DNA from: Burkholderiaceae bacterium
GTDB taxonomy: Bacteria; Pseudomonadota; Gammaproteobacteria; Burkholderiales; Rhodocyclaceae
NCBI GenBank assembly: GCA_021738065.1
Contig: JAIPCT010000009.1
Span: 1-62,265, forward strand
DNA: 62,265 bases
Direction of reading: 5' to 3'
How positions within the stretch are numbered: position 1 is the first letter of the stretch; each line of letters starts with the position of its first letter. The position numbers and the translations under genes are program-made. This document shows, in pieces, positions 1 to 62,265 of the stretch. The notes under the pieces were generated by a model. That model made no database searches. It had not been told where the DNA came from and saw only the letters and a list, made by a program, of their open reading frames with translations.

Positions 1-371
1 CGGATGACGTCGATTGGATCTGGCCGGCCAATGGCAGGCTGATTTCGCCGTTCGCCGAAGGCGGCAGCAAGGGTCTTGATATTGCCGGCAATGCCGGCGA
101 TCCCGTGCTCGCGGCATCGGCCGGCGTGGTGTCATACGCCGGCGCCGGATTGCGCGGCTATGGCAATCTGGTTGTGCTGCGTCACAACGCCAGTTTTCTG
201 TCGGTATACGCCCACAACAGCAAAATACTCGTCAAGGAAAAACAGACGGTGACCAAGGGACAGAAAATCGCGGAAATGGGAAGTACAGACGCCGAAAGTC
301 CGCGCCTGCATTTCGAGATCCGGCGCCAGGGCAAACCGACTGATCCGCAAAAGTACCTTCCGGCTCGCTGA
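1..371 (+). CDS. nlpD: NlpD-like LytM-domain murein hydrolase activator (3' part)
   Basis: Partial gene open at the left edge; the reading frame runs from base 3. About 122 residues of a C-terminal M23/LytM domain are visible, with GLDIAG, the RGYGNLVVLRH strand and LHFEIRRQGKPTDP near the end. The first zinc-ligand histidine of active LytM peptidases is replaced (GLDIA rather than a histidine-led motif). This is the normal state of NlpD, an outer-membrane lipoprotein that activates the amidase AmiC instead of cutting peptidoglycan itself. The rpoS start lies 6 bases after the stop, the classic nlpD-rpoS order. In other bacteria a main rpoS promoter sits inside nlpD; that part is outside this window. 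Confidence 0.9.
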   Translation, partial: DDVDWIWPANGRLISPFAEGGSKGLDIAGNAGDPVLAASAGVVSYAGAGLRGYGNLVVLRHNASFLSVYAHNSKILVKEKQTVTKGQKIAEMGSTDAESPRLHFEIRRQGKPTDPQKYLPAR

Positions 372-377
372 TCGACC

Positions 378-1292
378 ATGAGCAAAGACCCTTGCCATCC
401 GGAGCGCAAGGAAGTCGAGCCTGCCGCGGATGCCTACGATTCCGGATTCATTGAAGACATCACCCAGGTCTATCTTCACGAGATAGGCGCCACGCCGCTG
501 TTGACGGCTGCCGAGGAAACACGTCTGTCACGTGCCGCGCGAGATGGCGACTTTGCTGCTCGCCAGCACATGATCGAAGCCAATCTGCGGCTGGTGGTCA
601 GTATCGCGCGACATTACCAGCATCGCGGCCTGCCCTTCGATGACTTGATCGAGGAAGGCAATCTGGGCTTGATCCATGCGCTCGAAAAGTTCGATCCCGA
701 GCGCGGCTTTCGCTTCTCGACCTACGCCACGTGGTGGATTCGCCAGAATGTCGAGCGCGCAATCATGAATCAGTCGCGCACGGTGCGTCTGCCTATCTAT
801 GTAATCAAGGAACTCAATATCGTTTTGCGTGCGATGCGATCGCTGGACCGGGAACGCGGCCGGCAGAGCGAGGCTTCGGGCGCGATGCTTGAAGACGTGG
901 CGCATCTGCTCGATCGTCCGGTGGAGGAGATTCGTCGACTACTGGCGCTCAACGAGCGTTCGGCATCGCTCGATTCGCCGCTGGATATCGATCCCGAATT
1001 GTCAATGTCCGATTCGATAGCGGACGACTCGGCCGAGGACCCCGCCGCGCATCTGGCCCAGCACGAGGCCGAAGAACTGGTGGCCGACTGGGTGGCGCAA
1101 CTCACCGAGCGTCAACGTCTGGTGGTCGAACGTCGCTATGGTCTTGGCGGTCGCGATCCGTCGACCTTGGAGGGTATTGCCGTGGATATGGGGCTGACCC
1201 GCGAACGCGTACGGCAGATACAGATGGAAGCGCTGTCAACCCTGCGCAAGCGCATTGCCCGCGACGGGTTGACGCCTGACGCGCTATTGTGA
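378..1292 (+). CDS. rpoS: RNA polymerase sigma factor RpoS
   Basis: Sigma-70 family protein of 304 residues, slightly shorter than the 330 of E. coli RpoS. Region 1.2 is at about 26-50 (DITQVYLHEIGATPLL), region 2 at about 68-130 with DDLIEEGNLGL (88-98) and RFSTYATWWIRQ (112-123), and region 4 carries the helix-turn-helix LTRERVRQIQ (263-272). It directs general stress and stationary-phase transcription. The length, the lack of a long region 1.1 and the position right after nlpD separate it from RpoD. It overlaps the convergent mltB by 9 bases at the 3' ends. Confidence 0.95.
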   Translation: MSKDPCHPERKEVEPAADAYDSGFIEDITQVYLHEIGATPLLTAAEETRLSRAARDGDFAARQHMIEANLRLVVSIARHYQHRGLPFDDLIEEGNLGLIHALEKFDPERGFRFSTYATWWIRQNVERAIMNQSRTVRLPIYVIKELNIVLRAMRSLDRERGRQSEASGAMLEDVAHLLDRPVEEIRRLLALNERSASLDSPLDIDPELSMSDSIADDSAEDPAAHLAQHEAEELVADWVAQLTERQRLVVERRYGLGGRDPSTLEGIAVDMGLTRERVRQIQMEALSTLRKRIARDGLTPDALL

Positions 1293-2303
1293 AAGGCTGA
1301 GCGCCGCTGCCAGATCCATGACGGTCGCGGCATAGAAACTGCTGCGGTTGTAGCGGGTGATGACGTAGAAATTGCGATAACCGAGGCGGTATTCGGTAGC
1401 CTCGCCCGGTGTGACCAGGTCGATCAGTGCGGCAGGACGGTCGGGAAGCGTCTTGGCCCCTACCGCGTGTTCCATCGCCGTGTCGCCAACGCCGACTTTT
1501 ACCAGGCGGACATTGGCAGCCTCCATTTCATTCGGCGTGCGACGCGGCTCAATCCCCTCGCCGATCAGCGCCTGCACGCCATCGCCGCTCGCGGCAACGG
1601 CGGTGGCAATCGGGGCATCTTTTTCCCAGCCATGCTCGGCCAGGTAATTCGCAACGCTGCCTATGGCATCGGCGTTGCTGCTGGCGAGATCGATAACCCC
1701 ATCGTTGTCGAAATCGAGCGCAAAGCGTCGCCGTGAGGACGGCAGGAACTGGGGCAAGCCGATGGCACCGGCGTAGGAGCCGACATAGCTCAGCGCACTG
1801 CGATTCTCTTCGCGGGCCAGTAGCAGCAATGCTTCCAGTTCAGCGCGGAACAAGGCCGTGCGCGGCGGATAGTCGAATGCCAGCGTAGTGAGGGCCGCGA
1901 AGGTGCCATAACGCCCCATGTGCTTGCCGAACAGGGTTTCGACCCCGATGATGGCCGCAATTACCTCGGCCGGCACGCCAAATCGTTTTTCGGCAACACC
2001 GAGCAGCGTCGCGTGAGCCTGCAGGAAACGCTTCCCGGCGGCAATCCGTTTAGGTTCGACAAAACGTCCTCGATACGCCTGCCAGGATCGGATACCGGGA
2101 TCCTTGGGCGGCATGATGGCCTTGATGACCGCGGCAATCGGCTTGGTTTTCCCGAACAGCGCATTCAAGACGATGGGTTCAAACCCGTGCTTCTCATGCA
2201 TTTCCTGAACGAAGGCTTGCACATCCTCGCGCTGGGCGTAGTTTTCGGCGCGTGCACTGACGCAAAGCAATGGTAGCGCGAGCAGAAGAATCAAGCGGAT
2301 CAT
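1284..2303 (-). CDS. mltB: Lytic murein transglycosylase B
   Basis: 339 residues with a signal sequence at 1-19 (hydrophobic, ending SARA). The MltB signature IGVETLFG (119-126) carries the catalytic Glu122, followed by YAGAIGLPQFLPSS (167-180). It cleaves the MurNAc-GlcNAc bond of peptidoglycan in the periplasm. The start ATG at 2303 overlaps the stop of the upstream transglutaminase gene (ATGA), so translation is probably coupled. A longer frame extends upstream but lies inside that neighbour. Residues 269-277 (KVGVGDTAM) are encoded by a copy of the dispersed repeat at 1473-1500, apparently in a loop near the C-terminus. Confidence 0.92.
   Translation of the reverse strand: MIRLILLLALPLLCVSARAENYAQREDVQAFVQEMHEKHGFEPIVLNALFGKTKPIAAVIKAIMPPKDPGIRSWQAYRGRFVEPKRIAAGKRFLQAHATLLGVAEKRFGVPAEVIAAIIGVETLFGKHMGRYGTFAALTTLAFDYPPRTALFRAELEALLLLAREENRSALSYVGSYAGAIGLPQFLPSSRRRFALDFDNDGVIDLASSNADAIGSVANYLAEHGWEKDAPIATAVAASGDGVQALIGEGIEPRRTPNEMEAANVRLVKVGVGDTAMEHAVGAKTLPDRPAALIDLVTPGEATEYRLGYRNFYVITRYNRSSFYAATVMDLAAALSLSQ
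1473..1500 (+). repeat. Dispersed repeat copy 1 (in mltB)
   Basis: Copy of the ~25 bp repeat with core GCCAACGCCGACTTTT. It is read by mltB on the other strand as KVGVGDTAM, in frame. Confidence 0.8.
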
Positions 2304-4276
2304 GGTGTGAAGGCGGCAATTTTTGCCTTGAGCAGCTTGAGATCGGTGGCGTCCGGTGCGGGGCCATAGCGCAGTCGGGCATACAGCCCGGCGATTTCGC
2401 GGATGCTTCCGGCACGGTCTGGCGCGTAAGTCGCGGCACGGTCTGGCGCGTAAGTCGCGGCACGTTCGGCGAAATCCAGCGGTCCTTCCCAGGGGCGCCA
2501 GGCGATGCCGCGTTTCGCCATCCGCGCGGTAAATCGCCGCCACGCCGCGAGTGCCGGATCGACGCGCAGCCGGTTGCGCAGGATCCAGGCCGTCAGCCCG
2601 AGCAGGACACCGCCGCAGAGCACCGACAGTGCGGCGGTCATGCTGCGCCAGTCCGGTTCCTTCAGGCCAAGACTGGCGAGCAGGTCGCGTTGGCGCTGCG
2701 GGTTGTAGCCCAGTACCCACTGGTTCCAGCCATTGGTGACGGCATCCAGACGGTTGCGCAGTTCTTTCAACCAGGCCAGATCACCGCGCGCCAGGAAAGG
2801 CAGGGTCTCTCCGGCCGGCACTGCGGCGGCAAAATTGCTGTTGATCCGGCTTGGCGCCGAGATCGCCGTCGGATCGATGCGTACCCATCCGCGGCCGGCG
2901 ATCCAGGCTTCGGTCCAGGCGTGGGCATCGTACTGGCGCACCACCAGATAGCCGTCCACGGGATTGACCTCGCCACCCTGATAGCCGGCAACGACTCGTG
3001 CCGGCACGCCGGCGGAGCGCAGGACATAGACAAATGCGGCGGCAAAGTGTTCGCAGAAGCCGCGTTTGGAATCGAACAGAAAGTCGTCCACCATGTCGGC
3101 GCCCATCAGGGGTGGATTCAGCGTATAGATCAGCAATTGCTGAAGAAACAGGTTTTCCGCGGCGGCAAGGATTGCAGCGCTGTCATCGCCATGCTGCGCG
3201 CGCCAGCCGGCGCCGATGGCGCGAGTCCGCGGGTTGCCGTTCGCTGGCAGTGCCAGCGCCTCTTCGAGGATAGAAGGCGATTCGTCAATGCCGGCGCTGG
3301 CATCGGGCCAGGCGCGCTGGGTGTAGCGCATGCGGTTGCGCACCGCCTGTCGCGCGACGGGTTGGTAATCGCTGGTGAGCGAGCTCTCTGGCGGTAAAGT
3401 CCCAGGGAGTTCCAGGGCGAACAGCCAGAACTGACCGTGCGGCTCCAGGGTCAATTCATAGTCCACCGGGGTGCCGATTTCTTTGTAAGGAACTTTTGAA
3501 TAGGTACCGCGTTTCTTGGTCACGCGCCAGCTGCGCCCATCGAACGCCGGCATCACCGGTCCGCGCCAATAGAGCTGAGATTGCGGCGGAACGTCACCCT
3601 TGAACTGCACCCGGAAGGCGATGGCATCCGATTGCGAGAGTTGGGCAATCGAGCCGGGCGACATTGAATCGGACAAGCCCGATACGGCTGAAAAGCGATC
3701 CTGCGGCAAGCCCCAAAGCGGCCCCTCGACACGCGGAAACAGAAGGAACATCAGCAACATGAAGGGCAGGGCCTGAGCCAGCATCAGGCCCGAGCGGCGC
3801 AGTTGCAGCTGCGGATGGGGCCGGTCGTCGGCCGCCGCAAGCAGTGTTGCGGTGGTCACCACGATGGTGAGAGCCGCCAACAGGGCGGTAGGTATGGTCT
3901 GGGTGAACAAGAACTGGCCAAGGACCAGGAAATAGCACAGCAGCGCGGTGGCAACTGCATCGCGTGCGGCGCGAAGTTCGAGCAGCTTCAGCGCGAGGAA
4001 GACCACCAGCAGCGCAATGCCCGGAGTGCGGCCCATGATGGTTCGGTACTGCAGAAAGACGCCCACCGTGCCGGCGATAACCAGCAACACCAACAGCCAG
4101 CGCGGCGGCAAATGCCATTGCCGCCAGGTCAGCGCGGCGCGCAAGGCGAAGGCGCAGCCGGCGGCAAAGACCAGCCAGGTGGGTATTTGCGGTATCAGCG
4201 GCAGACTGGCAGCCAGGGCTGACGCCAGCAGCCACCAGGCCTGACGGCGACTGACGGGGCGATTACTGCGCGCCAT
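2300..4276 (-). CDS. TgpA-like membrane transglutaminase
   Basis: 658 residues. The N-terminal ~190 residues hold several membrane segments (DUF3488/TgpA-N). A periplasmic transglutaminase core follows with catalytic Cys408 (KRGFCEHFA), His452 (YDAHAWTEAW) and Asp468 (WVRIDPTA). One further membrane segment is at about 545-567, and a DUF4129-like tail ends the protein. In Pseudomonas TgpA is essential; its substrate is not settled. The start at 4276 was chosen because it overlaps the DUF58 stop by 14 bases and removes a non-family N-terminal extension. An 8-residue tandem duplication, AATYAPDR twice (606-621), sits in the tail. It is the second-to-last gene of the moxR-DUF58-tgpA-mltB run. 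Confidence 0.88.
   Translation of the reverse strand: MARSNRPVSRRQAWWLLASALAASLPLIPQIPTWLVFAAGCAFALRAALTWRQWHLPPRWLLVLLVIAGTVGVFLQYRTIMGRTPGIALLVVFLALKLLELRAARDAVATALLCYFLVLGQFLFTQTIPTALLAALTIVVTTATLLAAADDRPHPQLQLRRSGLMLAQALPFMLLMFLLFPRVEGPLWGLPQDRFSAVSGLSDSMSPGSIAQLSQSDAIAFRVQFKGDVPPQSQLYWRGPVMPAFDGRSWRVTKKRGTYSKVPYKEIGTPVDYELTLEPHGQFWLFALELPGTLPPESSLTSDYQPVARQAVRNRMRYTQRAWPDASAGIDESPSILEEALALPANGNPRTRAIGAGWRAQHGDDSAAILAAAENLFLQQLLIYTLNPPLMGADMVDDFLFDSKRGFCEHFAAAFVYVLRSAGVPARVVAGYQGGEVNPVDGYLVVRQYDAHAWTEAWIAGRGWVRIDPTAISAPSRINSNFAAAVPAGETLPFLARGDLAWLKELRNRLDAVTNGWNQWVLGYNPQRQRDLLASLGLKEPDWRSMTAALSVLCGGVLLGLTAWILRNRLRVDPALAAWRRFTARMAKRGIAWRPWEGPLDFAERAATYAPDRAATYAPDRAGSIREIAGLYARLRYGPAPDATDLKLLKAKIAAFTP
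2411..2464. repeat. 24-bp perfect tandem duplication inside tgpA-like gene
   Basis: The unit beginning GGCACGGTCTGGCGCGTAAG is repeated twice without change (2411-2434 and 2435-2458), plus 6 more bases. It adds 8 residues in frame to the cytoplasmic tail of the transglutaminase. Confidence 0.9.
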
Positions 4277-5243
4277 TGCCGTAGAGCGCCATGGCGCGCA
4301 GGCCGGCCGCAAGTTGCGCCGGTCCGTTGTCGGGTTCCAGGCGAATCGATGGCAGGCGCAAGCCCCACGCCAGACCCGCACTGTCGGCATCGAGCATCCA
4401 GCGAGTCAGGACCGACAGGCGTTGTTCGCTATCCATCGAGTTCGGTAATGCATCCCAGTCGAGCCAGAGTTCCTGCGTCGTGGCACCGGAAAACAACTTG
4501 GTCAGCAGCGGCCCGTCCTGCTGGCGAGCCACCGCCTTCCAGGCGACATGGCGTGGCGGATCGGCCACCTGGTGCGCGCGCAGCCCGGAAAAGTCGTCGG
4601 TGCCGCGTCCGTCCCGGGTCGAACCCCGGGCTGACTCGCCCTGCCAGGGAAGGGGTGGCGCCTTGGCCGCCGGCTTCGGATACACCAGACAGTTCAGATC
4701 CGGTACGGCATAGCTCCAGGCGCGTACCAGACCCAGCGGCCAGGTGGTCTCGATCGTTATGCGCGGAATCGGCAACCAGCCACGTCGCCGGGCAGCGACT
4801 TTGATCGGCGCGATGGTTTTGGCGCTGGGCGCTATATCGACTTCGACGGGATCTTCGTCCGCAACGAACAGCCGCAAGCTGGTTCGTGCATCGGGGCGCT
4901 GGTTTTCAAGCACCAGATTGAACTGTGCCAGGTCATCGGCAAAGACCGGCGTGCAGCGCCCCGGACTGATCGAAAGCATTACCAGATTGCGAAAGGTGTG
5001 GAGTATTGCGACGATTCCCAAGCCGGCCAGCAGAAACACCAGGGCATGGCCGAGGCTCAAGTTGTAGTTCATGGCACCGAGCAGGATCACGCCGAGCGCG
5101 GCGGCGTAGGCCAAACCGGCCCGTGTTGGGAGAACATAGACGCGGCGCTGGACGAGGACGATCGGAGCCATTTCGGGCGGTCGCACGCGCAACGCCCAGC
5201 GGACGAAAGTTTCGTGGATCCGGCTGCGCAGGGAAAGCAACAT
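4263..5243 (-). CDS. DUF58 domain-containing protein
   Basis: 326 residues with two adjacent membrane helices at about 42-85 (GLAYAAALGVILLGAMNY; ALVFLLAGLGIVAILHTF), then a cytoplasmic domain with the DUF58 signature around DFSGLRAHQVADPPRHVAWK, a von Willebrand-like fold. DUF58 proteins commonly travel with MoxR ATPases and TgpA-like transglutaminases, as here, and are thought to act together at the cell envelope. Their exact role is unknown. The gene overlaps the transglutaminase start by 14 bases. It is separated from moxR by a 159-base spacer in which I see no gene. Confidence 0.85.
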   Translation of the reverse strand: MLLSLRSRIHETFVRWALRVRPPEMAPIVLVQRRVYVLPTRAGLAYAAALGVILLGAMNYNLSLGHALVFLLAGLGIVAILHTFRNLVMLSISPGRCTPVFADDLAQFNLVLENQRPDARTSLRLFVADEDPVEVDIAPSAKTIAPIKVAARRRGWLPIPRITIETTWPLGLVRAWSYAVPDLNCLVYPKPAAKAPPLPWQGESARGSTRDGRGTDDFSGLRAHQVADPPRHVAWKAVARQQDGPLLTKLFSGATTQELWLDWDALPNSMDSEQRLSVLTRWMLDADSAGLAWGLRLPSIRLEPDNGPAQLAAGLRAMALYGNGAQ

Positions 5244-5402
5244 GTTCAGCGTGGAGTCACTTGTTTGCAGCGGCGGCGGGCGTCGAGCGAAGCAAGCAAA
5301 CCCGCAGCCTCCCCCAGAAGGGGATGGAAGGGAAAGGGAGCGTCTTCTCGCCGCTTTTGGCCTGTTTCATGGTCTGCCGTACCGTTATCGACCGCATCAA
5401 CC

Positions 5403-6323
5403 TCAGGGCAGCGGGACTGCCTCGATCAAGGCCGCGGCCACCGCATCGGCATCGGTGCGCGCCGTGTCGTCCAGCGGCCTCAGGCGGTGGGCGACCACAC
5501 CGGGAAGTACGGACTGCACATCTTCCGGCAGGACATGTTCGCGCCCGTCGAGCAGCGCCCAGGCGCGCGCGACCGCCAGCAAGGCAAGGCAGGCGCGCGG
5601 CGAGAGGCCGGCTTGCCAGCGTGGCGAGCTGCGGGTGTGCGTCGCCAGGGCCTGCACATAATCGATCAAGGCTGGGGAAGCGTGCACGGCACGTGTCTGC
5701 TCCTGCAATTCCATCAGACGCTGCGGGGCGATCCGCGCCGCCAGATCGGCGACCATCTGTTGCCGATCGGCGCCCGCAAGCAGCTCGCGTTCTGCCGCCG
5801 GGTCGGGGTAGCCGAGTTCGATCTTCAGCAAAAAACGGTCGAGCTGGGATTCAGGCAAGGGGAAAGTGCCTATCTGATGTGTCGGGTTCTGAGTGGCAAT
5901 GACAAAGAAGGGGCGCGGCAGGGCGCGTGTCTTTCCTTCCGCGGTAACCTGGCGCTCTTCCATGGCTTCCAGCAGGGCGCTTTGCGCCTTGGGCGTGGCG
6001 CGATTGATCTCGTCGGCGAGAACGACTTGCGTGAAAATCGGACCCGGGTGGAAATGGAAAGCACCGCTTTCGCGGTCGAAAATCGAAATCCCGAGAATAT
6101 CCGCGGGCAGCATGTCGCTGGTGAACTGGATGCGCTGAAAGTCGAGGCCCAGCACGCGAGCCAGCACATGGGCCAAGGTGGTCTTGCCGACACCCGGCAA
6201 ATCTTCGATCAGGAGATGGCCCCGCGCCAGCAGGCAGGCGAGCGCCAGGCGGATCGGCCGCTTCTTGCCCAGAATGATACGATTGATGTCGGCCAGAATG
6301 GCCTCGAGTTCGGGAAGTCTCAT
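5403..6323 (-). CDS. MoxR-family AAA+ ATPase
   Basis: 306 residues. Walker A is GVGKTT (44-49), Walker B is VVLADEINRA (about 102-111), then the sensor-1 segment FFVIATQNPTHQIGTFPLPE and a C-terminal lid domain. MoxR ATPases act as chaperones that mature or activate partner proteins, often ones with VWA/DUF58 domains. Here the partner genes are the next ones downstream on the same strand. The promoter should lie in the 78-base gap shared with the divergent deacetylase gene. Confidence 0.9.
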   Translation of the reverse strand: MRLPELEAILADINRIILGKKRPIRLALACLLARGHLLIEDLPGVGKTTLAHVLARVLGLDFQRIQFTSDMLPADILGISIFDRESGAFHFHPGPIFTQVVLADEINRATPKAQSALLEAMEERQVTAEGKTRALPRPFFVIATQNPTHQIGTFPLPESQLDRFLLKIELGYPDPAAERELLAGADRQQMVADLAARIAPQRLMELQEQTRAVHASPALIDYVQALATHTRSSPRWQAGLSPRACLALLAVARAWALLDGREHVLPEDVQSVLPGVVAHRLRPLDDTARTDADAVAAALIEAVPLP

Positions 6324-6401
6324 GGGGTAGGATTATTCTGCAGGCTTTGATGGATAATATGTTTTTCAGAGCATTGTAAGTCATCAGCTCCAGCGCCTCT
6401 C

Positions 6402-7328
6402 ATGACAACTACCGCCTTCATCACCCATCGCGACTGCTGGCAGCACGACATGGGCACCCATCATCCGGAGTGTCCGGATCGACTTGGGGCCATCAGTGAT
6501 CGCCTGATTGCTTCAGGACTCGATCTCTATCTTCAGTTTCACGATGCGCCACTGGCCGAAGTGGATCAGTTGCTGCGCGTCCATCCGCGCGAGTACATCG
6601 ACCACGTGTACGACAGCAGCCCGGAGCGTGGCATTTTCCATCTTGATCCGGATACGGCAATGTCGCCCGGCACGCTGCAAGCGGCCCTGCGTTCCGCCGG
6701 CGCCGGCTGCCTGGCCACCGATCTGGTAATGCGCGGCGATGTCAGCAATGCATTCTGCGCCGTTCGTCCGCCCGGACATCATGCCGAACGGGCCAAGGCG
6801 ATGGGTTTTTGTTTTTTCAACAACGTCGCCGTCGCGGCGCGACACGCACTCGACGCGTGGGATCTTTCGCGCGTGGCGATCATTGATTTCGACGTGCATC
6901 ATGGCAATGGCACCGAAGAGATATTTGCCGGCGATCCGCGGGTTCTGATGGCCGGAATATTCCAGCATCCGTTCTATCCCTATTGCGGCGCTGACAATCC
7001 CGCGTCCAATATGTGCAACGTACCCTTGCCGGCCGGAACGCGCGGCGACGAGTTTCGGCAGGTGGTCAGCGATATCTGGCTGCCGCGATTGCGCGAGTTC
7101 AAACCCGAAATGGTGTTCATCTCGGCCGGGTTTGATGCTCACTATGAGGATGACATGGCCTCGCTGGGGCTGGTGGAATCCGACTATGCGTGGGTCACGG
7201 AGCAGATCAAGCAGATTGCCGTGGAATCCGCCGGCGGGCGGATCGTTTCGCTGCTGGAAGGCGGCTACTCGCTGTCGGCCCTGGCCCGCAGCGTGGCCAC
7301 GCATATCAAGGTGCTGGCCGATTTGTAA
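6402..7328 (+). CDS. Histone-deacetylase-like amidohydrolase
   Basis: 308 residues of the arginase/deacetylase fold. HHPECPDRL is near the N-terminus, the catalytic pair is in VRPPGHHAE (121-129), and the zinc-binding segment [11 protein letters not shown] (161-171) follows with Asp164 and His166. Bacterial class II HDAC homologues remove acetyl groups from polyamines, lysines or small amides; the substrate cannot be read here. The gene stands alone, divergent from moxR and 102 bases before dapA. Confidence 0.88.
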
Positions 7329-7430
7329 GCTGGCATTGCTGGATGCGTCGATGCATGGCCATCAGTTAGAATTCAGCTTCTTTCGCACTCATCTGGTTGC
7401 CGGGTTCGGCATTCCGTTCTGGATACGTTC

Positions 7431-8327
7431 ATGAAGACACTACAAGGCTCCATTCCCGCGATTCTCACGCCAATGCAGGATGATGGTTCGCTCGATCTGC
7501 CTGCATTGCAGCGTTTGCTCGACTGGCATATTGCCGAAGGATCGGATGGTGTGGTGGTCGTTGGCACCACGGGGGAATCCCCGACCGTGAATTACGCGGA
7601 ACATTGCGCGCTGATCGAGGCGACAGTGAAGCAGGTTGCCGGCCGCATTCCGGTGATTGCCGGAACTGGCGCCAATTCGACGGCAGAGGCGGTCGAACTG
7701 GCGCAGTTCGCTCGCCAGGCCGGAGCGGACGCACATCTTTCGGTCGTTCCGTATTACAACAAGCCGACCCAGGAAGGTCTGTTCCAGCATTTCAAGACGA
7801 TCGCCGAGGCCGTTGAACTGCCGATGATCCTGTACAACGTGCCGGGGCGCACTGTGGCCGACATTGCCAACGACACAACCCTGCGCCTGGCGCAAGTGCC
7901 CAATATCGTCGGCATCAAGGACGCCACGGCCAATATCGAGCGCGGATCGGATTTGCTGAAGCGCGTACCGGCCGGCTTCAGCGTGTACAGCGGCGACGAT
8001 GCGACGGCAATCGCCTTGATGCTGCTGGGCGGCCAGGGTTCGATTTCGGTGACGGCGAATGTGGCTCCGCGCCTGATGCACCAGATGTGCGCGGCGGCGA
8101 TCGCGGGTGATCTGGCCACGGCGCGAGAGACGAATTTTCGCTTGCTTGGTTTGCATCGCAATCTGTTTCACGAGGCAAATCCGATACCGGTGAAGTGGGC
8201 CGTGCAGCAACTCGGGCTGATCGGCGGTGGCATCCGCTTGCCGATGACGCCTTTGTCACCGGAGTTCCACGAGCGTGTTCGCGTCGCCATGCGCGAAGCC
8301 GGAATTACCGTTCAACAGGGAAACTGA
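7431..8327 (+). CDS. dapA: 4-hydroxy-tetrahydrodipicolinate synthase
   Basis: 298 residues. It condenses pyruvate with aspartate semialdehyde in lysine and peptidoglycan precursor synthesis. Key residues are all present: the Schiff-base lysine in GIKDAT (Lys163), Tyr135 in ILYNVPGRT, and the Thr pair in [10 protein letters not shown] (45-46). It is first in a tight run with bamC (6-base gap), an order conserved in beta- and gammaproteobacteria. The lysC gene at 18690 supplies the same pathway. Confidence 0.95.
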
Positions 8328-8333
8328 TACACA

Positions 8334-9488
8334 ATGAATCGTTCATTCTTGCTGAGCCCATGGTTCACTTCAATACTGCTGATAGGCGTGCTTGCCGGTT
8401 GTAGCGGAAACATTCTTCCGGAATCCAAAAAAATCGAGTACAAATCCGCCGGCAAACTGCCGCCACTCGAGATTCCGCCGGACTTGACCCAGCAGAGCCG
8501 CGACGAGCGTTACGCGGTGCCTGATGTTGCCGCCAGCAAGGGCACGGCCACCTACTCGGCCTATTCGAACGAGCGCGCAGGACAGGCGCGCACCACGACC
8601 GCGCAGGATTTGCTGCCACAGGTCGACAAAATGCGCGTCGAGCGCTCGGGAACGCAGCGCTGGCTGGTCGTCGCGGGATCTGCAGACAATCTTTGGCCCG
8701 GCGTCAAGGAGTTCTGGCAGGAACTCGGGTTCCTGATCAATGTGGAAGTTCCCGAAGCCGGCATCATGGAAACCGACTGGGCCGAAAATCGGGCCAAGCT
8801 TCCCCAGGATTTCATTCGCGGCAGTCTCGGCAAAGTGTTCGACAGCCTCTACTCGACAGCAGAAAGAGACAAATTTCGTACCCGCCTTGAGAAGGGCATC
8901 GAGCCCGGCACGGTCGAGATTTACATCAGCCACCGCGGCATGTACGAGATTTACGTCAACGAAGGCAAGTCGGAGACGAAATGGCAGCCGCGTCCGGCAG
9001 ATCCGGAACTCGAAGCCGAGATGTTGCGGCGTCTGATGGTGCGCCTCGGTGTCGAGGAATCGCGCGCCAAGACCATGGTTGCCGCTGAACAGAGGCAAGA
9101 AAGGGCCAAGCTTTCCCGCGCCAGTGATGGTGCCGGTGCGCTGCTGCTGGAAGAAGCCTTCGATCGTGCATGGCGTCGCGTCGGTCTGGCGCTGGATCGC
9201 GTCGGCTTTACCGTTGAAGACCGCGACCGCTCGCAGGGGCTGTATTTCGTGCGTTATATCGATCCCGATACCGATAGCAAGAAATCGGGCGAGAACAAAG
9301 GCTTTCTGTCCAAGCTGATGTTCTGGAAAGGTGGTTCAGATACCAAGCCTGAGCAATCGCAGTATCGAATTCACGTAAAGACAGCCGGTGATTCGACATC
9401 GGTGCAGGTTCTGACGCGTGAAGGCGGCGTTGATAAATCGGATACGTCGCGGCGCATTCTCGGCCTGTTGCATGAGCAGTTGAAATAG
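8334..9488 (+). CDS. bamC: Outer membrane assembly lipoprotein BamC
   Basis: 384 residues with a lipoprotein signal ending at Cys23 (LIGVLAGC). A stretch rich in KSAGKLPPLEIPPDL follows and matches the conserved unstructured N-terminal part of BamC that binds BamD. Two helix-grip domains make up the rest. BamC is an accessory subunit of the beta-barrel assembly machine in the outer membrane. It is longer than E. coli BamC (344). Its position directly after dapA supports the call. Confidence 0.88.
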   Translation: MNRSFLLSPWFTSILLIGVLAGCSGNILPESKKIEYKSAGKLPPLEIPPDLTQQSRDERYAVPDVAASKGTATYSAYSNERAGQARTTTAQDLLPQVDKMRVERSGTQRWLVVAGSADNLWPGVKEFWQELGFLINVEVPEAGIMETDWAENRAKLPQDFIRGSLGKVFDSLYSTAERDKFRTRLEKGIEPGTVEIYISHRGMYEIYVNEGKSETKWQPRPADPELEAEMLRRLMVRLGVEESRAKTMVAAEQRQERAKLSRASDGAGALLLEEAFDRAWRRVGLALDRVGFTVEDRDRSQGLYFVRYIDPDTDSKKSGENKGFLSKLMFWKGGSDTKPEQSQYRIHVKTAGDSTSVQVLTREGGVDKSDTSRRILGLLHEQLK

Positions 9489-9498
9489 GCGGAGCAGG

Positions 9499-10260
9499 GT
9501 GCGCTTCGCTTCCCTCGGCAGCGGTAGTCGAGGCAATGCCTTGCTGGTCGAAGCCGGCACTACCCGGATACTGATCGATGCCGGTTTTGGGCCGCGCGAA
9601 ACGGCGCGACGGCTGGAGCGCTTGGGCATCGCCACCAGCCAGGTTGACTCCGTGCTGGTGACGCATGAACACTCGGATCACCTCGGAGGCGCTTTCGCCT
9701 GCGCCAGACGTTTCGGCTGGTCGATTTTGATGACCCACGGCACCCTTGCCGCTTCTCGCGACGATGGTGGTGAAGTGCCTGTCACGCTGATCGATAGCCA
9801 TGCGCCGTTTGCCATTGGCGACATTTCCGCGCAGCCTTTTCCAGTGCCCCATGATGCGCGCGAGCCGGTGCAGTTTGTTCTGACTGACGGTAGGCAACGG
9901 CTGGGAGTGCTGACCGACGCCGGCCATGTCACACCGCATATGGTCGCGATGCTGGAGGGTTGCAATGCGCTGGTGCTGGAATGCAATCACGATGCGAGGA
10001 TGCTGGCGCAAGGAAGCTATCCACCGGCTTTGAAGCGCAGGGTTGGCGGTCTCTGGGGGCATCTGGACAATTCTGCCGCCGCCTCGTTGCTGGCGAAAGT
10101 GAAAAGTTCGAATCTGCGCCATGTCGTGGCCGCGCATCTTTCCGCGGAGAACAATTCTTCCGAATTGGCGCGGACTGCCTTGGCCGCCGCGCTTGACTGC
10201 GAGACCGACTGGATCGGAATCGCAACCCAGGATGCAGGGTTTTCCTGGCGCGATCTTTGA
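9499..10260 (+). CDS. Metallo-beta-lactamase fold hydrolase, YycJ/WalJ-like
   Basis: 253 residues starting at GTG 9499, ten bases after bamC. The N-terminus MRFASLGSGSRGNALLVE is typical of the YycJ subfamily. The metal-binding motif THEHSDHLGG has His56, His58, Asp60 and His61. YycJ proteins are thought to act on DNA or RNA ends (5'-exonuclease reported in Firmicutes); the role in proteobacteria is less clear. It is probably the third gene of the dapA-bamC operon. Confidence 0.85.
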   Translation: MRFASLGSGSRGNALLVEAGTTRILIDAGFGPRETARRLERLGIATSQVDSVLVTHEHSDHLGGAFACARRFGWSILMTHGTLAASRDDGGEVPVTLIDSHAPFAIGDISAQPFPVPHDAREPVQFVLTDGRQRLGVLTDAGHVTPHMVAMLEGCNALVLECNHDARMLAQGSYPPALKRRVGGLWGHLDNSAAASLLAKVKSSNLRHVVAAHLSAENNSSELARTALAAALDCETDWIGIATQDAGFSWRDL

Positions 10261-10373
10261 TTCGGCCAAACTGAAAACCAGTTGCAAGGCTCGGGGTCGG
10301 CCCGGCCTTGGTTGTTCGTGAAGAATGCCGACAACAAAGCATCCACTATCGTGCCGGTGAGGTTTTCCCGGAG

Positions 10374-10856
10374 CTACAGACCGGTGGTATTGATTCTCAG
10401 GCAGGGACGCGAGAGTTTCCAAATCTCTTCGAAACGCTTCCGCCACGGGTGTATCGAGATCGGGTCATCGAGAACGAGAGCGCTGCGGGGCTGGTCGACA
10501 TGGAAGCGGCGCACACCATGCCCTTCGTCGGCGAGGACGTGGGTGTCGGCGAGGTGACGAAGATCGTCGGGGCTTTGTCTCATTTCAACGAGATGCGAAT
10601 AGCGCGCGATCAATTGCATCAGGCGCGTGGTGTTGCGTTCCAGCGGGCCCGGGTCGTGCAGCACGATCCGGATTCTGCGCGGGCCGCCCATTCGCAGAAA
10701 ACTGGCCAGGGCCTCCAGCCGCGCCTGCTCATCCAGCCGCAGCGCCACAAGATCGCGGTCGAAAATAAGTACCTGATGCACGGCCCGCGCCAGGACCAGG
10801 TCACAGGCGTTGCGATATTCGACCTCGCTGGTAAGCAGTGTATAGACGGGGTTCAT
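10374..10856 (-). CDS. DUF7931-like protein, orphan
   Basis: 160 residues from ATG 10856 (MNPVYTLLTSEVEYRNACDL). Visible blocks are QVLIFDRDLVALRLDE, RIRIVLHDPGPLERNTTRLM and a C-terminal DDPISIHPWRKRFEEIWKLS. This pattern resembles the domain that follows an acetyltransferase domain in some betaproteobacterial proteins and also occurs alone; no catalytic residues are recognisable. A longer upstream extension of the frame is rejected because it reads back over rlmD. It is divergent from rlmD with a 147-base gap that should hold both promoters. Confidence 0.6.
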   Translation of the reverse strand: MNPVYTLLTSEVEYRNACDLVLARAVHQVLIFDRDLVALRLDEQARLEALASFLRMGGPRRIRIVLHDPGPLERNTTRLMQLIARYSHLVEMRQSPDDLRHLADTHVLADEGHGVRRFHVDQPRSALVLDDPISIHPWRKRFEEIWKLSRPCLRINTTGL

Positions 10857-11003
10857 GGTCAGTGCATGGTGCTCCGGAAGGGAAAACCGTTCTGCCTTGA
10901 ATGGAGGGTGGGCGGCCTTTCGCCCGTGTAATTTATGCAACGACAGGGACGCGCTCGAGGCCCGATTATAATCACAGCCCTTTTCGACGGGCTTGACTGA
11001 CAA

Positions 11004-12302
11004 ATGCCGCTTGCTGATATCGAGTCTCTGGACCATGAAGGACGCGGCGTCGCCCATGTCGACGGCAAGGTAGTGTTCATTGACGGTGCCTTGCCCGGTG
11101 AAACGGTCGAGTATGCAAGTCATCGGCGCAAAAAGAGCTACGAAGAGGCGCATGCACTGACCGTGATTCGGGCCTCAAGTCAGCGGGTCGCGGCGCCTTG
11201 CCCGCATTTCGGTCTCTGCGGAGGCTGTTCGATGCAGCACCTCAATCTCGCGGGTCAGACCGCGGCCAAGCAGCGCATTCTGGAAGATGCGCTGTGGCAC
11301 ATCGCCCGCATTCGAGCGGAACAGATTTTCCCGCCGATCGCCGGCTCTGGCAGCGGGTATCGGCTGCGCGCCCGACTTTCGGTGCGCCATGTCGCCAACA
11401 AAGGCGGCACCCTGGTCGGCTTTCGCGAAAAGCACAGCAGCTACGTGGCGGTAATGGATTCATGTGCGGTGCTGCCACCCCATGTTTCGCAACTGATACC
11501 CGCGCTGAAGCGCTTGATCGATGGCATGTCGCAGCCGGATCGCATGCCGCAGATCGAGGTAGCGGTGGGTGGGACACGGACTGTGCTGCTGTTGCGCCAT
11601 CTTGAGGCACTGACGGAGGACGATCTGGATCGCCTGCGACTCTTTGCCGATGCCCATGGGATTGTCTGGTATCTGCAATCGAAGGGCCCCGAAACCGTCA
11701 CTCTGTTTCATCCGGCCGATGCGCCGCTGCCAAGCTACGAACTGCCGGATTTCGGTCTCGAAATGCTGTTCCATCCCACCGAGTTCACACAGGTCAACCT
11801 TGGCGTCAATCGCATGCTGGTGCGTCGCGCCATGGCCATGCTGCAGCCAGTGGCCGGCGAGCGGATTGCCGATCTGTTCTGCGGGCTGGGGAACTTTTCC
11901 CTGCCGATTGCACGTCTGGGCGCGCGCGTGCTCGGCATTGAGGGAAGTGCGGCTCTGGTCAAGCGCGCCCACGAGAACGCGGTGCGCAACGGTTTGGCGG
12001 AGCGTTGCGAATTTGCTGTTGCCAATTTGTTCGAGGCGACCGAAGAGAGCATTTCGGCTTTCGGTGTGATCGACAAGCTATTGATCGATCCGCCGCGCGA
12101 AGGGGCGATAGCGGTGGTCAACGCCTTGCCGATGGAAGGTGGCCCGCGGCGCATCGTGTACGTTTCTTGCAGTCCGGCGACGCTGGCGCGGGACGCAGCG
12201 GTGCTGGTTGATGTGAAAGGCTATCGTTTGATTGGTGCCGGCATTGCGAACATGTTTCCGCACACTTCACATCTCGAATCGATCGTGCTGTTCGAAAAAT
12301 AA
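11004..12302 (+). CDS. rlmD: 23S rRNA (uracil-1939-C5)-methyltransferase RlmD
   Basis: 432 residues. An N-terminal TRAM domain ([24 protein letters not shown], about 10-33, written here in pieces by family knowledge) precedes iron-sulfur cysteines Cys66, Cys72 and Cys75 ([10 protein letters not shown]). The SAM-binding motif is [13 protein letters not shown] and the catalytic cysteine lies in [12 protein letters not shown]. It methylates U1939 of 23S rRNA with SAM. Its terminator is the perfect palindrome just downstream. Confidence 0.93.
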
Positions 12303-12315
12303 AGGCTTGCAAACG

Positions 12316-12345
12316 CAAGAACGGCGACCCGGGTCGCCGTTCTTG
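12316..12345. terminator. Bidirectional terminator between rlmD and the BI-1 gene
   Basis: A 30-base perfect palindrome: CAAGAACGGCGACCC followed at once by its reverse complement. It lies 14 bases after the rlmD stop and before the convergent membrane-protein gene. There is no strong T run, so efficiency is uncertain. Confidence 0.7.
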
Positions 12346-12362
12346 TGCCGCATTGCTTTCGC

Positions 12363-12387
12363 TCGCCGTATCGCCAGCGCCGACTTT
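12363..12387 (+). repeat. Dispersed repeat copy 2 (intergenic)
   Basis: GCCGTATC followed by GCCAGCGCCGACTTT, between rlmD and the convergent BI-1 gene and just past the terminator palindrome. Confidence 0.8.
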
Positions 12388-12401
12388 CCAGCCGGTCTGC
12401 G

Positions 12402-13100
12402 TCAGTCGCGATCGCCGCTGAAGGCCATCAACAGGTGCAACAGATTGACGAAGATGTTATAGACATCCAGGTAAACGGCCAGCGTCGCGGAAATGTAGTT
12501 GGTTTCCCCGCCGTGCACGATGCGGCTGATGTCGTGGAGTATGTAAGCCGAGAAAATGACTATCGCAATCGCGGAAATCGCCAGTGCCAGTGCCGGAATC
12601 TGGAAGAAGATATTGGCGACTATCGCCACCAGCAGAAGTACAACGCCGGCGAACAGAAATTTTCCGATATTGGAAAAATCCCGCTTTGTCGTCGATGCGA
12701 CACCGGCCAGCGCGACAAAAATTGCTCCCGTGCCACCGGCGGCCATCGCGATCAGCGAGCCGCCGTTGGAGAACCCAAGTGCAACTTTCAGGATGCGCGA
12801 CAACATCAGGCCCATGAAGAAGGTAAAGCCGAGCAGCAAGACGACGCCCATGCCGCTGTTCTTGGTGCGCTCAATTCCCCACATGAAGCCCCAGGCCACG
12901 CCGAGAAACAGCATGAATGCGATGAAGGGGCTGCCGGCGAGGAAGGAAAAATTCAGTTGTACGCCGACCAGAGCGCCGGCGACGGTGGGCGCCATCGACA
13001 AGGCGAGCAAGGCATAGGTATTGCGCAGGACCCGATTCTGGCGCTGCGCAAGATCGACATCGGCGGTTTGGGGGTAAGTGTGAACGTTGTCCATGGTCAA
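12402..13100 (-). CDS. BAX inhibitor-1 / YbhL family membrane protein
   Basis: 232 residues with about seven membrane segments and the family signature near the C-terminus (SAYILHDISRIVHGGETNYI, then LAVYLDVYNIFVNLLHLL). The first 25 residues are polar. BI-1 homologues are inner-membrane proteins linked to calcium leak and stress tolerance; the bacterial role is not firmly known. A Shine-Dalgarno-like GAGGAGG lies just before the start on the minus strand. Single gene, convergent with rlmD and downstream of tRNA-Ser. Confidence 0.88.
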   Translation of the reverse strand: MTMDNVHTYPQTADVDLAQRQNRVLRNTYALLALSMAPTVAGALVGVQLNFSFLAGSPFIAFMLFLGVAWGFMWGIERTKNSGMGVVLLLGFTFFMGLMLSRILKVALGFSNGGSLIAMAAGGTGAIFVALAGVASTTKRDFSNIGKFLFAGVVLLLVAIVANIFFQIPALALAISAIAIVIFSAYILHDISRIVHGGETNYISATLAVYLDVYNIFVNLLHLLMAFSGDRD

Positions 13101-13166
13101 TTCATCCTCCTCAAACGATTGAGGACTTCGACAGCAACGTATGCCGGCAAGTTCCCAGAAAGTGAG

Positions 13167-13256
13167 TGGCGGAAGCGGTGAGATTCGAACTCACGAACGC
13201 CTTGCGACGTTGCCGGTTTTCAAGACCGGTGCATTCAACCGCTCTGCCACGCTTCC
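13167..13256 (-). tRNA. tRNA-Ser (anticodon UGA)
   Basis: 90 bases with the long variable arm of serine tRNAs. The acceptor stem GGAAGCG pairs with CGCTTCC, and CCA is encoded. The anticodon loop CTTGAAA gives UGA, and the T arm contains GTTCGAATC. It lies between two minus-strand genes. Confidence 0.95.
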
Positions 13257-13271
13257 CCAAGGGGGCGAATT

Positions 13272-14075
13272 TTAGCACCGAGGCCGCTTGCGCCCTTGAT
13301 CAGCCTGGTTGAATTTCGAGAAATCAGGTTTCCGCTTTTCGAGAAAAGCGGCAAACGCCTCTTTGGCTTCGGGCGAAGCAAGACGCTGCTTGAACACCTC
13401 GGCTTCGGCGGCCATGGCTTCGTCGATCAGCGGCTGCTGCGCGCGCTTCATCAACTGTTTTGTAAGGAGGATCGACGCGGTCGGTTGCGCAGCTAGTTTG
13501 CGGCAGCGTTCGAGGGCATGATCCAGCACCTCGCCATCGGGCACGATGGCGTTGGCAATGCCGACTTCCAGGGCCGTTTGCGCGGAGAACACTTCACCCA
13601 GCATCAGCATCTCGGCCGCCCGGGCGTACCCCGCACGCAGTGGCAACAGCAGGCTCGAAGCCGCTTCCGGCGTCAGACCGAGATTGGCAAAAGGCAGAGC
13701 GAAACGCGCCTTGGCGGCGGCATAGACGAGGTCGGCATGGAGCAACATCGTGGTTCCGACGCCGATCGCCACGCCTTCAACCGCAGCGACAAAAGGCTTT
13801 TGCAGGTTGGCGAAGCCATTGATGAAGCGAAACACGGGAGCGCTTTCATCCAGCGGCGGCTTTTCGAGAAAGTCCGTCAAGTCGTTGCCGGCGGTGAAAT
13901 TGCCGCCTGCGCCGGAAATCAGGATGACCCGAACTGCGGGATCCGATTCGGCACCGGCAAGCGCATCGGCCATTGTCTGGTACATCGCGGCGGTGAGCGC
14001 GTTCTTCTTTTCTGCGCGCGCCATTTCAATCCAGCAAATGCCGTCGATGTGCTTGATATTGACGCAATCGCTCAT
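13272..14075 (-). CDS. Enoyl-CoA hydratase/isomerase (crotonase) family protein
   Basis: 267 residues. The crotonase pattern is clear: an N-terminal strand with RAEKKNALTAAMY, first oxyanion-hole block GAGGNFTAGNDLTDF, second block VEGVAIGVGTTMLLHADLVY, and FANLGLTPEAASSLLLP. The GNDLTDF block and an Asp-poor active site resemble Delta3,Delta2-enoyl-CoA isomerase-like members, so hydratase activity is not certain. The start ATG overlaps the GST stop (ATGA). It is the third gene of a ligase-GST-crotonase operon and is similar in outline to the crotonase at 54830. Confidence 0.88.
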   Translation of the reverse strand: MSDCVNIKHIDGICWIEMARAEKKNALTAAMYQTMADALAGAESDPAVRVILISGAGGNFTAGNDLTDFLEKPPLDESAPVFRFINGFANLQKPFVAAVEGVAIGVGTTMLLHADLVYAAAKARFALPFANLGLTPEAASSLLLPLRAGYARAAEMLMLGEVFSAQTALEVGIANAIVPDGEVLDHALERCRKLAAQPTASILLTKQLMKRAQQPLIDEAMAAEAEVFKQRLASPEAKEAFAAFLEKRKPDFSKFNQADQGRKRPRC

Positions 14076-14737
14076 TTCTTGGCCTTCGACATATAGGCCT
14101 CCATGGCAGCTTTGCGGTCATCATTCACTTTTTGCGCATGAGGCCGTTCACCGATGCGCTTGAGGTAAGGTTTGGCGTCGGGCAGGAATTCGTCGAGGAA
14201 ATCGCGACCATAGATCTTGCGGGTGGCCTGGCTGACCAGAGGCAGGTGGCACCAGGCAGCGCAATCGGCGTGGGTCAGGCTGTCGCCGCCGAGATAGGAC
14301 GCAAAGCGGGCGCGCCGCTCCAGGCTCTTGAGGCCTTTTTCCAGAAGGATCGCGACCTCCTGCTTGACCTCGTCCGATACGCTGCCCGAAAAGAACGCTT
14401 CGGAATACAGGCGACGTGCCGGCAGTTCGAGATGCAGTTCAAGGTGCTCGATCAGTTCCCTGCATTGGGCGCGCTCGAAAATGTCGCGTGGAAAGAGCGC
14501 GGGTTCGGGCCAGCTTTCCTCGATGAACTCGGTGATGACCTGGGATTCGCTCAGTACGCCCCTGGGCGTCCTCAGAAAGGGAACTTTGCCCATGGGCGAT
14601 TCGGCCAGCATTTCCTCTTTCTGGGAGGGATAGACCAGGGATTCAGTGAACGGAATCTGCTTTTCCAGTAGAGAGAGCTTGACCTTGTTGTAATAGTTGC
14701 TGATGGAGAAACCGCAAAGCGCAATGGGTGTAGTCAA
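14072..14737 (-). CDS. Glutathione S-transferase family protein
   Basis: 221 residues. The N-terminal thioredoxin-like half (ALCGFSISNYYNKVKLSLLE) has the cis-proline segment GKVPFLRT and the glutathione-contact block ESQVITEFIEE. The C-terminal half is helical with SLTHADCAAWCHLPL. The substrate is unknown. It sits one base from the acyl-CoA ligase stop and overlaps the crotonase start by 4 bases, which suggests a role in the same catabolic operon. Confidence 0.88.
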   Translation of the reverse strand: MTTPIALCGFSISNYYNKVKLSLLEKQIPFTESLVYPSQKEEMLAESPMGKVPFLRTPRGVLSESQVITEFIEESWPEPALFPRDIFERAQCRELIEHLELHLELPARRLYSEAFFSGSVSDEVKQEVAILLEKGLKSLERRARFASYLGGDSLTHADCAAWCHLPLVSQATRKIYGRDFLDEFLPDAKPYLKRIGERPHAQKVNDDRKAAMEAYMSKAKK

Positions 14738-14738
14738 T

Positions 14739-16364
14739 TCAGGCTCCTGGAAAACGATAGTCGCTCAGCCGCTCGCGCAACTGAAGTTTGGAAAGCTTGC
14801 CGGTGGCGGTGTGTGGCAATTCATCGACAAATATCACGTCATCGGGTATCCACCATTTCGCGACCTTGCCCTCGTAGAAGGCGATGAGGTCCTCCCGGGT
14901 GACGTCCTTGCCGGCTTTCTTGATCACGACCAGCAGCGGACGTTCGTCCCATTTCGGATGGACGGCGCCGATAACGGCAGCCTCGGCAACGGCCGGATGG
15001 GCGACGGCGATATTCTCGAGGTCAATCGAGGAGATCCATTCGCCGCCTGACTTGATCACGTCTTTCGAGCGGTCGGTAATCTGCATGTAGCCATCGGCAT
15101 CGATGGTGGCGACATCGCCGGTGGGAAACCAGCCATCGACAAGGGCTTCGCCGCCTTCGCTCCTGAAGTAGCCGCTGGTGATCCAGGGGCCACGTACCAG
15201 CAGGTCGCCAAAGGCCTTGCCGTCATGAGGCAGGGCGTTGCCGTCACTATCGGTAATTTTCATTTCGACACCGAAAATGCTGCGGCCCTGATTGAGGCGA
15301 ATGCGATCACGGTCTTTCGCCGGCAGTGTCAGATGCTTCTTCTTGTAGGTGTTGACCGTACCCAGCGGACTCATTTCCGTCATGCCCCAGGCATGCAGTA
15401 CGGTGACGCCAAACAGGTCATCAAAACTGCGGATCATGGCCGGCGGTGCTGCGGATCCGCCAATGACCAGGCGTTTGACGGTCGAAAGCTTGAGTTTGTT
15501 CTCTTGCAGGTGGTTCAACAGCCCGAGCCATATGGTCGGCACGCCGGCCGACATGGTGACGCCTTCTTCCTCGAACATCGAATGCAGACTGGCGCCATCG
15601 AGGTGCGGTCCCGGCAACACCAGCTTGGCTCCGTTCAGTGCGCAGGCATAGGGCAGGCCCCAGGCATTGACATGGAACATCGGCACCACGGGCAGGATGC
15701 AATCGCGCGCCGAGAGTCCCAGCCCATCCGGCACGCTGGAGCCATAGGCGTGCAGCACGGTGGAGCGGTGCGAGTAGAGGACTCCCTTGGGGTTGCCGGT
15801 AGTACCCGAGGTGTAGCACAGCGAAGATGCCGTGTTTTCGTCGAACTCCGGCCACTCATAGTCGTCGGATTGCGCCGCCATCAGATCTTCGTAGCAAAGC
15901 AGATTCGGAATCGCGCACTCAGGCATTTCCTCCCGCTGGCACAGGGCGATCCAGCCCTTTACGGTCGGACACAGCGGTGCCAAAGTCTCGACCAGCTTCG
16001 TAAAATTCACGTCAAAGAAAATGAACCGATCGTCGGCGTGATTGGCGATATAGGCGATTTGCTCAGGGAACAAACGCGGGTTGATGGTATGGCAGATCGC
16101 GGCCATGCCGGACACCGCATAGTAGATTTCGAAATGCCGATGGGTGTTCCAGGCCAGTGTGCCTATCCGGTCCTCGGCCTTGACGCCGAGCGCCAGCAGA
16201 ACCCGCACCAGTTGCCGGGAACGGCGATGGGCATCCGAATAGGTGTAGCGGTGGGTAGCCCCGACCGGCAGGCGAGAGACGATCTCGGTGTCATGGTGAT
16301 TCTGACTGGCGTGCGTCAAAAGGGATGAAATCATCAACTGGCGGTTCATCATCAAGCCTTGCAT
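14739..16364 (-). CDS. Fatty acyl-CoA ligase (AMP-binding, FadD/AlkK type)
   Basis: 541 residues. The adenylate motif is [19 protein letters not shown], the A5 motif [13 protein letters not shown], the A7/A8 segment [19 protein letters not shown] with [15 protein letters not shown], and the catalytic A10 lysine lies in [16 protein letters not shown]. It activates a fatty or related acid to its CoA thioester using ATP. It is first in the operon with the GST and crotonase. Several Met codons exist within the first 11 residues, so the exact start is uncertain. Confidence 0.92.
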
Positions 16365-16485
16365 GGGGCATTCTCCTTATTGTTGTTCTGATTGTCTGGT
16401 GACGAATGGCAACCATAGCATCGGAGTTCCCGGGAGACAATCAAACAAAGCCTTGCCAGTCAAATCGATCGCGGGCGCCTCAAGT

Positions 16486-16502
16486 GTTCCGCTGGACGGA
16501 AC
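16486..16502. promoter_or_regulatory. Palindromic operator candidate upstream of the acyl-CoA ligase operon
   Basis: GTTCCG, 5 bases, CGGAAC: a perfect 6-bp inverted repeat 122 bases upstream of the acyl-CoA ligase start, in the 183-base spacer before queD. The size and form fit a dimeric regulator. No regulator gene is adjacent. Confidence 0.35.
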
Positions 16503-16547
16503 AGCGAAGCAACTCCCAAGGCAAATCAGGGGGCTCGTACGTGATGC

Positions 16548-17000
16548 TCAGGGCAGGTCGTCGCGCGTTGCGTCGGCCCAGCAGTTGGGGGTCTCGTAGA
16601 GACGAATGCGCTCAAGATGCAGATGATTGCCATAGGTGTCGCGGTATAGCGGCTCAAGGATCGAAAAGGCGATCCGCGCCAGATTTTCTGCCGTCGGCAC
16701 GAGATCGAGCACAATCGTCTTGTGGTCCGGCAAGCTGCCGAGAAAATCCATCACTAGGGGATCACCCCGCCAGACCAGAAAGGCGTGATCCCAGGCATCG
16801 ACCACATGTTGCTTGGCGATGGTCTTGACCTCGGAAAAGTCCATCACCATGCCATCGTCGGGGCGTCCCGCCGCATCGATGACGCCGCCACCGAGCGTGA
16901 TTTCAAGCGCGTAGCGATGGCCGTGGAGGTGGCGGCACTGGCTTAGATGATTCGGAATTCGGTGGCCCGCATCGAATTCAAGGCGGCGGGTGATTTGCAT
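16548..17000 (-). CDS. queD: 6-carboxy-5,6,7,8-tetrahydropterin synthase QueD
   Basis: 150 residues. It makes the pterin intermediate of queuosine from dihydroneopterin triphosphate. Family residues are visible: FDAGHRIPNHLSQCRHLHGH holds zinc-ligand histidines (His13, His26, His28) and catalytic Cys22, and the C-terminal block ETPNCWA supplies the pterin-binding region. Length is near the family average. Single gene on the minus strand, divergent from a radical SAM gene. QueE is also a radical SAM enzyme, but the neighbour does not look like QueE. Confidence 0.9.
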   Translation of the reverse strand: MQITRRLEFDAGHRIPNHLSQCRHLHGHRYALEITLGGGVIDAAGRPDDGMVMDFSEVKTIAKQHVVDAWDHAFLVWRGDPLVMDFLGSLPDHKTIVLDLVPTAENLARIAFSILEPLYRDTYGNHLHLERIRLYETPNCWADATRDDLP

Positions 17001-17080
17001 GGTCAGGATGGCCGAGTTTGTGGCAAAGTGGTCGCGGATGTGTGCCGGCAGGCGTGGCGCGCATTATAGCCGCGCACCGG

Positions 17081-17105
17081 CGCCGTCCCGCCAGCGCCGA
17101 CTTTT
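17081..17105 (+). repeat. Dispersed repeat copy 3 (intergenic)
   Basis: GCCGTCCC followed by GCCAGCGCCGACTTTT-type core in the 158-base spacer between queD and the radical SAM gene. Confidence 0.85.
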
Positions 17106-17158
17106 GGGCATCTCCGCAGTCGGTGCAGTTTCTTTCCGGTTCACCTGTTTGGCTCGCC

Positions 17159-18004
17159 ATGCCCCGTATTCTGCTCAAGACCGAAAATCATTCCCGCGAC
17201 AGCGCGGGCATGCGTTACGTGTATCCGGTTATTTCGCGCCGGGCTGGCGGCGTGTCGGTGGGAATCAATCTGAATCCCAACAATGCCTGCAATTGGCGCT
17301 GTATCTATTGTCAGGTTCCCGATTTGGTCCGCGGCGGGCCGCCACCCATCGATCTGTCCCTGCTTGAGAACGAACTGAACACTTTCCTGCAGTGGGCCGG
17401 CGAAGGTGATTTCATGGCGACACGGGTGCCTGCGGGTGCCCGTCAGCTGGTCGACGTGGCGTTCTCGGGGAATGGCGAACCAACCAGTGCGTCGGAGTTC
17501 CCCGCGGCGGTGGCGCTCGTGGAACGCGTGCTGGCGGCGCATGAATTGTCCGGCAAGCTACTGGTGCGTTTGATAACGAATGGCAGCCTGCTGGACCGCA
17601 AGGCCGTGCAATACGGCATCGCGCATATCGGTCGGATGAAAGGTGAAGTCTGGTTCAAGCTCGATTCGGCTACGGCGTCAGGCATGGCTCGCATCAACGG
17701 CACCCGCATGCGTCCGGAAACCGTGTCGCGGCGCCTGAAGTGCTGTGCGGCGCTGGCACCGACCTGGGTACAGACTTGCGTGTTCAAGACCGACGGCAAG
17801 GCCCCTGCGGATCAAGACATGCAGGACTATCTGGCTTTGCTCGCGCCCCTTGCGCCGGCGCTTGCCGGCGTGCTGCTTTACAGTCTGGCGCGACCTTCCA
17901 TGCAGAAGGAGGCCTCCAGTCTGGGGCGGCTCGATGCGCAGTGGATGGAGGCGTTGGCGGACCGCGTCCGTCACCTCGGGCTGACGGTTCGCGTCAGCCC
18001 TTGA
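17159..18004 (+). CDS. Radical SAM protein, COG0731-like
   Basis: 281 residues. The iron-sulfur motif CNWRCIYC (Cys44, Cys48, Cys51; CX3CX2C) is followed by the SAM-binding FSGNGEPTSASEF and the strand LLVRLITNGSLL. SGNGEPT is typical of the COG0731/TYW1-like radical SAM group. The start at 17159 gives a compact N-terminus; upstream in-frame codons run through the dispersed repeat and are rejected. The substrate is unknown. It is divergent from queD, so a tRNA-modification role is possible but not shown. Confidence 0.75.
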   Translation: MPRILLKTENHSRDSAGMRYVYPVISRRAGGVSVGINLNPNNACNWRCIYCQVPDLVRGGPPPIDLSLLENELNTFLQWAGEGDFMATRVPAGARQLVDVAFSGNGEPTSASEFPAAVALVERVLAAHELSGKLLVRLITNGSLLDRKAVQYGIAHIGRMKGEVWFKLDSATASGMARINGTRMRPETVSRRLKCCAALAPTWVQTCVFKTDGKAPADQDMQDYLALLAPLAPALAGVLLYSLARPSMQKEASSLGRLDAQWMEALADRVRHLGLTVRVSP

Positions 18005-18034
18005 GGGGAAGCGTTTAGGAAATCACTGATCAAG

Positions 18035-18122
18035 CCCGTTCGCGTTGAGCCGTGAGTTTGTCGAACGGTCGAAACGCCAGCCTGTCAAATCAAGGGCTTC
18101 GACAGGCTCAGCCCGAACGGTA
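18035..18122. repeat. REP-like inverted repeat
   Basis: Left arm (18035-18065) CCCGTTCGCGTTGAGCC ... TGTCGAA pairs imperfectly with right arm (18097-18122) CTTCGACAGGCTCAGCCC GAACGG. The right arm matches a short repeat widely seen in proteobacterial intergenic spaces. It sits between convergent genes and could act as a transcription end. Confidence 0.65.
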
Positions 18123-18142
18123 GCTACTTGTTCAGCGTTTCC

Positions 18143-18442
18143 TTAGCCCTTTTTGCTTTTGAGGGCAGCCTTGGCGTCTTTCTTGAGTTCCTTGAACAGA
18201 CTCGCCTTGGCGGAGCGCAGGTACTCAATGACCTCGTAGTCCTCGCGCTTGATTTTCTGGATATCGATCTGCTCTACATGAACCAGACGCAGCAGTTGCT
18301 GAACCGGGCGCGGCATGTTGCGACCACTCTCGTAGCGCGATCCGCCGCTTTGGGTCACACCCAGTTTGGACCAGAACTGCTGTTGATTCATGCCCAGCTT
18401 GCGGCGTAGCTCGCGGGCATCGATGGTGTCGCTGGATTTCAT
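18143..18442 (-). CDS. XRE-family helix-turn-helix regulator
   Basis: 99 residues. A helix-turn-helix is visible at about 10-45 (ARELRRKLGMNQQQFWSKLG, then VTQSGGSRYESGRNMP). The C-terminal part is helical and very rich in lysine and alanine (KELKKDAKAALKSKKG), suggesting non-specific DNA contact or an extended dimer helix. No partner toxin is adjacent. Its upstream region is clearly more AT-rich than the surroundings and contains a small palindrome that could be its own operator. Confidence 0.75.
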   Translation of the reverse strand: MKSSDTIDARELRRKLGMNQQQFWSKLGVTQSGGSRYESGRNMPRPVQQLLRLVHVEQIDIQKIKREDYEVIEYLRSAKASLFKELKKDAKAALKSKKG

Positions 18443-18689
18443 TTGCTTGCTCCTTGATCAGTCTTTATTAAGTGTGGATATCGGTACTGCGGATTCGGTG
18501 AAATCTATTACCGAAGTAATATGCCATTCAGTCTAAGATAAATTCGTCTGCCATACAAGAAAATTGTTGTGGCATGAGATCGTCGACATCGAAACAGTCT
18601 ACTTTGCTGGTAATTCCACGGGCGCGATTCGATTGGTAGAGCGGACTATCGGGTAAAATTTCGTTTTTTCATTAAGGCAATCCACGGCA
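18443..18689. other. AT-rich intergenic spacer upstream of XRE gene and lysC
   Basis: 247 bases with no convincing gene. It must carry the divergent promoters of the XRE gene and lysC. A perfect inverted repeat ATTAC-CGAA-GTAAT lies at 18507-18520, a candidate operator. TAAAAT at 18654-18659 may be a -10 element for lysC, but no well-spaced -35 is clear. No lysine riboswitch fold was recognised. Confidence 0.45.
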
Positions 18690-19928
18690 ATGGCTTTGAT
18701 AGTCCAGAAATACGGCGGAACTTCCATGGGTTCTCCCGATCGCATTCGAAATGTCGCCAAGCGTGTCGCGCGCTGGAAGGCGAAAGGCCATCAACTGGTT
18801 GTGGTGGTTTCCGCCATGAGCGGGGAAACCAATCGCCTGATTGCGCTAGCCAACGATGTTTCCCCGCAGCCCGATGCGCGTGAACTCGATGTCATGATTT
18901 CAACCGGCGAGCAGGTCACCATCGCGCTGCTGGCGATGGCCATCCGGGACCTGGGCCTGAAAGCCAAGAGCTATACCGGCGGCCAGGTAAAGGTACTCAC
19001 CGACAGCACGTTTACCAAGGCACGAATACTCGAGATTGACGATGCCAACATTCGTCGCGATCTCGACGCTGACGCCGTGATAATCGTGGCGGGCTTTCAG
19101 GGTATCGATGCCGCCGGCAATATCACCACGCTCGGGCGGGGCGGTTCCGACACATCGGCCGTGGCCCTGGCGGCCGCTCTCAAGGCGGAAGAGTGCCAGA
19201 TTTACACCGATGTCGACGGCGTATATACGACTGATCCGCGCATTGTGCCGGAGGCAAGGAAACTGGAGCGCATCACTTTCGAGGAAATGCTGGAAATGGC
19301 CAGCCTGGGCTCGAAGGTTCTGCAGATTCGTTCGGTTGAATTCGCCGGCAAATACAAAGTCAAGCTGCGCGTGCTTTCCAGCTTCGAAGAAGAAGGCATG
19401 GAGACCATGGGCACGCTCATCACTCTCGAGGACGAAACCACGATGGAACAACCTATCATTTCCGGCATAGCCTTCAATCGCGACGAGGCCAAACTGACCG
19501 TGCTTGGCGTGCCGGACCGGCCGGGGATTGCCTACCAGATACTCGGTCCGATCGCGGATGCCAACATCGATGTCGACATGATCATCCAGAACGTCGGTCA
19601 CGATGGCACCACGGACTTCTCTTTTACCGTCAATCGCGGCGATTTCGATCGCGCCAAGAAGATGCTGGAAGAGCAGATCAAGCCGCACGTCGGCGCGCGA
19701 GCCATTGATGGCGACAACAAGATCTGCAAGGTTTCGGCGGTTGGAGTCGGGATGCGCTCCCATCCCGGTGTCGCCAGCAAGATGTTCCGTACGCTGGCCG
19801 AGGAGGGGATCAATATCCGGATGATTTCGACATCCGAGATAAAGATTTCCGTCGTGGTCGACGAAAAGTACCTCGAACTCGCCGTGCGGGTCCTGCACAA
19901 GGTTTTCGAACTGGAGCGGCCGCTCTGA
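18690..19928 (+). CDS. lysC: Aspartate kinase
   Basis: 412 residues. It phosphorylates aspartate, the first step to lysine, threonine and methionine. The N-terminus [14 protein letters not shown] carries the kinase KYGGTS motif, and further kinase blocks are [14 protein letters not shown] and [15 protein letters not shown]. Two ACT domains in the C-terminal third (about 265-412; [20 protein letters not shown] is one) imply feedback control by lysine and/or threonine. It is a single-function kinase with no fused homoserine dehydrogenase. A strong terminator follows. Confidence 0.95.
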
Positions 19929-19976
19929 ACCTGCCCTGTTGAGGCCAGGCATCCGGCGTCAGGCCTTGTGCCTCAA

Positions 19977-20017
19977 GGAAAAACAAACCCCGGCGAACTG
20001 TCGGGGTTTGTTTTTCC
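19977..20017. terminator. Bidirectional Rho-independent terminator after lysC
   Basis: A hairpin with arms AACAAACCCCG and CGGGGTTTGTT, flanked by A runs before and T runs after, so it can work on both strands. It lies between convergent lysC and the flavodoxin-like gene. Confidence 0.9.
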
Positions 20018-20024
20018 GGAGTCT

Positions 20025-20516
20025 TCAGAACATGCCCATGGCCAGTCCGGTTGCCAGCAATGTTCCCAGTTCCCGGCAACGATCAAGGTCCGCAATCGCT
20101 ATCGTTTTTGGCGAAAGAATAGCTTCCGGTGTTTGTGCGTGGGTACACACAATCAGCGGTTCGACAACGGATCGCAGGCGCCATCCGGTTGCGATGCGGG
20201 CGATCTGGCGCACGGCATTTTCCCCGTCGCTGCCGGCGCAAACCAGAACTGCATAGGGTCTGCCATTGATTCGATCCAGTGCGGCGTAGTAGCAGCGATC
20301 GAAAAAGTCCTTCAATTGCCCTGACATCGACGCAAGATTTTCGGGGGTGGCGAACACATAGGCATCAGCATTCATCACGTCATCGGGCCCGCATTCCGTG
20401 GCATGCAGCAGACGTGTGGTGACGCCAGTTTCAGCAGCAGCACCCTCAGCCAAAGCGCTCGCCATCTGTTGGGTGCCGCCGGTCATCGAGTGGAATACGA
20501 TGAGAAGCGTTTTCAT
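20025..20516 (-). CDS. Flavodoxin-like / NADPH-dependent FMN reductase family protein
   Basis: 163 residues from ATG 20516. The N-terminal phosphate loop LIVFHSMTGGTQQMASALAE is the flavodoxin FMN-binding signature. It is followed by DAYVFATPENLASMSGQLKD and FFDRCYYAALDRINGRPY, as in flavodoxin-fold NAD(P)H oxidoreductases. It probably binds FMN and transfers electrons; the partner is unknown. Upstream in-frame codons overlap the tRNA-Val terminator and are rejected. Confidence 0.8.
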   Translation of the reverse strand: MKTLLIVFHSMTGGTQQMASALAEGAAAETGVTTRLLHATECGPDDVMNADAYVFATPENLASMSGQLKDFFDRCYYAALDRINGRPYAVLVCAGSDGENAVRQIARIATGWRLRSVVEPLIVCTHAQTPEAILSPKTIAIADLDRCRELGTLLATGLAMGMF

Positions 20517-20531
20517 GATCGTCTCCAAAAG

Positions 20532-20562
20532 CAAAAAAGGGTCAGGCAACGGCCTGACCCCT
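20532..20562 (-). terminator. Rho-independent terminator of tRNA-Val
   Basis: On the minus strand GGGTCAGGC pairs with GCCTGACCC over a 4-base loop, followed by a run of T. It lies 10 bases past the tRNA end. Confidence 0.88.
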
Positions 20563-20571
20563 TGATGTTCC

Positions 20572-20646
20572 TGGTGGGCGGTACTGGGATCGAACCAGTG
20601 GCTTCCACCGTGTGAAGGTGGCACTCTACCGCTGAGTTAACCGCCC
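20572..20646 (-). tRNA. tRNA-Val (anticodon CAC)
   Basis: 75 bases including encoded CCA. The acceptor stem GGGCGGT pairs with ACCGCCC, the anticodon stem is CCACC/GGTGG with loop TTCACAC giving CAC, and the T arm contains GGTTCGATCC. It is divergent from gltX. Confidence 0.95.
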
Positions 20647-20743
20647 GCGAAAGAGGCGCGCATTAGACCACAAAGCCCATGCGGCGGTCAATCCGGCCTG
20701 CCGCGTGGCGTAGAATCCAGCTTTCGCCAAGCTTCGAATTCCC

Positions 20744-22141
20744 ATGACCGTACGCACTCGCTTTGCCCCCAGCCCGACGGGTTTTCTTCACATTGGCGGT
20801 GCTCGCACCGCATTGTTTTCCTGGGCCTATGCGCGTCGTCATGGCGGCGTATTTGTCTTGCGCGTCGAGGATACCGATGTGGCGCGTTCCACGCCCGAGG
20901 CGGTGCAGGCAATTCTCGACGGCATGCAGTGGCTGGGGCTTGAACATGACGAAGGCCCTTTCTATCAAATGCAGCGTATGGGTCGCTACCGCGAGGTGAT
21001 TGCGGAAATGCTGGCGGCGGGCACTGCGTATCACTGCTACATGTCGAAGAATGAGCTTGACGCCCTGCGTGCGGAGCAGGAATCGAGAAAGGAAAAGCCT
21101 CGCTACGATGGTCGCTGGCGGCCCGAACCGGGTAGAACGCTGCCTTCACCGCCATCCGATGTGCCGCCGGTGGTTCGCTTCCGCAATCCGCAGGACGGCG
21201 TGGTGGCCTGGGAAGATCAGGTCAAGGGGCGCATCGAATTCGCCAACAGCGAACTGGATGATTTCATCATCGCGCGGGCCGATGGCACGCCGACCTACAA
21301 CTTCTGCGTCGTGGTCGATGATCGCGACATGAACATCACCCACGTGATTCGTGGCGACGACCATGTGAACAACACGCCGCGCCAGATCAATCTGCTCGAG
21401 GCGCTGGGCGCCCCGATTCCGCAGTACGCCCATGTGTCGATGATTCTCGGTGACGACGGGCAGAAGCTGTCGAAGCGCCATGGCGCGGTTTCGGTGATGC
21501 AGTACGAGGAAGACGGCTATCTGCCCGAGGCGGTGCTGAACTATCTGGCGCGGCTGGGCTGGTCGCATGGGGACGAGGAAGTGTTCAGCATGGAGCAGTT
21601 CGTGCAGTGGTTCGATCTCGATCACATCACGGCCTCGGCGGCGCAGTTCAATACCGGCAAGCTGAACTGGCTCAACGCGCACTACCTCAAGCTGGCCGAT
21701 CCGCAACGCCTGGCAGCCGAGGCGACGCGCCGTCTGGCCGGGCAGGGCATCGCTGTCACCGATGGTCCCGATGTGGCGGGGCTGGCCGCGCTTTATCGGG
21801 ATCGCGTCGGCAATCTGAACGAACTGGCGGATGCCTTGCATCCCTACTTTTCAGCGCCCAGGCCTTCGGCCGAACTGAGTGCCCAGCATTTTACCGAGGC
21901 GGCACTCGCGGGCTTGAAACAGTTGCGTGAGCGCTTGTCGACATGCACCTGGCAGGCCGCTGATCTGGGGCAGGCCGTCAAGCAGGCGGCGGCAGGCGCG
22001 GGCCTGAAAATGCCGCAGTTGGCGATTCCATTGCGCGTGGCTTTGTTGGGCCTGCCTCAGTCGCCTTCCATCGATGCCGTGCTGGAAATCATGGGGCGCG
22101 AGCGTGTGCTGGCCCGTTTGTCGGCGGTGTTGCCCGACTGA
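20744..22141 (+). CDS. gltX: Glutamyl-tRNA synthetase
   Basis: 465 residues, class I synthetase. The HIGH-type motif is [18 protein letters not shown] near residue 8-25, and the KMSKS-type motif is [11 protein letters not shown] at about 243. A helical C-terminal anticodon-binding domain completes the usual length. It charges tRNA-Glu. Nothing suggests a second GluRS paralogue here. Confidence 0.96.
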
Positions 22142-22183
22142 TGCGGCTTGACAAGCTTCCGCCGAGGGCGGACAGTGCGGACC

Positions 22184-23113
22184 ATGCCGGCCTTCCTGCT
22201 TTCCTTGCTGCTGGTTTTTTTCGTCAGCGCCTGCGCGACTTCGCCTCAGGGGCGTTCGCAATTGCGTGCGCCATCCGCCTTGCTCGGGTTCAGTGCGGTC
22301 TACTCGGAACTGGACATGCGCTTGCAACTGGTGACGGCCGAGGATTCGCCTTCCTGCAGCGATGTCGATTGCGTCGCCGACAGAGAATTTGATCAGCGCA
22401 TCCTCATTCTGGGAAAGCGCCTGACCGATGCCGCCTATCGGCAGCACCCGGATCTGATCTCGCGCTTTGCGCGCTTTGAATTCATCGTTGCCGACAAGGC
22501 CGAAGCCGGATCCGCTTCCAGTGCCGGCGGCACCGTGGTGATATTCCGGGGCCTGCGCCATCTCGAACCGGACGATGTCACCCTGGCTTTCGTGCTGGCG
22601 CGGGAAATGAGCCATGTCATTGCCGGACACCATGAAGAGAACGTCACCACCAGCATTCTGGTCGCGATCGCCACCCAGATTCTGTTTCCCGCGCTGAATA
22701 TCGTGCGTGGCGCCGTGGCGGTAACCGGCGGTGCTGCGACGAGCGCGGCCGGCTCGGCCTTGACGGCGACCGCCGTGACGTCGGCAGCGTCGTTTGCCGG
22801 TGCGCGCGTGCTGCGCGCCAGCGATCGTCCGCAGCAGGTTCAGGAGGCGGAAACCATGGCGATGGCTTTGCTGGCGGGCGCCAAGTGGAATGGCCGCGAG
22901 GTGGCCGATCAACTGGAAGCCCTGGCGCCTGAGACGGCCGAAGACTCTGACTGGACGGAAGAACTGCGCGAATCAGGCCGGCGCATTGCCAGCCTGATGC
23001 AGGGTCCGATGCTGCCGGAGCCCATGGAGCCGAGAGAGCCCGAGCTTGCTTTCGGTCAGATTGCCACGTTGTTGCCGGTCCTGCCGCCGCCGATGGTCAG
23101 CAGGCCGTTCTGA
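22184..23113 (+). CDS. M48-like lipoprotein with degenerate metallopeptidase motif
   Basis: 309 residues. The lipoprotein signal MPAFLLSLLLVFFVSAC is modified at Cys17. The body resembles M48 peptidases: GTVVIFRGLRHLEPDDVTL precedes FVLAREMSHVIAGHHEENV, where the family needs HExxH. The first histidine is Arg here (REMSH), so zinc-dependent catalysis is doubtful unless GHHEE supplies a substitute. A glycine/alanine-rich hydrophobic stretch follows. The start was placed at 22184 because it gives a proper signal peptide. It overlaps the convergent glycine-zipper gene by 58 bases. Confidence 0.75.
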   Translation: MPAFLLSLLLVFFVSACATSPQGRSQLRAPSALLGFSAVYSELDMRLQLVTAEDSPSCSDVDCVADREFDQRILILGKRLTDAAYRQHPDLISRFARFEFIVADKAEAGSASSAGGTVVIFRGLRHLEPDDVTLAFVLAREMSHVIAGHHEENVTTSILVAIATQILFPALNIVRGAVAVTGGAATSAAGSALTATAVTSAASFAGARVLRASDRPQQVQEAETMAMALLAGAKWNGREVADQLEALAPETAEDSDWTEELRESGRRIASLMQGPMLPEPMEPREPELAFGQIATLLPVLPPPMVSRPF

Positions 23114-23784
23114 AGCCTGACGCGATCGCCGCTTTGCCAGGCCGGTGGCGTCTCGCTGCTGAACGTCCGCGTACTGCCATCTTCGAAACGCACGATCACA
23201 TCGTAGCGCTTGCTTTCCTTGGTTGATTTTTCGATGTGATTGCCGGCATAGGCGCCGCCGACAGCGCCGAGCACCGTGGCGATGTCGCGTGTCGCGCCTT
23301 TGCCTATCTGGTTGCCGATAATTCCGCCAACCACGCCGCCGGCGACCGCTCCGCCACCGCTGCCTTTCGGTTCCACGGCCACTTCGCGCACGGCCTCGAC
23401 GACACCGCATTCGTGACACACCGGTGCTGGCGTCGATGCCGCAAAAGTCGGCGCTCGTGACACGGCGACCGCGGGTGATTCGGTCACCGGCGCGGCGCGA
23501 CGGGTGCTGACCGATTCGCGCTTGCTGGGCCGGGTCACGGAAGATGCCTTTTCCTGCGGGACAGGTGCCGGCGGCTGGATCGCGACCGGTGCGGCGGGAG
23601 TGATCTGGGGCGAGGCCAATGCCAGTTTGGCCGGATCGGCATTGCCGGCACCGGGGCCTGGCAGCCAGCCGGCAAGGGTGGCTGCGCCGGCCAGGCTGAG
23701 TATCGTGACCGAGGCGGCGGCGGCCAGCAGCAGCGGGTGCGTGCGCGAGGCGGCGGGTGTCGGGGTGACTTGGTTTGCTTCCAT
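23056..23784 (-). CDS. Glycine-zipper 2TM-domain protein
   Basis: 242 residues from ATG 23784, preceded by AAGGAG. One N-terminal membrane segment (about 18-40, LLLAAAASVTILSLAGAATL) is followed by a proline/alanine-rich linker, then the glycine-zipper block GGGAVAGGVVGGIIGNQIGK and VLGAVGGAYAGNHIEK, as in SlyB/YMGG-type envelope proteins, and a C-terminal domain with YDVIVRFEDGSTRTF. It probably sits in the envelope. Residues about 106-114 (AVSRAPTF) are encoded by a dispersed repeat copy inside the linker. Confidence 0.8.
   Translation of the reverse strand: MEANQVTPTPAASRTHPLLLAAAASVTILSLAGAATLAGWLPGPGAGNADPAKLALASPQITPAAPVAIQPPAPVPQEKASSVTRPSKRESVSTRRAAPVTESPAVAVSRAPTFAASTPAPVCHECGVVEAVREVAVEPKGSGGGAVAGGVVGGIIGNQIGKGATRDIATVLGAVGGAYAGNHIEKSTKESKRYDVIVRFEDGSTRTFSSETPPAWQSGDRVRLQNGLLTIGGGRTGNNVAI
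23443..23468 (-). repeat. Dispersed repeat copy 4 (in glycine-zipper gene)
   Basis: Reverse-orientation copy; core AGCGCCGACTTTT intact with two changes before it. It is read by the host gene as AVSRAPTF in its low-complexity linker. Confidence 0.7.
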
Positions 23785-23870
23785 GATTTGCTCCTTGTGT
23801 GTAGTGCGTGTCAGCACATTACCGTGCGACCGGGCAGGCAAGGGGCAGGCGCAATCAGCTGTTACATCTG

Positions 23871-25802
23871 TTACAAAGCTTCCGCACCGCGGCGCAGTGC
23901 GCGCAGATGAAAGCGGGCGGGATCGACCGCTCGCGCGAGATCGCGCTCAATCGGCAAGGGATCGCCTTCCAGTTGGCTGACGAGCAGTTCTGCCGCCAGC
24001 GGCGCCCAGACCATGCCGCGCGCCGAAAGTCCGAGCAGGGCATGGAGACCGGCCATGCGCGGTAACGTGTTCAGGGTCGGCTCGCGTCCTGCATCTGCCG
24101 CCGTGTCCGCCAGAGTGCCGATCAGCGGCAGTCGATCGGGCGCTGCACTGCGCAGGCCAACGCGGCCGCCGAGTCGCGCCAGATCAATACCCTGTGCGGT
24201 ACCCGGCAGCAGTTCGTCAAGTCGTTGCATGTTGCCGTCATGGTCGGCCAGTCGCATGCACAAATCGGTGTCGTCGCGATCAAAACTTGCGCCGACGCTG
24301 ATCACGCCGGCTTGTGCCGGAGTGACATAGCCGGCGCGACACAGCACGTGATGCAGGGACGCCTCGATATGGGCAGCCTGGTCTTTGGGCAGGCAGCTGA
24401 TCTGGCCGCGAATCGGCGTCAGGGGCAGGCTGCGGGGCAGCAGCCGGTTGGCGGAGTCGGCGTTGGCGAGGATGACGTGAGGCGCCGTCGCCAAGACCCG
24501 TTGTTGGGCGTCGAAGACCTGCCAGCCGTCCGTCGTTTCTCTCAGCGCCGCCACCTCGGTATTGAATTGAGCATGGACGAAGCGGCGAGCGGCCATCAGC
24601 AGGGTGGTACAGACGCTGCCCGGACTGGCCCAGCCACCGCCGGGAAACCACCAGCCGCCGTGGGCCATCGAGTGGCCGACGAGGCTGGACGCCGCTTCCT
24701 GTTCGAGGAAGCAGACGAATTCTTCCGGCAGTTCCAGTTGCCGCACGGTTTCACGTTGCAAGGCCTCGTGGGCCGGATCGCGGGCGATCTGCAGCACGCC
24801 GCAGGGCGACCAGCGCAGTGTGGGAAGCCCGGCAAAGCGGTGCAGCGCATACAGGTAACAGGCGCGGGAAAATCGAGCCGCCAGTGCATCATCCTTCGCC
24901 AGATGCGGCAGCAGGATTCCCGCCGGGTTGCCGGAGGCTTCCTGCGCGGGAGCGGCATGGCGTTCAAACAGTTCAACCTGCCAGCCGCGACTGGCCAGAC
25001 GTTCGCAGACTGCCGTGCCGGCAAGTCCGGCGCCGATGACGATGGCACGTCGCTCAAGCGGTGGCCGAGGCAGGCGAAAAGTCGGCGTTGGCGATACGGC
25101 GTTCTCAAGGCAACCGATCAGCATTTCGCGCTTTGCGGCGAAACCGGGGCGACGCTCCAGCCGCCAGCCCACCTGTTCCATGGCACGGCGGACTTCCCCG
25201 GCAACGCTCCAGGTTGCCAGCGTCGCCCGGGGTTTGCACAGGCGGGTAATGGTGCGGAGCAGTGCGGCAGACCACAACTCGGGGTTTCTTGCTGGCGAGA
25301 AACCGTCGAGATAGACAGCGTCGATGTTTGCCACCAGTTGTGGCAGCAGGGTCTGCGCTTCGCCAAACAGGAGTGTCAGCGTCACGCTGCCGTCGTCAAA
25401 ATGCAGACGATGAAACCCCGGCGTCAGTGGCGGCCATTGCGCCAGCAGCTCTGCGGCGAGGCTGTTCAACTCGGAATGCGGCGCCAGCAAGCCGGCAAGG
25501 TCATTGCGGCGGAAGGGATGCTGTTCCACCGAGACAAAATGCAGGCGGCCGCCTGACTTCGATGCGCGCCATGCCTGCCAGGTGGCGAGAAAATTCAGGC
25601 CGAGGCCGAAGCCGGTTTCGAGAATGGAGAAACTGCCGCTGCCGATCCAGCGTTCGGGAAAGTCATTGCCGCGAATAAAAACGTGACGGGCTTGTTCCGC
25701 TGCGCCGTGTGTCGCGTGATAGACATCGTCGTAGATCGACGAATACGGCGTGCCGTCACCGGCTGCCGCCGGTTCGGCGGGAACCAGCGGAATCGGTTTC
25801 AC
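23871..25802 (-). CDS. mnmC: Bifunctional tRNA mnm5s2U biosynthesis protein MnmC
   Basis: 643 residues with two fused enzymes. The N-terminal methyltransferase (about 1-230) has the SAM motif ILETGFGLGLNFLATW and DAVYLDGFSPARNPELW. The C-terminal FAD oxidoreductase begins with the dinucleotide-binding AIVIGAGLAGTAVCERLASR (about 250-270). Together they finish the mnm5 modification at the wobble uridine of some tRNAs. The linker between the domains (AVSPTPTF, residues about 234-242) is encoded by a dispersed repeat copy. It lies 7 bases past lysS on the same strand. Confidence 0.93.
   Translation of the reverse strand: MKPIPLVPAEPAAAGDGTPYSSIYDDVYHATHGAAEQARHVFIRGNDFPERWIGSGSFSILETGFGLGLNFLATWQAWRASKSGGRLHFVSVEQHPFRRNDLAGLLAPHSELNSLAAELLAQWPPLTPGFHRLHFDDGSVTLTLLFGEAQTLLPQLVANIDAVYLDGFSPARNPELWSAALLRTITRLCKPRATLATWSVAGEVRRAMEQVGWRLERRPGFAAKREMLIGCLENAVSPTPTFRLPRPPLERRAIVIGAGLAGTAVCERLASRGWQVELFERHAAPAQEASGNPAGILLPHLAKDDALAARFSRACYLYALHRFAGLPTLRWSPCGVLQIARDPAHEALQRETVRQLELPEEFVCFLEQEAASSLVGHSMAHGGWWFPGGGWASPGSVCTTLLMAARRFVHAQFNTEVAALRETTDGWQVFDAQQRVLATAPHVILANADSANRLLPRSLPLTPIRGQISCLPKDQAAHIEASLHHVLCRAGYVTPAQAGVISVGASFDRDDTDLCMRLADHDGNMQRLDELLPGTAQGIDLARLGGRVGLRSAAPDRLPLIGTLADTAADAGREPTLNTLPRMAGLHALLGLSARGMVWAPLAAELLVSQLEGDPLPIERDLARAVDPARFHLRALRRGAEAL
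25077..25101 (-). repeat. Dispersed repeat copy 5 (mnmC interdomain linker)
   Basis: GCCGTATC plus GCCAACGCCGACTTTT on the minus strand, read as AVSPTPTF exactly between the two catalytic domains of MnmC. Confidence 0.85.
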
Positions 25803-25809
25803 CCCGGCA

Positions 25810-27321
25810 CTACTCCGGCCGCATCTGCGGGAACAGAATCACGTCGCGGATCGAAGCGGCGTTGGTCAGCAGCATCACCAGGCGATCGATGCCGATGCCG
25901 CAGCCGCCCGTTGGCGGCAGGCCATACTCCAGGGCGCGGATATAGTCGGCGTCGTAGTACATCGCCTCTTCGTCGCCGGCCTCCTTGGCCTTGGCCTGCT
26001 GCATGAAGCGCGCGGCCTGATCTTCCGGATCGTTTAACTCGGAGAAACCGTTGGCGATTTCGCGACCGACAATGAACAGTTCGAAACGCTCGGTGATTTC
26101 CGGATTGTTGTCGCTGCTGCGCGCCAGCGGCGAAACCTCGGCCGGATAGTCGATGATGTAGGTGGGTTCCCACAACTCGGCCTCGGTGGTCTCTTCGAAC
26201 AGCGCCAGCTGCAGGCTGCCCAGTCCGGCGTGGGCCAGATGCGGCGCCTTGAGATCGACCCTGAGGTCCTTGAGCTTCTGGCGCAGCCAATCGGCATCGT
26301 TGAGTTGTTCGAAGCTGTAGCCGGGGTGGTAGTGATGGATGGCGCCGACAATGGTCAGGCGGGCGAAAGGTTTGGACAGGTCGAGCGTGCGGCCCTGGTA
26401 CTCGAACACTTCGGTGCCCAGCGCCTCGCGCGCCGAATGCCGCAGCAGGCCCTCGGTGAAATCCATCAGCCGCCGGTAGTCGGTGTAGGCCTCGTAGAAC
26501 TCCATCATGGTGAACTCGGGATTGTGGCGCGGGCTGAGTCCTTCGTTGCGGAAGTTGCGATTGACCTCGAAGACTTTCTCGAAGCCGCCGACCACCAGCC
26601 GTTTCAAATACAGTTCCGGCGCGATGCGCAGGAACAGCTGCATGTCCAGCGCGTTGTGGTGCGTGGTGAAGGGCTTGGCGGTGGCGCCGCCGGGGATGGG
26701 ATGCATCATCGGTGTTTCCACTTCAAGGAAGCCGTGATGCATCATGTAGTTGCGGATCGACTGGATCATCCGGCTGCGGGCGACGAAGGTGAAGCGCGTC
26801 TGCTCGTTGGTGATCAGATCCAGTTCGCGGCTGCGGTATTTCTGCTCGACATCGGTCAGGCCGTGAAATTTTTCCGGCAAGGGGCGCAGCGATTTGGTCA
26901 GCAGGCGGATGCTGCTGCATTGCACGGTCAACTCATTGGTCTTGGTCTTGAACAGCGTGCCTTCGCAGCCGACGATGTCGCCCAGGTCCCAGCCTTTGAA
27001 CTCCTTGTGCACCTCCTCGCCGGTGATGTCGTTGCTGACAAACACCTGGATGCGCCCGGAAACGTCCTGAATGCTGGCAAAGCTGGCCTTGCCCATCACC
27101 CGCTTGAGCATGATGCGGCCGGCGATTTTGACTTCTATCGGGGAGGCCTCGAGTTCTTCGCGCGTCTTGGCGCTGTATAGCTCGTCGAGCCGGCCCGCCA
27201 GATTCTCGCGGGAGAAGTCGTTGGGAAAGGCTTTGCCGGTGGCGCGCCATGTCGCGAGTTTTTCGCGACGCTCGGCAATGAGGCGGTTTTCGTCGACAGG
27301 TGGCTGTTGCTGATCAGTCAT
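25810..27321 (-). CDS. lysS: Lysyl-tRNA synthetase (class II)
   Basis: 503 residues. The N-terminal OB-fold anticodon-binding domain (about 60-150, [20 protein letters not shown] by family) is followed by the class II core: motif 2 [21 protein letters not shown] and motif 3 [13 protein letters not shown] near the C-terminus. It charges tRNA-Lys. The prfB-lysS order is conserved in many proteobacteria, and mnmC follows within 7 bases, so a prfB-lysS-mnmC operon is likely. Confidence 0.96.
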
Positions 27322-27349
27322 GATGGTGTCCGATTGCGGAAGTAATGGA

Positions 27350-28454
27350 TCAAATGCCTTGTTTCAGGCTCGCTTCGATGAACTGGTCAAGGTCGCCGTC
27401 GAGCACTTTCTGGGTGGCCGAGATTTCGACATTGGTGCGCAAATCCTTGATGCGTGAGTTGTCGAGCACGTAGCTGCGAATCTGGTGACCCCAGCCGACA
27501 TCGGTCTTGCCGGCTTCGAGCTTGTCGGCTTCGGCCTGGCGCTTGCGCAGTTCGAGTTCGTAGAGGCGTGATTTCAGCATCGTCATGGCCTCCGCGCGGT
27601 TGCGGTGCTGCGAGCGGTCATTCTGGCATTGCACCACGATGCCGGTCGGGGCGTGGGTGATGCGGATCGCCGAGTCGGTCTTGTTGATGTGCTGGCCGCC
27701 GGCACCCGAGGCGCGAAAGGTATCGACGCGCAGGTCGGCGGGATTGATCTCGATCTCGATCGAATCGTCGATCTCGGGATAGACGTAGAGGCTGGCGAAG
27801 CTGGTGTGTCGTCCGCCGGAGGAATCGAAGGGCGACTTTCGCACCAGGCGGTGCACGCCGGTTTCGGTGCGCAGGAAGCCGTAGGCATAGTCGCCCTCAA
27901 CCTTGATCGAGGCGCTGCGTATGCCGGCCACATCGCCTTCGGTCTGTTCCAGCAATTCGGTCTTGAAGCCCTTGCGTTCGCAGTATTTCAGGTACTGGCG
28001 CAGCAGCATCGAGGCCCAGTCGCAGGCTTCGGTACCGCCGGCGCCGGCCTGGATGTCGATGAAGCAGTTGTTGGGGTCGGCCGGGTTGTTGAACATGCGT
28101 CGAAATTCGAGGTCGGCGACCAGACTTTCGGCCGCATCAAGATCGCTTTCGACGGCTGCCAGGGTTTCCTGGTCTTCTTCCTCGCGGGCCAGTTCGAACA
28201 GATCGCGGGCCTCGGCAAGCCGCCCACCGACGCCGGTGAGCGTGCCGACCACGGCTTCCAGGGATTTTTTCTCGCGCCCCAGCAACTGGGCGCGCTCGGT
28301 GTCATCCCAGAGCTTCGGATCTTCGAGGATCTGGTTCAGTTCGCTGAGTTTTTCCGCTTTTCCGTCGTAGTCAAAGATACCTCCGCAGTTGCTCGCTGCG
28401 ACCGGCAAGGTCGGCGATACGGTTGGCGAGGGCGTTGATGCGTTCGGCGTCCAT
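27350..28454 (-). CDS. prfB: Peptide chain release factor 2 (programmed +1 frameshift)
   Basis: Expressed as one protein of about 367 residues from two frames: 27 codons from ATG 28454 to an in-frame TGA at 28373-28371, then a +1 shift onto GAC and 340 further residues. The downstream part has the stop-codon tripeptide in [10 protein letters not shown] and the peptidyl hydrolysis motif [17 protein letters not shown]2 reads UGA and UAA. The internal UGA makes synthesis self-regulated: low RF2 favours the shift. It is upstream of lysS in the same direction. Confidence 0.96.
28370..28385 (-). promoter_or_regulatory. prfB recoding (frameshift) site
   Basis: Minus strand reads CGG AGG TAT CTT TGA C: an internal Shine-Dalgarno-like GGAGG three bases before the slippery CTT and the UGA stop followed by C. 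This is the canonical RF2 frameshift arrangement. Confidence 0.95.
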
Positions 28455-28589
28455 GACTATTCCTGCGGGTAGCGAAAGATGACGATTATACGCGCTGCGC
28501 ACCCGGGCTTTTCCGTGGATTTGCGCGCGAAGACGTGCTCTCGACGTGATGTAATAGAGCCTCCTATCCTCAATTCAAAACCCGCCAGA

Positions 28590-29330
28590 ATGTCCGAAAT
28601 GATTTTCTATCAACGCGTCGTGGCGCTCAACGACAAGACTCACGCCGGATTGAGAATACGTCCCGCAAGCAGTTTTGCCTACGCGGCCAGAACCAACTCG
28701 GTGCCGCTGCTGATCAGCGAGTTCATGGAATGCGCGCGTGAGTATCCGATTGTTTTTGCCCGCAGTGAAAGCGGGATGATTCCCGCCGTCCTGCTTGGCC
28801 TGCGCGATGGCGAGAATCTTTATGTCGGCCCGGACGGGAAATGGGACGCACGCTATATTCCCGCCTTCGTTCGGCGCTACCCTTTCGTACCAGGCAAAGG
28901 GGCGCAGGGTGAATTGCTGGTATGCATCGACGAGGCGTCGGAGTGCTTTGACACGAAGCTTGGCGAGCCTCTGTTCGCCGCGGGCAAGCCAACCGCGCAA
29001 CTGGAACGTGCAATGAAGTTTCTCGGCGAGTTTCATCAGTCCGTGTCGGCAACGGAGGCGCTGGGGAGCCGCCTGGATGCGCTGGGCCTTTTCCGTCAGG
29101 CGGATTCGATGGCGCAACTCAAGGATGGCCGCCAGTATCGGCTCAATGGCCTGCATGTGATTGACGAGGGCAAGTTGCGCAATCTGGATGTCGAAGTGGT
29201 CAAGGAACTGTTTGCCAGCAACAGTCTGGCGCTGATTCATGCCCATATCCTGTCATTGGGGAACCTCGCGGCCTTGGTCGATCGCTTGGGTCGAAAAGCG
29301 ATGAGCGGCACGCCGCAGACCAGCCTTTGA
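28590..29330 (+). CDS. SapC family protein
   Basis: 246 residues from ATG 28590 (MSEMIFYQRVVALNDKTHAG). The conserved blocks of SapC-like proteins are visible: FAYAARTNSVPLLISEFMEC, YPIVFARSE, LYVGPDGKWDARYIPAFVRR, YPFV and LCIDEASE-like VCIDEASECFDTKLGEPLF. SapC was named for a Campylobacter surface-layer locus, but no S-layer gene is present here, so the role is unknown. It stands alone between prfB (divergent) and pyrG. Confidence 0.75.
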   Translation: MSEMIFYQRVVALNDKTHAGLRIRPASSFAYAARTNSVPLLISEFMECAREYPIVFARSESGMIPAVLLGLRDGENLYVGPDGKWDARYIPAFVRRYPFVPGKGAQGELLVCIDEASECFDTKLGEPLFAAGKPTAQLERAMKFLGEFHQSVSATEALGSRLDALGLFRQADSMAQLKDGRQYRLNGLHVIDEGKLRNLDVEVVKELFASNSLALIHAHILSLGNLAALVDRLGRKAMSGTPQTSL

Positions 29331-33508
<4,178 letters not shown>

Positions 33509-33527
33509 TGCCGCAGCGCGCGTTGCA

Positions 33528-33869
33528 ATGAACTGGCCGACGCTGGCGCTGGTCGTCCTCATCGCCCTGCTGCAGTATCCGTTGTGGCTGGGCAAGGGCG
33601 GTTGGCTCCGCGTCTGGGACTCCGACCGCCAGTTGCAGACGCAGCGCGAGACCAATCAGAAACTCGAGCAGCGCAATGCGGCCCTGGATGCCGAAGTGCG
33701 CGACCTCAAGGCCGGCTACGAGGCTATCGAAGAACGGGCGCGCTACGACCTTGGCATGATCAAGGAAGGCGAGATTTTCGTGCAGGTGCCGCAGAAGGCC
33801 GTGCCTGCGCCGGCAGCGGCGGCGACTTCGGTGGTCAAGCCGCCGGTCGAACCCGAAGCACCGCGGTAA
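33528..33869 (+). CDS. ftsB: Cell division protein FtsB
   Basis: 113 residues. One N-terminal membrane helix (about 4-20, [18 protein letters not shown]) is followed by [20 protein letters not shown] and a coiled coil to about residue 70, then [18 protein letters not shown], the FtsB/DivIC signature. The tail is proline/alanine-rich. FtsB links FtsQ and FtsL in the divisome. The position right after eno is conserved. Confidence 0.92.
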
Positions 33870-33870
33870 G

Positions 33871-34395
33871 TCAGCCTTCCTGTTTTAATTCGCTGCGGTA
33901 GCGCTGCGCGTTGGCGACATAGCCAAGCGCCGCATCGCGCAAACGGTCCACTTCGTCGTCGGTCAATTGGCGCACGACCTTGCCCGGCGATCCCATCACC
34001 AGCGAGCGCTCTGGGATCACCTTGCCTTCCGGGATCAGCGAATTGGCGCCGATGATGCAATGGCGGCCGATGACGGCCTTGTTGAGAATCACCGACTTGA
34101 TGCCGATCAGAGATTCTTCACCGATGGTGCAGCCATGCAGCATCACCATGTGTCCCACGGTGACATTGGCGCCCACGGTGAGCGGTACGCCTTGATCGAC
34201 ATGCAGCACCGATCCATCCTGGATATTGGTGTTGGCGCCGATGGTGATGGTATCGCTGTCGCCGCGGACCACTGCATTCCACCAGATGCTGGCGTTGGCG
34301 CCGAGGCGGACATCGCCAATCACCGTGGCATTGGGGGCGATCCAGGCATTCTCCCCCAGGCTGGGTTTCCGGTCGGCGAGGTGATAGACACTCAT
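33871..34395 (-). CDS. Gamma-carbonic-anhydrase family hexapeptide-repeat protein
   Basis: 174 residues from ATG 34395. Left-handed beta-helix hexapeptide repeats run through the middle (GENAWIAPNATVIGDVRLG and similar), with metal-ligand histidines in VLHVDQG, VGHMVMLHGCTIG. It resembles YrdA/PaaY, gamma carbonic anhydrase homologues of which some hydrolyse thioesters. A longer start would run into the inverted repeat upstream. It is convergent with ftsB, one base apart. Confidence 0.88.
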   Translation of the reverse strand: MSVYHLADRKPSLGENAWIAPNATVIGDVRLGANASIWWNAVVRGDSDTITIGANTNIQDGSVLHVDQGVPLTVGANVTVGHMVMLHGCTIGEESLIGIKSVILNKAVIGRHCIIGANSLIPEGKVIPERSLVMGSPGKVVRQLTDDEVDRLRDAALGYVANAQRYRSELKQEG

Positions 34396-34407
34396 CCTAA
34401 AAACCTC

Positions 34408-34542
34408 ACCACAGAGACACAGAGGCACAGAGAAAGGCGATGAATCAAGGCCGCATGAATTGAAGGTCTCTCATCCTTTGGGTGATCCGCCTTCGCGGCG
34501 CACCATTTTGTTTTTCCTCTGTGTTCTCTGTGCCTCTGTGGT
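34408..34542. repeat. Inverted repeat with CACAGAG arms (copy A)
   Basis: Left arm ACCACAGAGACACAGAGGCA (34408 on) is matched by a right arm ending TGTGCCTCTGTGGT (to 34542), about 75 bases apart. The inner arms are imperfect. It fills most of the spacer between the carbonic anhydrase and helicase genes. Confidence 0.75.
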
Positions 34543-34579
34543 CCAATTGAGTTTTGCAGGGTCATGGGTTTGCTCCCGC

Positions 34580-36472
34580 TCAGCGTTCGCGCTTCTTCCA
34601 TTCGGGCTTCGCGCCCTCGGGCCTTTTCCAGGCCGGCTTCTTGCTGTCGCGTGCGGGCGGTGCGCGGCGCGGCGGCCGGGTATCGACAAACTCGCCCGGC
34701 TCCATGACGCGCGTCTTGAGCGCGAACTGGCGGACGCGGATGCGGCGCAGGATGTCCATCAGGTCGGCCGACAAATTGGCCGGCAGTTCCACCGAGGTGT
34801 AGTCGTCGAAGAGATTGATCTGGCCGATGTCCTTGCCGGCGATGCCCGCTTCGTTGGCAATGGCGCCGACGATTTCCTTGGGCAGCACACCCTGGTTGCG
34901 CCCGATCTCGATGCGATAGCGCGCCAGCGTTCCCGGCGCGAACTCGCGCTGCTTCACCGGCGTGTCGCTGCGACCTTCCTTGGCTGGACGTTCGCGGCGC
35001 GGCTCGGCAGCGGGGTAGCTTTCATCTGATTTTGCGCGTGCCTTGAAATCCGGCTTGCGCTCCTTGTCGCGTGCAAAACTCGGCGCTGGTGATACGGCGC
35101 CGGGAAGCGGGGCGGCCTCGCGCGGCGCATGGTCGTTGGCGCCCGGCATTTGCAATGGGCGTTCGCGCGTCGCCAGCCAGGCCAGCGCGGCGGCGATCTC
35201 GCGGGCGGCGATGTCGTTCTCGCCTTCGATGCGGCGCACTACGTCGAAAAAGAAATCCAGCTTCTCCGTCTTGATGATGTCGACGATCTGCTGTGTGAAC
35301 TGCGCGACTCGACGATTCGCAACTTCGCCGGGCGTCGGCATGGTCAGCGCGGTGATCTTCTGTTTGGTGGCGCGCTCGATCAGCTTCAGCATGTACATCT
35401 CACGCGGCGCCAGGAACAGGATGGCGCGACCGGTGCGGCCGGCACGGCCGGTGCGGCCGATGCGGTGCACGTAGGCTTCGGTATCGTAGGGCACGTCATA
35501 GTTGATGACATGGCTGACCCGCGCCACATCGAGGCCGCGCGCGGCGACGTCGGTGGCGACGACGATGTCGATGGTGCCGGCCTTGAGGCGCTCGATGACC
35601 TGCTCACGCAGGCCCTGGGTCAAGTCGCCATTGGGCGCCGCCACGGAGTAGCCGCGCGCCTCCAGTTTGTCGGCGAGTTCGACGGTGGCGGTCTTGGTCC
35701 GCACGAAAATAATGGCCGCATCGAAGTCGTCCTCGACTTCGAGGATGCGCGTCAGGGCTTCGAGCTTCTGCCCGGTGTGTGTCTGGCAATAGGACTGGCT
35801 GGTGGTCACCACCGTCGATGTCGCCGAACGGATCTTGACTTCGCGCGGTTCGCGCAAGTGCTGGTGCGCGACGCGACGGATCACGTCCGGCATGGTGGCG
35901 GAGAACAGCGCGGTCTGCCGCTCAGCCGGGGTGTGTTCGAGTATCCACTTGACGTCGTCGATGAAGCCCATGCGCAGCATTTCGTCGGCTTCGTCCAGCA
36001 CCAGCGTCTGCAGATTGTTCAGCACCAGACTCTTGCGCTCGAGGTGGTCCATGACGCGACCCGGCGTGCCGACGATGACGTGGGTGCCGCGCGACAGGGC
36101 GCGCAACTGCACCACCATGCTCTGTCCGCCATAAATCGGCAGCACGTGGAAGCCGGGCATGTGGTGGGCGTACTTCTGCAAGGCTTCGGCGACCTGGATC
36201 GCCAGTTCGCGTGTCGGCGTCAGGATCAGTGCCTGCGGCACGGCGCGGGCCAAGTCGATTTTCTGCAGCAACGGCAGGGCGAAGGCGGCGGTCTTGCCGG
36301 TACCGGTCTGGGCTTCGCCGAGCAGGTCCTGGCCGGCCAGCAGTATCGGGATGCAGGCGGCCTGAATCGGCGAGGGTGTTTCGTAGCCGACGTCGGCGAG
36401 GGCCTTGAGCAATGGCTGGGCAAGCCCGAGGGCGTCAAACCCGATGGCGATGTTGTCTGGGGAGGTGGTCAT
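34580..36472 (-). CDS. deaD: DEAD-box RNA helicase, DeaD/CsdA type
   Basis: 630 residues. Motifs in order: Q motif FDALGLAQPLLKALADVGYE, AQTGTGKTAAFALPLLQ, PTRELAIQVAE, VLDEADEMLRMGF, SATMP, ATDVAARGLDVARV and HRIGRTGRAGRTGRA. A C-terminal RNA-binding DbpA-like domain (RYRIEIGRNQGVLPKEIVGA) and a basic tail make the DeaD type. It acts in ribosome assembly and mRNA decay, often in the cold. The linker after the core contains a dispersed repeat read as AVSPAPSF (about 458-466). Confidence 0.92.
   Translation of the reverse strand: MTTSPDNIAIGFDALGLAQPLLKALADVGYETPSPIQAACIPILLAGQDLLGEAQTGTGKTAAFALPLLQKIDLARAVPQALILTPTRELAIQVAEALQKYAHHMPGFHVLPIYGGQSMVVQLRALSRGTHVIVGTPGRVMDHLERKSLVLNNLQTLVLDEADEMLRMGFIDDVKWILEHTPAERQTALFSATMPDVIRRVAHQHLREPREVKIRSATSTVVTTSQSYCQTHTGQKLEALTRILEVEDDFDAAIIFVRTKTATVELADKLEARGYSVAAPNGDLTQGLREQVIERLKAGTIDIVVATDVAARGLDVARVSHVINYDVPYDTEAYVHRIGRTGRAGRTGRAILFLAPREMYMLKLIERATKQKITALTMPTPGEVANRRVAQFTQQIVDIIKTEKLDFFFDVVRRIEGENDIAAREIAAALAWLATRERPLQMPGANDHAPREAAPLPGAVSPAPSFARDKERKPDFKARAKSDESYPAAEPRRERPAKEGRSDTPVKQREFAPGTLARYRIEIGRNQGVLPKEIVGAIANEAGIAGKDIGQINLFDDYTSVELPANLSADLMDILRRIRVRQFALKTRVMEPGEFVDTRPPRRAPPARDSKKPAWKRPEGAKPEWKKRER
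35075..35099 (-). repeat. Dispersed repeat copy 6 (deaD linker)
   Basis: GCCGTATC then ACCAGCGCCGAGTTTT: two changes from the consensus core. It is read in frame as AVSPAPSF in the disordered segment between the helicase core and the C-terminal domain. Confidence 0.75.
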
Positions 36473-36579
36473 GGCGTGCCTGCGCTGGGCAGGGAATTTC
36501 GAGGAAAAGGCGGGCCGGAAAAGCTGAATCGGCCGAAGAACCGCGCATTATCCCAGAGTTCGGGTCAAAAAGCCCGTAT

Positions 36580-36930
36580 TTATTCGCCCGCGGCGTGGCG
36601 TTCGATCACGCCATCGATGAATTTACGCAGAAAGCCCTCGGTCTGGGCGCTGTGGAAGCGGTCGATTTCCGCCCCGCGACTGTAGGCGATCACGGTCGGG
36701 AAGCCGCGCACCTTGTGCCGTCCGGCGATACGCATGTTCTCGTCGGCATCGACATTCGCCAGCAGGAAGGCGCCGTCGTAGCTGCGCGTCAGGCGTTCCA
36801 GCAACGGGCTCAGCACGCGGCAAGGCGCACACCACTCGGCGCCGATGTCCACCAGCACCGGGATCTGCTGCGAGCGAATGACCACGGCGGCGTCGAAATC
36901 TTCTTCGGTGACATCGAGTATCGTTGTCAT
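36580..36930 (-). CDS. Thioredoxin-family protein
   Basis: 116 residues with the redox motif in IGAEWCAPCRVLSPLLERL (WCAPC rather than the common WCGPC) and the cis-proline segment KVRGFPTVIAYSRG. It is probably a cytoplasmic disulfide reductase; no signal peptide is seen. It lies 11 bases downstream of the methyltransferase gene, so they are probably co-transcribed. The WCAPC variation may shift its redox potential. Confidence 0.88.
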   Translation of the reverse strand: MTTILDVTEEDFDAAVVIRSQQIPVLVDIGAEWCAPCRVLSPLLERLTRSYDGAFLLANVDADENMRIAGRHKVRGFPTVIAYSRGAEIDRFHSAQTEGFLRKFIDGVIERHAAGE

Positions 36931-36941
36931 CGCGTCCTGCT

Positions 36942-37958
36942 TCAGACCCGCAACAGGGCTATTTTCAGTGGTGGCTGACCGTCGGAACTCGGGAAGTCGG
37001 CTTCCGGCATGATCCATTCCATTTCGCGAATCGGCCGATTGGCTTTGGCGGCGCTGCGCTGCAGTTGGTCGAGCCATGCATTGCGCTGTACATTGGCGAC
37101 GTTGTTGGTGCAGATCAGCGTGCCGCCGGCTGCGGTGCACAGCAGCGCGGGTTTGAACACCGAAGCGTAATCGTTGACCAGATCGACCACGCCAAACGGG
37201 CTTTTGGCATGGCGCGGCGGATCGAGCACGACCAGATCGAAAGTTTGCGCTTCCAGTTTTGGAAAGGGCGGCATGCGCTTGCCGCGCACCCGTTCGGGCT
37301 GCCCCAGCCCTGAGTACTGGCGCATGGCGGCGAAGGCGTCGCTCTTGACAAAGCGCGGGCGCACCGGCAAGGCATTCAACCGGGCATTCTCCTTGCCGAC
37401 CAGAAGGCTGGAGTCGGCGAAATCGACATTGACCACGAAGCGTGCGCCGGCTTTGGCGGCGGCTATGCCGACACCGCAGGTGTAAGCGAACAGATTGAGC
37501 AGCGATTTGCCCGCCACTTCCTGCATCACCCGCCGCCGCGCGGCGCGCAGGTCGAGAAACAGCCACGGATCCTGGCCACTGTGACGGCCCTGCATGCGGT
37601 AGGTGACGCCCAGTTCATGCACTTCGCGCGTTGCCATGGCAGCGTCGAGTTGCTCGCCCTGCAAGGGATTGCCGATGCGCGAATTGGCGTGACTGCGATC
37701 GTTGTAGACCAGCGTCAGGCCTGGCACCTTCGCGGCATAGAAAGCTTCGAGGGCGTTCAGCGTTTCTGCCGCCAGTGGGCTGTGAAAGCACTGCACCAGC
37801 AGCAGATCGCCATAGCGGTCGATGGTCAGGCCGGGATATCCCTCGACACTGCCGTGTAACAGGCGATAGCAGTCAGTCTGCTCGGCAAGGAGGCGCGGCA
37901 GGAGTTCGGCGCGGGCGTCGAGCGCGGTGGCAAGCAGTGGAACGATGGCATCGGACAT
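36942..37958 (-). CDS. Class I SAM-dependent rRNA cytosine methyltransferase, RlmI-like
   Basis: 338 residues from ATG 37958. Motifs: DRYGDLLLVQCFHS, YRMQGRHSGQDPWLFLDLRA, SAM-binding LLNLFAYTCGVGIAAAKAGA and the catalytic FDLVVLDPPRHAKSPFG. These match the RlmI/RlmK C-terminal methyltransferase group. The usual N-terminal PUA domain is not evident, so the exact rRNA target is uncertain. Confidence 0.82.
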   Translation of the reverse strand: MSDAIVPLLATALDARAELLPRLLAEQTDCYRLLHGSVEGYPGLTIDRYGDLLLVQCFHSPLAAETLNALEAFYAAKVPGLTLVYNDRSHANSRIGNPLQGEQLDAAMATREVHELGVTYRMQGRHSGQDPWLFLDLRAARRRVMQEVAGKSLLNLFAYTCGVGIAAAKAGARFVVNVDFADSSLLVGKENARLNALPVRPRFVKSDAFAAMRQYSGLGQPERVRGKRMPPFPKLEAQTFDLVVLDPPRHAKSPFGVVDLVNDYASVFKPALLCTAAGGTLICTNNVANVQRNAWLDQLQRSAAKANRPIREMEWIMPEADFPSSDGQPPLKIALLRV

Positions 37959-38041
37959 GGCGGATTCTCGGCAAGACGCGATGGCCGCCAACAGGCGAGC
38001 ATCACGGAAAAGGCCGCCATCTTACGCGCATGCGGGGTTTT

Positions 38042-38069
38042 CATCGCCGTAGCGCCAGCGCCGACTTTT
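38042..38069 (+). repeat. Dispersed repeat copy 7 (intergenic)
   Basis: CATCGCCGTAGC then GCCAGCGCCGACTTTT with a complete core, between the MFS gene and the methyltransferase gene. Confidence 0.85.
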
Positions 38070-38094
38070 CCCGGCACTCGGTGGCAAGGCGAAA

Positions 38095-39300
38095 TCAGTG
38101 GCTGCTCCTGCGCTCCAGTCGGTACAGCGACAGACCGAGCACGACGCCGAGCAAGGCCGCGCCATTGGTGACCCACAAGGCATCGCGCCACAAACCGCTG
38201 GCGGCGACAATCACCGCGATCAGCGGCGGACTGATGAAGGAGCCCAGGTTGCCGACCTGCATGAACAGGCCTTGCAGGGTGCCGATCTGCTTCGGCGTGC
38301 GGGCCAGGCTGGCCGAAGCGGACAAAACAGCGGCGGGAATCAAGCCGCCGACCAGCGACAGCGCCACGCACAAACCATAGCGCAGCAGGTCGGGCAACAG
38401 GTCGAGGAAGACACCAAAGCCGCACAGCCCGGTGAGCAGGCTGGAGGCGGCGATCAGCTTGCCGCGAGGATAACCGCGTTGCAGCAGTTTGCCGCCATAC
38501 AGGTTGCCGGGCGCATTGGCGATCACCACGAGACAGGAAAGAATCGATACGGTCAGCGTGCCGAGATCGCGCTGTTCCTTGAGGAAGGTCGGCAGCCAGA
38601 CCACCAGCGCGTAGTACTGAATGGTCCAGCAACCCATGGCGAAGGCCAGCAGCCAGGCCGCGGGTTGCGCCAGGGCTTCCTTGGCGGCTGCCAGCGGATG
38701 GGCTTCAATTTCTGTTGGTGGCGGCAGGCGGTAGGCAGGCCGCAGCCGGTGAATGGCGGCTGCCGCCAAGCACAGCACCGCCAAGGTAAGCAACCAGATG
38801 CCGCGCCAACCGAAAAACGGAATCACCGCCGGTGCCAGCAGCATCGCGAGGGCTACGCCGGTGGGCATGTAGCTGCTCCAGATGCTCAAGGCAAAACGCC
38901 GGTCGACGGGAGCGCTGGCGGAACTGAGCAGGGCCGGGGCGGAAACCGCTACCGCGACCACACCGGCGCCTTCGGCGAAGCGCGACACCAGCAGCACCAG
39001 TTCATTGCCGGCGAGCATGCCCAGCACGCCGCCCAGAATGCTGATGGCCAGTCCGGCGAGACAGGTGCGCAGCGCGCCGAAGCGGTCGCCAAGCAGGCCG
39101 ACAAAAACACCCGATACGATCGCCAGCGTATTGATCATCGACGACACCCAGCCCGCCGCCACCAGTGAGAGCCCGAACTCGGCGCGCAACAGCGGCAGGG
39201 CGATCGGCACCTTGCCGACATTCATGGCGACCGCGATGCCGCACAGCAAGGCAGCGAGGACGGCGCGCCAGTCGGTTTCGGTGCGGATGGACAGGGTCAT
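38095..39300 (-). CDS. MFS transporter
   Basis: 401 residues with about 12 membrane segments. The family loop after helix 2 is VGLLGDRFGALRTCLAGLAI, and the middle repeat has NAPGNLYGGKLLQRGYPRGK. It resembles the cyanate/nitrate-type or drug-efflux MFS groups, but the substrate cannot be assigned. Single gene with 136 bases to the downstream methyltransferase. Confidence 0.85.
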   Translation of the reverse strand: MTLSIRTETDWRAVLAALLCGIAVAMNVGKVPIALPLLRAEFGLSLVAAGWVSSMINTLAIVSGVFVGLLGDRFGALRTCLAGLAISILGGVLGMLAGNELVLLVSRFAEGAGVVAVAVSAPALLSSASAPVDRRFALSIWSSYMPTGVALAMLLAPAVIPFFGWRGIWLLTLAVLCLAAAAIHRLRPAYRLPPPTEIEAHPLAAAKEALAQPAAWLLAFAMGCWTIQYYALVVWLPTFLKEQRDLGTLTVSILSCLVVIANAPGNLYGGKLLQRGYPRGKLIAASSLLTGLCGFGVFLDLLPDLLRYGLCVALSLVGGLIPAAVLSASASLARTPKQIGTLQGLFMQVGNLGSFISPPLIAVIVAASGLWRDALWVTNGAALLGVVLGLSLYRLERRSSH

Positions 39301-39355
39301 GTTCTTGCGGGCCGGCGATCGAACTGGGGCCCGGATTTTAGCCGTAACGCGGGCC

Positions 39356-40075
39356 TCACCTCGTCCAGCCCAGGCGATCCATCAGCGCAATGAAGTCGTC
39401 TCCGGGCGAAGTGTCGATGCTCACAGCGCTGCCGTCATGGGGATGGCGAAAGTCCAGACGGGTGCACGCCAGCAGCAAGCGTTGGCAGCCGAAGCGATCC
39501 TGGAAAAATCGATTGTGCACACCCTTGCCCCAATTGGCGTCGCCGATGATGGGGTGGGCGATATGCTTCATGTGTCGGCGCAACTGGTGCTGCCGTCCCG
39601 ATTCAGGGGTCAGTTCCAGTAGCGCATAGCGCGAGGTCGGGTAACGCTCGACTGCCTCGCTCAATTCGACCTTGGCCAGGCGTTGGTATCGAGTCACCGC
39701 AGCCAGAGCTTCAGGCGGGTTGGTTGGGTCGAGTTTGCGGCCGTAGTCGTCGCAGCGGCGCGACAGGGCATGATCGATCAATCCGGCTTCCGGCGGCCAG
39801 CCGCGCACCACCGCGAGATAGCGCTTGTGCACTTCGTTGCGTTCGAACTGAAGGCCGACATTGCGTGCGCTATCGGCGTCCAGGGCAAACAGCAGGACGC
39901 CCGAGGTCGGCTTGTCGAGCCGATGCAGGGGCCATACCCGGCGACCGATCTGGTCGCGCAGGAGTTGCACGGCAAAACGCGTTTCGTGGCGGTCGATGTT
40001 GCTGCGGTGGACCAGCAGCCCGGCGGGTTTGTTGATGGCGACGAGGCGGTCGTCCTGGTAGAGGATGTCGAGCAT
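39356..40075 (-). CDS. truC: tRNA pseudouridine(65) synthase TruC
   Basis: 239 residues of the RluA family. The catalytic block is WPLHRLDKPTSGVLLFALD with the active Asp, preceded by LDILYQDDRLVAINKPAGLL and followed by SGRQHQLRRHMKHIAHPIIG. The ILYQDDRLVAINKPAG start with LLVHRS, the DRHE block and RYPTSRYALLELTPESGR are characteristic of TruC rather than RluC/D. It modifies U65 of tRNA-Ile and tRNA-Asp. Confidence 0.88.
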   Translation of the reverse strand: MLDILYQDDRLVAINKPAGLLVHRSNIDRHETRFAVQLLRDQIGRRVWPLHRLDKPTSGVLLFALDADSARNVGLQFERNEVHKRYLAVVRGWPPEAGLIDHALSRRCDDYGRKLDPTNPPEALAAVTRYQRLAKVELSEAVERYPTSRYALLELTPESGRQHQLRRHMKHIAHPIIGDANWGKGVHNRFFQDRFGCQRLLLACTRLDFRHPHDGSAVSIDTSPGDDFIALMDRLGWTR

Positions 40076-40134
40076 GGCGAGTGGTTTGGGCAGGCAGCGT
40101 CACCATCGGGCGCATGGCGACCCGGCCGCGTACC

Positions 40135-40809
40135 TCAATACTGGACGCCCTGCGCCGTGCAGAGGAACTCCATGAGTGGCGCTGCCACAGCGAAGCGCGT
40201 GGCCGCCAGCTTGACCAGCCCGGGACTCGTGACTTCATTCGCGGAAAGTGCGGCAAGCGCGATGAAGTCCTTGCGCTTCAGGTCGGCAATCGCCGGATGG
40301 TCCACGGCGTAGCCGCGCGGCGGTCGCGTCAGGCTGTCACCGGCAAGCGCCCAGTGGGTGGCGAACTTGCGCTCCTTGAGCAGAGCTTGCCATCGGTCAG
40401 GGTTTTCCACGATCAGGTCGCGGATGCGCCCCAGCGCATCGCTCTCGGGATGCCAGCAGCCGGCACCAAGGAAACAGCCGTCGTTGGCGACATGCAGGTA
40501 GAAGCCGGGCGCATGCACGTCCTTGCCCAACTCATGGCGGAACTGAATGCCGATGTTGGTCTTGTAGGGCGTCTTGTCGCGCGAGAAGCGCGTGTCGCGG
40601 AACACTCGCATCAAAGAGCCGCCCATCTTGCGCGGATCGGCGCGAAAGTGCGGGGCGAACTTTTCAAGCGCCGGACCCATCGCCGAAATGAACTCCAGCG
40701 CCGGCTCGCGCACCAGGGATTCATAGCGCGGCTTGTTTGCCTGGAACCACTCCCTGTCATTGTTTGCCGCCAGTTCGTCGAGGAATTTGAAGGTGGTTTT
40801 GCTGAACAT
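40135..40809 (-). CDS. DUF2461 domain-containing protein
   Basis: 224 residues. The family blocks are FKFLDELAANNDREWFQANK, GSLMRVFRDTRFSRDKTPYK, GFYLHVANDGCFLGAGCWHP and RPPRGYAVDHPAIADLKRKD. This TIGR02453/DUF2461 family has no assigned reaction. It lies 59 bases upstream of truC on the same strand. Confidence 0.9.
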   Translation of the reverse strand: MFSKTTFKFLDELAANNDREWFQANKPRYESLVREPALEFISAMGPALEKFAPHFRADPRKMGGSLMRVFRDTRFSRDKTPYKTNIGIQFRHELGKDVHAPGFYLHVANDGCFLGAGCWHPESDALGRIRDLIVENPDRWQALLKERKFATHWALAGDSLTRPPRGYAVDHPAIADLKRKDFIALAALSANEVTSPGLVKLAATRFAVAAPLMEFLCTAQGVQY

Positions 40810-40982
40810 CGGGAGATCCTCACAGGCTGTAAACCGTCGACCGGGCGCAGTCGGATGCTAGGCGGGAAGCCGATTCTCCATCTTGCGACCGGGGCGTGCT
40901 TCGGTATCATTCTGCTTGCCAATCACCCGGCGATCAAGGTCCGACGTCTGACGCGGCGGCACTATCCCTTCCAGGAACGATC

Positions 40983-41570
40983 ATGTCGAGCAGAAATTTC
41001 TTCCATGCAGGTTTTCAGGTTGTTCTTGGTCTGGGCTTTCTGCTCCCCCATTCGGCGGGCGCGAACGACAGCCTGTGGCAGGCCATTGCCGAGAAACCCA
41101 ATGTCGTGATCGTGATGCGTCATACCGAAGCCGAGGGCGGACGCGGCGCCGCCTATGATCCGTCCGGTCGCTGCGCGGGCGAGAGCATGCTGACGCCGCG
41201 CGGGATCAGGGAAGCTGAACTGGTCGGCAAACTGTTCCGCGAGCACGGCGTCGAACCCAGAGTCGTCGGTTCGGCGATGTGCCGCACGCGAGATACCGCA
41301 AGGCTGGCGTTCGGCGCCGCGGAGCTTGATCCCCAACTGCGCGAGTCGGCGAGCGGTGACGCCGTGCGGTTTCAGGAGTTTCTCGCGGCGGCATCCGGCT
41401 GGATAAGGAAGTACCGCGGTGCGCGACCCCTGGTGCTGGTGACGCACTTGCCGAATATCGACAGTTTGACCGGCGAGCAGCCGGTCAACGGTGAGGCGGT
41501 TGTCGCTACGGCGGATGACAAGGGTGAACTGGATGTTCTCGGTCGCCTCGTCCTGTATCAGCCGCGGTAG
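40983..41570 (+). CDS. Exported histidine phosphatase family protein
   Basis: 195 residues from ATG 40983. A signal peptide is likely (GFQVVLGLGFLLPHSAGA, cleaved near residue 27). The phosphohistidine motif is VIVMRHTEAEGG (RHTE instead of RHGE), with SAMCRTRDTARLAFG and a final VLVTHLPNIDSLTG that supplies the second His. It is probably a periplasmic phosphatase of the SixA/branch-2 type; the substrate is unknown. It is convergent with the alpha/beta hydrolase gene, which begins the next base. Confidence 0.82.
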   Translation: MSSRNFFHAGFQVVLGLGFLLPHSAGANDSLWQAIAEKPNVVIVMRHTEAEGGRGAAYDPSGRCAGESMLTPRGIREAELVGKLFREHGVEPRVVGSAMCRTRDTARLAFGAAELDPQLRESASGDAVRFQEFLAAASGWIRKYRGARPLVLVTHLPNIDSLTGEQPVNGEAVVATADDKGELDVLGRLVLYQPR

Positions 41571-42488
41571 TCAGGAAAGTTTTTTGTCCAGCCAGTTGTC
41601 GATCTTGGCGGCGGCCTCGGTCCATTGCGGCTCCATCATCAGCATGTGTCCGGCACGCGGAATCACGCAGGTTTCGGCATTCCAGCCCGATGCCGTGAAG
41701 TAGAGCTGATTCGACGGAAACAGCGCGTCGGACTCGCCGCCCATCACCAGCGCCGGGATTTTCGGGCGCTTCTTCGGGCTGCGCCAGGCGAGTGCCATCA
41801 TTTCAAGCACCGCACTGTCGGATTCCGGCTGCAGCAAGGGTTTGAAAGCGGCAAATTGCTCGCGGGTGGTGTCCGGCGAAAAATAGACTTCGCGCATGAC
41901 CCGTTCCGTGTTTTCGGTGAATTTTCCGCGCACGGCATAGGCGGCTTCCCTGAGAAAATCCGGTTGCCGCTGCGCCAATTGAACGCTGCAGCCGGAAAGC
42001 CCGGTGCTTGGCACTGGCGACATCATGATCACCGCCGCCGCCTGGCCTTTCTCCAGAAAACGCTGGACGACCAGCGCACCCATCGAATGCCCGATCAGCA
42101 CCGGCGGCGCAGGCAGTTCCGCCACCAGTTGCGCGAGATCGGCGGCGTAGTGATCGAGATCAAAACTGTCCAGGTTTTCGCGCCCTTCGCTTTTGCCATG
42201 CCCCGACAGATCAATGGCGTGGCAGTCGTAGCCCAGATTGCTGAAGTGAGGCAGGAAGTTCAGGTCCCAGCAACCTGAATGGACATAACCGCCGTGCACA
42301 AAGACCAGCGGCGGATGGCCGTTTCGCGTCTTGGCGAGGCGGCGAAGGGTATGCAGTTTTCTCGATTTGATGGGCGTTCCTTGGAGATTGGAGGCTTGGA
42401 CGAGGCTCAGGCCAGGCCGGGCTCCGCGTTTCACGGCCCGAAAAAGCCCTGGATTGAGGAGTTTTCCTTGGCCGTCGGCGACGCTCAA
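41571..42488 (-). CDS. Alpha/beta hydrolase
   Basis: Up to 305 residues. The oxyanion block is PPLVFVHGGYVHSGCWDLNF, the nucleophile elbow VLIGHSMGALVVQRF, the acid lies near ALVMGGESDALFPSNQ, and the base is His in VIPRAGHMLMMEP. The substrate is unknown. The start is uncertain: the frame opens at TTG 42488 overlapping the stop of a 21-codon leader (42550-42485, MNENQSFLAIDGRVAGHGLR); an internal GTG at 42434 is an alternative. A shared operator candidate lies just upstream. Confidence 0.8.
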   Translation of the reverse strand: MSVADGQGKLLNPGLFRAVKRGARPGLSLVQASNLQGTPIKSRKLHTLRRLAKTRNGHPPLVFVHGGYVHSGCWDLNFLPHFSNLGYDCHAIDLSGHGKSEGRENLDSFDLDHYAADLAQLVAELPAPPVLIGHSMGALVVQRFLEKGQAAAVIMMSPVPSTGLSGCSVQLAQRQPDFLREAAYAVRGKFTENTERVMREVYFSPDTTREQFAAFKPLLQPESDSAVLEMMALAWRSPKKRPKIPALVMGGESDALFPSNQLYFTASGWNAETCVIPRAGHMLMMEPQWTEAAAKIDNWLDKKLS

Positions 42489-42871
42489 TGGCGCAATCCG
42501 TGACCTGCCACGCGACCATCGATTGCCAGAAAACTCTGATTTTCGTTCATATTCGAGTCCTTGGTCAAATCTGCATTGCGGAATGCAATTCTGTCGGTAG
42601 TGCCTGGCAGGAGCTTCCTGCCGATGCCCGATGAATGCCAGTTTTCCAGACTTGCAGGGATGGTGGCGCGTGGCATGGGGGCCATCCGGCGCGCCGGCGC
42701 GGCTTGACGCTCAATTCCATGCTGTGCCACTATTCAGAACAACCCGCCTGAAAACAGACCATTCGTTGAAATCGATCCCGGTGCAAATACCGACCTCACT
42801 TCAGCGCTGTCCGGATTCACAAGTGTTCGCACTATCGATGGTTTCATCACCTGCCCAGATCTGGAGAAGGC
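42489..42871. other. Regulatory spacer between hydrolase and nitronate monooxygenase genes
   Basis: 383 bases with no convincing gene except a possible 21-codon leader on the minus strand at 42485-42550. An operator-like block is at 42571-42593. The right end holds the promoter region and the ribosome binding site GGAGAAGG of the plus-strand monooxygenase gene. Confidence 0.5.
42571..42593. promoter_or_regulatory. Shared operator candidate, site 1
   Basis: CTGCATTGCGGAATGCAATT followed by CTG; it includes the inverted repeat TGCATT-GCGG-AATGCA. It matches site 2 (58065-58087) at 18 of 23 positions with identical spacing. It is upstream of the minus-strand hydrolase and 279 bases before the plus-strand monooxygenase. 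Confidence 0.55.
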
Positions 42872-43843
42872 ATGCCCCTGCCAAAGGTTCTGCAAGACAA
42901 TCTGGCGCTGCCGATAATCGGTGCGCCGATGTTCATCGTTTCTCAGCCTGAACTGGTGCTGGCGCAATGCATGGCCGGCATAGTCGGCTCTTTCCCGGCA
43001 CTCAACGCGCGGCCGAAGGAACTGCTTGATACCTGGCTGGCTACGATCTCGGCGGAAATCGAAACCGCGCGCCGCGCCGAACCCGGGCGGAAGATTGCGC
43101 CCTATGCGGTCAACCAGATCGTGCATCATTCCAACGACCGTCTCGATCACGATATTGCACTGTGCGTCAAACACAAGGCGCCGATGATCATCACGAGCCT
43201 GCGCGCGCCAGGCGATGTGGTGAAGGAAGTGCACGGCTACGGCGGCATCGTGTTTCATGACGTGATCAGCGTACGCCATGCGCAAAAAGCGCTGGAGGCG
43301 GGAGTCGATGGCTTGATCCTGGTCGCCGCCGGTGCTGGCGGCCACGCCGGCATGCTCAGTCCCTTTGCCCTGGTGTCCGAGGTGCGGCGCTTCTGGGACG
43401 GGCCGATTGCACTCTCGGGAGCGATTACGCGCGGCGAGCAGGTGCTGGCGGCGCAAGCCATGGGCGCCGATCTGGCCTACCTTGGTACGCGCTTTATTCC
43501 GACGCCTGAAGCCAACGCGGTCGACGCCTACAAGCAGGCGATCCTGCAAGGCAGCGCGGCTGATGTCGTCTATACGCCTTACTTTACCGGTGTGCATGGC
43601 AATTATCTGCGGCCCAGCATCACGGCACAGGGCCTCGACCCCGACAACCTGCCGTCGCGCGACAAGAGCAGCATGAGCTTCGGTTCGAACACCACCAAGG
43701 CCTGGCGCGATATCTGGGGCGTCGGCCAGGGCATTGGGTCGATTGACGAAATACGTTCGGTTGGCGACGTCGTCGCGCGCCTGGCCGCCGAGTACCGCGC
43801 TGCCCGCGACCTCATCCGTGCACTACCTGCCAGCGGAGTCTGA
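42872..43843 (+). CDS. Nitronate monooxygenase-like FMN enzyme
   Basis: 323 residues of the 2-nitropropane dioxygenase/NMO TIM-barrel family. Blocks: LPIIGAPMFIVSQPELVLAQ, GIVGSFPALNARP, HGYGGIVFHDVISVRHAQKA, AGAGGHAGMLSPFALVSEV and MGADLAYLGTRFIPTPEA, the last two being FMN-phosphate contacts and the family active region. It may oxidise alkyl nitronates or act as an enoyl-type FMN enzyme; the substrate is unknown. The IclR gene follows one base after its stop. Confidence 0.88.
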   Translation: MPLPKVLQDNLALPIIGAPMFIVSQPELVLAQCMAGIVGSFPALNARPKELLDTWLATISAEIETARRAEPGRKIAPYAVNQIVHHSNDRLDHDIALCVKHKAPMIITSLRAPGDVVKEVHGYGGIVFHDVISVRHAQKALEAGVDGLILVAAGAGGHAGMLSPFALVSEVRRFWDGPIALSGAITRGEQVLAAQAMGADLAYLGTRFIPTPEANAVDAYKQAILQGSAADVVYTPYFTGVHGNYLRPSITAQGLDPDNLPSRDKSSMSFGSNTTKAWRDIWGVGQGIGSIDEIRSVGDVVARLAAEYRAARDLIRALPASGV

Positions 43844-43844
43844 G

Positions 43845-44684
43845 ATGGCCAAGAAGAACACTCCCGCAAGCAGCGGCGCCGCAATGGCGGATGGCAATGA
43901 GGCGAAGACCGGCGGCAAGGAGGATCGTCACTTTGTCACGGCGCTGGCGCGCGGTCTCGCGGTGCTTTCCTGCTTCAACTCCGGTGAGAAGCTGCTGGGC
44001 AACCTGGATATCGCCAAGCGCTGCAAGCTGCCCAAGTCCACCGTCTCGCGCCTGACCTACACGCTGACCAAACTCGGTTATCTGGTTCTGATTGAAGAAA
44101 GCGGCAAGTACCGTCTGGGCACATCCACTCTCGCGCTGGGCAGCGCGATGCTGGCGCGGCTGGACGTGCGCGATCTGTCGCGGCCGCTGATGCAGGAACT
44201 GGCCGACTTTTCCCGATCCATGGTGTCGCTCGGCAGTCGCGATCGCCTCTCGATGATTTATGTCGGCAATGCGCGCAGCTCGGCCGCGCTGACGCTGTCG
44301 CTCGATGTCGGCTCACGCATCCCGATTGCCACCACCGCCATGGGCCGCGCCTATCTGGCGATCATTCCGGCGCGCGAGCGCGCCGACATCATGGAAAGCG
44401 TCAAGGATCTCGACGAAATGGCCTGGCCGACGATTCGGCTGGGCATCGAACGGGCGCTGCAGGAATATCGCGACACCGGTTGCGTCAGCTCCTTCGGCGA
44501 ATGGCAGGTCGATGTCAATGCCATTGCCGTGCCGCTGCGCCCAGGCGGCGGCTTGCCGCCGATGGCTATCAACTGCGGCGGCCCGGCGTTTACCCTGAGC
44601 AAGGAATACCTGCTCGGCGAAGTGCGACCGCGCCTGATCGAACTTGTCAGGCAGCTCGAAGCTTCACTGGGCTCGGGCGCCTGA
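43845..44684 (+). CDS. IclR-family transcriptional regulator
   Basis: 279 residues. An N-terminal winged helix-turn-helix (about 28-85; ALARGLAVLSCFNSGEKLLG, then LPKSTVSRLTYTLTKLGYL) is followed by the IclR effector domain with SLDVGSRIPIATTAMGRAYL and SFGEWQVDVNAIAVPLRP. IclR regulators usually control aromatic or acyl-CoA catabolism with small acid effectors. It is co-transcribed with the monooxygenase gene (1-base gap). It is a candidate for binding the two similar operator sites at 42571 and 58065; this is inference. Confidence 0.92.
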   Translation: MAKKNTPASSGAAMADGNEAKTGGKEDRHFVTALARGLAVLSCFNSGEKLLGNLDIAKRCKLPKSTVSRLTYTLTKLGYLVLIEESGKYRLGTSTLALGSAMLARLDVRDLSRPLMQELADFSRSMVSLGSRDRLSMIYVGNARSSAALTLSLDVGSRIPIATTAMGRAYLAIIPARERADIMESVKDLDEMAWPTIRLGIERALQEYRDTGCVSSFGEWQVDVNAIAVPLRPGGGLPPMAINCGGPAFTLSKEYLLGEVRPRLIELVRQLEASLGSGA

Positions 44685-44708
44685 TATTTCAGGGGGATCG
44701 AGTCGAAG

Positions 44709-45134
44709 ATGGTCGCTCTTGCCAATCTGCTGGTCGCTGCCAGCGCCCTCGTCATCCTGCTGCTCGGCCTGGCCCATTTGCTTTTCACTTTCCGTGGGAC
44801 GAAGCTGCATCCGCGGGACGCTGCGCTCGAAGCGAGCATGAAGTCAGTCTCCCCCGTCCTCATCCGCCAAACCACGATGTGGAAAGCCTGGATCGGCTTC
44901 AACGCCAGCCACAGCGGCGGCGCTATCCTTTTCGGTTTGGTCTTTGGCTACCTCGCGCTGGTGCAGGGTGCATTGCTGTTTCAATCGGCATTCCTGCTTT
45001 CCCTGGGGCTGATCTTTCTTGTCAGCTACATGGCTCTGGGCAAACTGTACTGGTTCAGCATTCCGTTTCGCGGTATCACGCTGTCGACTGCGCTGTATGT
45101 CGCCGCGCTGGCCATCCACGCTGCCGCGCCATGA
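44709..45134 (+). CDS. Small integral membrane protein
   Basis: 141 residues with four predicted membrane helices (about 3-25, 63-85, 88-110 and 118-138). A polar loop with KLHPRDAALEASMKSVSPVL and TTMWKAWIGFNASHSGG lies between the first two helices. The FNASHSGG block recalls the small LIC_13387-type membrane family, but I am not sure. It lies 24 bases after the IclR gene and 64 before the cysteine hydrolase gene, probably one transcript. Confidence 0.7.
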   Translation: MVALANLLVAASALVILLLGLAHLLFTFRGTKLHPRDAALEASMKSVSPVLIRQTTMWKAWIGFNASHSGGAILFGLVFGYLALVQGALLFQSAFLLSLGLIFLVSYMALGKLYWFSIPFRGITLSTALYVAALAIHAAAP

Positions 45135-45198
45135 ACGTCGGCGCGGCTTTCTCGGCAATTCCGCCGAGATCAAATCAAACAATTACAGGAGATAGCAG

Positions 45199-45747
45199 AT
45201 GAGCACGGCATTGTTGATTGTCGACATCCAGAATGACTACTTTCCGGGCGGCGCCATGGAACTGGCGGGCAGCGCCGAAGCCGGGGCGCAAGCGGGAAAA
45301 CTGCTGGACGCTTTTCGCCGAAAGGCCCTGCCCGTGATCCACATACAGCATATCGCCAACTATTCCGGCGCCACGTTTTTCCTGCCCGACACCCAGGGCG
45401 TCGAAATCCATCCCGCGGTGGCGCCGCGCGCAGGCGAGGCCGTTTTCCAGAAACACTATCCCAACAGCTTTCGCGATACGCCATTGCTGGCGCATCTGCG
45501 TGAAACCGAGACTACCCACCTGATAGTCGCCGGCATGATGACCCACATGTGCATCGATACGACCGTGCGTGCCGCCGTCGATCTCGGCCTTACCTGTTCG
45601 CTGGCGTCCGACGCCTGCGCCACCAAAGCCCTGACCCACGGTGGCGTGACGGTGGCAGCGGAGAATGTGCAAGCGGCTTTTCTGGCTGCCCTCAGCGGCA
45701 CCTTCGCCAAACTGCAATCGACCGACGAACTCTGCGGCGAACTCTAG
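45199..45747 (+). CDS. Cysteine hydrolase (isochorismatase-like)
   Basis: 182 residues. The catalytic triad is visible: Asp in LLIVDIQNDYFPGG, Lys in AVFQKHYPNSF, and Cys in VAGMMTHMCIDTTVRAAVDLG. Family members hydrolyse amides such as nicotinamide, N-carbamoylsarcosine or biuret-like compounds. The TNSF-like PNSFRDT segment resembles nicotinamidase relatives, but the substrate is open. Ribosome site AGGAG precedes the ATG. A dispersed repeat copy begins 9 bases after the stop. Confidence 0.88.
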   Translation: MSTALLIVDIQNDYFPGGAMELAGSAEAGAQAGKLLDAFRRKALPVIHIQHIANYSGATFFLPDTQGVEIHPAVAPRAGEAVFQKHYPNSFRDTPLLAHLRETETTHLIVAGMMTHMCIDTTVRAAVDLGLTCSLASDACATKALTHGGVTVAAENVQAAFLAALSGTFAKLQSTDELCGEL

Positions 45748-45755
45748 GCACCCGT

Positions 45756-45780
45756 AAAAGTCGGCGCTGGCGAGACGGCG
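45756..45780 (-). repeat. Dispersed repeat copy 8 (intergenic)
   Basis: Reverse-orientation copy with complete core GCCAGCGCCGACTTTT on the minus strand, just after the cysteine hydrolase stop. Confidence 0.88.
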
Positions 45781-45887
45781 TCGGCAGCCGAAGTGACTTC
45801 GGCCAGCATTGGATCCGGACCCAAAGAGGTAAAGGGGCAGGGCTGCAACGAGGCGCGGTGACTCGTCAGGATGCGTCGCGTCGTGGC

Positions 45888-46367
45888 TTAACTGTCCTCG
45901 GCTCTCAATGCCGTGGCGTGGCTCAGGTAGTGGTTGAGTCGCGACTCCCAATCGAGCATGAACTCGCGATAGTAATCTTCCGTGAAGGCCTCGACGAAGG
46001 CATCACCTTCCGGCCCAAGGCTGGTGTGGCTGTAGGTGACTATCGCTTCCGATCCTGATTCGACAGCGCGCAGTTGTATGGAAAGCTTGCAGGCCGTGAG
46101 CTGCGGCGTGATCTTGAGCATTTCCACAAAGCCATGTGCGGGTTCGTGGCGGGTGACATACCAGATCGCATCGTTGGGGGTTGCGGCAGTGACGAAGACG
46201 CAGTCAGGCTCGGCCACTCCGGATTGCGTCAGAACGGAAATCGGGTTCCAACCCTCAATCCAGTCGGCCTCGCGCACGGGGCAGAGCAAGGGGAACACGG
46301 CGGAGGGCGCGCCGACCAGGCGCTGGGTGTAGCTGCGGCTGACGCGATTGGGTTGGGCGATATACAT
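45888..46367 (-). CDS. SRPBCC-fold (START-like) protein
   Basis: 159 residues. The pattern fits a polyketide-cyclase/START-like helix-grip fold: RLVGAPSAVFPLLCPVREAD, WIEGWNPISVLTQSG, DAIWYVTRHEPAHGFVEMLK and AIVTYSHTSLGPEGDAFVEA before a long C-terminal helix. Such proteins bind hydrophobic ligands; nothing identifies the ligand. It lies 12 bases downstream of the LysE-family gene on the same strand. Confidence 0.68.
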   Translation of the reverse strand: MYIAQPNRVSRSYTQRLVGAPSAVFPLLCPVREADWIEGWNPISVLTQSGVAEPDCVFVTAATPNDAIWYVTRHEPAHGFVEMLKITPQLTACKLSIQLRAVESGSEAIVTYSHTSLGPEGDAFVEAFTEDYYREFMLDWESRLNHYLSHATALRAEDS

Positions 46368-46379
46368 CTGGGATGGGCC

Positions 46380-47000
46380 TTATCGTTCCGCAAGGGCAAG
46401 GTGTGCGCCGAGACCGGCGTAAGCGGCGGCGAAGCCGCGGCGCAGCCACGACTGAACGCGGGGCGAATTGATGACGGCCTTGCGAAAGCCGTTGGCAAGA
46501 AAACCATAAACGACGAAAACGGCAAACGTCATGAGCATGAATATCGCGCTCAGCGTGAGCAGTTGATGCAGCGGCGCAGCGGCATCCGGCGCGACGAACT
46601 GCGGCAGAAAGGCCAGGAAGAAAATGGACAACTTCGGGTTCAGGATGTTCAGCAGGAAGGCCTTGATCACCAGTCCCCTCGCGTCGGCCCGGATCGGCGC
46701 CCGGTCCACGGCCAGGGCTTGCTTGTCACGCCAGGTTGCGTAGGCGAGATAGAGCAGGTAGGCGGCGCCAGCGTACTTGAGCACCTGGAACGCCATGGCG
46801 CTCATGTGGAAGATCGCTGCCAGTCCGAGGACGGTTGCCAGCAGATGCGGCACGATCCCGGCGGTGCAGCCCAGAGCGGCAAAGATGCTCGCTCGCTTGC
46901 CGAGGAGGAGCCCGGTGGATACCGTGAAGGCGACACCGGTACCCGGAATCAGGACGACGATCAGGGAGGTGATGAGAAAGTCTGGAGTGATCATGGGCAT
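46380..47000 (-). CDS. LysE/RhtB-family amino acid exporter
   Basis: 206 residues with about six membrane helices. The N-terminal signature DFLITSLIVVLIPGTGVAFT and GLLLGKRASIFAALGCTAGI are typical of RhtB-type exporters (PG motif in helix 1). KAFLLNILNPKLSIFFLAFL is the conserved middle helix. It exports amino acids or similar metabolites. Start Met1 or Met3 are both possible. Confidence 0.88.
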   Translation of the reverse strand: MPMITPDFLITSLIVVLIPGTGVAFTVSTGLLLGKRASIFAALGCTAGIVPHLLATVLGLAAIFHMSAMAFQVLKYAGAAYLLYLAYATWRDKQALAVDRAPIRADARGLVIKAFLLNILNPKLSIFFLAFLPQFVAPDAAAPLHQLLTLSAIFMLMTFAVFVVYGFLANGFRKAVINSPRVQSWLRRGFAAAYAGLGAHLALAER

Positions 47001-47248
47001 GGGTTCCGGGGCTTGAGGGACGAATAAAGCCCAAGTTTAATACGGCGACGAATCTGACCCGAACAGCCAAGGGCGACCTGTCTTGGCTTATCTGACCGGT
47101 GCCGGATGGGGCGGCGCAGAAACGCTTTGCCGTTCCGACATTGCCAGCCCGGCGGAAAAGCTGCGACACTTGGAGCCTTGTCGCGGTATGCGGCTTCAGG
47201 TCGCAGCAGGATCCGCACTACTTGTTCAACCCTGTTTCTGGAAATCCA

Positions 47249-47545
47249 ATGTCACGTTACCGAAGCATCGTCCAGGGCGCGTTCGCGCCCGTCGTGGTCG
47301 CCGGCAAGGAATTGCCGCGCGGTTTTTATGCGGCCTGTTTTGTCGCCGCCGAGTCCGAAGCGCAGGCGTGCGATCTCGTATTGGCTTCGATGGATGGTGA
47401 TCCCCGGGTGGAGAAACTCAAGCTCGACTGGAACTGCAAGGAGCTTTGCCTGTCGATTGAGGAAGTCACCCTGCTGACGGATGACGACGAATACGACGAG
47501 TCGCCGCAGGGCTTTGTCATCTACGACGAGTCGGCGCGAAAATAG
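47249..47545 (+). CDS. Hypothetical protein, 98 residues
   Basis: No family was recognised. The protein is acidic at its C-terminus (LLTDDDEYDESPQGFVIYDE) with a compact alpha/beta-looking body (GFYAACFVAAESEAQACDLV). It has no membrane segment or signal peptide. The start at 47249 was chosen because upstream in-frame sequence has no protein-like composition. It lies alone between the LysE gene (divergent) and the MORN gene (convergent). Codon use is like that of neighbours, so it is probably real. Confidence 0.55.
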   Translation: MSRYRSIVQGAFAPVVVAGKELPRGFYAACFVAAESEAQACDLVLASMDGDPRVEKLKLDWNCKELCLSIEEVTLLTDDDEYDESPQGFVIYDESARK

Positions 47546-47622
47546 TCCCGTCGTTTCTCGGCGGAATCAAGGCTGAAACCGTGTAGCCGCGTCGCGCTGC
47601 GTCGCGGCCATGCTGGTTCGCT

Positions 47623-48477
47623 TCATTCGCTCCAGACACCTGATTTAAGCACCGAGCCGTCGGTCCGGTATTGGGTGCCAATGCCGTTGCGCTTGCTGTC
47701 CTTGAATTCGCCTTCGTACCTGGTGCCGTCGTGGTAGGAGAGTGATCCCTGGCCGTGAAACTTGCCATCACGGAACGGACCAACGTAGGTGTTGCCGCCG
47801 TAGGTCAGGGTGCCGTTGCCTTGCAACTTGTCGTCGCTGAAGTCTCCGACATACTTGTCGCCGTTGGCATAGGTAAAACTGCCCTTGCCGTTGCGCAGGC
47901 CGTCGCGAAACTCACCGACGTAGACATTGCCGTCGGTCCAGGTGAACGTGCCTTGCCCGGTGCGTTTGTGGTCCTTGAATTCGCCGACGTACTTGTTGCC
48001 GTTGGCAAAGGTATAGGTCCCCTTGCCGTTGAACTTGTCGTCTCTCATCTCGCCGACGTACTTGTCGCCGTTGGCCGCGGTGAAGCTACCTGGTCCATGA
48101 AGCTTGTCGTTGCGAAATTCGCCGACATACTTGTCGCCATTGGCGAAACTCAGACTGCCCTGGCCGTGAAACTTGTCGTCCTTGAACTGCCCGACGTACT
48201 TGTCCTTGTTGGCGGTGGTGAGTGTGCCCTGGCCGGTGCGCGCGCCGTTCCTGAACTCGCCGACGTAGTGATCGCCGCTGGTCCACCAGTAGTTGCCCTG
48301 GCCGTGGGGTTGGCCGTTCAGAAAGTCGCCCACGTACTTGTCGCCGCCGGGGGCGATCTGCTGTCCGGAGCAGTGGCTCCAGGGCGCCTCGCGCGAAACC
48401 GGACACGCCGCCAGGCGACCCTGGGCAAGGGCGCTGCCTGAAACCAGCAACATCAGCATCAGCAATGGCATCTTCAT
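47623..48477 (-). CDS. MORN-repeat protein, exported
   Basis: 284 residues. The signal peptide MKMPLLMLMLLVSGSALA is followed by ten MORN repeats of about 23 residues each, with consensus YVGEFRDDKFHGQGTFTYAN and GDK. Two cysteines lie before the repeats (CPVSREAPWSHC) and could form a disulfide. MORN proteins bind lipids or act as scaffolds in eukaryotes; bacterial roles are poorly known. It is divergent from the DUF2784 gene. Length and repeat number may vary between strains because the DNA repeats too. Confidence 0.88.
   Translation of the reverse strand: MKMPLLMLMLLVSGSALAQGRLAACPVSREAPWSHCSGQQIAPGGDKYVGDFLNGQPHGQGNYWWTSGDHYVGEFRNGARTGQGTLTTANKDKYVGQFKDDKFHGQGSLSFANGDKYVGEFRNDKLHGPGSFTAANGDKYVGEMRDDKFNGKGTYTFANGNKYVGEFKDHKRTGQGTFTWTDGNVYVGEFRDGLRNGKGSFTYANGDKYVGDFSDDKLQGNGTLTYGGNTYVGPFRDGKFHGQGSLSYHDGTRYEGEFKDSKRNGIGTQYRTDGSVLKSGVWSE
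47650..48350. repeat. ~69-bp coding tandem repeats (MORN array)
   Basis: About ten diverged units with a period near 69 bases, encoding the MORN repeats. The recurring segment is GCCGACGTACTTGTCGCCG or close variants. Confidence 0.85.
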
Positions 48478-48661
48478 TTTTCCAACCCTTGTTTGTCCGT
48501 GGCGATGTCGATCGGCTGCCTGATGACAGGCAAAGGCGCCGACCGTGGGAGATTCTACGCCACCGTTTCCAGGATGTTTGACGCCTCGATCAAGCCGATT
48601 GAAGCAGGAAATCGAGAGGAATGAAACAATGGCGTCCGGACTCCTGTTGTGTGGAATTTTC

Positions 48662-49051
48662 ATGATCGAGCGCATCGCGGCGGATTTCATTGTTGTCCTG
48701 CACCTGGCCTTCATCCTGTTCGCCTGCCTCGGCGCCTTTCTTTCCCTGCGCTGGCGCCGGATGGCATGGCTGCATGTTCCGGCCGCCGCATGGGCGGCGG
48801 CTATCGAGTTCCGTCACGGCATCTGTCCGCTGACGCCGCTTGAGCAGCGGCTGCGGTTGGCGGCCGGGGACGCGGGCTACTCGGGCAGTTTCATCGAGTA
48901 CTACCTGATCCCGATCATTTATCCTTCCGGGCTGAATGATCAGATGCAGTATGTCCTCGGTACGCTGGTTATTGCGGTCAATCTTGCCGTCTATGCCTGG
49001 GTGCTGATGCGGAGCCGACGCCAGGCTTCAGACCGACACGAGCGCGAGTGA
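48662..49051 (+). CDS. DUF2784 family membrane protein
   Basis: 129 residues from ATG 48662. It has three membrane segments and the family pattern: ADFIVVLHLAFILFACLGAF, RMAWLHVPAAAWAAAIEF, CPLTPLEQRLRLAAGDAGYS and GSFIEYYLIPIIYP. No function is established. The start is uncertain: an upstream ATG at 48629 has a better ribosome site (GAGG 9 bases before) and would add 11 residues; I chose 48662 because family members begin there. Confidence 0.82.
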   Translation: MIERIAADFIVVLHLAFILFACLGAFLSLRWRRMAWLHVPAAAWAAAIEFRHGICPLTPLEQRLRLAAGDAGYSGSFIEYYLIPIIYPSGLNDQMQYVLGTLVIAVNLAVYAWVLMRSRRQASDRHERE

Positions 49052-49088
49052 CAGCTCAAGTGATGCACACCACAAGAGGAATTCCGCC

Positions 49089-49568
49089 ATGACACACGAC
49101 AAACATCACCGCTACACCACCCGCACCGAATGGACCGGCAATCTTGGCGAAGGCACGACGAACTACCGGGCCTACTCGCGCGACCACCTGATTTCGGCGG
49201 CGGGGCGGCCGGACTTGCCGGGATCGTCGGATCCGGCGTTTCGCGGCGATGCGTCGCGCTGGAATCCGGAGGACTTGCTGGTCGGCTCCGTCTCATCCTG
49301 CCACATGCTGTGGTATCTGCACCTGTGCGCGCAGGCCAAGATTACCGTGCTGGCCTATCACGACGACGCGACCGGGGTCATGGAAGAGGACGAAGGCGGT
49401 GGCGGGCGCTTCACGCAGATCGTGTTGCGGCCGGTGGCAAGTCTGGCAGCAGGTGCCGATACGGCGCGGGCGACGGCGTTGCACGAGGAGGCCCACCAGC
49501 TGTGCTTCATCGCGAATTCGGTGAATTTTCCGGTAGTGATCGAGCCGACGGTGCGCGTCGTCGGCTGA
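49089..49568 (+). CDS. OsmC family peroxiredoxin-like protein
   Basis: 159 residues. Two conserved cysteines are in place: VGSVSSCHMLWYLHLC and HQLCFIANSVNFPV, typical of the OsmC/Ohr fold. It probably reduces organic or lipid hydroperoxides with a thiol partner. The YTTRTEWTGNLGEGTTNYRA start fits the OsmC-like subgroup rather than Ohr. It lies 37 bases after the DUF2784 gene and is convergent with the epoxide-hydrolase-like gene. Confidence 0.88.
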   Translation: MTHDKHHRYTTRTEWTGNLGEGTTNYRAYSRDHLISAAGRPDLPGSSDPAFRGDASRWNPEDLLVGSVSSCHMLWYLHLCAQAKITVLAYHDDATGVMEEDEGGGGRFTQIVLRPVASLAAGADTARATALHEEAHQLCFIANSVNFPVVIEPTVRVVG

Positions 49569-49571
49569 GCG

Positions 49572-50468
49572 TTAGGCTTCGTTGAGGAACTCGCGTATCG
49601 CCGCGCTGACTTGTCGCGGCTGCTCGTGGATCACCCAATGGCTGCCCTCGGCAATGCGCCGGATGCGCAGATCTGGGACCAGTGCTTCGAGTCCGTCGAG
49701 CAGCACGGCACCCAGCGCCGTGTCGGCTTCGCCCCAGATCACCAGCGTCGGAACATGCACGGTGAGCGCCACCGGGTCGAGCTTGAGCGCGGCGGCACCG
49801 GGGTCGTCCGCCGTCGGCGGATAGAGTGGCGAGGCGCGGTAGAGATTGAGCGCGCCGGTGAGCGCGCCGGCTTGCGACCAGGCTTCACGGTAGAGCGGTA
49901 TCTCTTCCTCGCTCAGCGCGCAATGACCGTCGACGGTACGGCTGAACATGGCCAGCAACCGGGCGTAATCGTTTTCCTGCAGCACCCGCTCGGCTTTGGC
50001 GTGACGCAGCAGCAGCATGTAGCGGCTGGCTTCCTGCTGCACCGGGTCGCTGGCCAGCGCGCGGGCGAAGGGCACGGTATGCGGCGCGTTGATGATGACC
50101 AGCTTTTTCACGTACTGCGGATGCACGGCGGCAAAGGTCCATGCAATGGCGCCGCCCCAGTCATGGGCGACGAGGATGCAGGGTTTGTCTTCACGCCCCG
50201 CTTGCAGATGCTCGATCAGTTGCCGCAGGTCTTCCAGCAGCGGCTTGACGCGATAGGCCTCAACGCCTTCGGGCTTGTCGGAAAGATTGTGGCCGCGCAG
50301 ATCGAAGGCGACGGCGCGGTGATCGCGGCCGAATTCCTTGAGCTGGCCGCGCCAGCACAGCCAGAACTCGGGGAAGCCGTGGATGAACAGCATCAGCGGC
50401 GCATCGGTCGCCCCTTCGGCGACGCAGTGCAGACGGATGCCGTTGACCGCAGCGAAGAAGTGTTCCAT
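49572..50468 (-). CDS. Alpha/beta hydrolase, epoxide hydrolase / dehalogenase type
   Basis: 298 residues. The oxyanion motif is LFIHGFPEFWLCWRGQLKEF, with the Asp nucleophile in LVAHDWGGAIAWTFA as in epoxide hydrolases and haloalkane dehalogenases. The cap domain follows; the acid is near VIWGEADTALG, and the final His in EGSHWVIHEQP. The tyrosine pair needed for epoxide opening cannot be placed with certainty. It is last in the direction of the catabolic operon, 141 bases after the crotonase gene. Confidence 0.85.
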   Translation of the reverse strand: MEHFFAAVNGIRLHCVAEGATDAPLMLFIHGFPEFWLCWRGQLKEFGRDHRAVAFDLRGHNLSDKPEGVEAYRVKPLLEDLRQLIEHLQAGREDKPCILVAHDWGGAIAWTFAAVHPQYVKKLVIINAPHTVPFARALASDPVQQEASRYMLLLRHAKAERVLQENDYARLLAMFSRTVDGHCALSEEEIPLYREAWSQAGALTGALNLYRASPLYPPTADDPGAAALKLDPVALTVHVPTLVIWGEADTALGAVLLDGLEALVPDLRIRRIAEGSHWVIHEQPRQVSAAIREFLNEA

Positions 50469-50609
50469 CAGAGCGACAGCCTCGCTATGGAGACGCAGAG
50501 GTATGGCGAAAACCCGGACGAGGACAGAATGGTACGCAGGTCCTCAGGCGAGGGCGCTTTCGTACTTCTGTCCGCCCCTGCTTCGCAGTGGTGTAACTTC
50601 ATTCCTTGC

Positions 50610-51422
50610 TCAATCCTTGAACACCGGGACGCGCTTCTGCATGTTCGCCGCGCCGGCCTCGAACAGGTCTTTCGACATCAGCATCGCGGCGTTCCAGGTG
50701 GCGATGTAATTCAAGCCGTCGGCCACCGAATGATCGCGGGCGTAGGTGATCATTTCCTTGCAGCCGCGGATCGAGAGCGGCGACTTGGCAGCGATGTCGC
50801 GCGCGATTTCCATGACGCCGGACTGGAGCGCCTCGGGCGATTCGTAGCAGCGATTGACCAGTTGCATCTGCTGCGCCTCGCCACCCTCGACGCGGCGCCC
50901 GGTATAGGCCAGTTCGCGCGCCATGCCTTCGCCGATCAGGCGCGGCAGGCGCTGCAGGGTACCGACATCGGCGGTCATGCCGACGTCGATTTCCTTGACC
51001 GAGAACCAGGCGTTGGCCGAGCAGTAGCGCATGTCGCAGGCGGTGATCAGGTCGATGCCGCCGCCGATGCAGGCGCCATGCACGGCGGCCAGCACCGGCT
51101 TGCGGCAGCGTTCGATGGAACTCAGTGTGTCCTGCAGCTTGAGGATCAGGCGACGCAGTTTCTCGCGACGGCGGCCGTCGCAATCATCTTCGATCTGGGG
51201 GCCAAGGCCCATCAGCATGGTGAGGTCGATGCCCGAGGTGAAATACTTGCCACGCCCGAGCAGCACGCCGACCCGGGCTTCCGCAGTCGAGTCCAGCCAT
51301 TCCATGGCCTGCTCGATTTCATACCACATCGGCTCGCTCATGGCGTTGGCCTTCTCGGGCCGGTTCAGCGCGATGGTGGCGACGCCGGCGTCCAGGGTGA
51401 CTTCGAGTGTGGTGAATTCCAT
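50610..51422 (-). CDS. Enoyl-CoA hydratase family protein (crotonase)
   Basis: 270 residues from ATG 51422. The crotonase blocks are LNRPEKANAMSEPMWYEIEQ, GRGKYFTSGIDLTMLMGLGP, VHGACIGGGIDLITACDMRY and FSVKEIDVGMTADVGTLQRL. The Glu/Asp pair in KEIDVGMTADVG resembles Delta3,5-Delta2,4-dienoyl-CoA isomerases (ECH1), so isomerase activity is more likely than simple hydration. It is translated 20 bases after the acyl-CoA synthetase stop. Confidence 0.85.
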   Translation of the reverse strand: MEFTTLEVTLDAGVATIALNRPEKANAMSEPMWYEIEQAMEWLDSTAEARVGVLLGRGKYFTSGIDLTMLMGLGPQIEDDCDGRRREKLRRLILKLQDTLSSIERCRKPVLAAVHGACIGGGIDLITACDMRYCSANAWFSVKEIDVGMTADVGTLQRLPRLIGEGMARELAYTGRRVEGGEAQQMQLVNRCYESPEALQSGVMEIARDIAAKSPLSIRGCKEMITYARDHSVADGLNYIATWNAAMLMSKDLFEAGAANMQKRVPVFKD

Positions 51423-51442
51423 AGGGCTTCCTTTCGGGGTGA

Positions 51443-53023
51443 TCAGAGAGGTGTGGCGGGAACAAATTGCTCGCGAAGTTCGCGTTTGAGGATTTTGCCG
51501 ATGGCGCTGCGCGGCAGCTCGTCGATGAGGGTGACTAAGGCAAGGCGTTGGGTCTTGCCCAGGCGCTGGTTGGCCCAGTCGCGTATCTGCATCGCCGTCT
51601 CGCCAGCGCCGACTTTTGGGCGACTGTCCGGTGCCGGCTGAATCACGACGAAAGCGACCGGGGTTTCGCCCCAGCGCTCCGATGCGACACCGACCACCGC
51701 CACTTCGGCCACCGCCGGGTGCTGGATCAGCACGGCTTCCAGATCGCTGGGATAGATGTTGAAGCCGCCGGAAATGATCATGTCCTTGCTGCGGTCCAGC
51801 AGAGTCAGGAAACCGTCGGCATCGAAGCGGCCGATGTCGCCGGTGCGGATGAAACGCTTGCCATCCGGCGCATACCATTCGGCTTTGCGTGTCTTCTCCG
51901 GCTGCCGGTGGTAGCCGCTCATCATGGCCGGCGAATGGCCCACCACTTCGCCGATTTGACCCGGCGCGACTTCGCGGCCGTCTTCGTCGATCAGGCGTAT
52001 GTCATGGCCCTCGGCCGGCAGGCCGACGGTGGCGAGTTTGTCCGGGTGCTCGTGGGCATGGAGAATACAGGTGCCGCCGCCTTCAGTCATGCCGTAGTAC
52101 TCGACCAGGCCGCCGGGCCAGCGTCGGAGAATGTCGGCTTTCAGCGTGCCGGCGAAGGGCGCGCTGGTGCATAGCTTGGTGCGGAAGCTGGACAGGTCGT
52201 ACCGGTCAAAATCCGGGTGGGCCATCAATCGCCGGTATTGCACCGGCACCAGCATGCTGTGGGTGGCACGGTATTTCTCGGCCAGCACCAGATAGTTCGC
52301 CGCATCGAATTTCGCCATCAGCACCACGGTGCCACCCAGGCCTATGGCGGGGAGAAAGCTGACCAGCGTGGTGTTCGAGTACAGCGGCGTGGCGATCAGC
52401 GTCACCGCATCCGGTCCATAGCCCTGCAGCCCGGCGCGCTGGGTGTGCGACCAGCGCATGGCATGGGGCTGCACGATACCTTTGGGCGTGCCGGTGGTGC
52501 CGGAGGAATAGATGATGTTGAAGGGCCATTCGGCTTGGATATCGACAGCGACGGGGGCCGCGCTTGTCGGCGCCAGCCAGCCGGAAAAGGGTTCGCATCC
52601 GGCGGCATTGTCGAGCGCAATGAAGCGGGCCGGAATATTGGCGCGGACAGCTGCCAGTTCGCCGGCCGTGGCGGCGTCGACGAACAGCAGCCGGGCATCG
52701 GAGTTGGCGATCATGTCGGCCAGGCTCTGCGGCGTCGAGGAGGGCGCCAGTGGCGCCACTGCGACACCGGCGCGCAAGGCGCCGAGAAACACCGTTGCAT
52801 ACTCGAGGGAGGTGCCGGCGCAGATCGCCACGGATTCGGTGGCGCGAATTCCGTCGCGCTGCAGGGCGGCGGCGACGCGATCCATCATGGCATCGAGCTC
52901 GGCGAAGGTCATCCTGCGGCCGTCCTGGATCAGCGCCGGGTGAGCGGGCCGGTTGCGTGCGTGGCGGCGAATCAGCTCGCCATGGCTACCGAAGGACTGT
53001 TCGATGAGCTCGCCGGGCCGCAT
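51443..53023 (-). CDS. Acyl-CoA synthetase (AMP-binding)
   Basis: 526 residues. Motifs: IIYSSGTTGTPKGIVQPHAM, EYYGMTEGGGTCI, FIRTGDIGRFDADGFLTLLD, DRSKDMIISGGFNIYPSDLE and the C-terminal LPRSAIGKILKRELRE with the catalytic Lys. It activates a carboxylic acid to its CoA ester for the operon's dehydrogenases. Residues about 469-478 (KVGAGETAM) are a dispersed repeat copy inserted in the mobile C-terminal domain, upstream of the A10 lysine. It is 2 bases after the MaoC-like gene. Confidence 0.92.
   Translation of the reverse strand: MRPGELIEQSFGSHGELIRRHARNRPAHPALIQDGRRMTFAELDAMMDRVAAALQRDGIRATESVAICAGTSLEYATVFLGALRAGVAVAPLAPSSTPQSLADMIANSDARLLFVDAATAGELAAVRANIPARFIALDNAAGCEPFSGWLAPTSAAPVAVDIQAEWPFNIIYSSGTTGTPKGIVQPHAMRWSHTQRAGLQGYGPDAVTLIATPLYSNTTLVSFLPAIGLGGTVVLMAKFDAANYLVLAEKYRATHSMLVPVQYRRLMAHPDFDRYDLSSFRTKLCTSAPFAGTLKADILRRWPGGLVEYYGMTEGGGTCILHAHEHPDKLATVGLPAEGHDIRLIDEDGREVAPGQIGEVVGHSPAMMSGYHRQPEKTRKAEWYAPDGKRFIRTGDIGRFDADGFLTLLDRSKDMIISGGFNIYPSDLEAVLIQHPAVAEVAVVGVASERWGETPVAFVVIQPAPDSRPKVGAGETAMQIRDWANQRLGKTQRLALVTLIDELPRSAIGKILKRELREQFVPATPL
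51590..51617 (+). repeat. Dispersed repeat copy 9 (acyl-CoA synthetase)
   Basis: CATCGCCGTCTC then GCCAGCGCCGACTTTT with complete core; read on the opposite strand as KVGAGETAM in the C-terminal domain. Confidence 0.88.
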
Positions 53024-53025
53024 GC

Positions 53026-53511
53026 TCAGGCGTTCTCGGCTTTCTGCACGTCGCGCCGCTGGAGCATGCCATAGCCTTCCATCTGCATCACTTCTTCATT
53101 GTGCTGGTTGAGCATTTCCCAGCGCGTGCGCAGCAGGCCGACATGCGGCTTGCTGTCCAGCGGTCGCGCTTCGAGCACCACCGAGCGCACGTGCAGGGTG
53201 TCGCCGGGGCGCACCGGTTTGAGCCAGCGGATGTTCTCCAGACCCGGCGAGCCGAGGCTGGCGGTTTCCAGCAGGTAGGCGTCGCACATCATGCGCATGG
53301 CCAGCGCACAGGTGTGCCAGCCGCTGGCGCAGAGGCTGCCGAACAGGCTGTTTCTGCCGCCTTCTTCAGAAAGATGAAAGGGCTGCGGGTCGAACTGGCG
53401 GGCAAAGTCGATGATCTCTTCGGCGCTCAGGGTCTTGCCGCCGAATTCGCGGACGCTGCCGACGGGAAAGTCTTCCCAGTAGTATTTGTAAGTCTTGGTC
53501 TGCGTGCTCAT
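53026..53511 (-). CDS. MaoC-like acyl dehydratase
   Basis: 161 residues from ATG 53511. Hot-dog fold with the hydratase-2 pattern EEIIDFARQFDPQPFHLSEE (Asp and His of the catalytic pair) and SLCASGWHTCALAMRMMCDA. ENIRWLKPVRPGDTLHVRS is the second conserved block. It likely hydrates an enoyl-CoA in the same pathway. The start was chosen after the inverted repeat upstream; longer starts run into it. Confidence 0.88.
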   Translation of the reverse strand: MSTQTKTYKYYWEDFPVGSVREFGGKTLSAEEIIDFARQFDPQPFHLSEEGGRNSLFGSLCASGWHTCALAMRMMCDAYLLETASLGSPGLENIRWLKPVRPGDTLHVRSVVLEARPLDSKPHVGLLRTRWEMLNQHNEEVMQMEGYGMLQRRDVQKAENA

Positions 53512-53543
53512 GAATATGTCGTCCCAGGAAAAATAATGGCCTT

Positions 53544-53622
53544 TCACCACAGAGACACACAGACGCAGAGAACTTCAAAAGCAATTTTCTTGTTCCGGCT
53601 TTTCTCTGTGTCTCTGTGATGA
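53544..53622. repeat. Inverted repeat with CACAGAG arms (copy B)
   Basis: Left arm TCACCACAGAGACACACAGA (53544 on) and right arm TCTCTGTGTCTCTGTGATGA (to 53622). Arms are the same family as the repeat at 34408-34542. It lies between the ComB-like and MaoC-like genes inside the operon. Confidence 0.75.
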
Positions 53623-53634
53623 GGTATTTCAGTT

Positions 53635-54366
53635 TCAAACCGGGTGCAGCGCGCCATCCTGCAACAGCGGCACCACGTCGTAACAACTCTCTTGGGCGGC
53701 GAAGGCCACTTCGGCGTCGAGCCGGCGCGACAGCATCATGCGGCCGACACGGGAGCGGCGTAGGGCGTCGAGTCCGTCGCAGTGATCGTGCAGCAACTCG
53801 GCGGCCAGCGCGGCGTCCGAAAACTCGGCGATGACGGGTTTGGCAGATAAGCGGCGATGAAGCAGCGAAACCAGATAACCGGCGCCGTAGAAGTCTTCCA
53901 GATTGAAATTGTCGGCGGAGCCGGAGCAGACGATGAGGATGGTGCTCTGCGGATGATGCGCGACGACATGGTCGACCACGGCGCGGCCATTCAGCAGCGC
54001 GGCGGCATAGACTTGTGCGGCGCCCTTCGCTTTGGCCAGCGCCACGGTGCCGTTGGTGGTGCAGTAGATCAGGCGGCGGCCCTGCATGCCTTCGGCCAGC
54101 AGGGCCTGCGGCGTGGGGTGCACAAAGCCGGGCAGGGTGTCGGCGTTGAGCTCGCCGGACAGCACGTAGGAACCCTCGGGAAATTGTTTTGCCGCCGCCT
54201 GCGCGGCGCGGCCGTCCAGTGTCGGGATGACCTCGCTGGCGCCATGGGCCAGTGCGGTGACGATGGACGAGGTGGCGAAGAGGATGTCGAGCACCACCAC
54301 CACCTTGCCCTCCAGGCGCTGGGCGTCGAGTTCCTCCTTTTTCAGCAGGACGTGAATTTTCTGCAT
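53635..54366 (-). CDS. ComB-like 2-phosphosulfolactate phosphatase family protein
   Basis: 243 residues. The family blocks are VVVVLDILFATSSIVTALAH, YCTTNGTVALAKAKGAAQVY, ILIVCSGSADNFNLEDFYGA and HDHCDGLDALRRSRVGRMML. ComB was defined in methanogen coenzyme M synthesis, where it removes phosphate from 2-phosphosulfolactate; bacterial homologues often have other or unknown roles. No sulfolactate genes (ComA, ComC) are present. It sits among acyl-CoA genes, 14 bases after the thioesterase, so another substrate is likely. Confidence 0.82.
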   Translation of the reverse strand: MQKIHVLLKKEELDAQRLEGKVVVVLDILFATSSIVTALAHGASEVIPTLDGRAAQAAAKQFPEGSYVLSGELNADTLPGFVHPTPQALLAEGMQGRRLIYCTTNGTVALAKAKGAAQVYAAALLNGRAVVDHVVAHHPQSTILIVCSGSADNFNLEDFYGAGYLVSLLHRRLSAKPVIAEFSDAALAAELLHDHCDGLDALRRSRVGRMMLSRRLDAEVAFAAQESCYDVVPLLQDGALHPV

Positions 54367-54380
54367 CGGCGGCGCGGCGT

Positions 54381-54833
54381 TCAGCCTTCGGCGCGTTCGT
54401 GCGGAACGGCCGGCTTCATCATGGCGAACGTGCCGCTGGCGCGCATGATGCGGCGCTCGCCGACTTTTAGGAAGCAGTTGGCATAGCCGAGACGACCGCC
54501 GACGCGGATCACGTCGACATGCGCCTCGAGCCAGTCGCCGGGTTGCGCGGTTTCGATGAAGTCGGTGCTCAAACTGACGGTGACCAGGGGCTGCGGCGGA
54601 TCACGGTGGGTCGACACGGCAATGCCCATCGCGGTATCGCAAACGGTGACCAGAAATCCACCGTGGGCAATGTGGCGGATATTGGTGTGGCGGTCTTCCA
54701 CGCGTATGGCAAGCACCCATTGGCCGCGCATGCCTTCCGTTTCCGTGCGGCGGTAATACCAGGGGCCGAGGCCAATCAAAAACTGGCCGCCGCGATCGAG
54801 CGGCTTGAAACCATCGGGAATGGTGATGCTCAT
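54381..54833 (-). CDS. PaaI-type thioesterase (hot-dog fold)
   Basis: 150 residues. Blocks: RHIAHGGFLVTVCDTAMGIA and VTVSLSTDFIETAQPGDWLE, with the Asp of the catalytic helix in VCDTAMG, then LGYANCFLKVGERRIMRASG. It hydrolyses acyl-CoA thioesters, perhaps clearing dead-end CoA esters of the pathway. It overlaps the crotonase stop by 4 bases (ATGA). Confidence 0.85.
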   Translation of the reverse strand: MSITIPDGFKPLDRGGQFLIGLGPWYYRRTETEGMRGQWVLAIRVEDRHTNIRHIAHGGFLVTVCDTAMGIAVSTHRDPPQPLVTVSLSTDFIETAQPGDWLEAHVDVIRVGGRLGYANCFLKVGERRIMRASGTFAMMKPAVPHERAEG

Positions 54834-55612
54834 GGCTGTGCTCCGTGAATCTTCTCCGGATTGGGGATGCGCTTTTCAAGGAAGGCGCTGAAAATTTCCT
54901 TGGCGGCAGGCGCGGCGACCAGGTCGGCAAAGAAAATCACTTCTTCGTCCATGGCCTCGATGGCGCTGCGCTCGGGTGGGCGCTTCATCAGGGCCTTGGT
55001 CACGGCAAGCGACTGCGCCGGCTGCGCGGCAAGCTTTTTCGCGGCGGCCAGCGCCGTTTCCATCAGTTGTTCCGGCGCGACGACGCGATTGACGATGCCG
55101 GCGGCGCAGGCAGTATCGGCGCTGAACGGCTCGCCGAGCAGCAGCAGTTCGGCGGCGCGCTGATGTCCGGCCAGCCTGGGCAGTAACAGGCTGGAGCCGG
55201 CTTCCGGGCACAATGCGAGATTGACGAAGGGCAGCTGAAACAGGGCGTTGTCGGCGGCATAGACCAGGTCGCAATGCAGCAGCAAGGTGGTGCCGATGCC
55301 CACGGCATTGCCGGCAACCGCCGCCACCAGCGGTTTTTCAAACGCCGACAGCAAATGCAGGAAAGGAATCGCCGCGCTGGGGTCACTCGCCTTGCGCTGC
55401 AGGAAGTCACTCAGGTCGTTGCCTGAGGTGAACAAGTCGTCCTGGCCGCGAATCAGCACGACCTTGACGTGGCTCTGTTCGCGCGCATGGCCCAGGGCTA
55501 CGCTCAAGGCGCGATACATGGCGCTGGTGATGGCGTTCTTTTTCTCGCGGCGGCTGATCTCGATGCTGCAGATGCCGTCGTGCTGGCTGACGAGAATATT
55601 GGGGTGGTCCAT
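54830..55612 (-). CDS. Enoyl-CoA hydratase/isomerase family protein
   Basis: 260 residues from ATG 55612. Blocks: ISRREKKNAITSAMYRALSV, IRGQDDLFTSGNDLSDFLQR, VAGNAVGIGTTLLLHCDLVY and VNLALCPEAGSSLLLPRLAG. The arrangement is close to the crotonase at 13272 in this window, including GNDLSDF and the LALCPEAGSSLLLP block. It probably acts as enoyl-CoA isomerase or hydratase. It is third gene of the operon, 65 bases after the second acyl-CoA dehydrogenase. Confidence 0.88.
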   Translation of the reverse strand: MDHPNILVSQHDGICSIEISRREKKNAITSAMYRALSVALGHAREQSHVKVVLIRGQDDLFTSGNDLSDFLQRKASDPSAAIPFLHLLSAFEKPLVAAVAGNAVGIGTTLLLHCDLVYAADNALFQLPFVNLALCPEAGSSLLLPRLAGHQRAAELLLLGEPFSADTACAAGIVNRVVAPEQLMETALAAAKKLAAQPAQSLAVTKALMKRPPERSAIEAMDEEVIFFADLVAAPAAKEIFSAFLEKRIPNPEKIHGAQP

Positions 55613-55677
55613 TGCTGTCCTCTTGGTTGCGGCCGGAGGGCGTCGCACCGTGGTGCGGCCCGTGGTGCTTTGCCTCG

Positions 55678-56802
55678 TCAGTCCGCCAGCAGCGTATCGC
55701 TGAAGCGGCCGAGATGGTAGTCGGCGTCGCCGAAGCTCAGTCCGATCATGGTCAGGCGCTTGAAGTAATGGCTGACGTTGAGTTCATCGACCACGCCCAT
55801 GCCGCCATGCAGTTGCACCGCCTGTTGGCCGACCAGTCGCGCCGACTGCGTGACATAGGCTTTTGCCGCGGCTACTGCGCGACGGCGTTCCGTGGCGTCG
55901 GCCGAATCAACCCGCACCGCGGCGAGCGTGGCCATGGAGCGCGCCTGTTCGGTGGCGATCACCATGTCGGCCATGCGGTGCTGCAAGGCCTGGAAGTTGC
56001 CGATCGGGACGCCGAACTGCTTGCGCGTCTTGAGGTATTCCAGCGTGATTTCATTGAGTGCCGACATGATGCCGACGGCTTCGGCGCACAGTGCCGCATT
56101 GGCATGGTCGAGCGCGCGTTCGACGATCGGCAGTGCATCGCCCGCGCTGCCGATCAAGGCGGCCGCATCCACTTCAACACCGGTGAACGTCATGTTCGCG
56201 GCCCGCGCACCATCCTGTGTCGGGTAGGGGCGCAGGGCAAGGCCGGGCGCTTTGGCATCGACCAGATAGAGTGAAATTCCCTTCTCGTCGCGTGCCGAAA
56301 CAATCAGCTTGTCGGCCGCTGGCGCGCCGAGGACGACGGCCTTGGCGCCGTCGAGTTTCAAGCCTTTGCCAGAGACAGTGGCGCGGGTGCTGACGCGATC
56401 GAGTTCATGGCGGCCACCGGGCTCGAAATGGGCCAGCGCCAGCATCAGCTCGCCGGCGCCGAGGGCGGGCAGGATGGCTTCTTTCTGCGCGGTACTGGCG
56501 GCATCGCGGATCAGGCCGCCGCACAGGATGACGGTGGACAGGTAGGGCTCCAGCGCGAGCCCACGGCCGAGCATTTCCATTACCAGCAGGCTGTCGACGC
56601 CATTGCCGTTCAGGCCGCCGAATTCCTCGGGAAAGGGCAGGGCGAGAATGCCCAGTTCAGCGTAGGTTTTCCAGGCCGGGCGCGAGAAGCCGTCGGCGGA
56701 TTTCGCCAGTGCGCGGCGCTGCTCGAAAGCGTAGTCGCGGGCGATAAAGCGGCGCAGGGTGTCTTGCAGCGCCAGTTGTTCTTCGGTGTAGTTGAAGTCC
56801 AT
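55678..56802 (-). CDS. Acyl-CoA dehydrogenase, small subunit (PimD-like)
   Basis: 374 residues starting MDFNYTEEQLALQDTLRRFI. Family blocks: WKTYAELGILALPFPEEFGG, RKQFGVPIGNFQALQHRMAD, and QAVQLHGGMGVVDELNVSHY. The overall form resembles the small subunit of two-part acyl-CoA dehydrogenases such as pimeloyl-CoA dehydrogenase. The stop of the large subunit and this start are 3 bases apart. FAD-dependent, likely in a heterotetramer with the next-upstream gene product. Confidence 0.88.
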   Translation of the reverse strand: MDFNYTEEQLALQDTLRRFIARDYAFEQRRALAKSADGFSRPAWKTYAELGILALPFPEEFGGLNGNGVDSLLVMEMLGRGLALEPYLSTVILCGGLIRDAASTAQKEAILPALGAGELMLALAHFEPGGRHELDRVSTRATVSGKGLKLDGAKAVVLGAPAADKLIVSARDEKGISLYLVDAKAPGLALRPYPTQDGARAANMTFTGVEVDAAALIGSAGDALPIVERALDHANAALCAEAVGIMSALNEITLEYLKTRKQFGVPIGNFQALQHRMADMVIATEQARSMATLAAVRVDSADATERRRAVAAAKAYVTQSARLVGQQAVQLHGGMGVVDELNVSHYFKRLTMIGLSFGDADYHLGRFSDTLLAD

Positions 56803-56805
56803 GGT

Positions 56806-58023
56806 TCAGAGTCCGAGAATCATCTGCGAGATGATATTTTTCTGGATTTCGTTCGAACCACCGTAGATGGTGGTCTTGCGCACGTTGAAATACTGGCCGG
56901 AGAGCGGCGCGGCATGGTCGCCGTAGGCTTGCAGCATGGGCTCGCCCGACCAGTCGGCGTTCAGCCCGTCTTCGATGTAGGGTAAGGCATAGGGGCCCAG
57001 AGCCTGCATTTTCAGTTCGGTCAGCATCTGCTGGATTTCCGATCCCTTGATCTTGAGGATGGATGCCTCCGGTCCCGGCGCGCCTTTTTTGCCCTCGCCG
57101 GCACTTTCGGCGGAGACCACGCGCAGGTGGGTGATTTCCAGCGCCATGAGCTCGAGTTCGACCTGTGCGATGCGATCGCGGAAGCGCTGATCCTCGATCA
57201 GCGGCCGGCCATTGGCCGTTTCCACGCTCGCGATCTGCTTCAGTTTTTTCAGTTCCCGCTTGGAGCGGCCCACGCCGGCGATGCCGGTGCGTTCGTGTCC
57301 GAGCAGAAATTTGGCGTAGGTCCAGCCCTTGTTTTCCTCGCCGATCAGATTTTCGACGGGCACCTTGACGTCCTCGAACCAGACTTCGTTGATCTCATGT
57401 TCGCCGTCCATCATGATGATCGGCCGCACGCTGACGCCCGGGCTTTTCATGTCGATCAGCAGAAAGGAAATGCCGGCTTGCTGGCGGCCTTCGGTGCTGG
57501 TGCGCACCAGGCAGAAAATCCAGTCGGCGTGTTGGCCGAGCGTATTCCAGGTCTTCTGGCCGTTGATCACGTAGTGATCGCCTTCCCTGACCGCGCGGGT
57601 TTTCAGCGAGGCCAGGTCGGAGCCCGAACCGGGCTCGGAATAACCCTGGCACCACCAGTCGCTGCCATCGACAATGCGCGGCAGAAAGCGCTGCTGTTGC
57701 GCCGGGCTGCCATAGGCCATGATCACCGGCGCCACCATCTTGAGCCCGAAGGGCAGTTGCATCGGCGCGCCGGCATCGGCGCATTCCTCTTCGAAGATAT
57801 GCTGCTGTATGGCGTTCCAGCCGGGGCCGCCAAATTCCGCGGGCCAGGAAATCGCCCCCCACCCCTGCTGATGCAGGATTTTTTGCCAGCGGACAAAATC
57901 GTCTTTTTCCATGCGTTTGCCACCCAGCACCTTGCGGCTGAGGTCGGCCGGCAGCTTGTCGCGCAGGAAGCCGCGTACTTCTTCCCTGAACTGCCGCTGC
58001 TCGGCGGTGAAATTGAGGTCCAT
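56806..58023 (-). CDS. Acyl-CoA dehydrogenase, large subunit (PimC-like)
   Basis: 405 residues from ATG 58023 (MDLNFTAEQRQFREEVRGFL). Blocks: GWGAISWPAEFGGPGWNAIQ, GYSEPGSGSDLASLKTRAVR (FAD and substrate contacts) and IYGGSNEIQKNIISQMILGL. The last block has Gly where many acyl-CoA dehydrogenases carry the catalytic Glu (YEG), typical of the pimeloyl-CoA dehydrogenase large subunit group, so the base must lie elsewhere. It is first in the operon; an operator-like block lies 42 bases upstream. Confidence 0.9.
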   Translation of the reverse strand: MDLNFTAEQRQFREEVRGFLRDKLPADLSRKVLGGKRMEKDDFVRWQKILHQQGWGAISWPAEFGGPGWNAIQQHIFEEECADAGAPMQLPFGLKMVAPVIMAYGSPAQQQRFLPRIVDGSDWWCQGYSEPGSGSDLASLKTRAVREGDHYVINGQKTWNTLGQHADWIFCLVRTSTEGRQQAGISFLLIDMKSPGVSVRPIIMMDGEHEINEVWFEDVKVPVENLIGEENKGWTYAKFLLGHERTGIAGVGRSKRELKKLKQIASVETANGRPLIEDQRFRDRIAQVELELMALEITHLRVVSAESAGEGKKGAPGPEASILKIKGSEIQQMLTELKMQALGPYALPYIEDGLNADWSGEPMLQAYGDHAAPLSGQYFNVRKTTIYGGSNEIQKNIISQMILGL

Positions 58024-58057
58024 GGATAGTGAGTCCTTTGAAAGTTGGAATTGGCAG

Positions 58058-58090
58058 TGCAGAACTGCATTGCAGAACAAGATTCTGCAA
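58058..58090. promoter_or_regulatory. Shared operator candidate, site 2, with perfect palindrome
   Basis: TGCAG-AA-CTGCA at 58058-58069 is followed by TTGCAGAA-CAAGA-TTCTGCAA at 58070-58090, a perfect 8-bp inverted repeat. Positions 58065-58087 match site 1 (42571-42593) at 18 of 23. It lies 35-67 bases upstream of the large-subunit start, where a repressor could act. Confidence 0.6.
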
Positions 58091-58209
58091 TAATGCTACG
58101 GCAGATTGTACCCAATCACAAGGCGTCGACGCGCGACAGCGGGTCACGCGGTAATTCGCGGCGGACCTCGATCACGATCGAGGATCGTTCCGGCGGTGAT
58201 TTGCCTGCT

Positions 58210-58237
58210 CATCGCCGTCTCGCCAGCGCCGACTTTT
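58210..58237 (+). repeat. Dispersed repeat copy 10 (intergenic)
   Basis: CATCGCCGTCTC then GCCAGCGCCGACTTTT, identical to the copy at 51590 over 28 bases. It ends 14 bases before the -35 box of tRNA-His. Confidence 0.9.
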
Positions 58238-58251
58238 GTCGGCCTTAAGGC

Positions 58252-58280
58252 TTGATTCTTTTTAAGCGATCTCCGATAAT
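58252..58280 (+). promoter_or_regulatory. Promoter of tRNA-His
   Basis: TTGATT (58252-58257), a 17-base spacer, then GATAAT (58275-58280), close to the sigma-70 consensus. The tRNA begins 48 bases after the -10 box. A GC-rich stretch follows, as in many stable-RNA promoters. Confidence 0.7.
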
Positions 58281-58327
58281 TCGCCCCCTGTCCGCTGGCA
58301 CGGGTTTGTGCCGGCAGCAGTTTCGGC

Positions 58328-58404
58328 GGTGGCCGTAGCTCAGTTGGTAGAGTCCCGGATTGTGATTCCGGTTGTCGTGGGTTCGAGCCCCATCGGTCAC
58401 CCCA
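58328..58404 (+). tRNA. tRNA-His (anticodon GUG)
   Basis: 77 bases including the extra G at -1 (58328) opposite discriminator C and an encoded CCA at 58402-58404. Acceptor arm GTGGCCG pairs with CGGTCAC (one G-U). The anticodon loop TTGTGAT gives GUG, and the T arm contains GTTCGAGCC. Confidence 0.95.
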
Positions 58405-58415
58405 CCCGAACAAAG

Positions 58416-58442
58416 AAAACGGAGCCCCTGGGCTCCGTTTTT
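58416..58442 (+). terminator. Rho-independent terminator after tRNA-His
   Basis: AAAACGGAGCCC and GGGCTCCGTTTTT form a stable hairpin with a short loop followed by a T run, 12 bases after the tRNA. Confidence 0.92.
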
Positions 58443-58487
58443 GTTTGCGCCTTGGCGGTGGTGTCCACCGCGCCGACGCGCACCCGA

Positions 58488-58931
58488 TCAGAACTTCAGA
58501 ACGGCAACAGCCAGCGTTATCAGTCCGAGCGCCAGGTTGACCAACACCAAGTGTCGAATGGGGTTCATCGCGGCACCGGCGGCCGGCCAGTCCTGTGCCT
58601 CGACGGCCAGGCGCAGGCGACGGTGATAGCGAAACACGATGATGCCGAAAATCAACGTCATTACGCTGCCGATGCCGAGCATGACATGCCAGTTCGCGGG
58701 GGCTGCGGCCCCAGCCTGGGCAAAGCGTGCAAGACCGCTGCCCCAGAGCAGCGCCAGCGCCACGCCGACCCAGCCGAAGAAGCGTCCGAGGACCGCCGCC
58801 AACAGCGGCAGGCGCTGCGGCGGATGCAACTGTACGGTGGCGACGGGCCGCAGGCAGAAATGGGCGAAGAACATGCCGCCGATCCAGATGATGACTGCGA
58901 AAAGATGAAGCAGAACGAGGAATCGGCTCAT
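58488..58931 (-). CDS. CopD-like / DUF2214-type membrane protein
   Basis: 147 residues from ATG 58931 with four membrane segments. The first, FLVLLHLFAVIIWIGGMFFA, resembles the LH-VIWxGG start of CopD family proteins, in which such helices hold heme or copper ligands; two histidines (His10 in LLHLF and His22 in FAHFC) are present. NPIRHLVLVNLALGLITLAV closes the protein. The role is unknown. It is convergent with the tRNA-His terminator region. Confidence 0.72.
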   Translation of the reverse strand: MSRFLVLLHLFAVIIWIGGMFFAHFCLRPVATVQLHPPQRLPLLAAVLGRFFGWVGVALALLWGSGLARFAQAGAAAPANWHVMLGIGSVMTLIFGIIVFRYHRRLRLAVEAQDWPAAGAAMNPIRHLVLVNLALGLITLAVAVLKF

Positions 58932-59313
58932 TGATGCAACTCCGGTGGGCAAGGCTTGGGTGAAAAGGATTTGACCTGGGCTGCGTCGGCCGGGACTGGC
59001 GTGAAACCGGTTTTGCCCGGCAGGCGCGCCGTTATCGCCAATAGCGACGGTGGCGATCCTGCATTGTAGCCAGTGACAGGGAGAGCGCTGCGTTCAGCCG
59101 GATTGCGCCGGCGACAGCTTCAGCGTCGCCTCCAGTCCGCCGGCCGGGCGATTGCGTAGAGGAGTTTGGTTTCCAGCGAATGTGCCTGCTGAAGGGCGAT
59201 GGCAAGGGCCAGCCCGGTGCCGCCGCTTGCCCCTTGCGCGAGGATTCGAGGCGATAGGAGGAGCAGATACCCTGTGGCGCCGCCTCGCGCATTTCGTGGC
59301 TTGAGGCCGGCGG
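58932..59313. other. Intergenic stretch, no gene seen
   Basis: 382 bases. Short open frames on the minus strand have no protein-like composition and are rejected. No repeat, tRNA or clear hairpin was recognised. It presumably holds the promoter of the CopD-like gene (58931, minus) and the 3' region of the zinc-finger gene. Confidence 0.5.
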
Positions 59314-59661
59314 TCAGCGCGTCGCCCGCGCTTCCGCACAGGCCATGCAGCACACTGTCGCCGGGTCGGCCTTGAGCCGCTCCGGCTCCAGTTCCGCTTC
59401 ACAGGCACAGCACAGACCGAAGCGATCGTCGGCGATGCGATCCAGCGCGGCTTCGATCTGACGCTGTCGTGTCTGCAGCCGTTCCAGCATGCTTTGCGCC
59501 ATGGCCTGCTGCTGCAGGGCGTCGATGCGCGACACGCGGCCGATGCTGGACTGGTCGAGTTCGACGATGCCGGATGTTTCCCTGGCCTGGGCGACGGTTT
59601 CAGCAATAGTCGCCAGCTCGTCGGTCAGTCGTCGGTGAAAATATTCGGTATCCATGGACAT
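59314..59661 (-). CDS. DksA/TraR-type C4 zinc-finger protein
   Basis: 115 residues. A long N-terminal coiled coil (about 5-80) precedes the C4 zinc finger: FGLCCACEAELEPERL, then VCCMACAEARATR. This is the TraR/DksA pattern. It is shorter than DksA (151) and lacks the DksA coiled-coil tip residues as far as I can judge, so a smaller paralogue is likely. Such proteins bind the secondary channel of RNA polymerase and act with ppGpp; relA lies 1.2 kb away. Confidence 0.82.
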   Translation of the reverse strand: MSMDTEYFHRRLTDELATIAETVAQARETSGIVELDQSSIGRVSRIDALQQQAMAQSMLERLQTRQRQIEAALDRIADDRFGLCCACEAELEPERLKADPATVCCMACAEARATR

Positions 59662-59731
59662 GGGCTTTCCTCATCAAGCAATCAAGTGGCAGTTGGCTGG
59701 CCGGGTGCGGCCATTGGAGTGATACGCCGCA

Positions 59732-60535
59732 TCAAGCTCGCGGTTCGTGCTGCATCAGATCTGCCCTCGCGGCGGACGGCTTGCCTGCCGCCGGATCCTG
59801 TCGGTAGAACAGCTTGAGTTGATCATAGACCGCTGCGTATTCGGTGATGAGTTGTCGCGGTGTTTCAAAGAAAGCTTCGCTGGCGACAGCAAAGAACTCG
59901 GTGGGCAACTCGGCGGCATAAGGATCGAGTGCCGTTTCCTCGCCGGCGTCGACGCGTTTGCGGAAATCGTCGAAGGCACTGTTCATGGTCTCGCTCCAGC
60001 GTTGTCGGGACATGTCTTCATGCAATGGCGGCAGGCCGTCGGCGGCGCCGTTCTTCATGTCCAGCTTGTGGGCGAATTCGTGGATCACCACATTGATGCC
60101 GTCAGCATCCTCGGGAAAATCAAACCAGCCGATCAGTACCGGGCCCTCGTACCAGGCCTCACCCATCACGGCGTCATCGTATTCATGCACCACGCCGTCT
60201 TCGTCCATCATCTGGCGCGGAATTACGAAGTCGCCCGGATAGACCACGATGCCGACCCAGCCGGCATACCAGTCGAGACCCAGGTGCAGGATCGGCAGAC
60301 AGGCCTGCAAGGCGATGGTGACCTGAAGCAAGGGCGTCAGCTGCAATCCTTGCGCGCCGCTCCATTCCTTTTCAGCGATCAGTTCGCGCGCCAGTTGGCG
60401 CAGGTGCCTGCGTTCGTCCGCCGTCAGGTGCCCGAGGAAGGGCAGCCTGGCTTCGGCCGTGGTCCACAGCGGATCAGGAATTTCGAGGCGGTCGCCCTGC
60501 CGCTGGCGCCACCAGGCTGCGAGCTTGCCGATCAT
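59732..60535 (-). CDS. mtfA: Zinc-dependent peptidase MtfA family
   Basis: 267 residues. The metal motif is INVVIHEFAHKLDMKNGAAD (HEFAH), and FEGPVLIGWFDFP-like YEGPVLIGWFDFPEDADGIN precedes it. YPGDFVIPRQMMDEDGVVHE and EFFAVASEAFFETPRQLITE are further conserved blocks. MtfA binds and inactivates Mlc in E. coli and is a weak peptidase. The start overlaps by ATGA the stop of a permease remnant upstream. Confidence 0.9.
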   Translation of the reverse strand: MIGKLAAWWRQRQGDRLEIPDPLWTTAEARLPFLGHLTADERRHLRQLARELIAEKEWSGAQGLQLTPLLQVTIALQACLPILHLGLDWYAGWVGIVVYPGDFVIPRQMMDEDGVVHEYDDAVMGEAWYEGPVLIGWFDFPEDADGINVVIHEFAHKLDMKNGAADGLPPLHEDMSRQRWSETMNSAFDDFRKRVDAGEETALDPYAAELPTEFFAVASEAFFETPRQLITEYAAVYDQLKLFYRQDPAAGKPSAARADLMQHEPRA

Positions 60536-60627
60536 CTGATGCGGCGGCTGACGATCCAGTTGCCGGCCCAGGACAGCTTGGCCAGGGTCAGCAACAGATA
60601 GGGGGAGACGGAAGCGGGTATTTTCAT
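60532..60627 (-). pseudogene. Truncated EamA/DMT-family permease, N-terminal remnant
   Basis: 31 residues (MKIPASVSPYLLLTLAKLSW, then AGNWIVSRRIR). The segment LLLTLAKLSWAGNWIVSR closely resembles the first helix of EamA-type drug/metabolite transporters. The rest of the gene is missing: the frame ends in TGA that overlaps the mtfA start. Short direct repeats and a hairpin upstream suggest an old insertion or deletion. It could still be translated as a leader for mtfA. Confidence 0.55.
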
Positions 60628-60629
60628 CA

Positions 60630-60765
60630 CCCGGGCATTATGTCCCCCACGCCCCGACGTGGGGGACGGTGTCCCGGCGATAAGTCCTTTTGCGCTTGTG
60701 CCTGGGCAGTATCCGGGTGATATGTCCGATGTCTTGCGCCAGGCGGGGTATCCCGGCAACATGCC
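60630..60765. repeat. Direct repeats and hairpin upstream of relA
   Basis: Three or four imperfect units of the form CCGGG-TGATA-TGTCC: CCGGGCATTATGTCC (60632), CCGGCGATAAGTCC (60674), CCGGGTGATATGTCC (60713) and a weaker CCCGGCAACATGCC (60752). A hairpin GTCCCCCACG-CCCCGA-CGTGGGGGAC lies at 60642-60667. The spacing near 40 bases recalls multiple transposase-binding sites at an insertion sequence end. Confidence 0.55.
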
Positions 60766-60823
60766 TCTGGTGCCAGCGTTGTGGGCATTCGTCCGTGCCT
60801 GCACCGCATGGGATAATTCAGCC

Positions 60824-62265
60824 ATGGTCTCCGTCGTGCATTCCCTCCGCCAGTCGAATGGCGAAACCGATCTGCTGACCCAGTTAAGCCTTGGCCTTCC
60901 GGCCGAGGCTTCGGTGCGCGCTGCCGCAGCACTGGCGCTGGCACAGGAAGCCTATGGCGAGAAACTGTTGGGCACCGGCGAGGCGATTTTTCAGCACGCC
61001 CAGGGCATGGCGTTGATTGCCGCGTCGCTCGGTCTCGATGCGGATGCCCGTATCGCCGCCTTGCTGTTTGCCGCCAATGAGCATGTCGAGGACAGCAACG
61101 AACGCCTGAAAGTCGGCTATGGCGATACGGTGGCCGGGCTCGTCGCCGGTATGCATCGCCTCGGCAGGCTGCGCCCCTTGACCCGCGCGGCGGCAGAAGG
61201 TGGTGCCGGCGTGAAAGCCCAGGCCGAAATCCTGCGCAAGATGCTGCTGGCCATGGTTGACGACATTCGCGTGGTGCTGCTGCGGCTGGCCAGCCGTGTG
61301 CAGACTTTGCGCTTCCTCAACAATCGACCCGGTACCGAACGCGAGGAAATGGCCAGGGAAAGCCTGCTGATCTATGCGCCGCTGGCCAATCGACTGGGCA
61401 TCTGGCATGTCAAATGGGAGCTTGAAGACCTTGCGTTTCGCTACCTGGAACCTGCTACCTACAAGCGGATTGCGACGATGCTCGACGAGAAGCGGCGCGA
61501 GCGCGAAGGTTTCATCGAAGAGGCAGTGGCGCGTTTGCAGGCCGAAATTCGTGCAGCCGGTGTCAGTGCCGAAATTTATGGCCGGCCAAAACACATTTAC
61601 AGCATCTGGAACAAGATGCGCGGCAAGGATATCGACTTCGAAAAGGTTTATGACGTGCGCGCCGTGCGCATCATTGTCGATGACGTCAAGGATTGCTACA
61701 CGGCACTGGGCATCGTGCATCACTTGTGGCAGCCGATACCGGGTGAGTTCGATGACTACATCTCGAAACCCAAGGGGAATTTCTATCGTTCGCTGCACAC
61801 CGCGGTGAACGCCGAGGATGGGCGTTCGCTGGAGGTGCAGATCCGCACCCGCGAAATGCACGAGCACGCCGAACTCGGCGTCGCCGCCCACTGGCGCTAC
61901 AAGGAATCCGGCAGTTCGGTCAAAGCCGGCGGTGCATACGAAGACAAGATTTCGTGGTTGCGGCAGCTTTTGTCATGGCGCGACGAAATTGCCGATTCCA
62001 GCGAATGGGTGCAGCAGTTCAAGCGCGCCGCGCTGGACGACACGATTTACGTGCTGACACCGCAAGACAAGGTGATCGACCTGCCGCGCGGCGCCACGGC
62101 ACTGGATTTCGCCTATCGTTTGCATACGGATCTCGGCCACCGCTGCCGCGGCGCTAAGATCGATGGCCACATGGCGCCGCTCAACACGGCTTTGCAAAAT
62201 GGACAAAGGATTGAGATCGTCAGCCTCAAGAGCGGCGGTCCGTCGCGTGACTGGCTGAACCCGGC
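60824..62265 (+). CDS. relA: GTP pyrophosphokinase RelA (5' part)
   Basis: About 480 residues visible, open at the right edge. The HD hydrolase half is degenerate: where SpoT has HD-VED, this reads FAANEHVED, so only synthesis is expected. The synthetase domain is at about 215-345 with GRPKHIYSIWNKMRGK, DVRAVRIIVDD and WQPIPGEFDDYISKPKGNFY, whose acidic EFDD is the RelA form. The TGS domain begins at about 405 (IYVLTPQDKVIDLPRGATAL). It makes (p)ppGpp on ribosomes during amino acid starvation. Residues about 95-103 (KVGYGDTV) resemble the dispersed repeat's peptide. Confidence 0.92.
   Translation, partial: MVSVVHSLRQSNGETDLLTQLSLGLPAEASVRAAAALALAQEAYGEKLLGTGEAIFQHAQGMALIAASLGLDADARIAALLFAANEHVEDSNERLKVGYGDTVAGLVAGMHRLGRLRPLTRAAAEGGAGVKAQAEILRKMLLAMVDDIRVVLLRLASRVQTLRFLNNRPGTEREEMARESLLIYAPLANRLGIWHVKWELEDLAFRYLEPATYKRIATMLDEKRREREGFIEEAVARLQAEIRAAGVSAEIYGRPKHIYSIWNKMRGKDIDFEKVYDVRAVRIIVDDVKDCYTALGIVHHLWQPIPGEFDDYISKPKGNFYRSLHTAVNAEDGRSLEVQIRTREMHEHAELGVAAHWRYKESGSSVKAGGAYEDKISWLRQLLSWRDEIADSSEWVQQFKRAALDDTIYVLTPQDKVIDLPRGATALDFAYRLHTDLGHRCRGAKIDGHMAPLNTALQNGQRIEIVSLKSGGPSRDWLNP
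61107..61131 (-). repeat. Possible diverged dispersed repeat copy (in relA)
   Basis: AAAGTCGGC-TATGGCGATACGG matches the reverse-orientation repeat at about 20 of 23 positions and is read as KVGYGDTV in the same frame used in mltB. It lies within the domain and could be chance similarity to a conserved helix. Confidence 0.4.

Follow-up and report, generated by a model that had tools for sequence, protein, structure and literature searches.

A dispersed 25-bp site with lineage-specific dialects in Rhodocyclaceae and its resemblance to DNA uptake sequences

Introduction

The closest known behaviour to that of the repeat described here is found in the DNA uptake sequences of Neisseriaceae and Pasteurellaceae. 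The Neisseriaceae sequence (DUS) is read by the minor pilin ComP. DUS is 10–12 bp long and present in about 1900 copies in 2.2 Mb, whereas the site presented here is 25 bp long with about 400 copies in 3.4 Mb. Several features in the published account of DUS are common to both: dispersed, asymmetric copies that number hundreds to thousands and occur in either orientation, single-base dialects which track phylogeny, one genome in which two dialects are almost equally frequent, some family members without the sequence, and location in permissive regions with inverted pairs at terminators (PMC3630211). Unlike DUS, our site has an unrelated sequence, belongs to another family and is carried by phage contigs, and uptake is proposed here by likeness. 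The USS of Pasteurellaceae is also a dispersed asymmetric motif, for which an extended form, the 17-base eUSS, is used in part of a further study (PMC12616744). The sequence and host class of our site are unrelated to those of USS, and here too the proposal is made by likeness. We analysed the site in a 62,265-nucleotide stretch of a Rhodocyclaceae genome (the window) and in related genomes.

Results

The preliminary description had reported ten copies of a short repeat in the window, five intergenic and five genic, and both the copies and this division were recovered (Table 1). A 16-base core is exact in five of them and carries one or two mismatches in the remainder. When up to three mismatches are allowed, the core matches the window 16 times, compared to a mean of 1.20 and a maximum of 4 in 100 dinucleotide-preserving shuffles. 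Genes were called with a codon-model gene finder built for this analysis, which in the window skipped the 261-aa ORF (23056–23841) with the Pfam glycine-zipper match.

Table 1. Copies of the 25-bp site in the window, with their local context and presence at the orthologous place in covered relatives.
Copy	Strand	Mismatches	Context	Orthologous place (covered relatives)
1476..1500	+	1	In predicted gene 1284-2303 (-); ORF matches SLT_2 transglycosylase family	12/17
12364..12388	+	1	Convergent intergenic gap	15/15
17081..17105	+	1	Divergent intergenic gap	11/13
23443..23467	-	2	In ORF 23056-23841 (-), glycine-zipper match	3/4
25077..25101	-	1	In gene 23871-25802 (-), methyltransferase and FAD oxidoreductase domains	9/13
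35075..35099	-	2	In DEAD-box helicase gene 34580-36472 (-)	15/18
38045..38069	+	1	Co-directional intergenic gap	3/13
45756..45780	-	0	Convergent intergenic gap	Outside the comparison
51593..51617	+	0	Near 3' end of AMP-binding enzyme gene 51443-53023 (-)	15/19
58213..58237	+	0	Gap upstream of tRNA-His (58329-58404)	6/17
61108..61132 (weak eleventh copy)	-	4	In predicted gene 60722-62263 (+)	

A profile was built from 90 copies with no more than four mismatches, taken from 100 found at no more than six mismatches in 462,265 genome bases; in the same bases, three shuffled versions of the consensus matched 2, 0 and 1 times. The repeat is an asymmetric, sharp-edged site of 25–26 bp with the consensus (T)CGCCGTVTCGCCAGCGCCGACTTTT. 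Its conserved unit is 25 bp (numbered below from base 1), a preceding T is favoured (59%), and outside these bases the information is close to background. No palindromic unit and no shared flanks could be found in this profile, in agreement with the earlier reading of the window. That reading had also anticipated several hundred copies in a genome, and had regarded fewer than about 20 copies, or a frequency equal to that of shuffled sequence, as evidence against the repeat. Neither was the case: at no more than two mismatches the 3.4 Mb genome contains 407 copies of the 25-mer and none of the reversed pattern, with over-representation in both orientations (213 forward, 194 reverse), and 585 matches to the 16-base core compared to 22 for its reverse. 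The density of the 25-bp site is about one per 8 kb, and one tandem array of seven units is present among the copies.

Copies occur at 1.98 per kb in convergent gaps as compared to 0.11–0.12 per kb in coding DNA and are enriched in permissive linkers as well, while more than half of all copies lie within genes. Few hairpin-forming inverted pairs were seen: the 126 copies sampled in G002, a complete relative, include two. KOPS and Chi, which are 8 bp long and strand-biased, share with our site the presence of many asymmetric copies per chromosome. An orientation bias relative to replication, which it had been suggested to look for, is absent from our site (67 leading and 59 lagging of the 126 copies, P = 0.53, in 800 kb sampled from G002). 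This speaks against a polar role like that of KOPS or Chi, and a polar chromosome signal was rejected. Copies are evenly spread along the G002 chromosome (40 segments of 20 kb each, variance/mean 0.90). In co-directional gaps, 20 copies are opposite and 2 same in G000, a count inflated by one tandem array, and the 400 kb examined of G002 have 3 opposite and 7 same. An RNA or transcript element was rejected on the basis of these contrary leans and of an Rfam search of the window, which returned three tRNAs and nothing else.

Comparison of orthologous loci, as had been proposed, revealed the element at the orthologous place in 89 of 129 covered site-by-relative cells for nine window sites, where absence includes insert-split copies and copies that escaped the match rule or the mapping (scored as absent are, for example, G018 at 35075, with a copy found nearby, and, at 25077, G002 and G030). 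Identity among orthologous copies is 0.85 inside the element, a value inflated by picking copies with the match rule, and 0.45 in an ungapped alignment of the adjacent bases. Occupancy is patchy at 38045 and 58213, and gain and loss of copies therefore do occur. Target-site duplications of 4–8 bases were not found at the copies beyond chance. The remaining four covered relatives at 51593 carry an insert or hairpin at that place. REP-like hairpins are seen in relatives inside the element or replacing it. Six relatives have inserts within the element, at three of the window sites; as these places are permissive, no preference follows, and receiving inserts was rejected as the function of the element.

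All 31 genomes of the genus that were searched contain the element, with 5–407 copies each. G016 represents a near-complete loss, with 10 exact copies compared to 244 and 204 in its sisters G004 and G010, and the other members range from 56 to 407 copies, an approximately seven-fold spread. Among other genera of Rhodocyclaceae (family assigned by record titles) the element is present in a minority, and only 6 of the 68 family genera sampled exceed 200 copies. Sulfurisoma sediminicola BSN1, a cultured environmental species, is represented among the records that contain the exact site. Other families of the order have 0–5 copies per genome (386 genomes). Contigs with phage genes carry 2–6 copies each. 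Among plasmid records, 34 gave a match at E ≤ 10, the best at E = 0.3, with no convincing full copy.

The spelling of the site differs between lineages. In the three species G001, G015 and G027, base 19 is A instead of G in 87–89% of 284–352 copies, giving 246, 292 and 311 A-type copies with 38, 36 and 41 standard copies left, respectively; the other 28 genomes of the genus contain 0–6 A-type copies. These species form one clade (support 1.000) on a stem 0.037 substitutions per site long, with a sister, G022, of the standard type, in a tree of 24 relatives made from alignment columns BLAST-mapped to the window with unequal coverage. At seven orthologous sites, A is present in 14 of 14 copies of the A clade and G in 62 of 63 copies of other relatives (G011 set aside). 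G011 itself contains 192 T-type copies, compared to 0–4 in the other 30 genomes, and its two dialects are equally numerous. Both the A change, which at a CpG reads as C to T on the opposite strand, and the T change are transitions; at base 19, G011 additionally has a transversion, G to T. Outside the motif, the same sub-sequences do not exhibit a dialect shift.

Among the competence genes, ComEC is intact in 30 of the 31 genomes, including G016. Site loss therefore does not track loss of the ComEC channel, and loss of ComEC was rejected as its cause. The ComEC family was also found in 10 of 14 control genomes. GspH minor pilins do not discriminate between the genus genomes, 30 of the 31 having them. 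A literature search found no uptake or competence data for these bacteria.

Discussion

The conserved positions, the dialects that change in step and the loss in G016 together point to a motif-specific trans-acting reader and to a process which keeps the sites in step. The preliminary description had offered a chromosome-organising or uptake signal and a protein-binding site among its readings. Reading of the site by some trans-acting factor is well supported, the polar form of a chromosome signal was not sustained, and an uptake-like role seems to fit best. We consider the chances about even that the repeat serves some Rhodocyclaceae as a genome-wide recognition site for a sequence-specific trans-acting factor, most likely working like a DNA uptake sequence. 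The reader would presumably be a protein acting in DNA uptake, with transformation as the homogenising process. The transformation machinery would have a DNA receptor at the cell surface that favours fragments with the 25-bp site, and recombination with site-bearing fragments would repair damaged sites and spread the spelling matching the receptor. Sites would last in permissive places such as gene ends, linkers and gaps, and a change in the receptor would be followed by the sites in step. Enrichment in convergent gaps and linkers and the two inverted pairs resemble uptake sequences (PMC3630211) and support this uptake-like reading. With somewhat less confidence, falling short of an even chance, we suggest a third, independently evolved DNA-uptake-sequence system, situated in Rhodocyclaceae, with a 25-bp site, lineage dialects and a putative receptor, whose tag might be carried by temperate phages as a passport.

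Several observations stand against the uptake-like reading. Copies on phage contigs are not predicted by a core-genome mark. Copy-bearing genes do not exceed the remaining genes in codon typicality, being slightly lower in G000 (0.357 vs 0.380, sd 0.012) and not different in G002. Known uptake sequences are several times denser and have motifs of 9–12 bp, as compared to 25 bp here. ComEC is intact in G016 despite the loss of sites, and a tandem array of seven units is unusual for an uptake sequence.

It is also conceivable, if rather unlikely, that an intracellular chromosome-organising or self-DNA-marking protein binds the site and that selection at each site keeps the copies and shifts them together when the specificity changes. 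The even spread over the G002 chromosome and the conserved positions are consistent with such a protein, and phage copies could mimic a host mark. Against it, the site is nearly dispensable, as it is lost in G016 and varies so widely in number elsewhere in the genus, and it lacks polarity; moreover, the same base changed at about 250 sites along a stem of 0.037 substitutions per site, and selection would have to be strong at each of them to bring this about.

A short repeat that is mobile or copied and inserts in permissive places, for example a REP-like one moved by a transposase in trans, appears improbable. REP elements are short dispersed repeats of about this size which are often intergenic and are associated with RAYT transposases. 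The tandem array, the copies on phage contigs, the large differences in copy number between species and the permissive locations would all suit such a repeat. Our site differs from REP elements in having no palindrome, more than half of its copies in genes and positions conserved between species. The orthologous positions kept across the genus, dialects that changed in place at orthologous sites, the lack of shared flanks and of target-site duplications led us to reject the mobile short interspersed element raised in the preliminary description as the main reading. Least probable of all, and very unlikely in our judgement, is a motif-specific mutation process such as cytosine methylation and deamination at the site, making dialects without uptake or selection for binding. 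The two transitions, one of them at a CpG, would suit this process, but it is at odds with the unchanged sub-sequences outside the element and the G011 transversion, and leaves the persistence in 30 of 31 genomes and the decay in G016 unexplained.

If the uptake proposal is true, this would be a third independent lineage of uptake signals, in environmental bacteria, showing how such systems arise. The question of co-evolution is directly testable by comparing the A clade with G022, in G011 with its two dialects, and in G016 after loss. Should the site serve some purpose other than uptake, the joint respelling of hundreds of scattered copies in one genus would still call for an explanation. Copy clusters in element-poor genomes could, in addition, mark gene transfer.

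Copies and consensus of the element

The preliminary description had reported ten copies of the element, an asymmetric dispersed repeat of 25-26 bp, in the window, and all ten were recovered in place. Allowing ≤3 mismatches, the window has 16 matches to the 16-base core of the element, whereas 100 shuffled sequences averaged 1.20 and never exceeded 4. The genome-wide count that had been proposed for this core gave 585 matches at ≤2 mismatches in the whole of G000, the genome of the window (assembly of 3,395,880 bases, 87.6% complete), and 22 for the reversed pattern. The 25-mer, which is the conserved unit of the element, gave 407 matches in the same assembly versus 0 for its reversal. At ≤6 mismatches, 100 copies of the 25-mer were found in 462,265 bases of G000 (the window plus 400 kb), where the counts for three shuffled consensuses were 2, 0 and 1. 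Just 16 of these 100 copies carry 4-6 mismatches, so decayed elements do not form a long tail.

The profile built from the 90 G000 copies with ≤4 mismatches starts with a favoured T followed by CGCCGTVTCGCCAGCGCCGACTTTT, and its edges are sharp with both flanks near background. All 90 copies have T at base 6 and CCGA at bases 17-20; base 7 is mainly A, C or G.

Sequence dialects within the genus

Exact 21-base patterns were counted in 31 genomes of the genus for three dialects, namely standard (G at base 19), A-type (A at base 19) and T-type (T at base 17). A-type copies number 246, 292 and 311 in G001, G015 and G027, where 38, 36 and 41 standard copies are left, respectively, and 0-6 in each of the remaining 28 genomes. 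In G011 the T-type and standard forms number 192 each; the other 30 genomes have 0-4 T-type copies apiece. In a tree of 20,393 window-mapped columns the three A-type genomes form one clade (support 1.000) with a stem of 0.037 substitutions per site. Its sister, G022, is standard-type (397 standard, 0 A), and G011 is placed next to the standard-type G005 and G028.

At seven orthologous sites base 19 is A in 14/14 copies of the A clade and G in 62/63 copies of other relatives, G011 excluded. In fetched segments, A was present in 9/11 (G015), 12/15 (G027) and 3/3 (G001) copies, and T at base 17 in 6/8 copies of G011. Away from the motif, A-type (G027 212:59, G015 121:37) and standard genomes (G022 139:41, G005 122:42) have similar GCCGAC:GCCAAC ratios. 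In the A-type species 87-89% of the scattered sites carry the same altered base after a short stem branch, and therefore something recognising the motif as such is needed.

Conservation of the positions

Orthologous loci, a comparison suggested by the preliminary description, were examined in segments from 24 relatives, each spanning part of the window and together covering nine of the ten sites (all except 45756). The element was present at the same place in 89/129 site-by-relative cases (see the table). Some of the absent calls are copies split by an insert (G010 and G028 at 1476, G028 at 17081, and G007, G002 and G023 at 51593), and in G025 a REP-like hairpin stands in place of the element at 51593. 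The splitting or replacing inserts are short, some being hairpins like REP elements, and related hairpins are found near site 12364 in G005 and G028. The patchy presence at 38045 and 58213 indicates that gain and loss of the element happen. Orthologous elements show 85% identity to the G000 locus, a value inflated by the match rule that selected the copies, and adjacent bases, nearly unalignable without gaps, show 45%. No target-site duplications beyond chance were seen among the copies examined.

Features bearing the element (window sites by start; L-numbers are fetched DNA stretches)
Feature	Location	Context	Result
Window site	1476		at orthologous place in 12/17 relatives covered
Window site	12364		15/15
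Window site	17081		11/13
Window site	23443		3/4
Window site	25077		9/13
Window site	35075	DEAD-box helicase gene	15/18
Window site	38045		3/13
Window site	51593		15/19
Window site	58213		6/17
Tandem array	L257:11465-11640 (G000, contig 38)	gap downstream of gene	seven units of 24-25 bp
Inverted (head-to-head) pairs	L275 and L279 (G002)		two, 30-31 bp apart
Viral contig	L213	portal, head protein, primase	3 copies
Viral contig	L218	integrase, ParB-like, SSB	6 copies in 13.4 kb
Viral contig	L212	Gam-like, methyltransferase	4 copies
Viral contig	L187	primase, exonuclease	2 copies
Viral contig	L186	DnaB-like helicase	
Viral contig	L229	methyltransferase	

Genomic placement

Genes were called by a codon-model finder trained on the sample, and 800 kb of the complete genome G002 were sampled in addition to G000. 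Wholly within genes lie 49/90 copies in G000 and 82/126 in G002, the coding share of the DNA being 90% and 91%, respectively. Convergent gaps contain 1.98 copies/kb in both genomes, co-directional gaps 1.15 (G000) and 0.59 (G002), divergent gaps 0.38 and 0.45, and coding DNA 0.12 and 0.11. Genic copies on the opposite strand favour one frame, encoding the small flexible peptide KVGAG[D/E]TA (24/30 in G000, 17/21 in the first 400 kb of G002); on the same strand the frame is more mixed, the commonest accounting for 11/19 and 9/16 copies. Orientation relative to the replication origin, also raised earlier, is without bias in G002 (67 leading, 59 lagging, P = 0.53; replichores assigned from GC skew), and the numbers of copies in successive 20-kb stretches are close to a Poisson distribution (variance/mean 0.90). 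An inverted pair of G002 could form a hairpin with a terminal T-run, resembling a two-way terminator.

Distribution and loss

All 31 genus genomes searched contain the element (5 to 407 copies each at ≤2 mismatches), and the same search of 30 genomes of other genera or families found one copy in each of three. Among 150 genomes from 68 genera of the Rhodocyclaceae, more than 200 copies are present in six genera (g1, g32, g43, g62, g70 and g88), 78 in g69, with the GCGTCGAC spelling in most places listed, 24 and 3 in g47, and 19 in g80; the other genera have 0-8 copies per genome and reversed controls 0-2. With a slightly looser pattern, 386 genomes of the order beyond the family gave 0-5 copies (reversed controls 0-4). 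Exact copies occur in at least 112 sequence stretches of database records; among the matches listed (80 records) most titles name Rhodocyclaceae, Rhodocyclales, Sulfuritalea, Sulfurisoma or Rugosibacter, and a small number name other taxa, e.g. Thiobacillus, Geobacteraceae and Gammaproteobacteria MAGs. The genus of the window may itself be Sulfuritalea-like.

Copies in element-poor genomes may be clustered: for example, five of the eight in G135 lie, near-exact, within 41 kb (C1:1461266-1502267), and G210 has three near-exact copies in ~5 kb (C3:26360-30943). Such clusters are as would be expected for DNA from an element-rich donor.

In G016, whose listed completeness is 99%, 10 exact copies were counted, compared with 244 and 204 in its closest relatives in the tree (support 0.936), G004 and G010. 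An apparent decayed remnant is seen at its helicase site (35075). By rough arithmetic, a branch of 0.12 substitutions per site (higher at neutral positions) and 15 fixed pattern bases would leave ~15% or less of unprotected sites, and passive decay would therefore suffice once the maintaining force is lost. Loss of the ComEC channel as the cause is ruled out, ComEC being intact in G016.

Copies in viral contigs

Viral-contig stretches with an exact site, a sample picked for having a copy, number 59 and contain 101 copies at ≤3 mismatches in 582,552 bases. Clear phage genes lie beside several copies in four of the seven stretches inspected (L213, L218, L212 and L187). Of the other three, L186 encodes a DnaB-like helicase and L229 a methyltransferase, and the two L227 proteins scanned gave no match. 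The exact A-type pattern, looser than that used for the 59 stretches, was present in one viral stretch. Phage carriage is not expected if the element marks core genes only, and codon typicality of the element-bearing genes gave no support for core preference. Prophages may belong to the same recombining pool of genes or gain from the tag.

Possible mechanism of maintenance

The shared conclusion is a trans-acting reader, together with a process by which hundreds of sites are kept in step. Under an uptake-sequence model, correctly tagged DNA would be taken up and recombined more often, which would keep the sites in step. In the Neisseriaceae, according to PMC3630211, uptake-sequence dialects track phylogeny, sometimes with a difference of a single base; one genome carries two dialects at almost the same copy number, five genomes lack an obvious copy, and copies sit in permissive regions and terminators. 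All of these features recur with the element. The main rival is an intracellular binding protein with selection acting at every site; the near-dispensability of the element in G016, its variable copy number and the fast dialect switch make this less likely.

Uptake motifs of this kind are described in PMC12616744 as known in two families only. In the literature searched (which excludes bioRxiv preprints and the majority of subscription papers) neither the 16-base core as one word nor a paper joining 'DNA uptake sequence' with Rhodocyclales was found. Judged by title, none of the matches listed for Sulfuritalea, repeat and genome deals with the element; the same holds, from title and opening of the abstract, for those on Rhodocyclaceae, natural transformation and competence.

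Other repeats in the window

An intergenic gap at 34396-34555 contains a dispersed repeat of ~160 bp. It is 93% identical to G000:C88:12053-12212; its match to G000:C46:1603-1787 extends slightly further, at 83% identity. A stretch of ~185 bp at ~27575-27759, inside the gene at 27350-28408, has a second match at 80-88% in many genus genomes (e.g. G000:C10:1077-1253), which is probably a paralogue.
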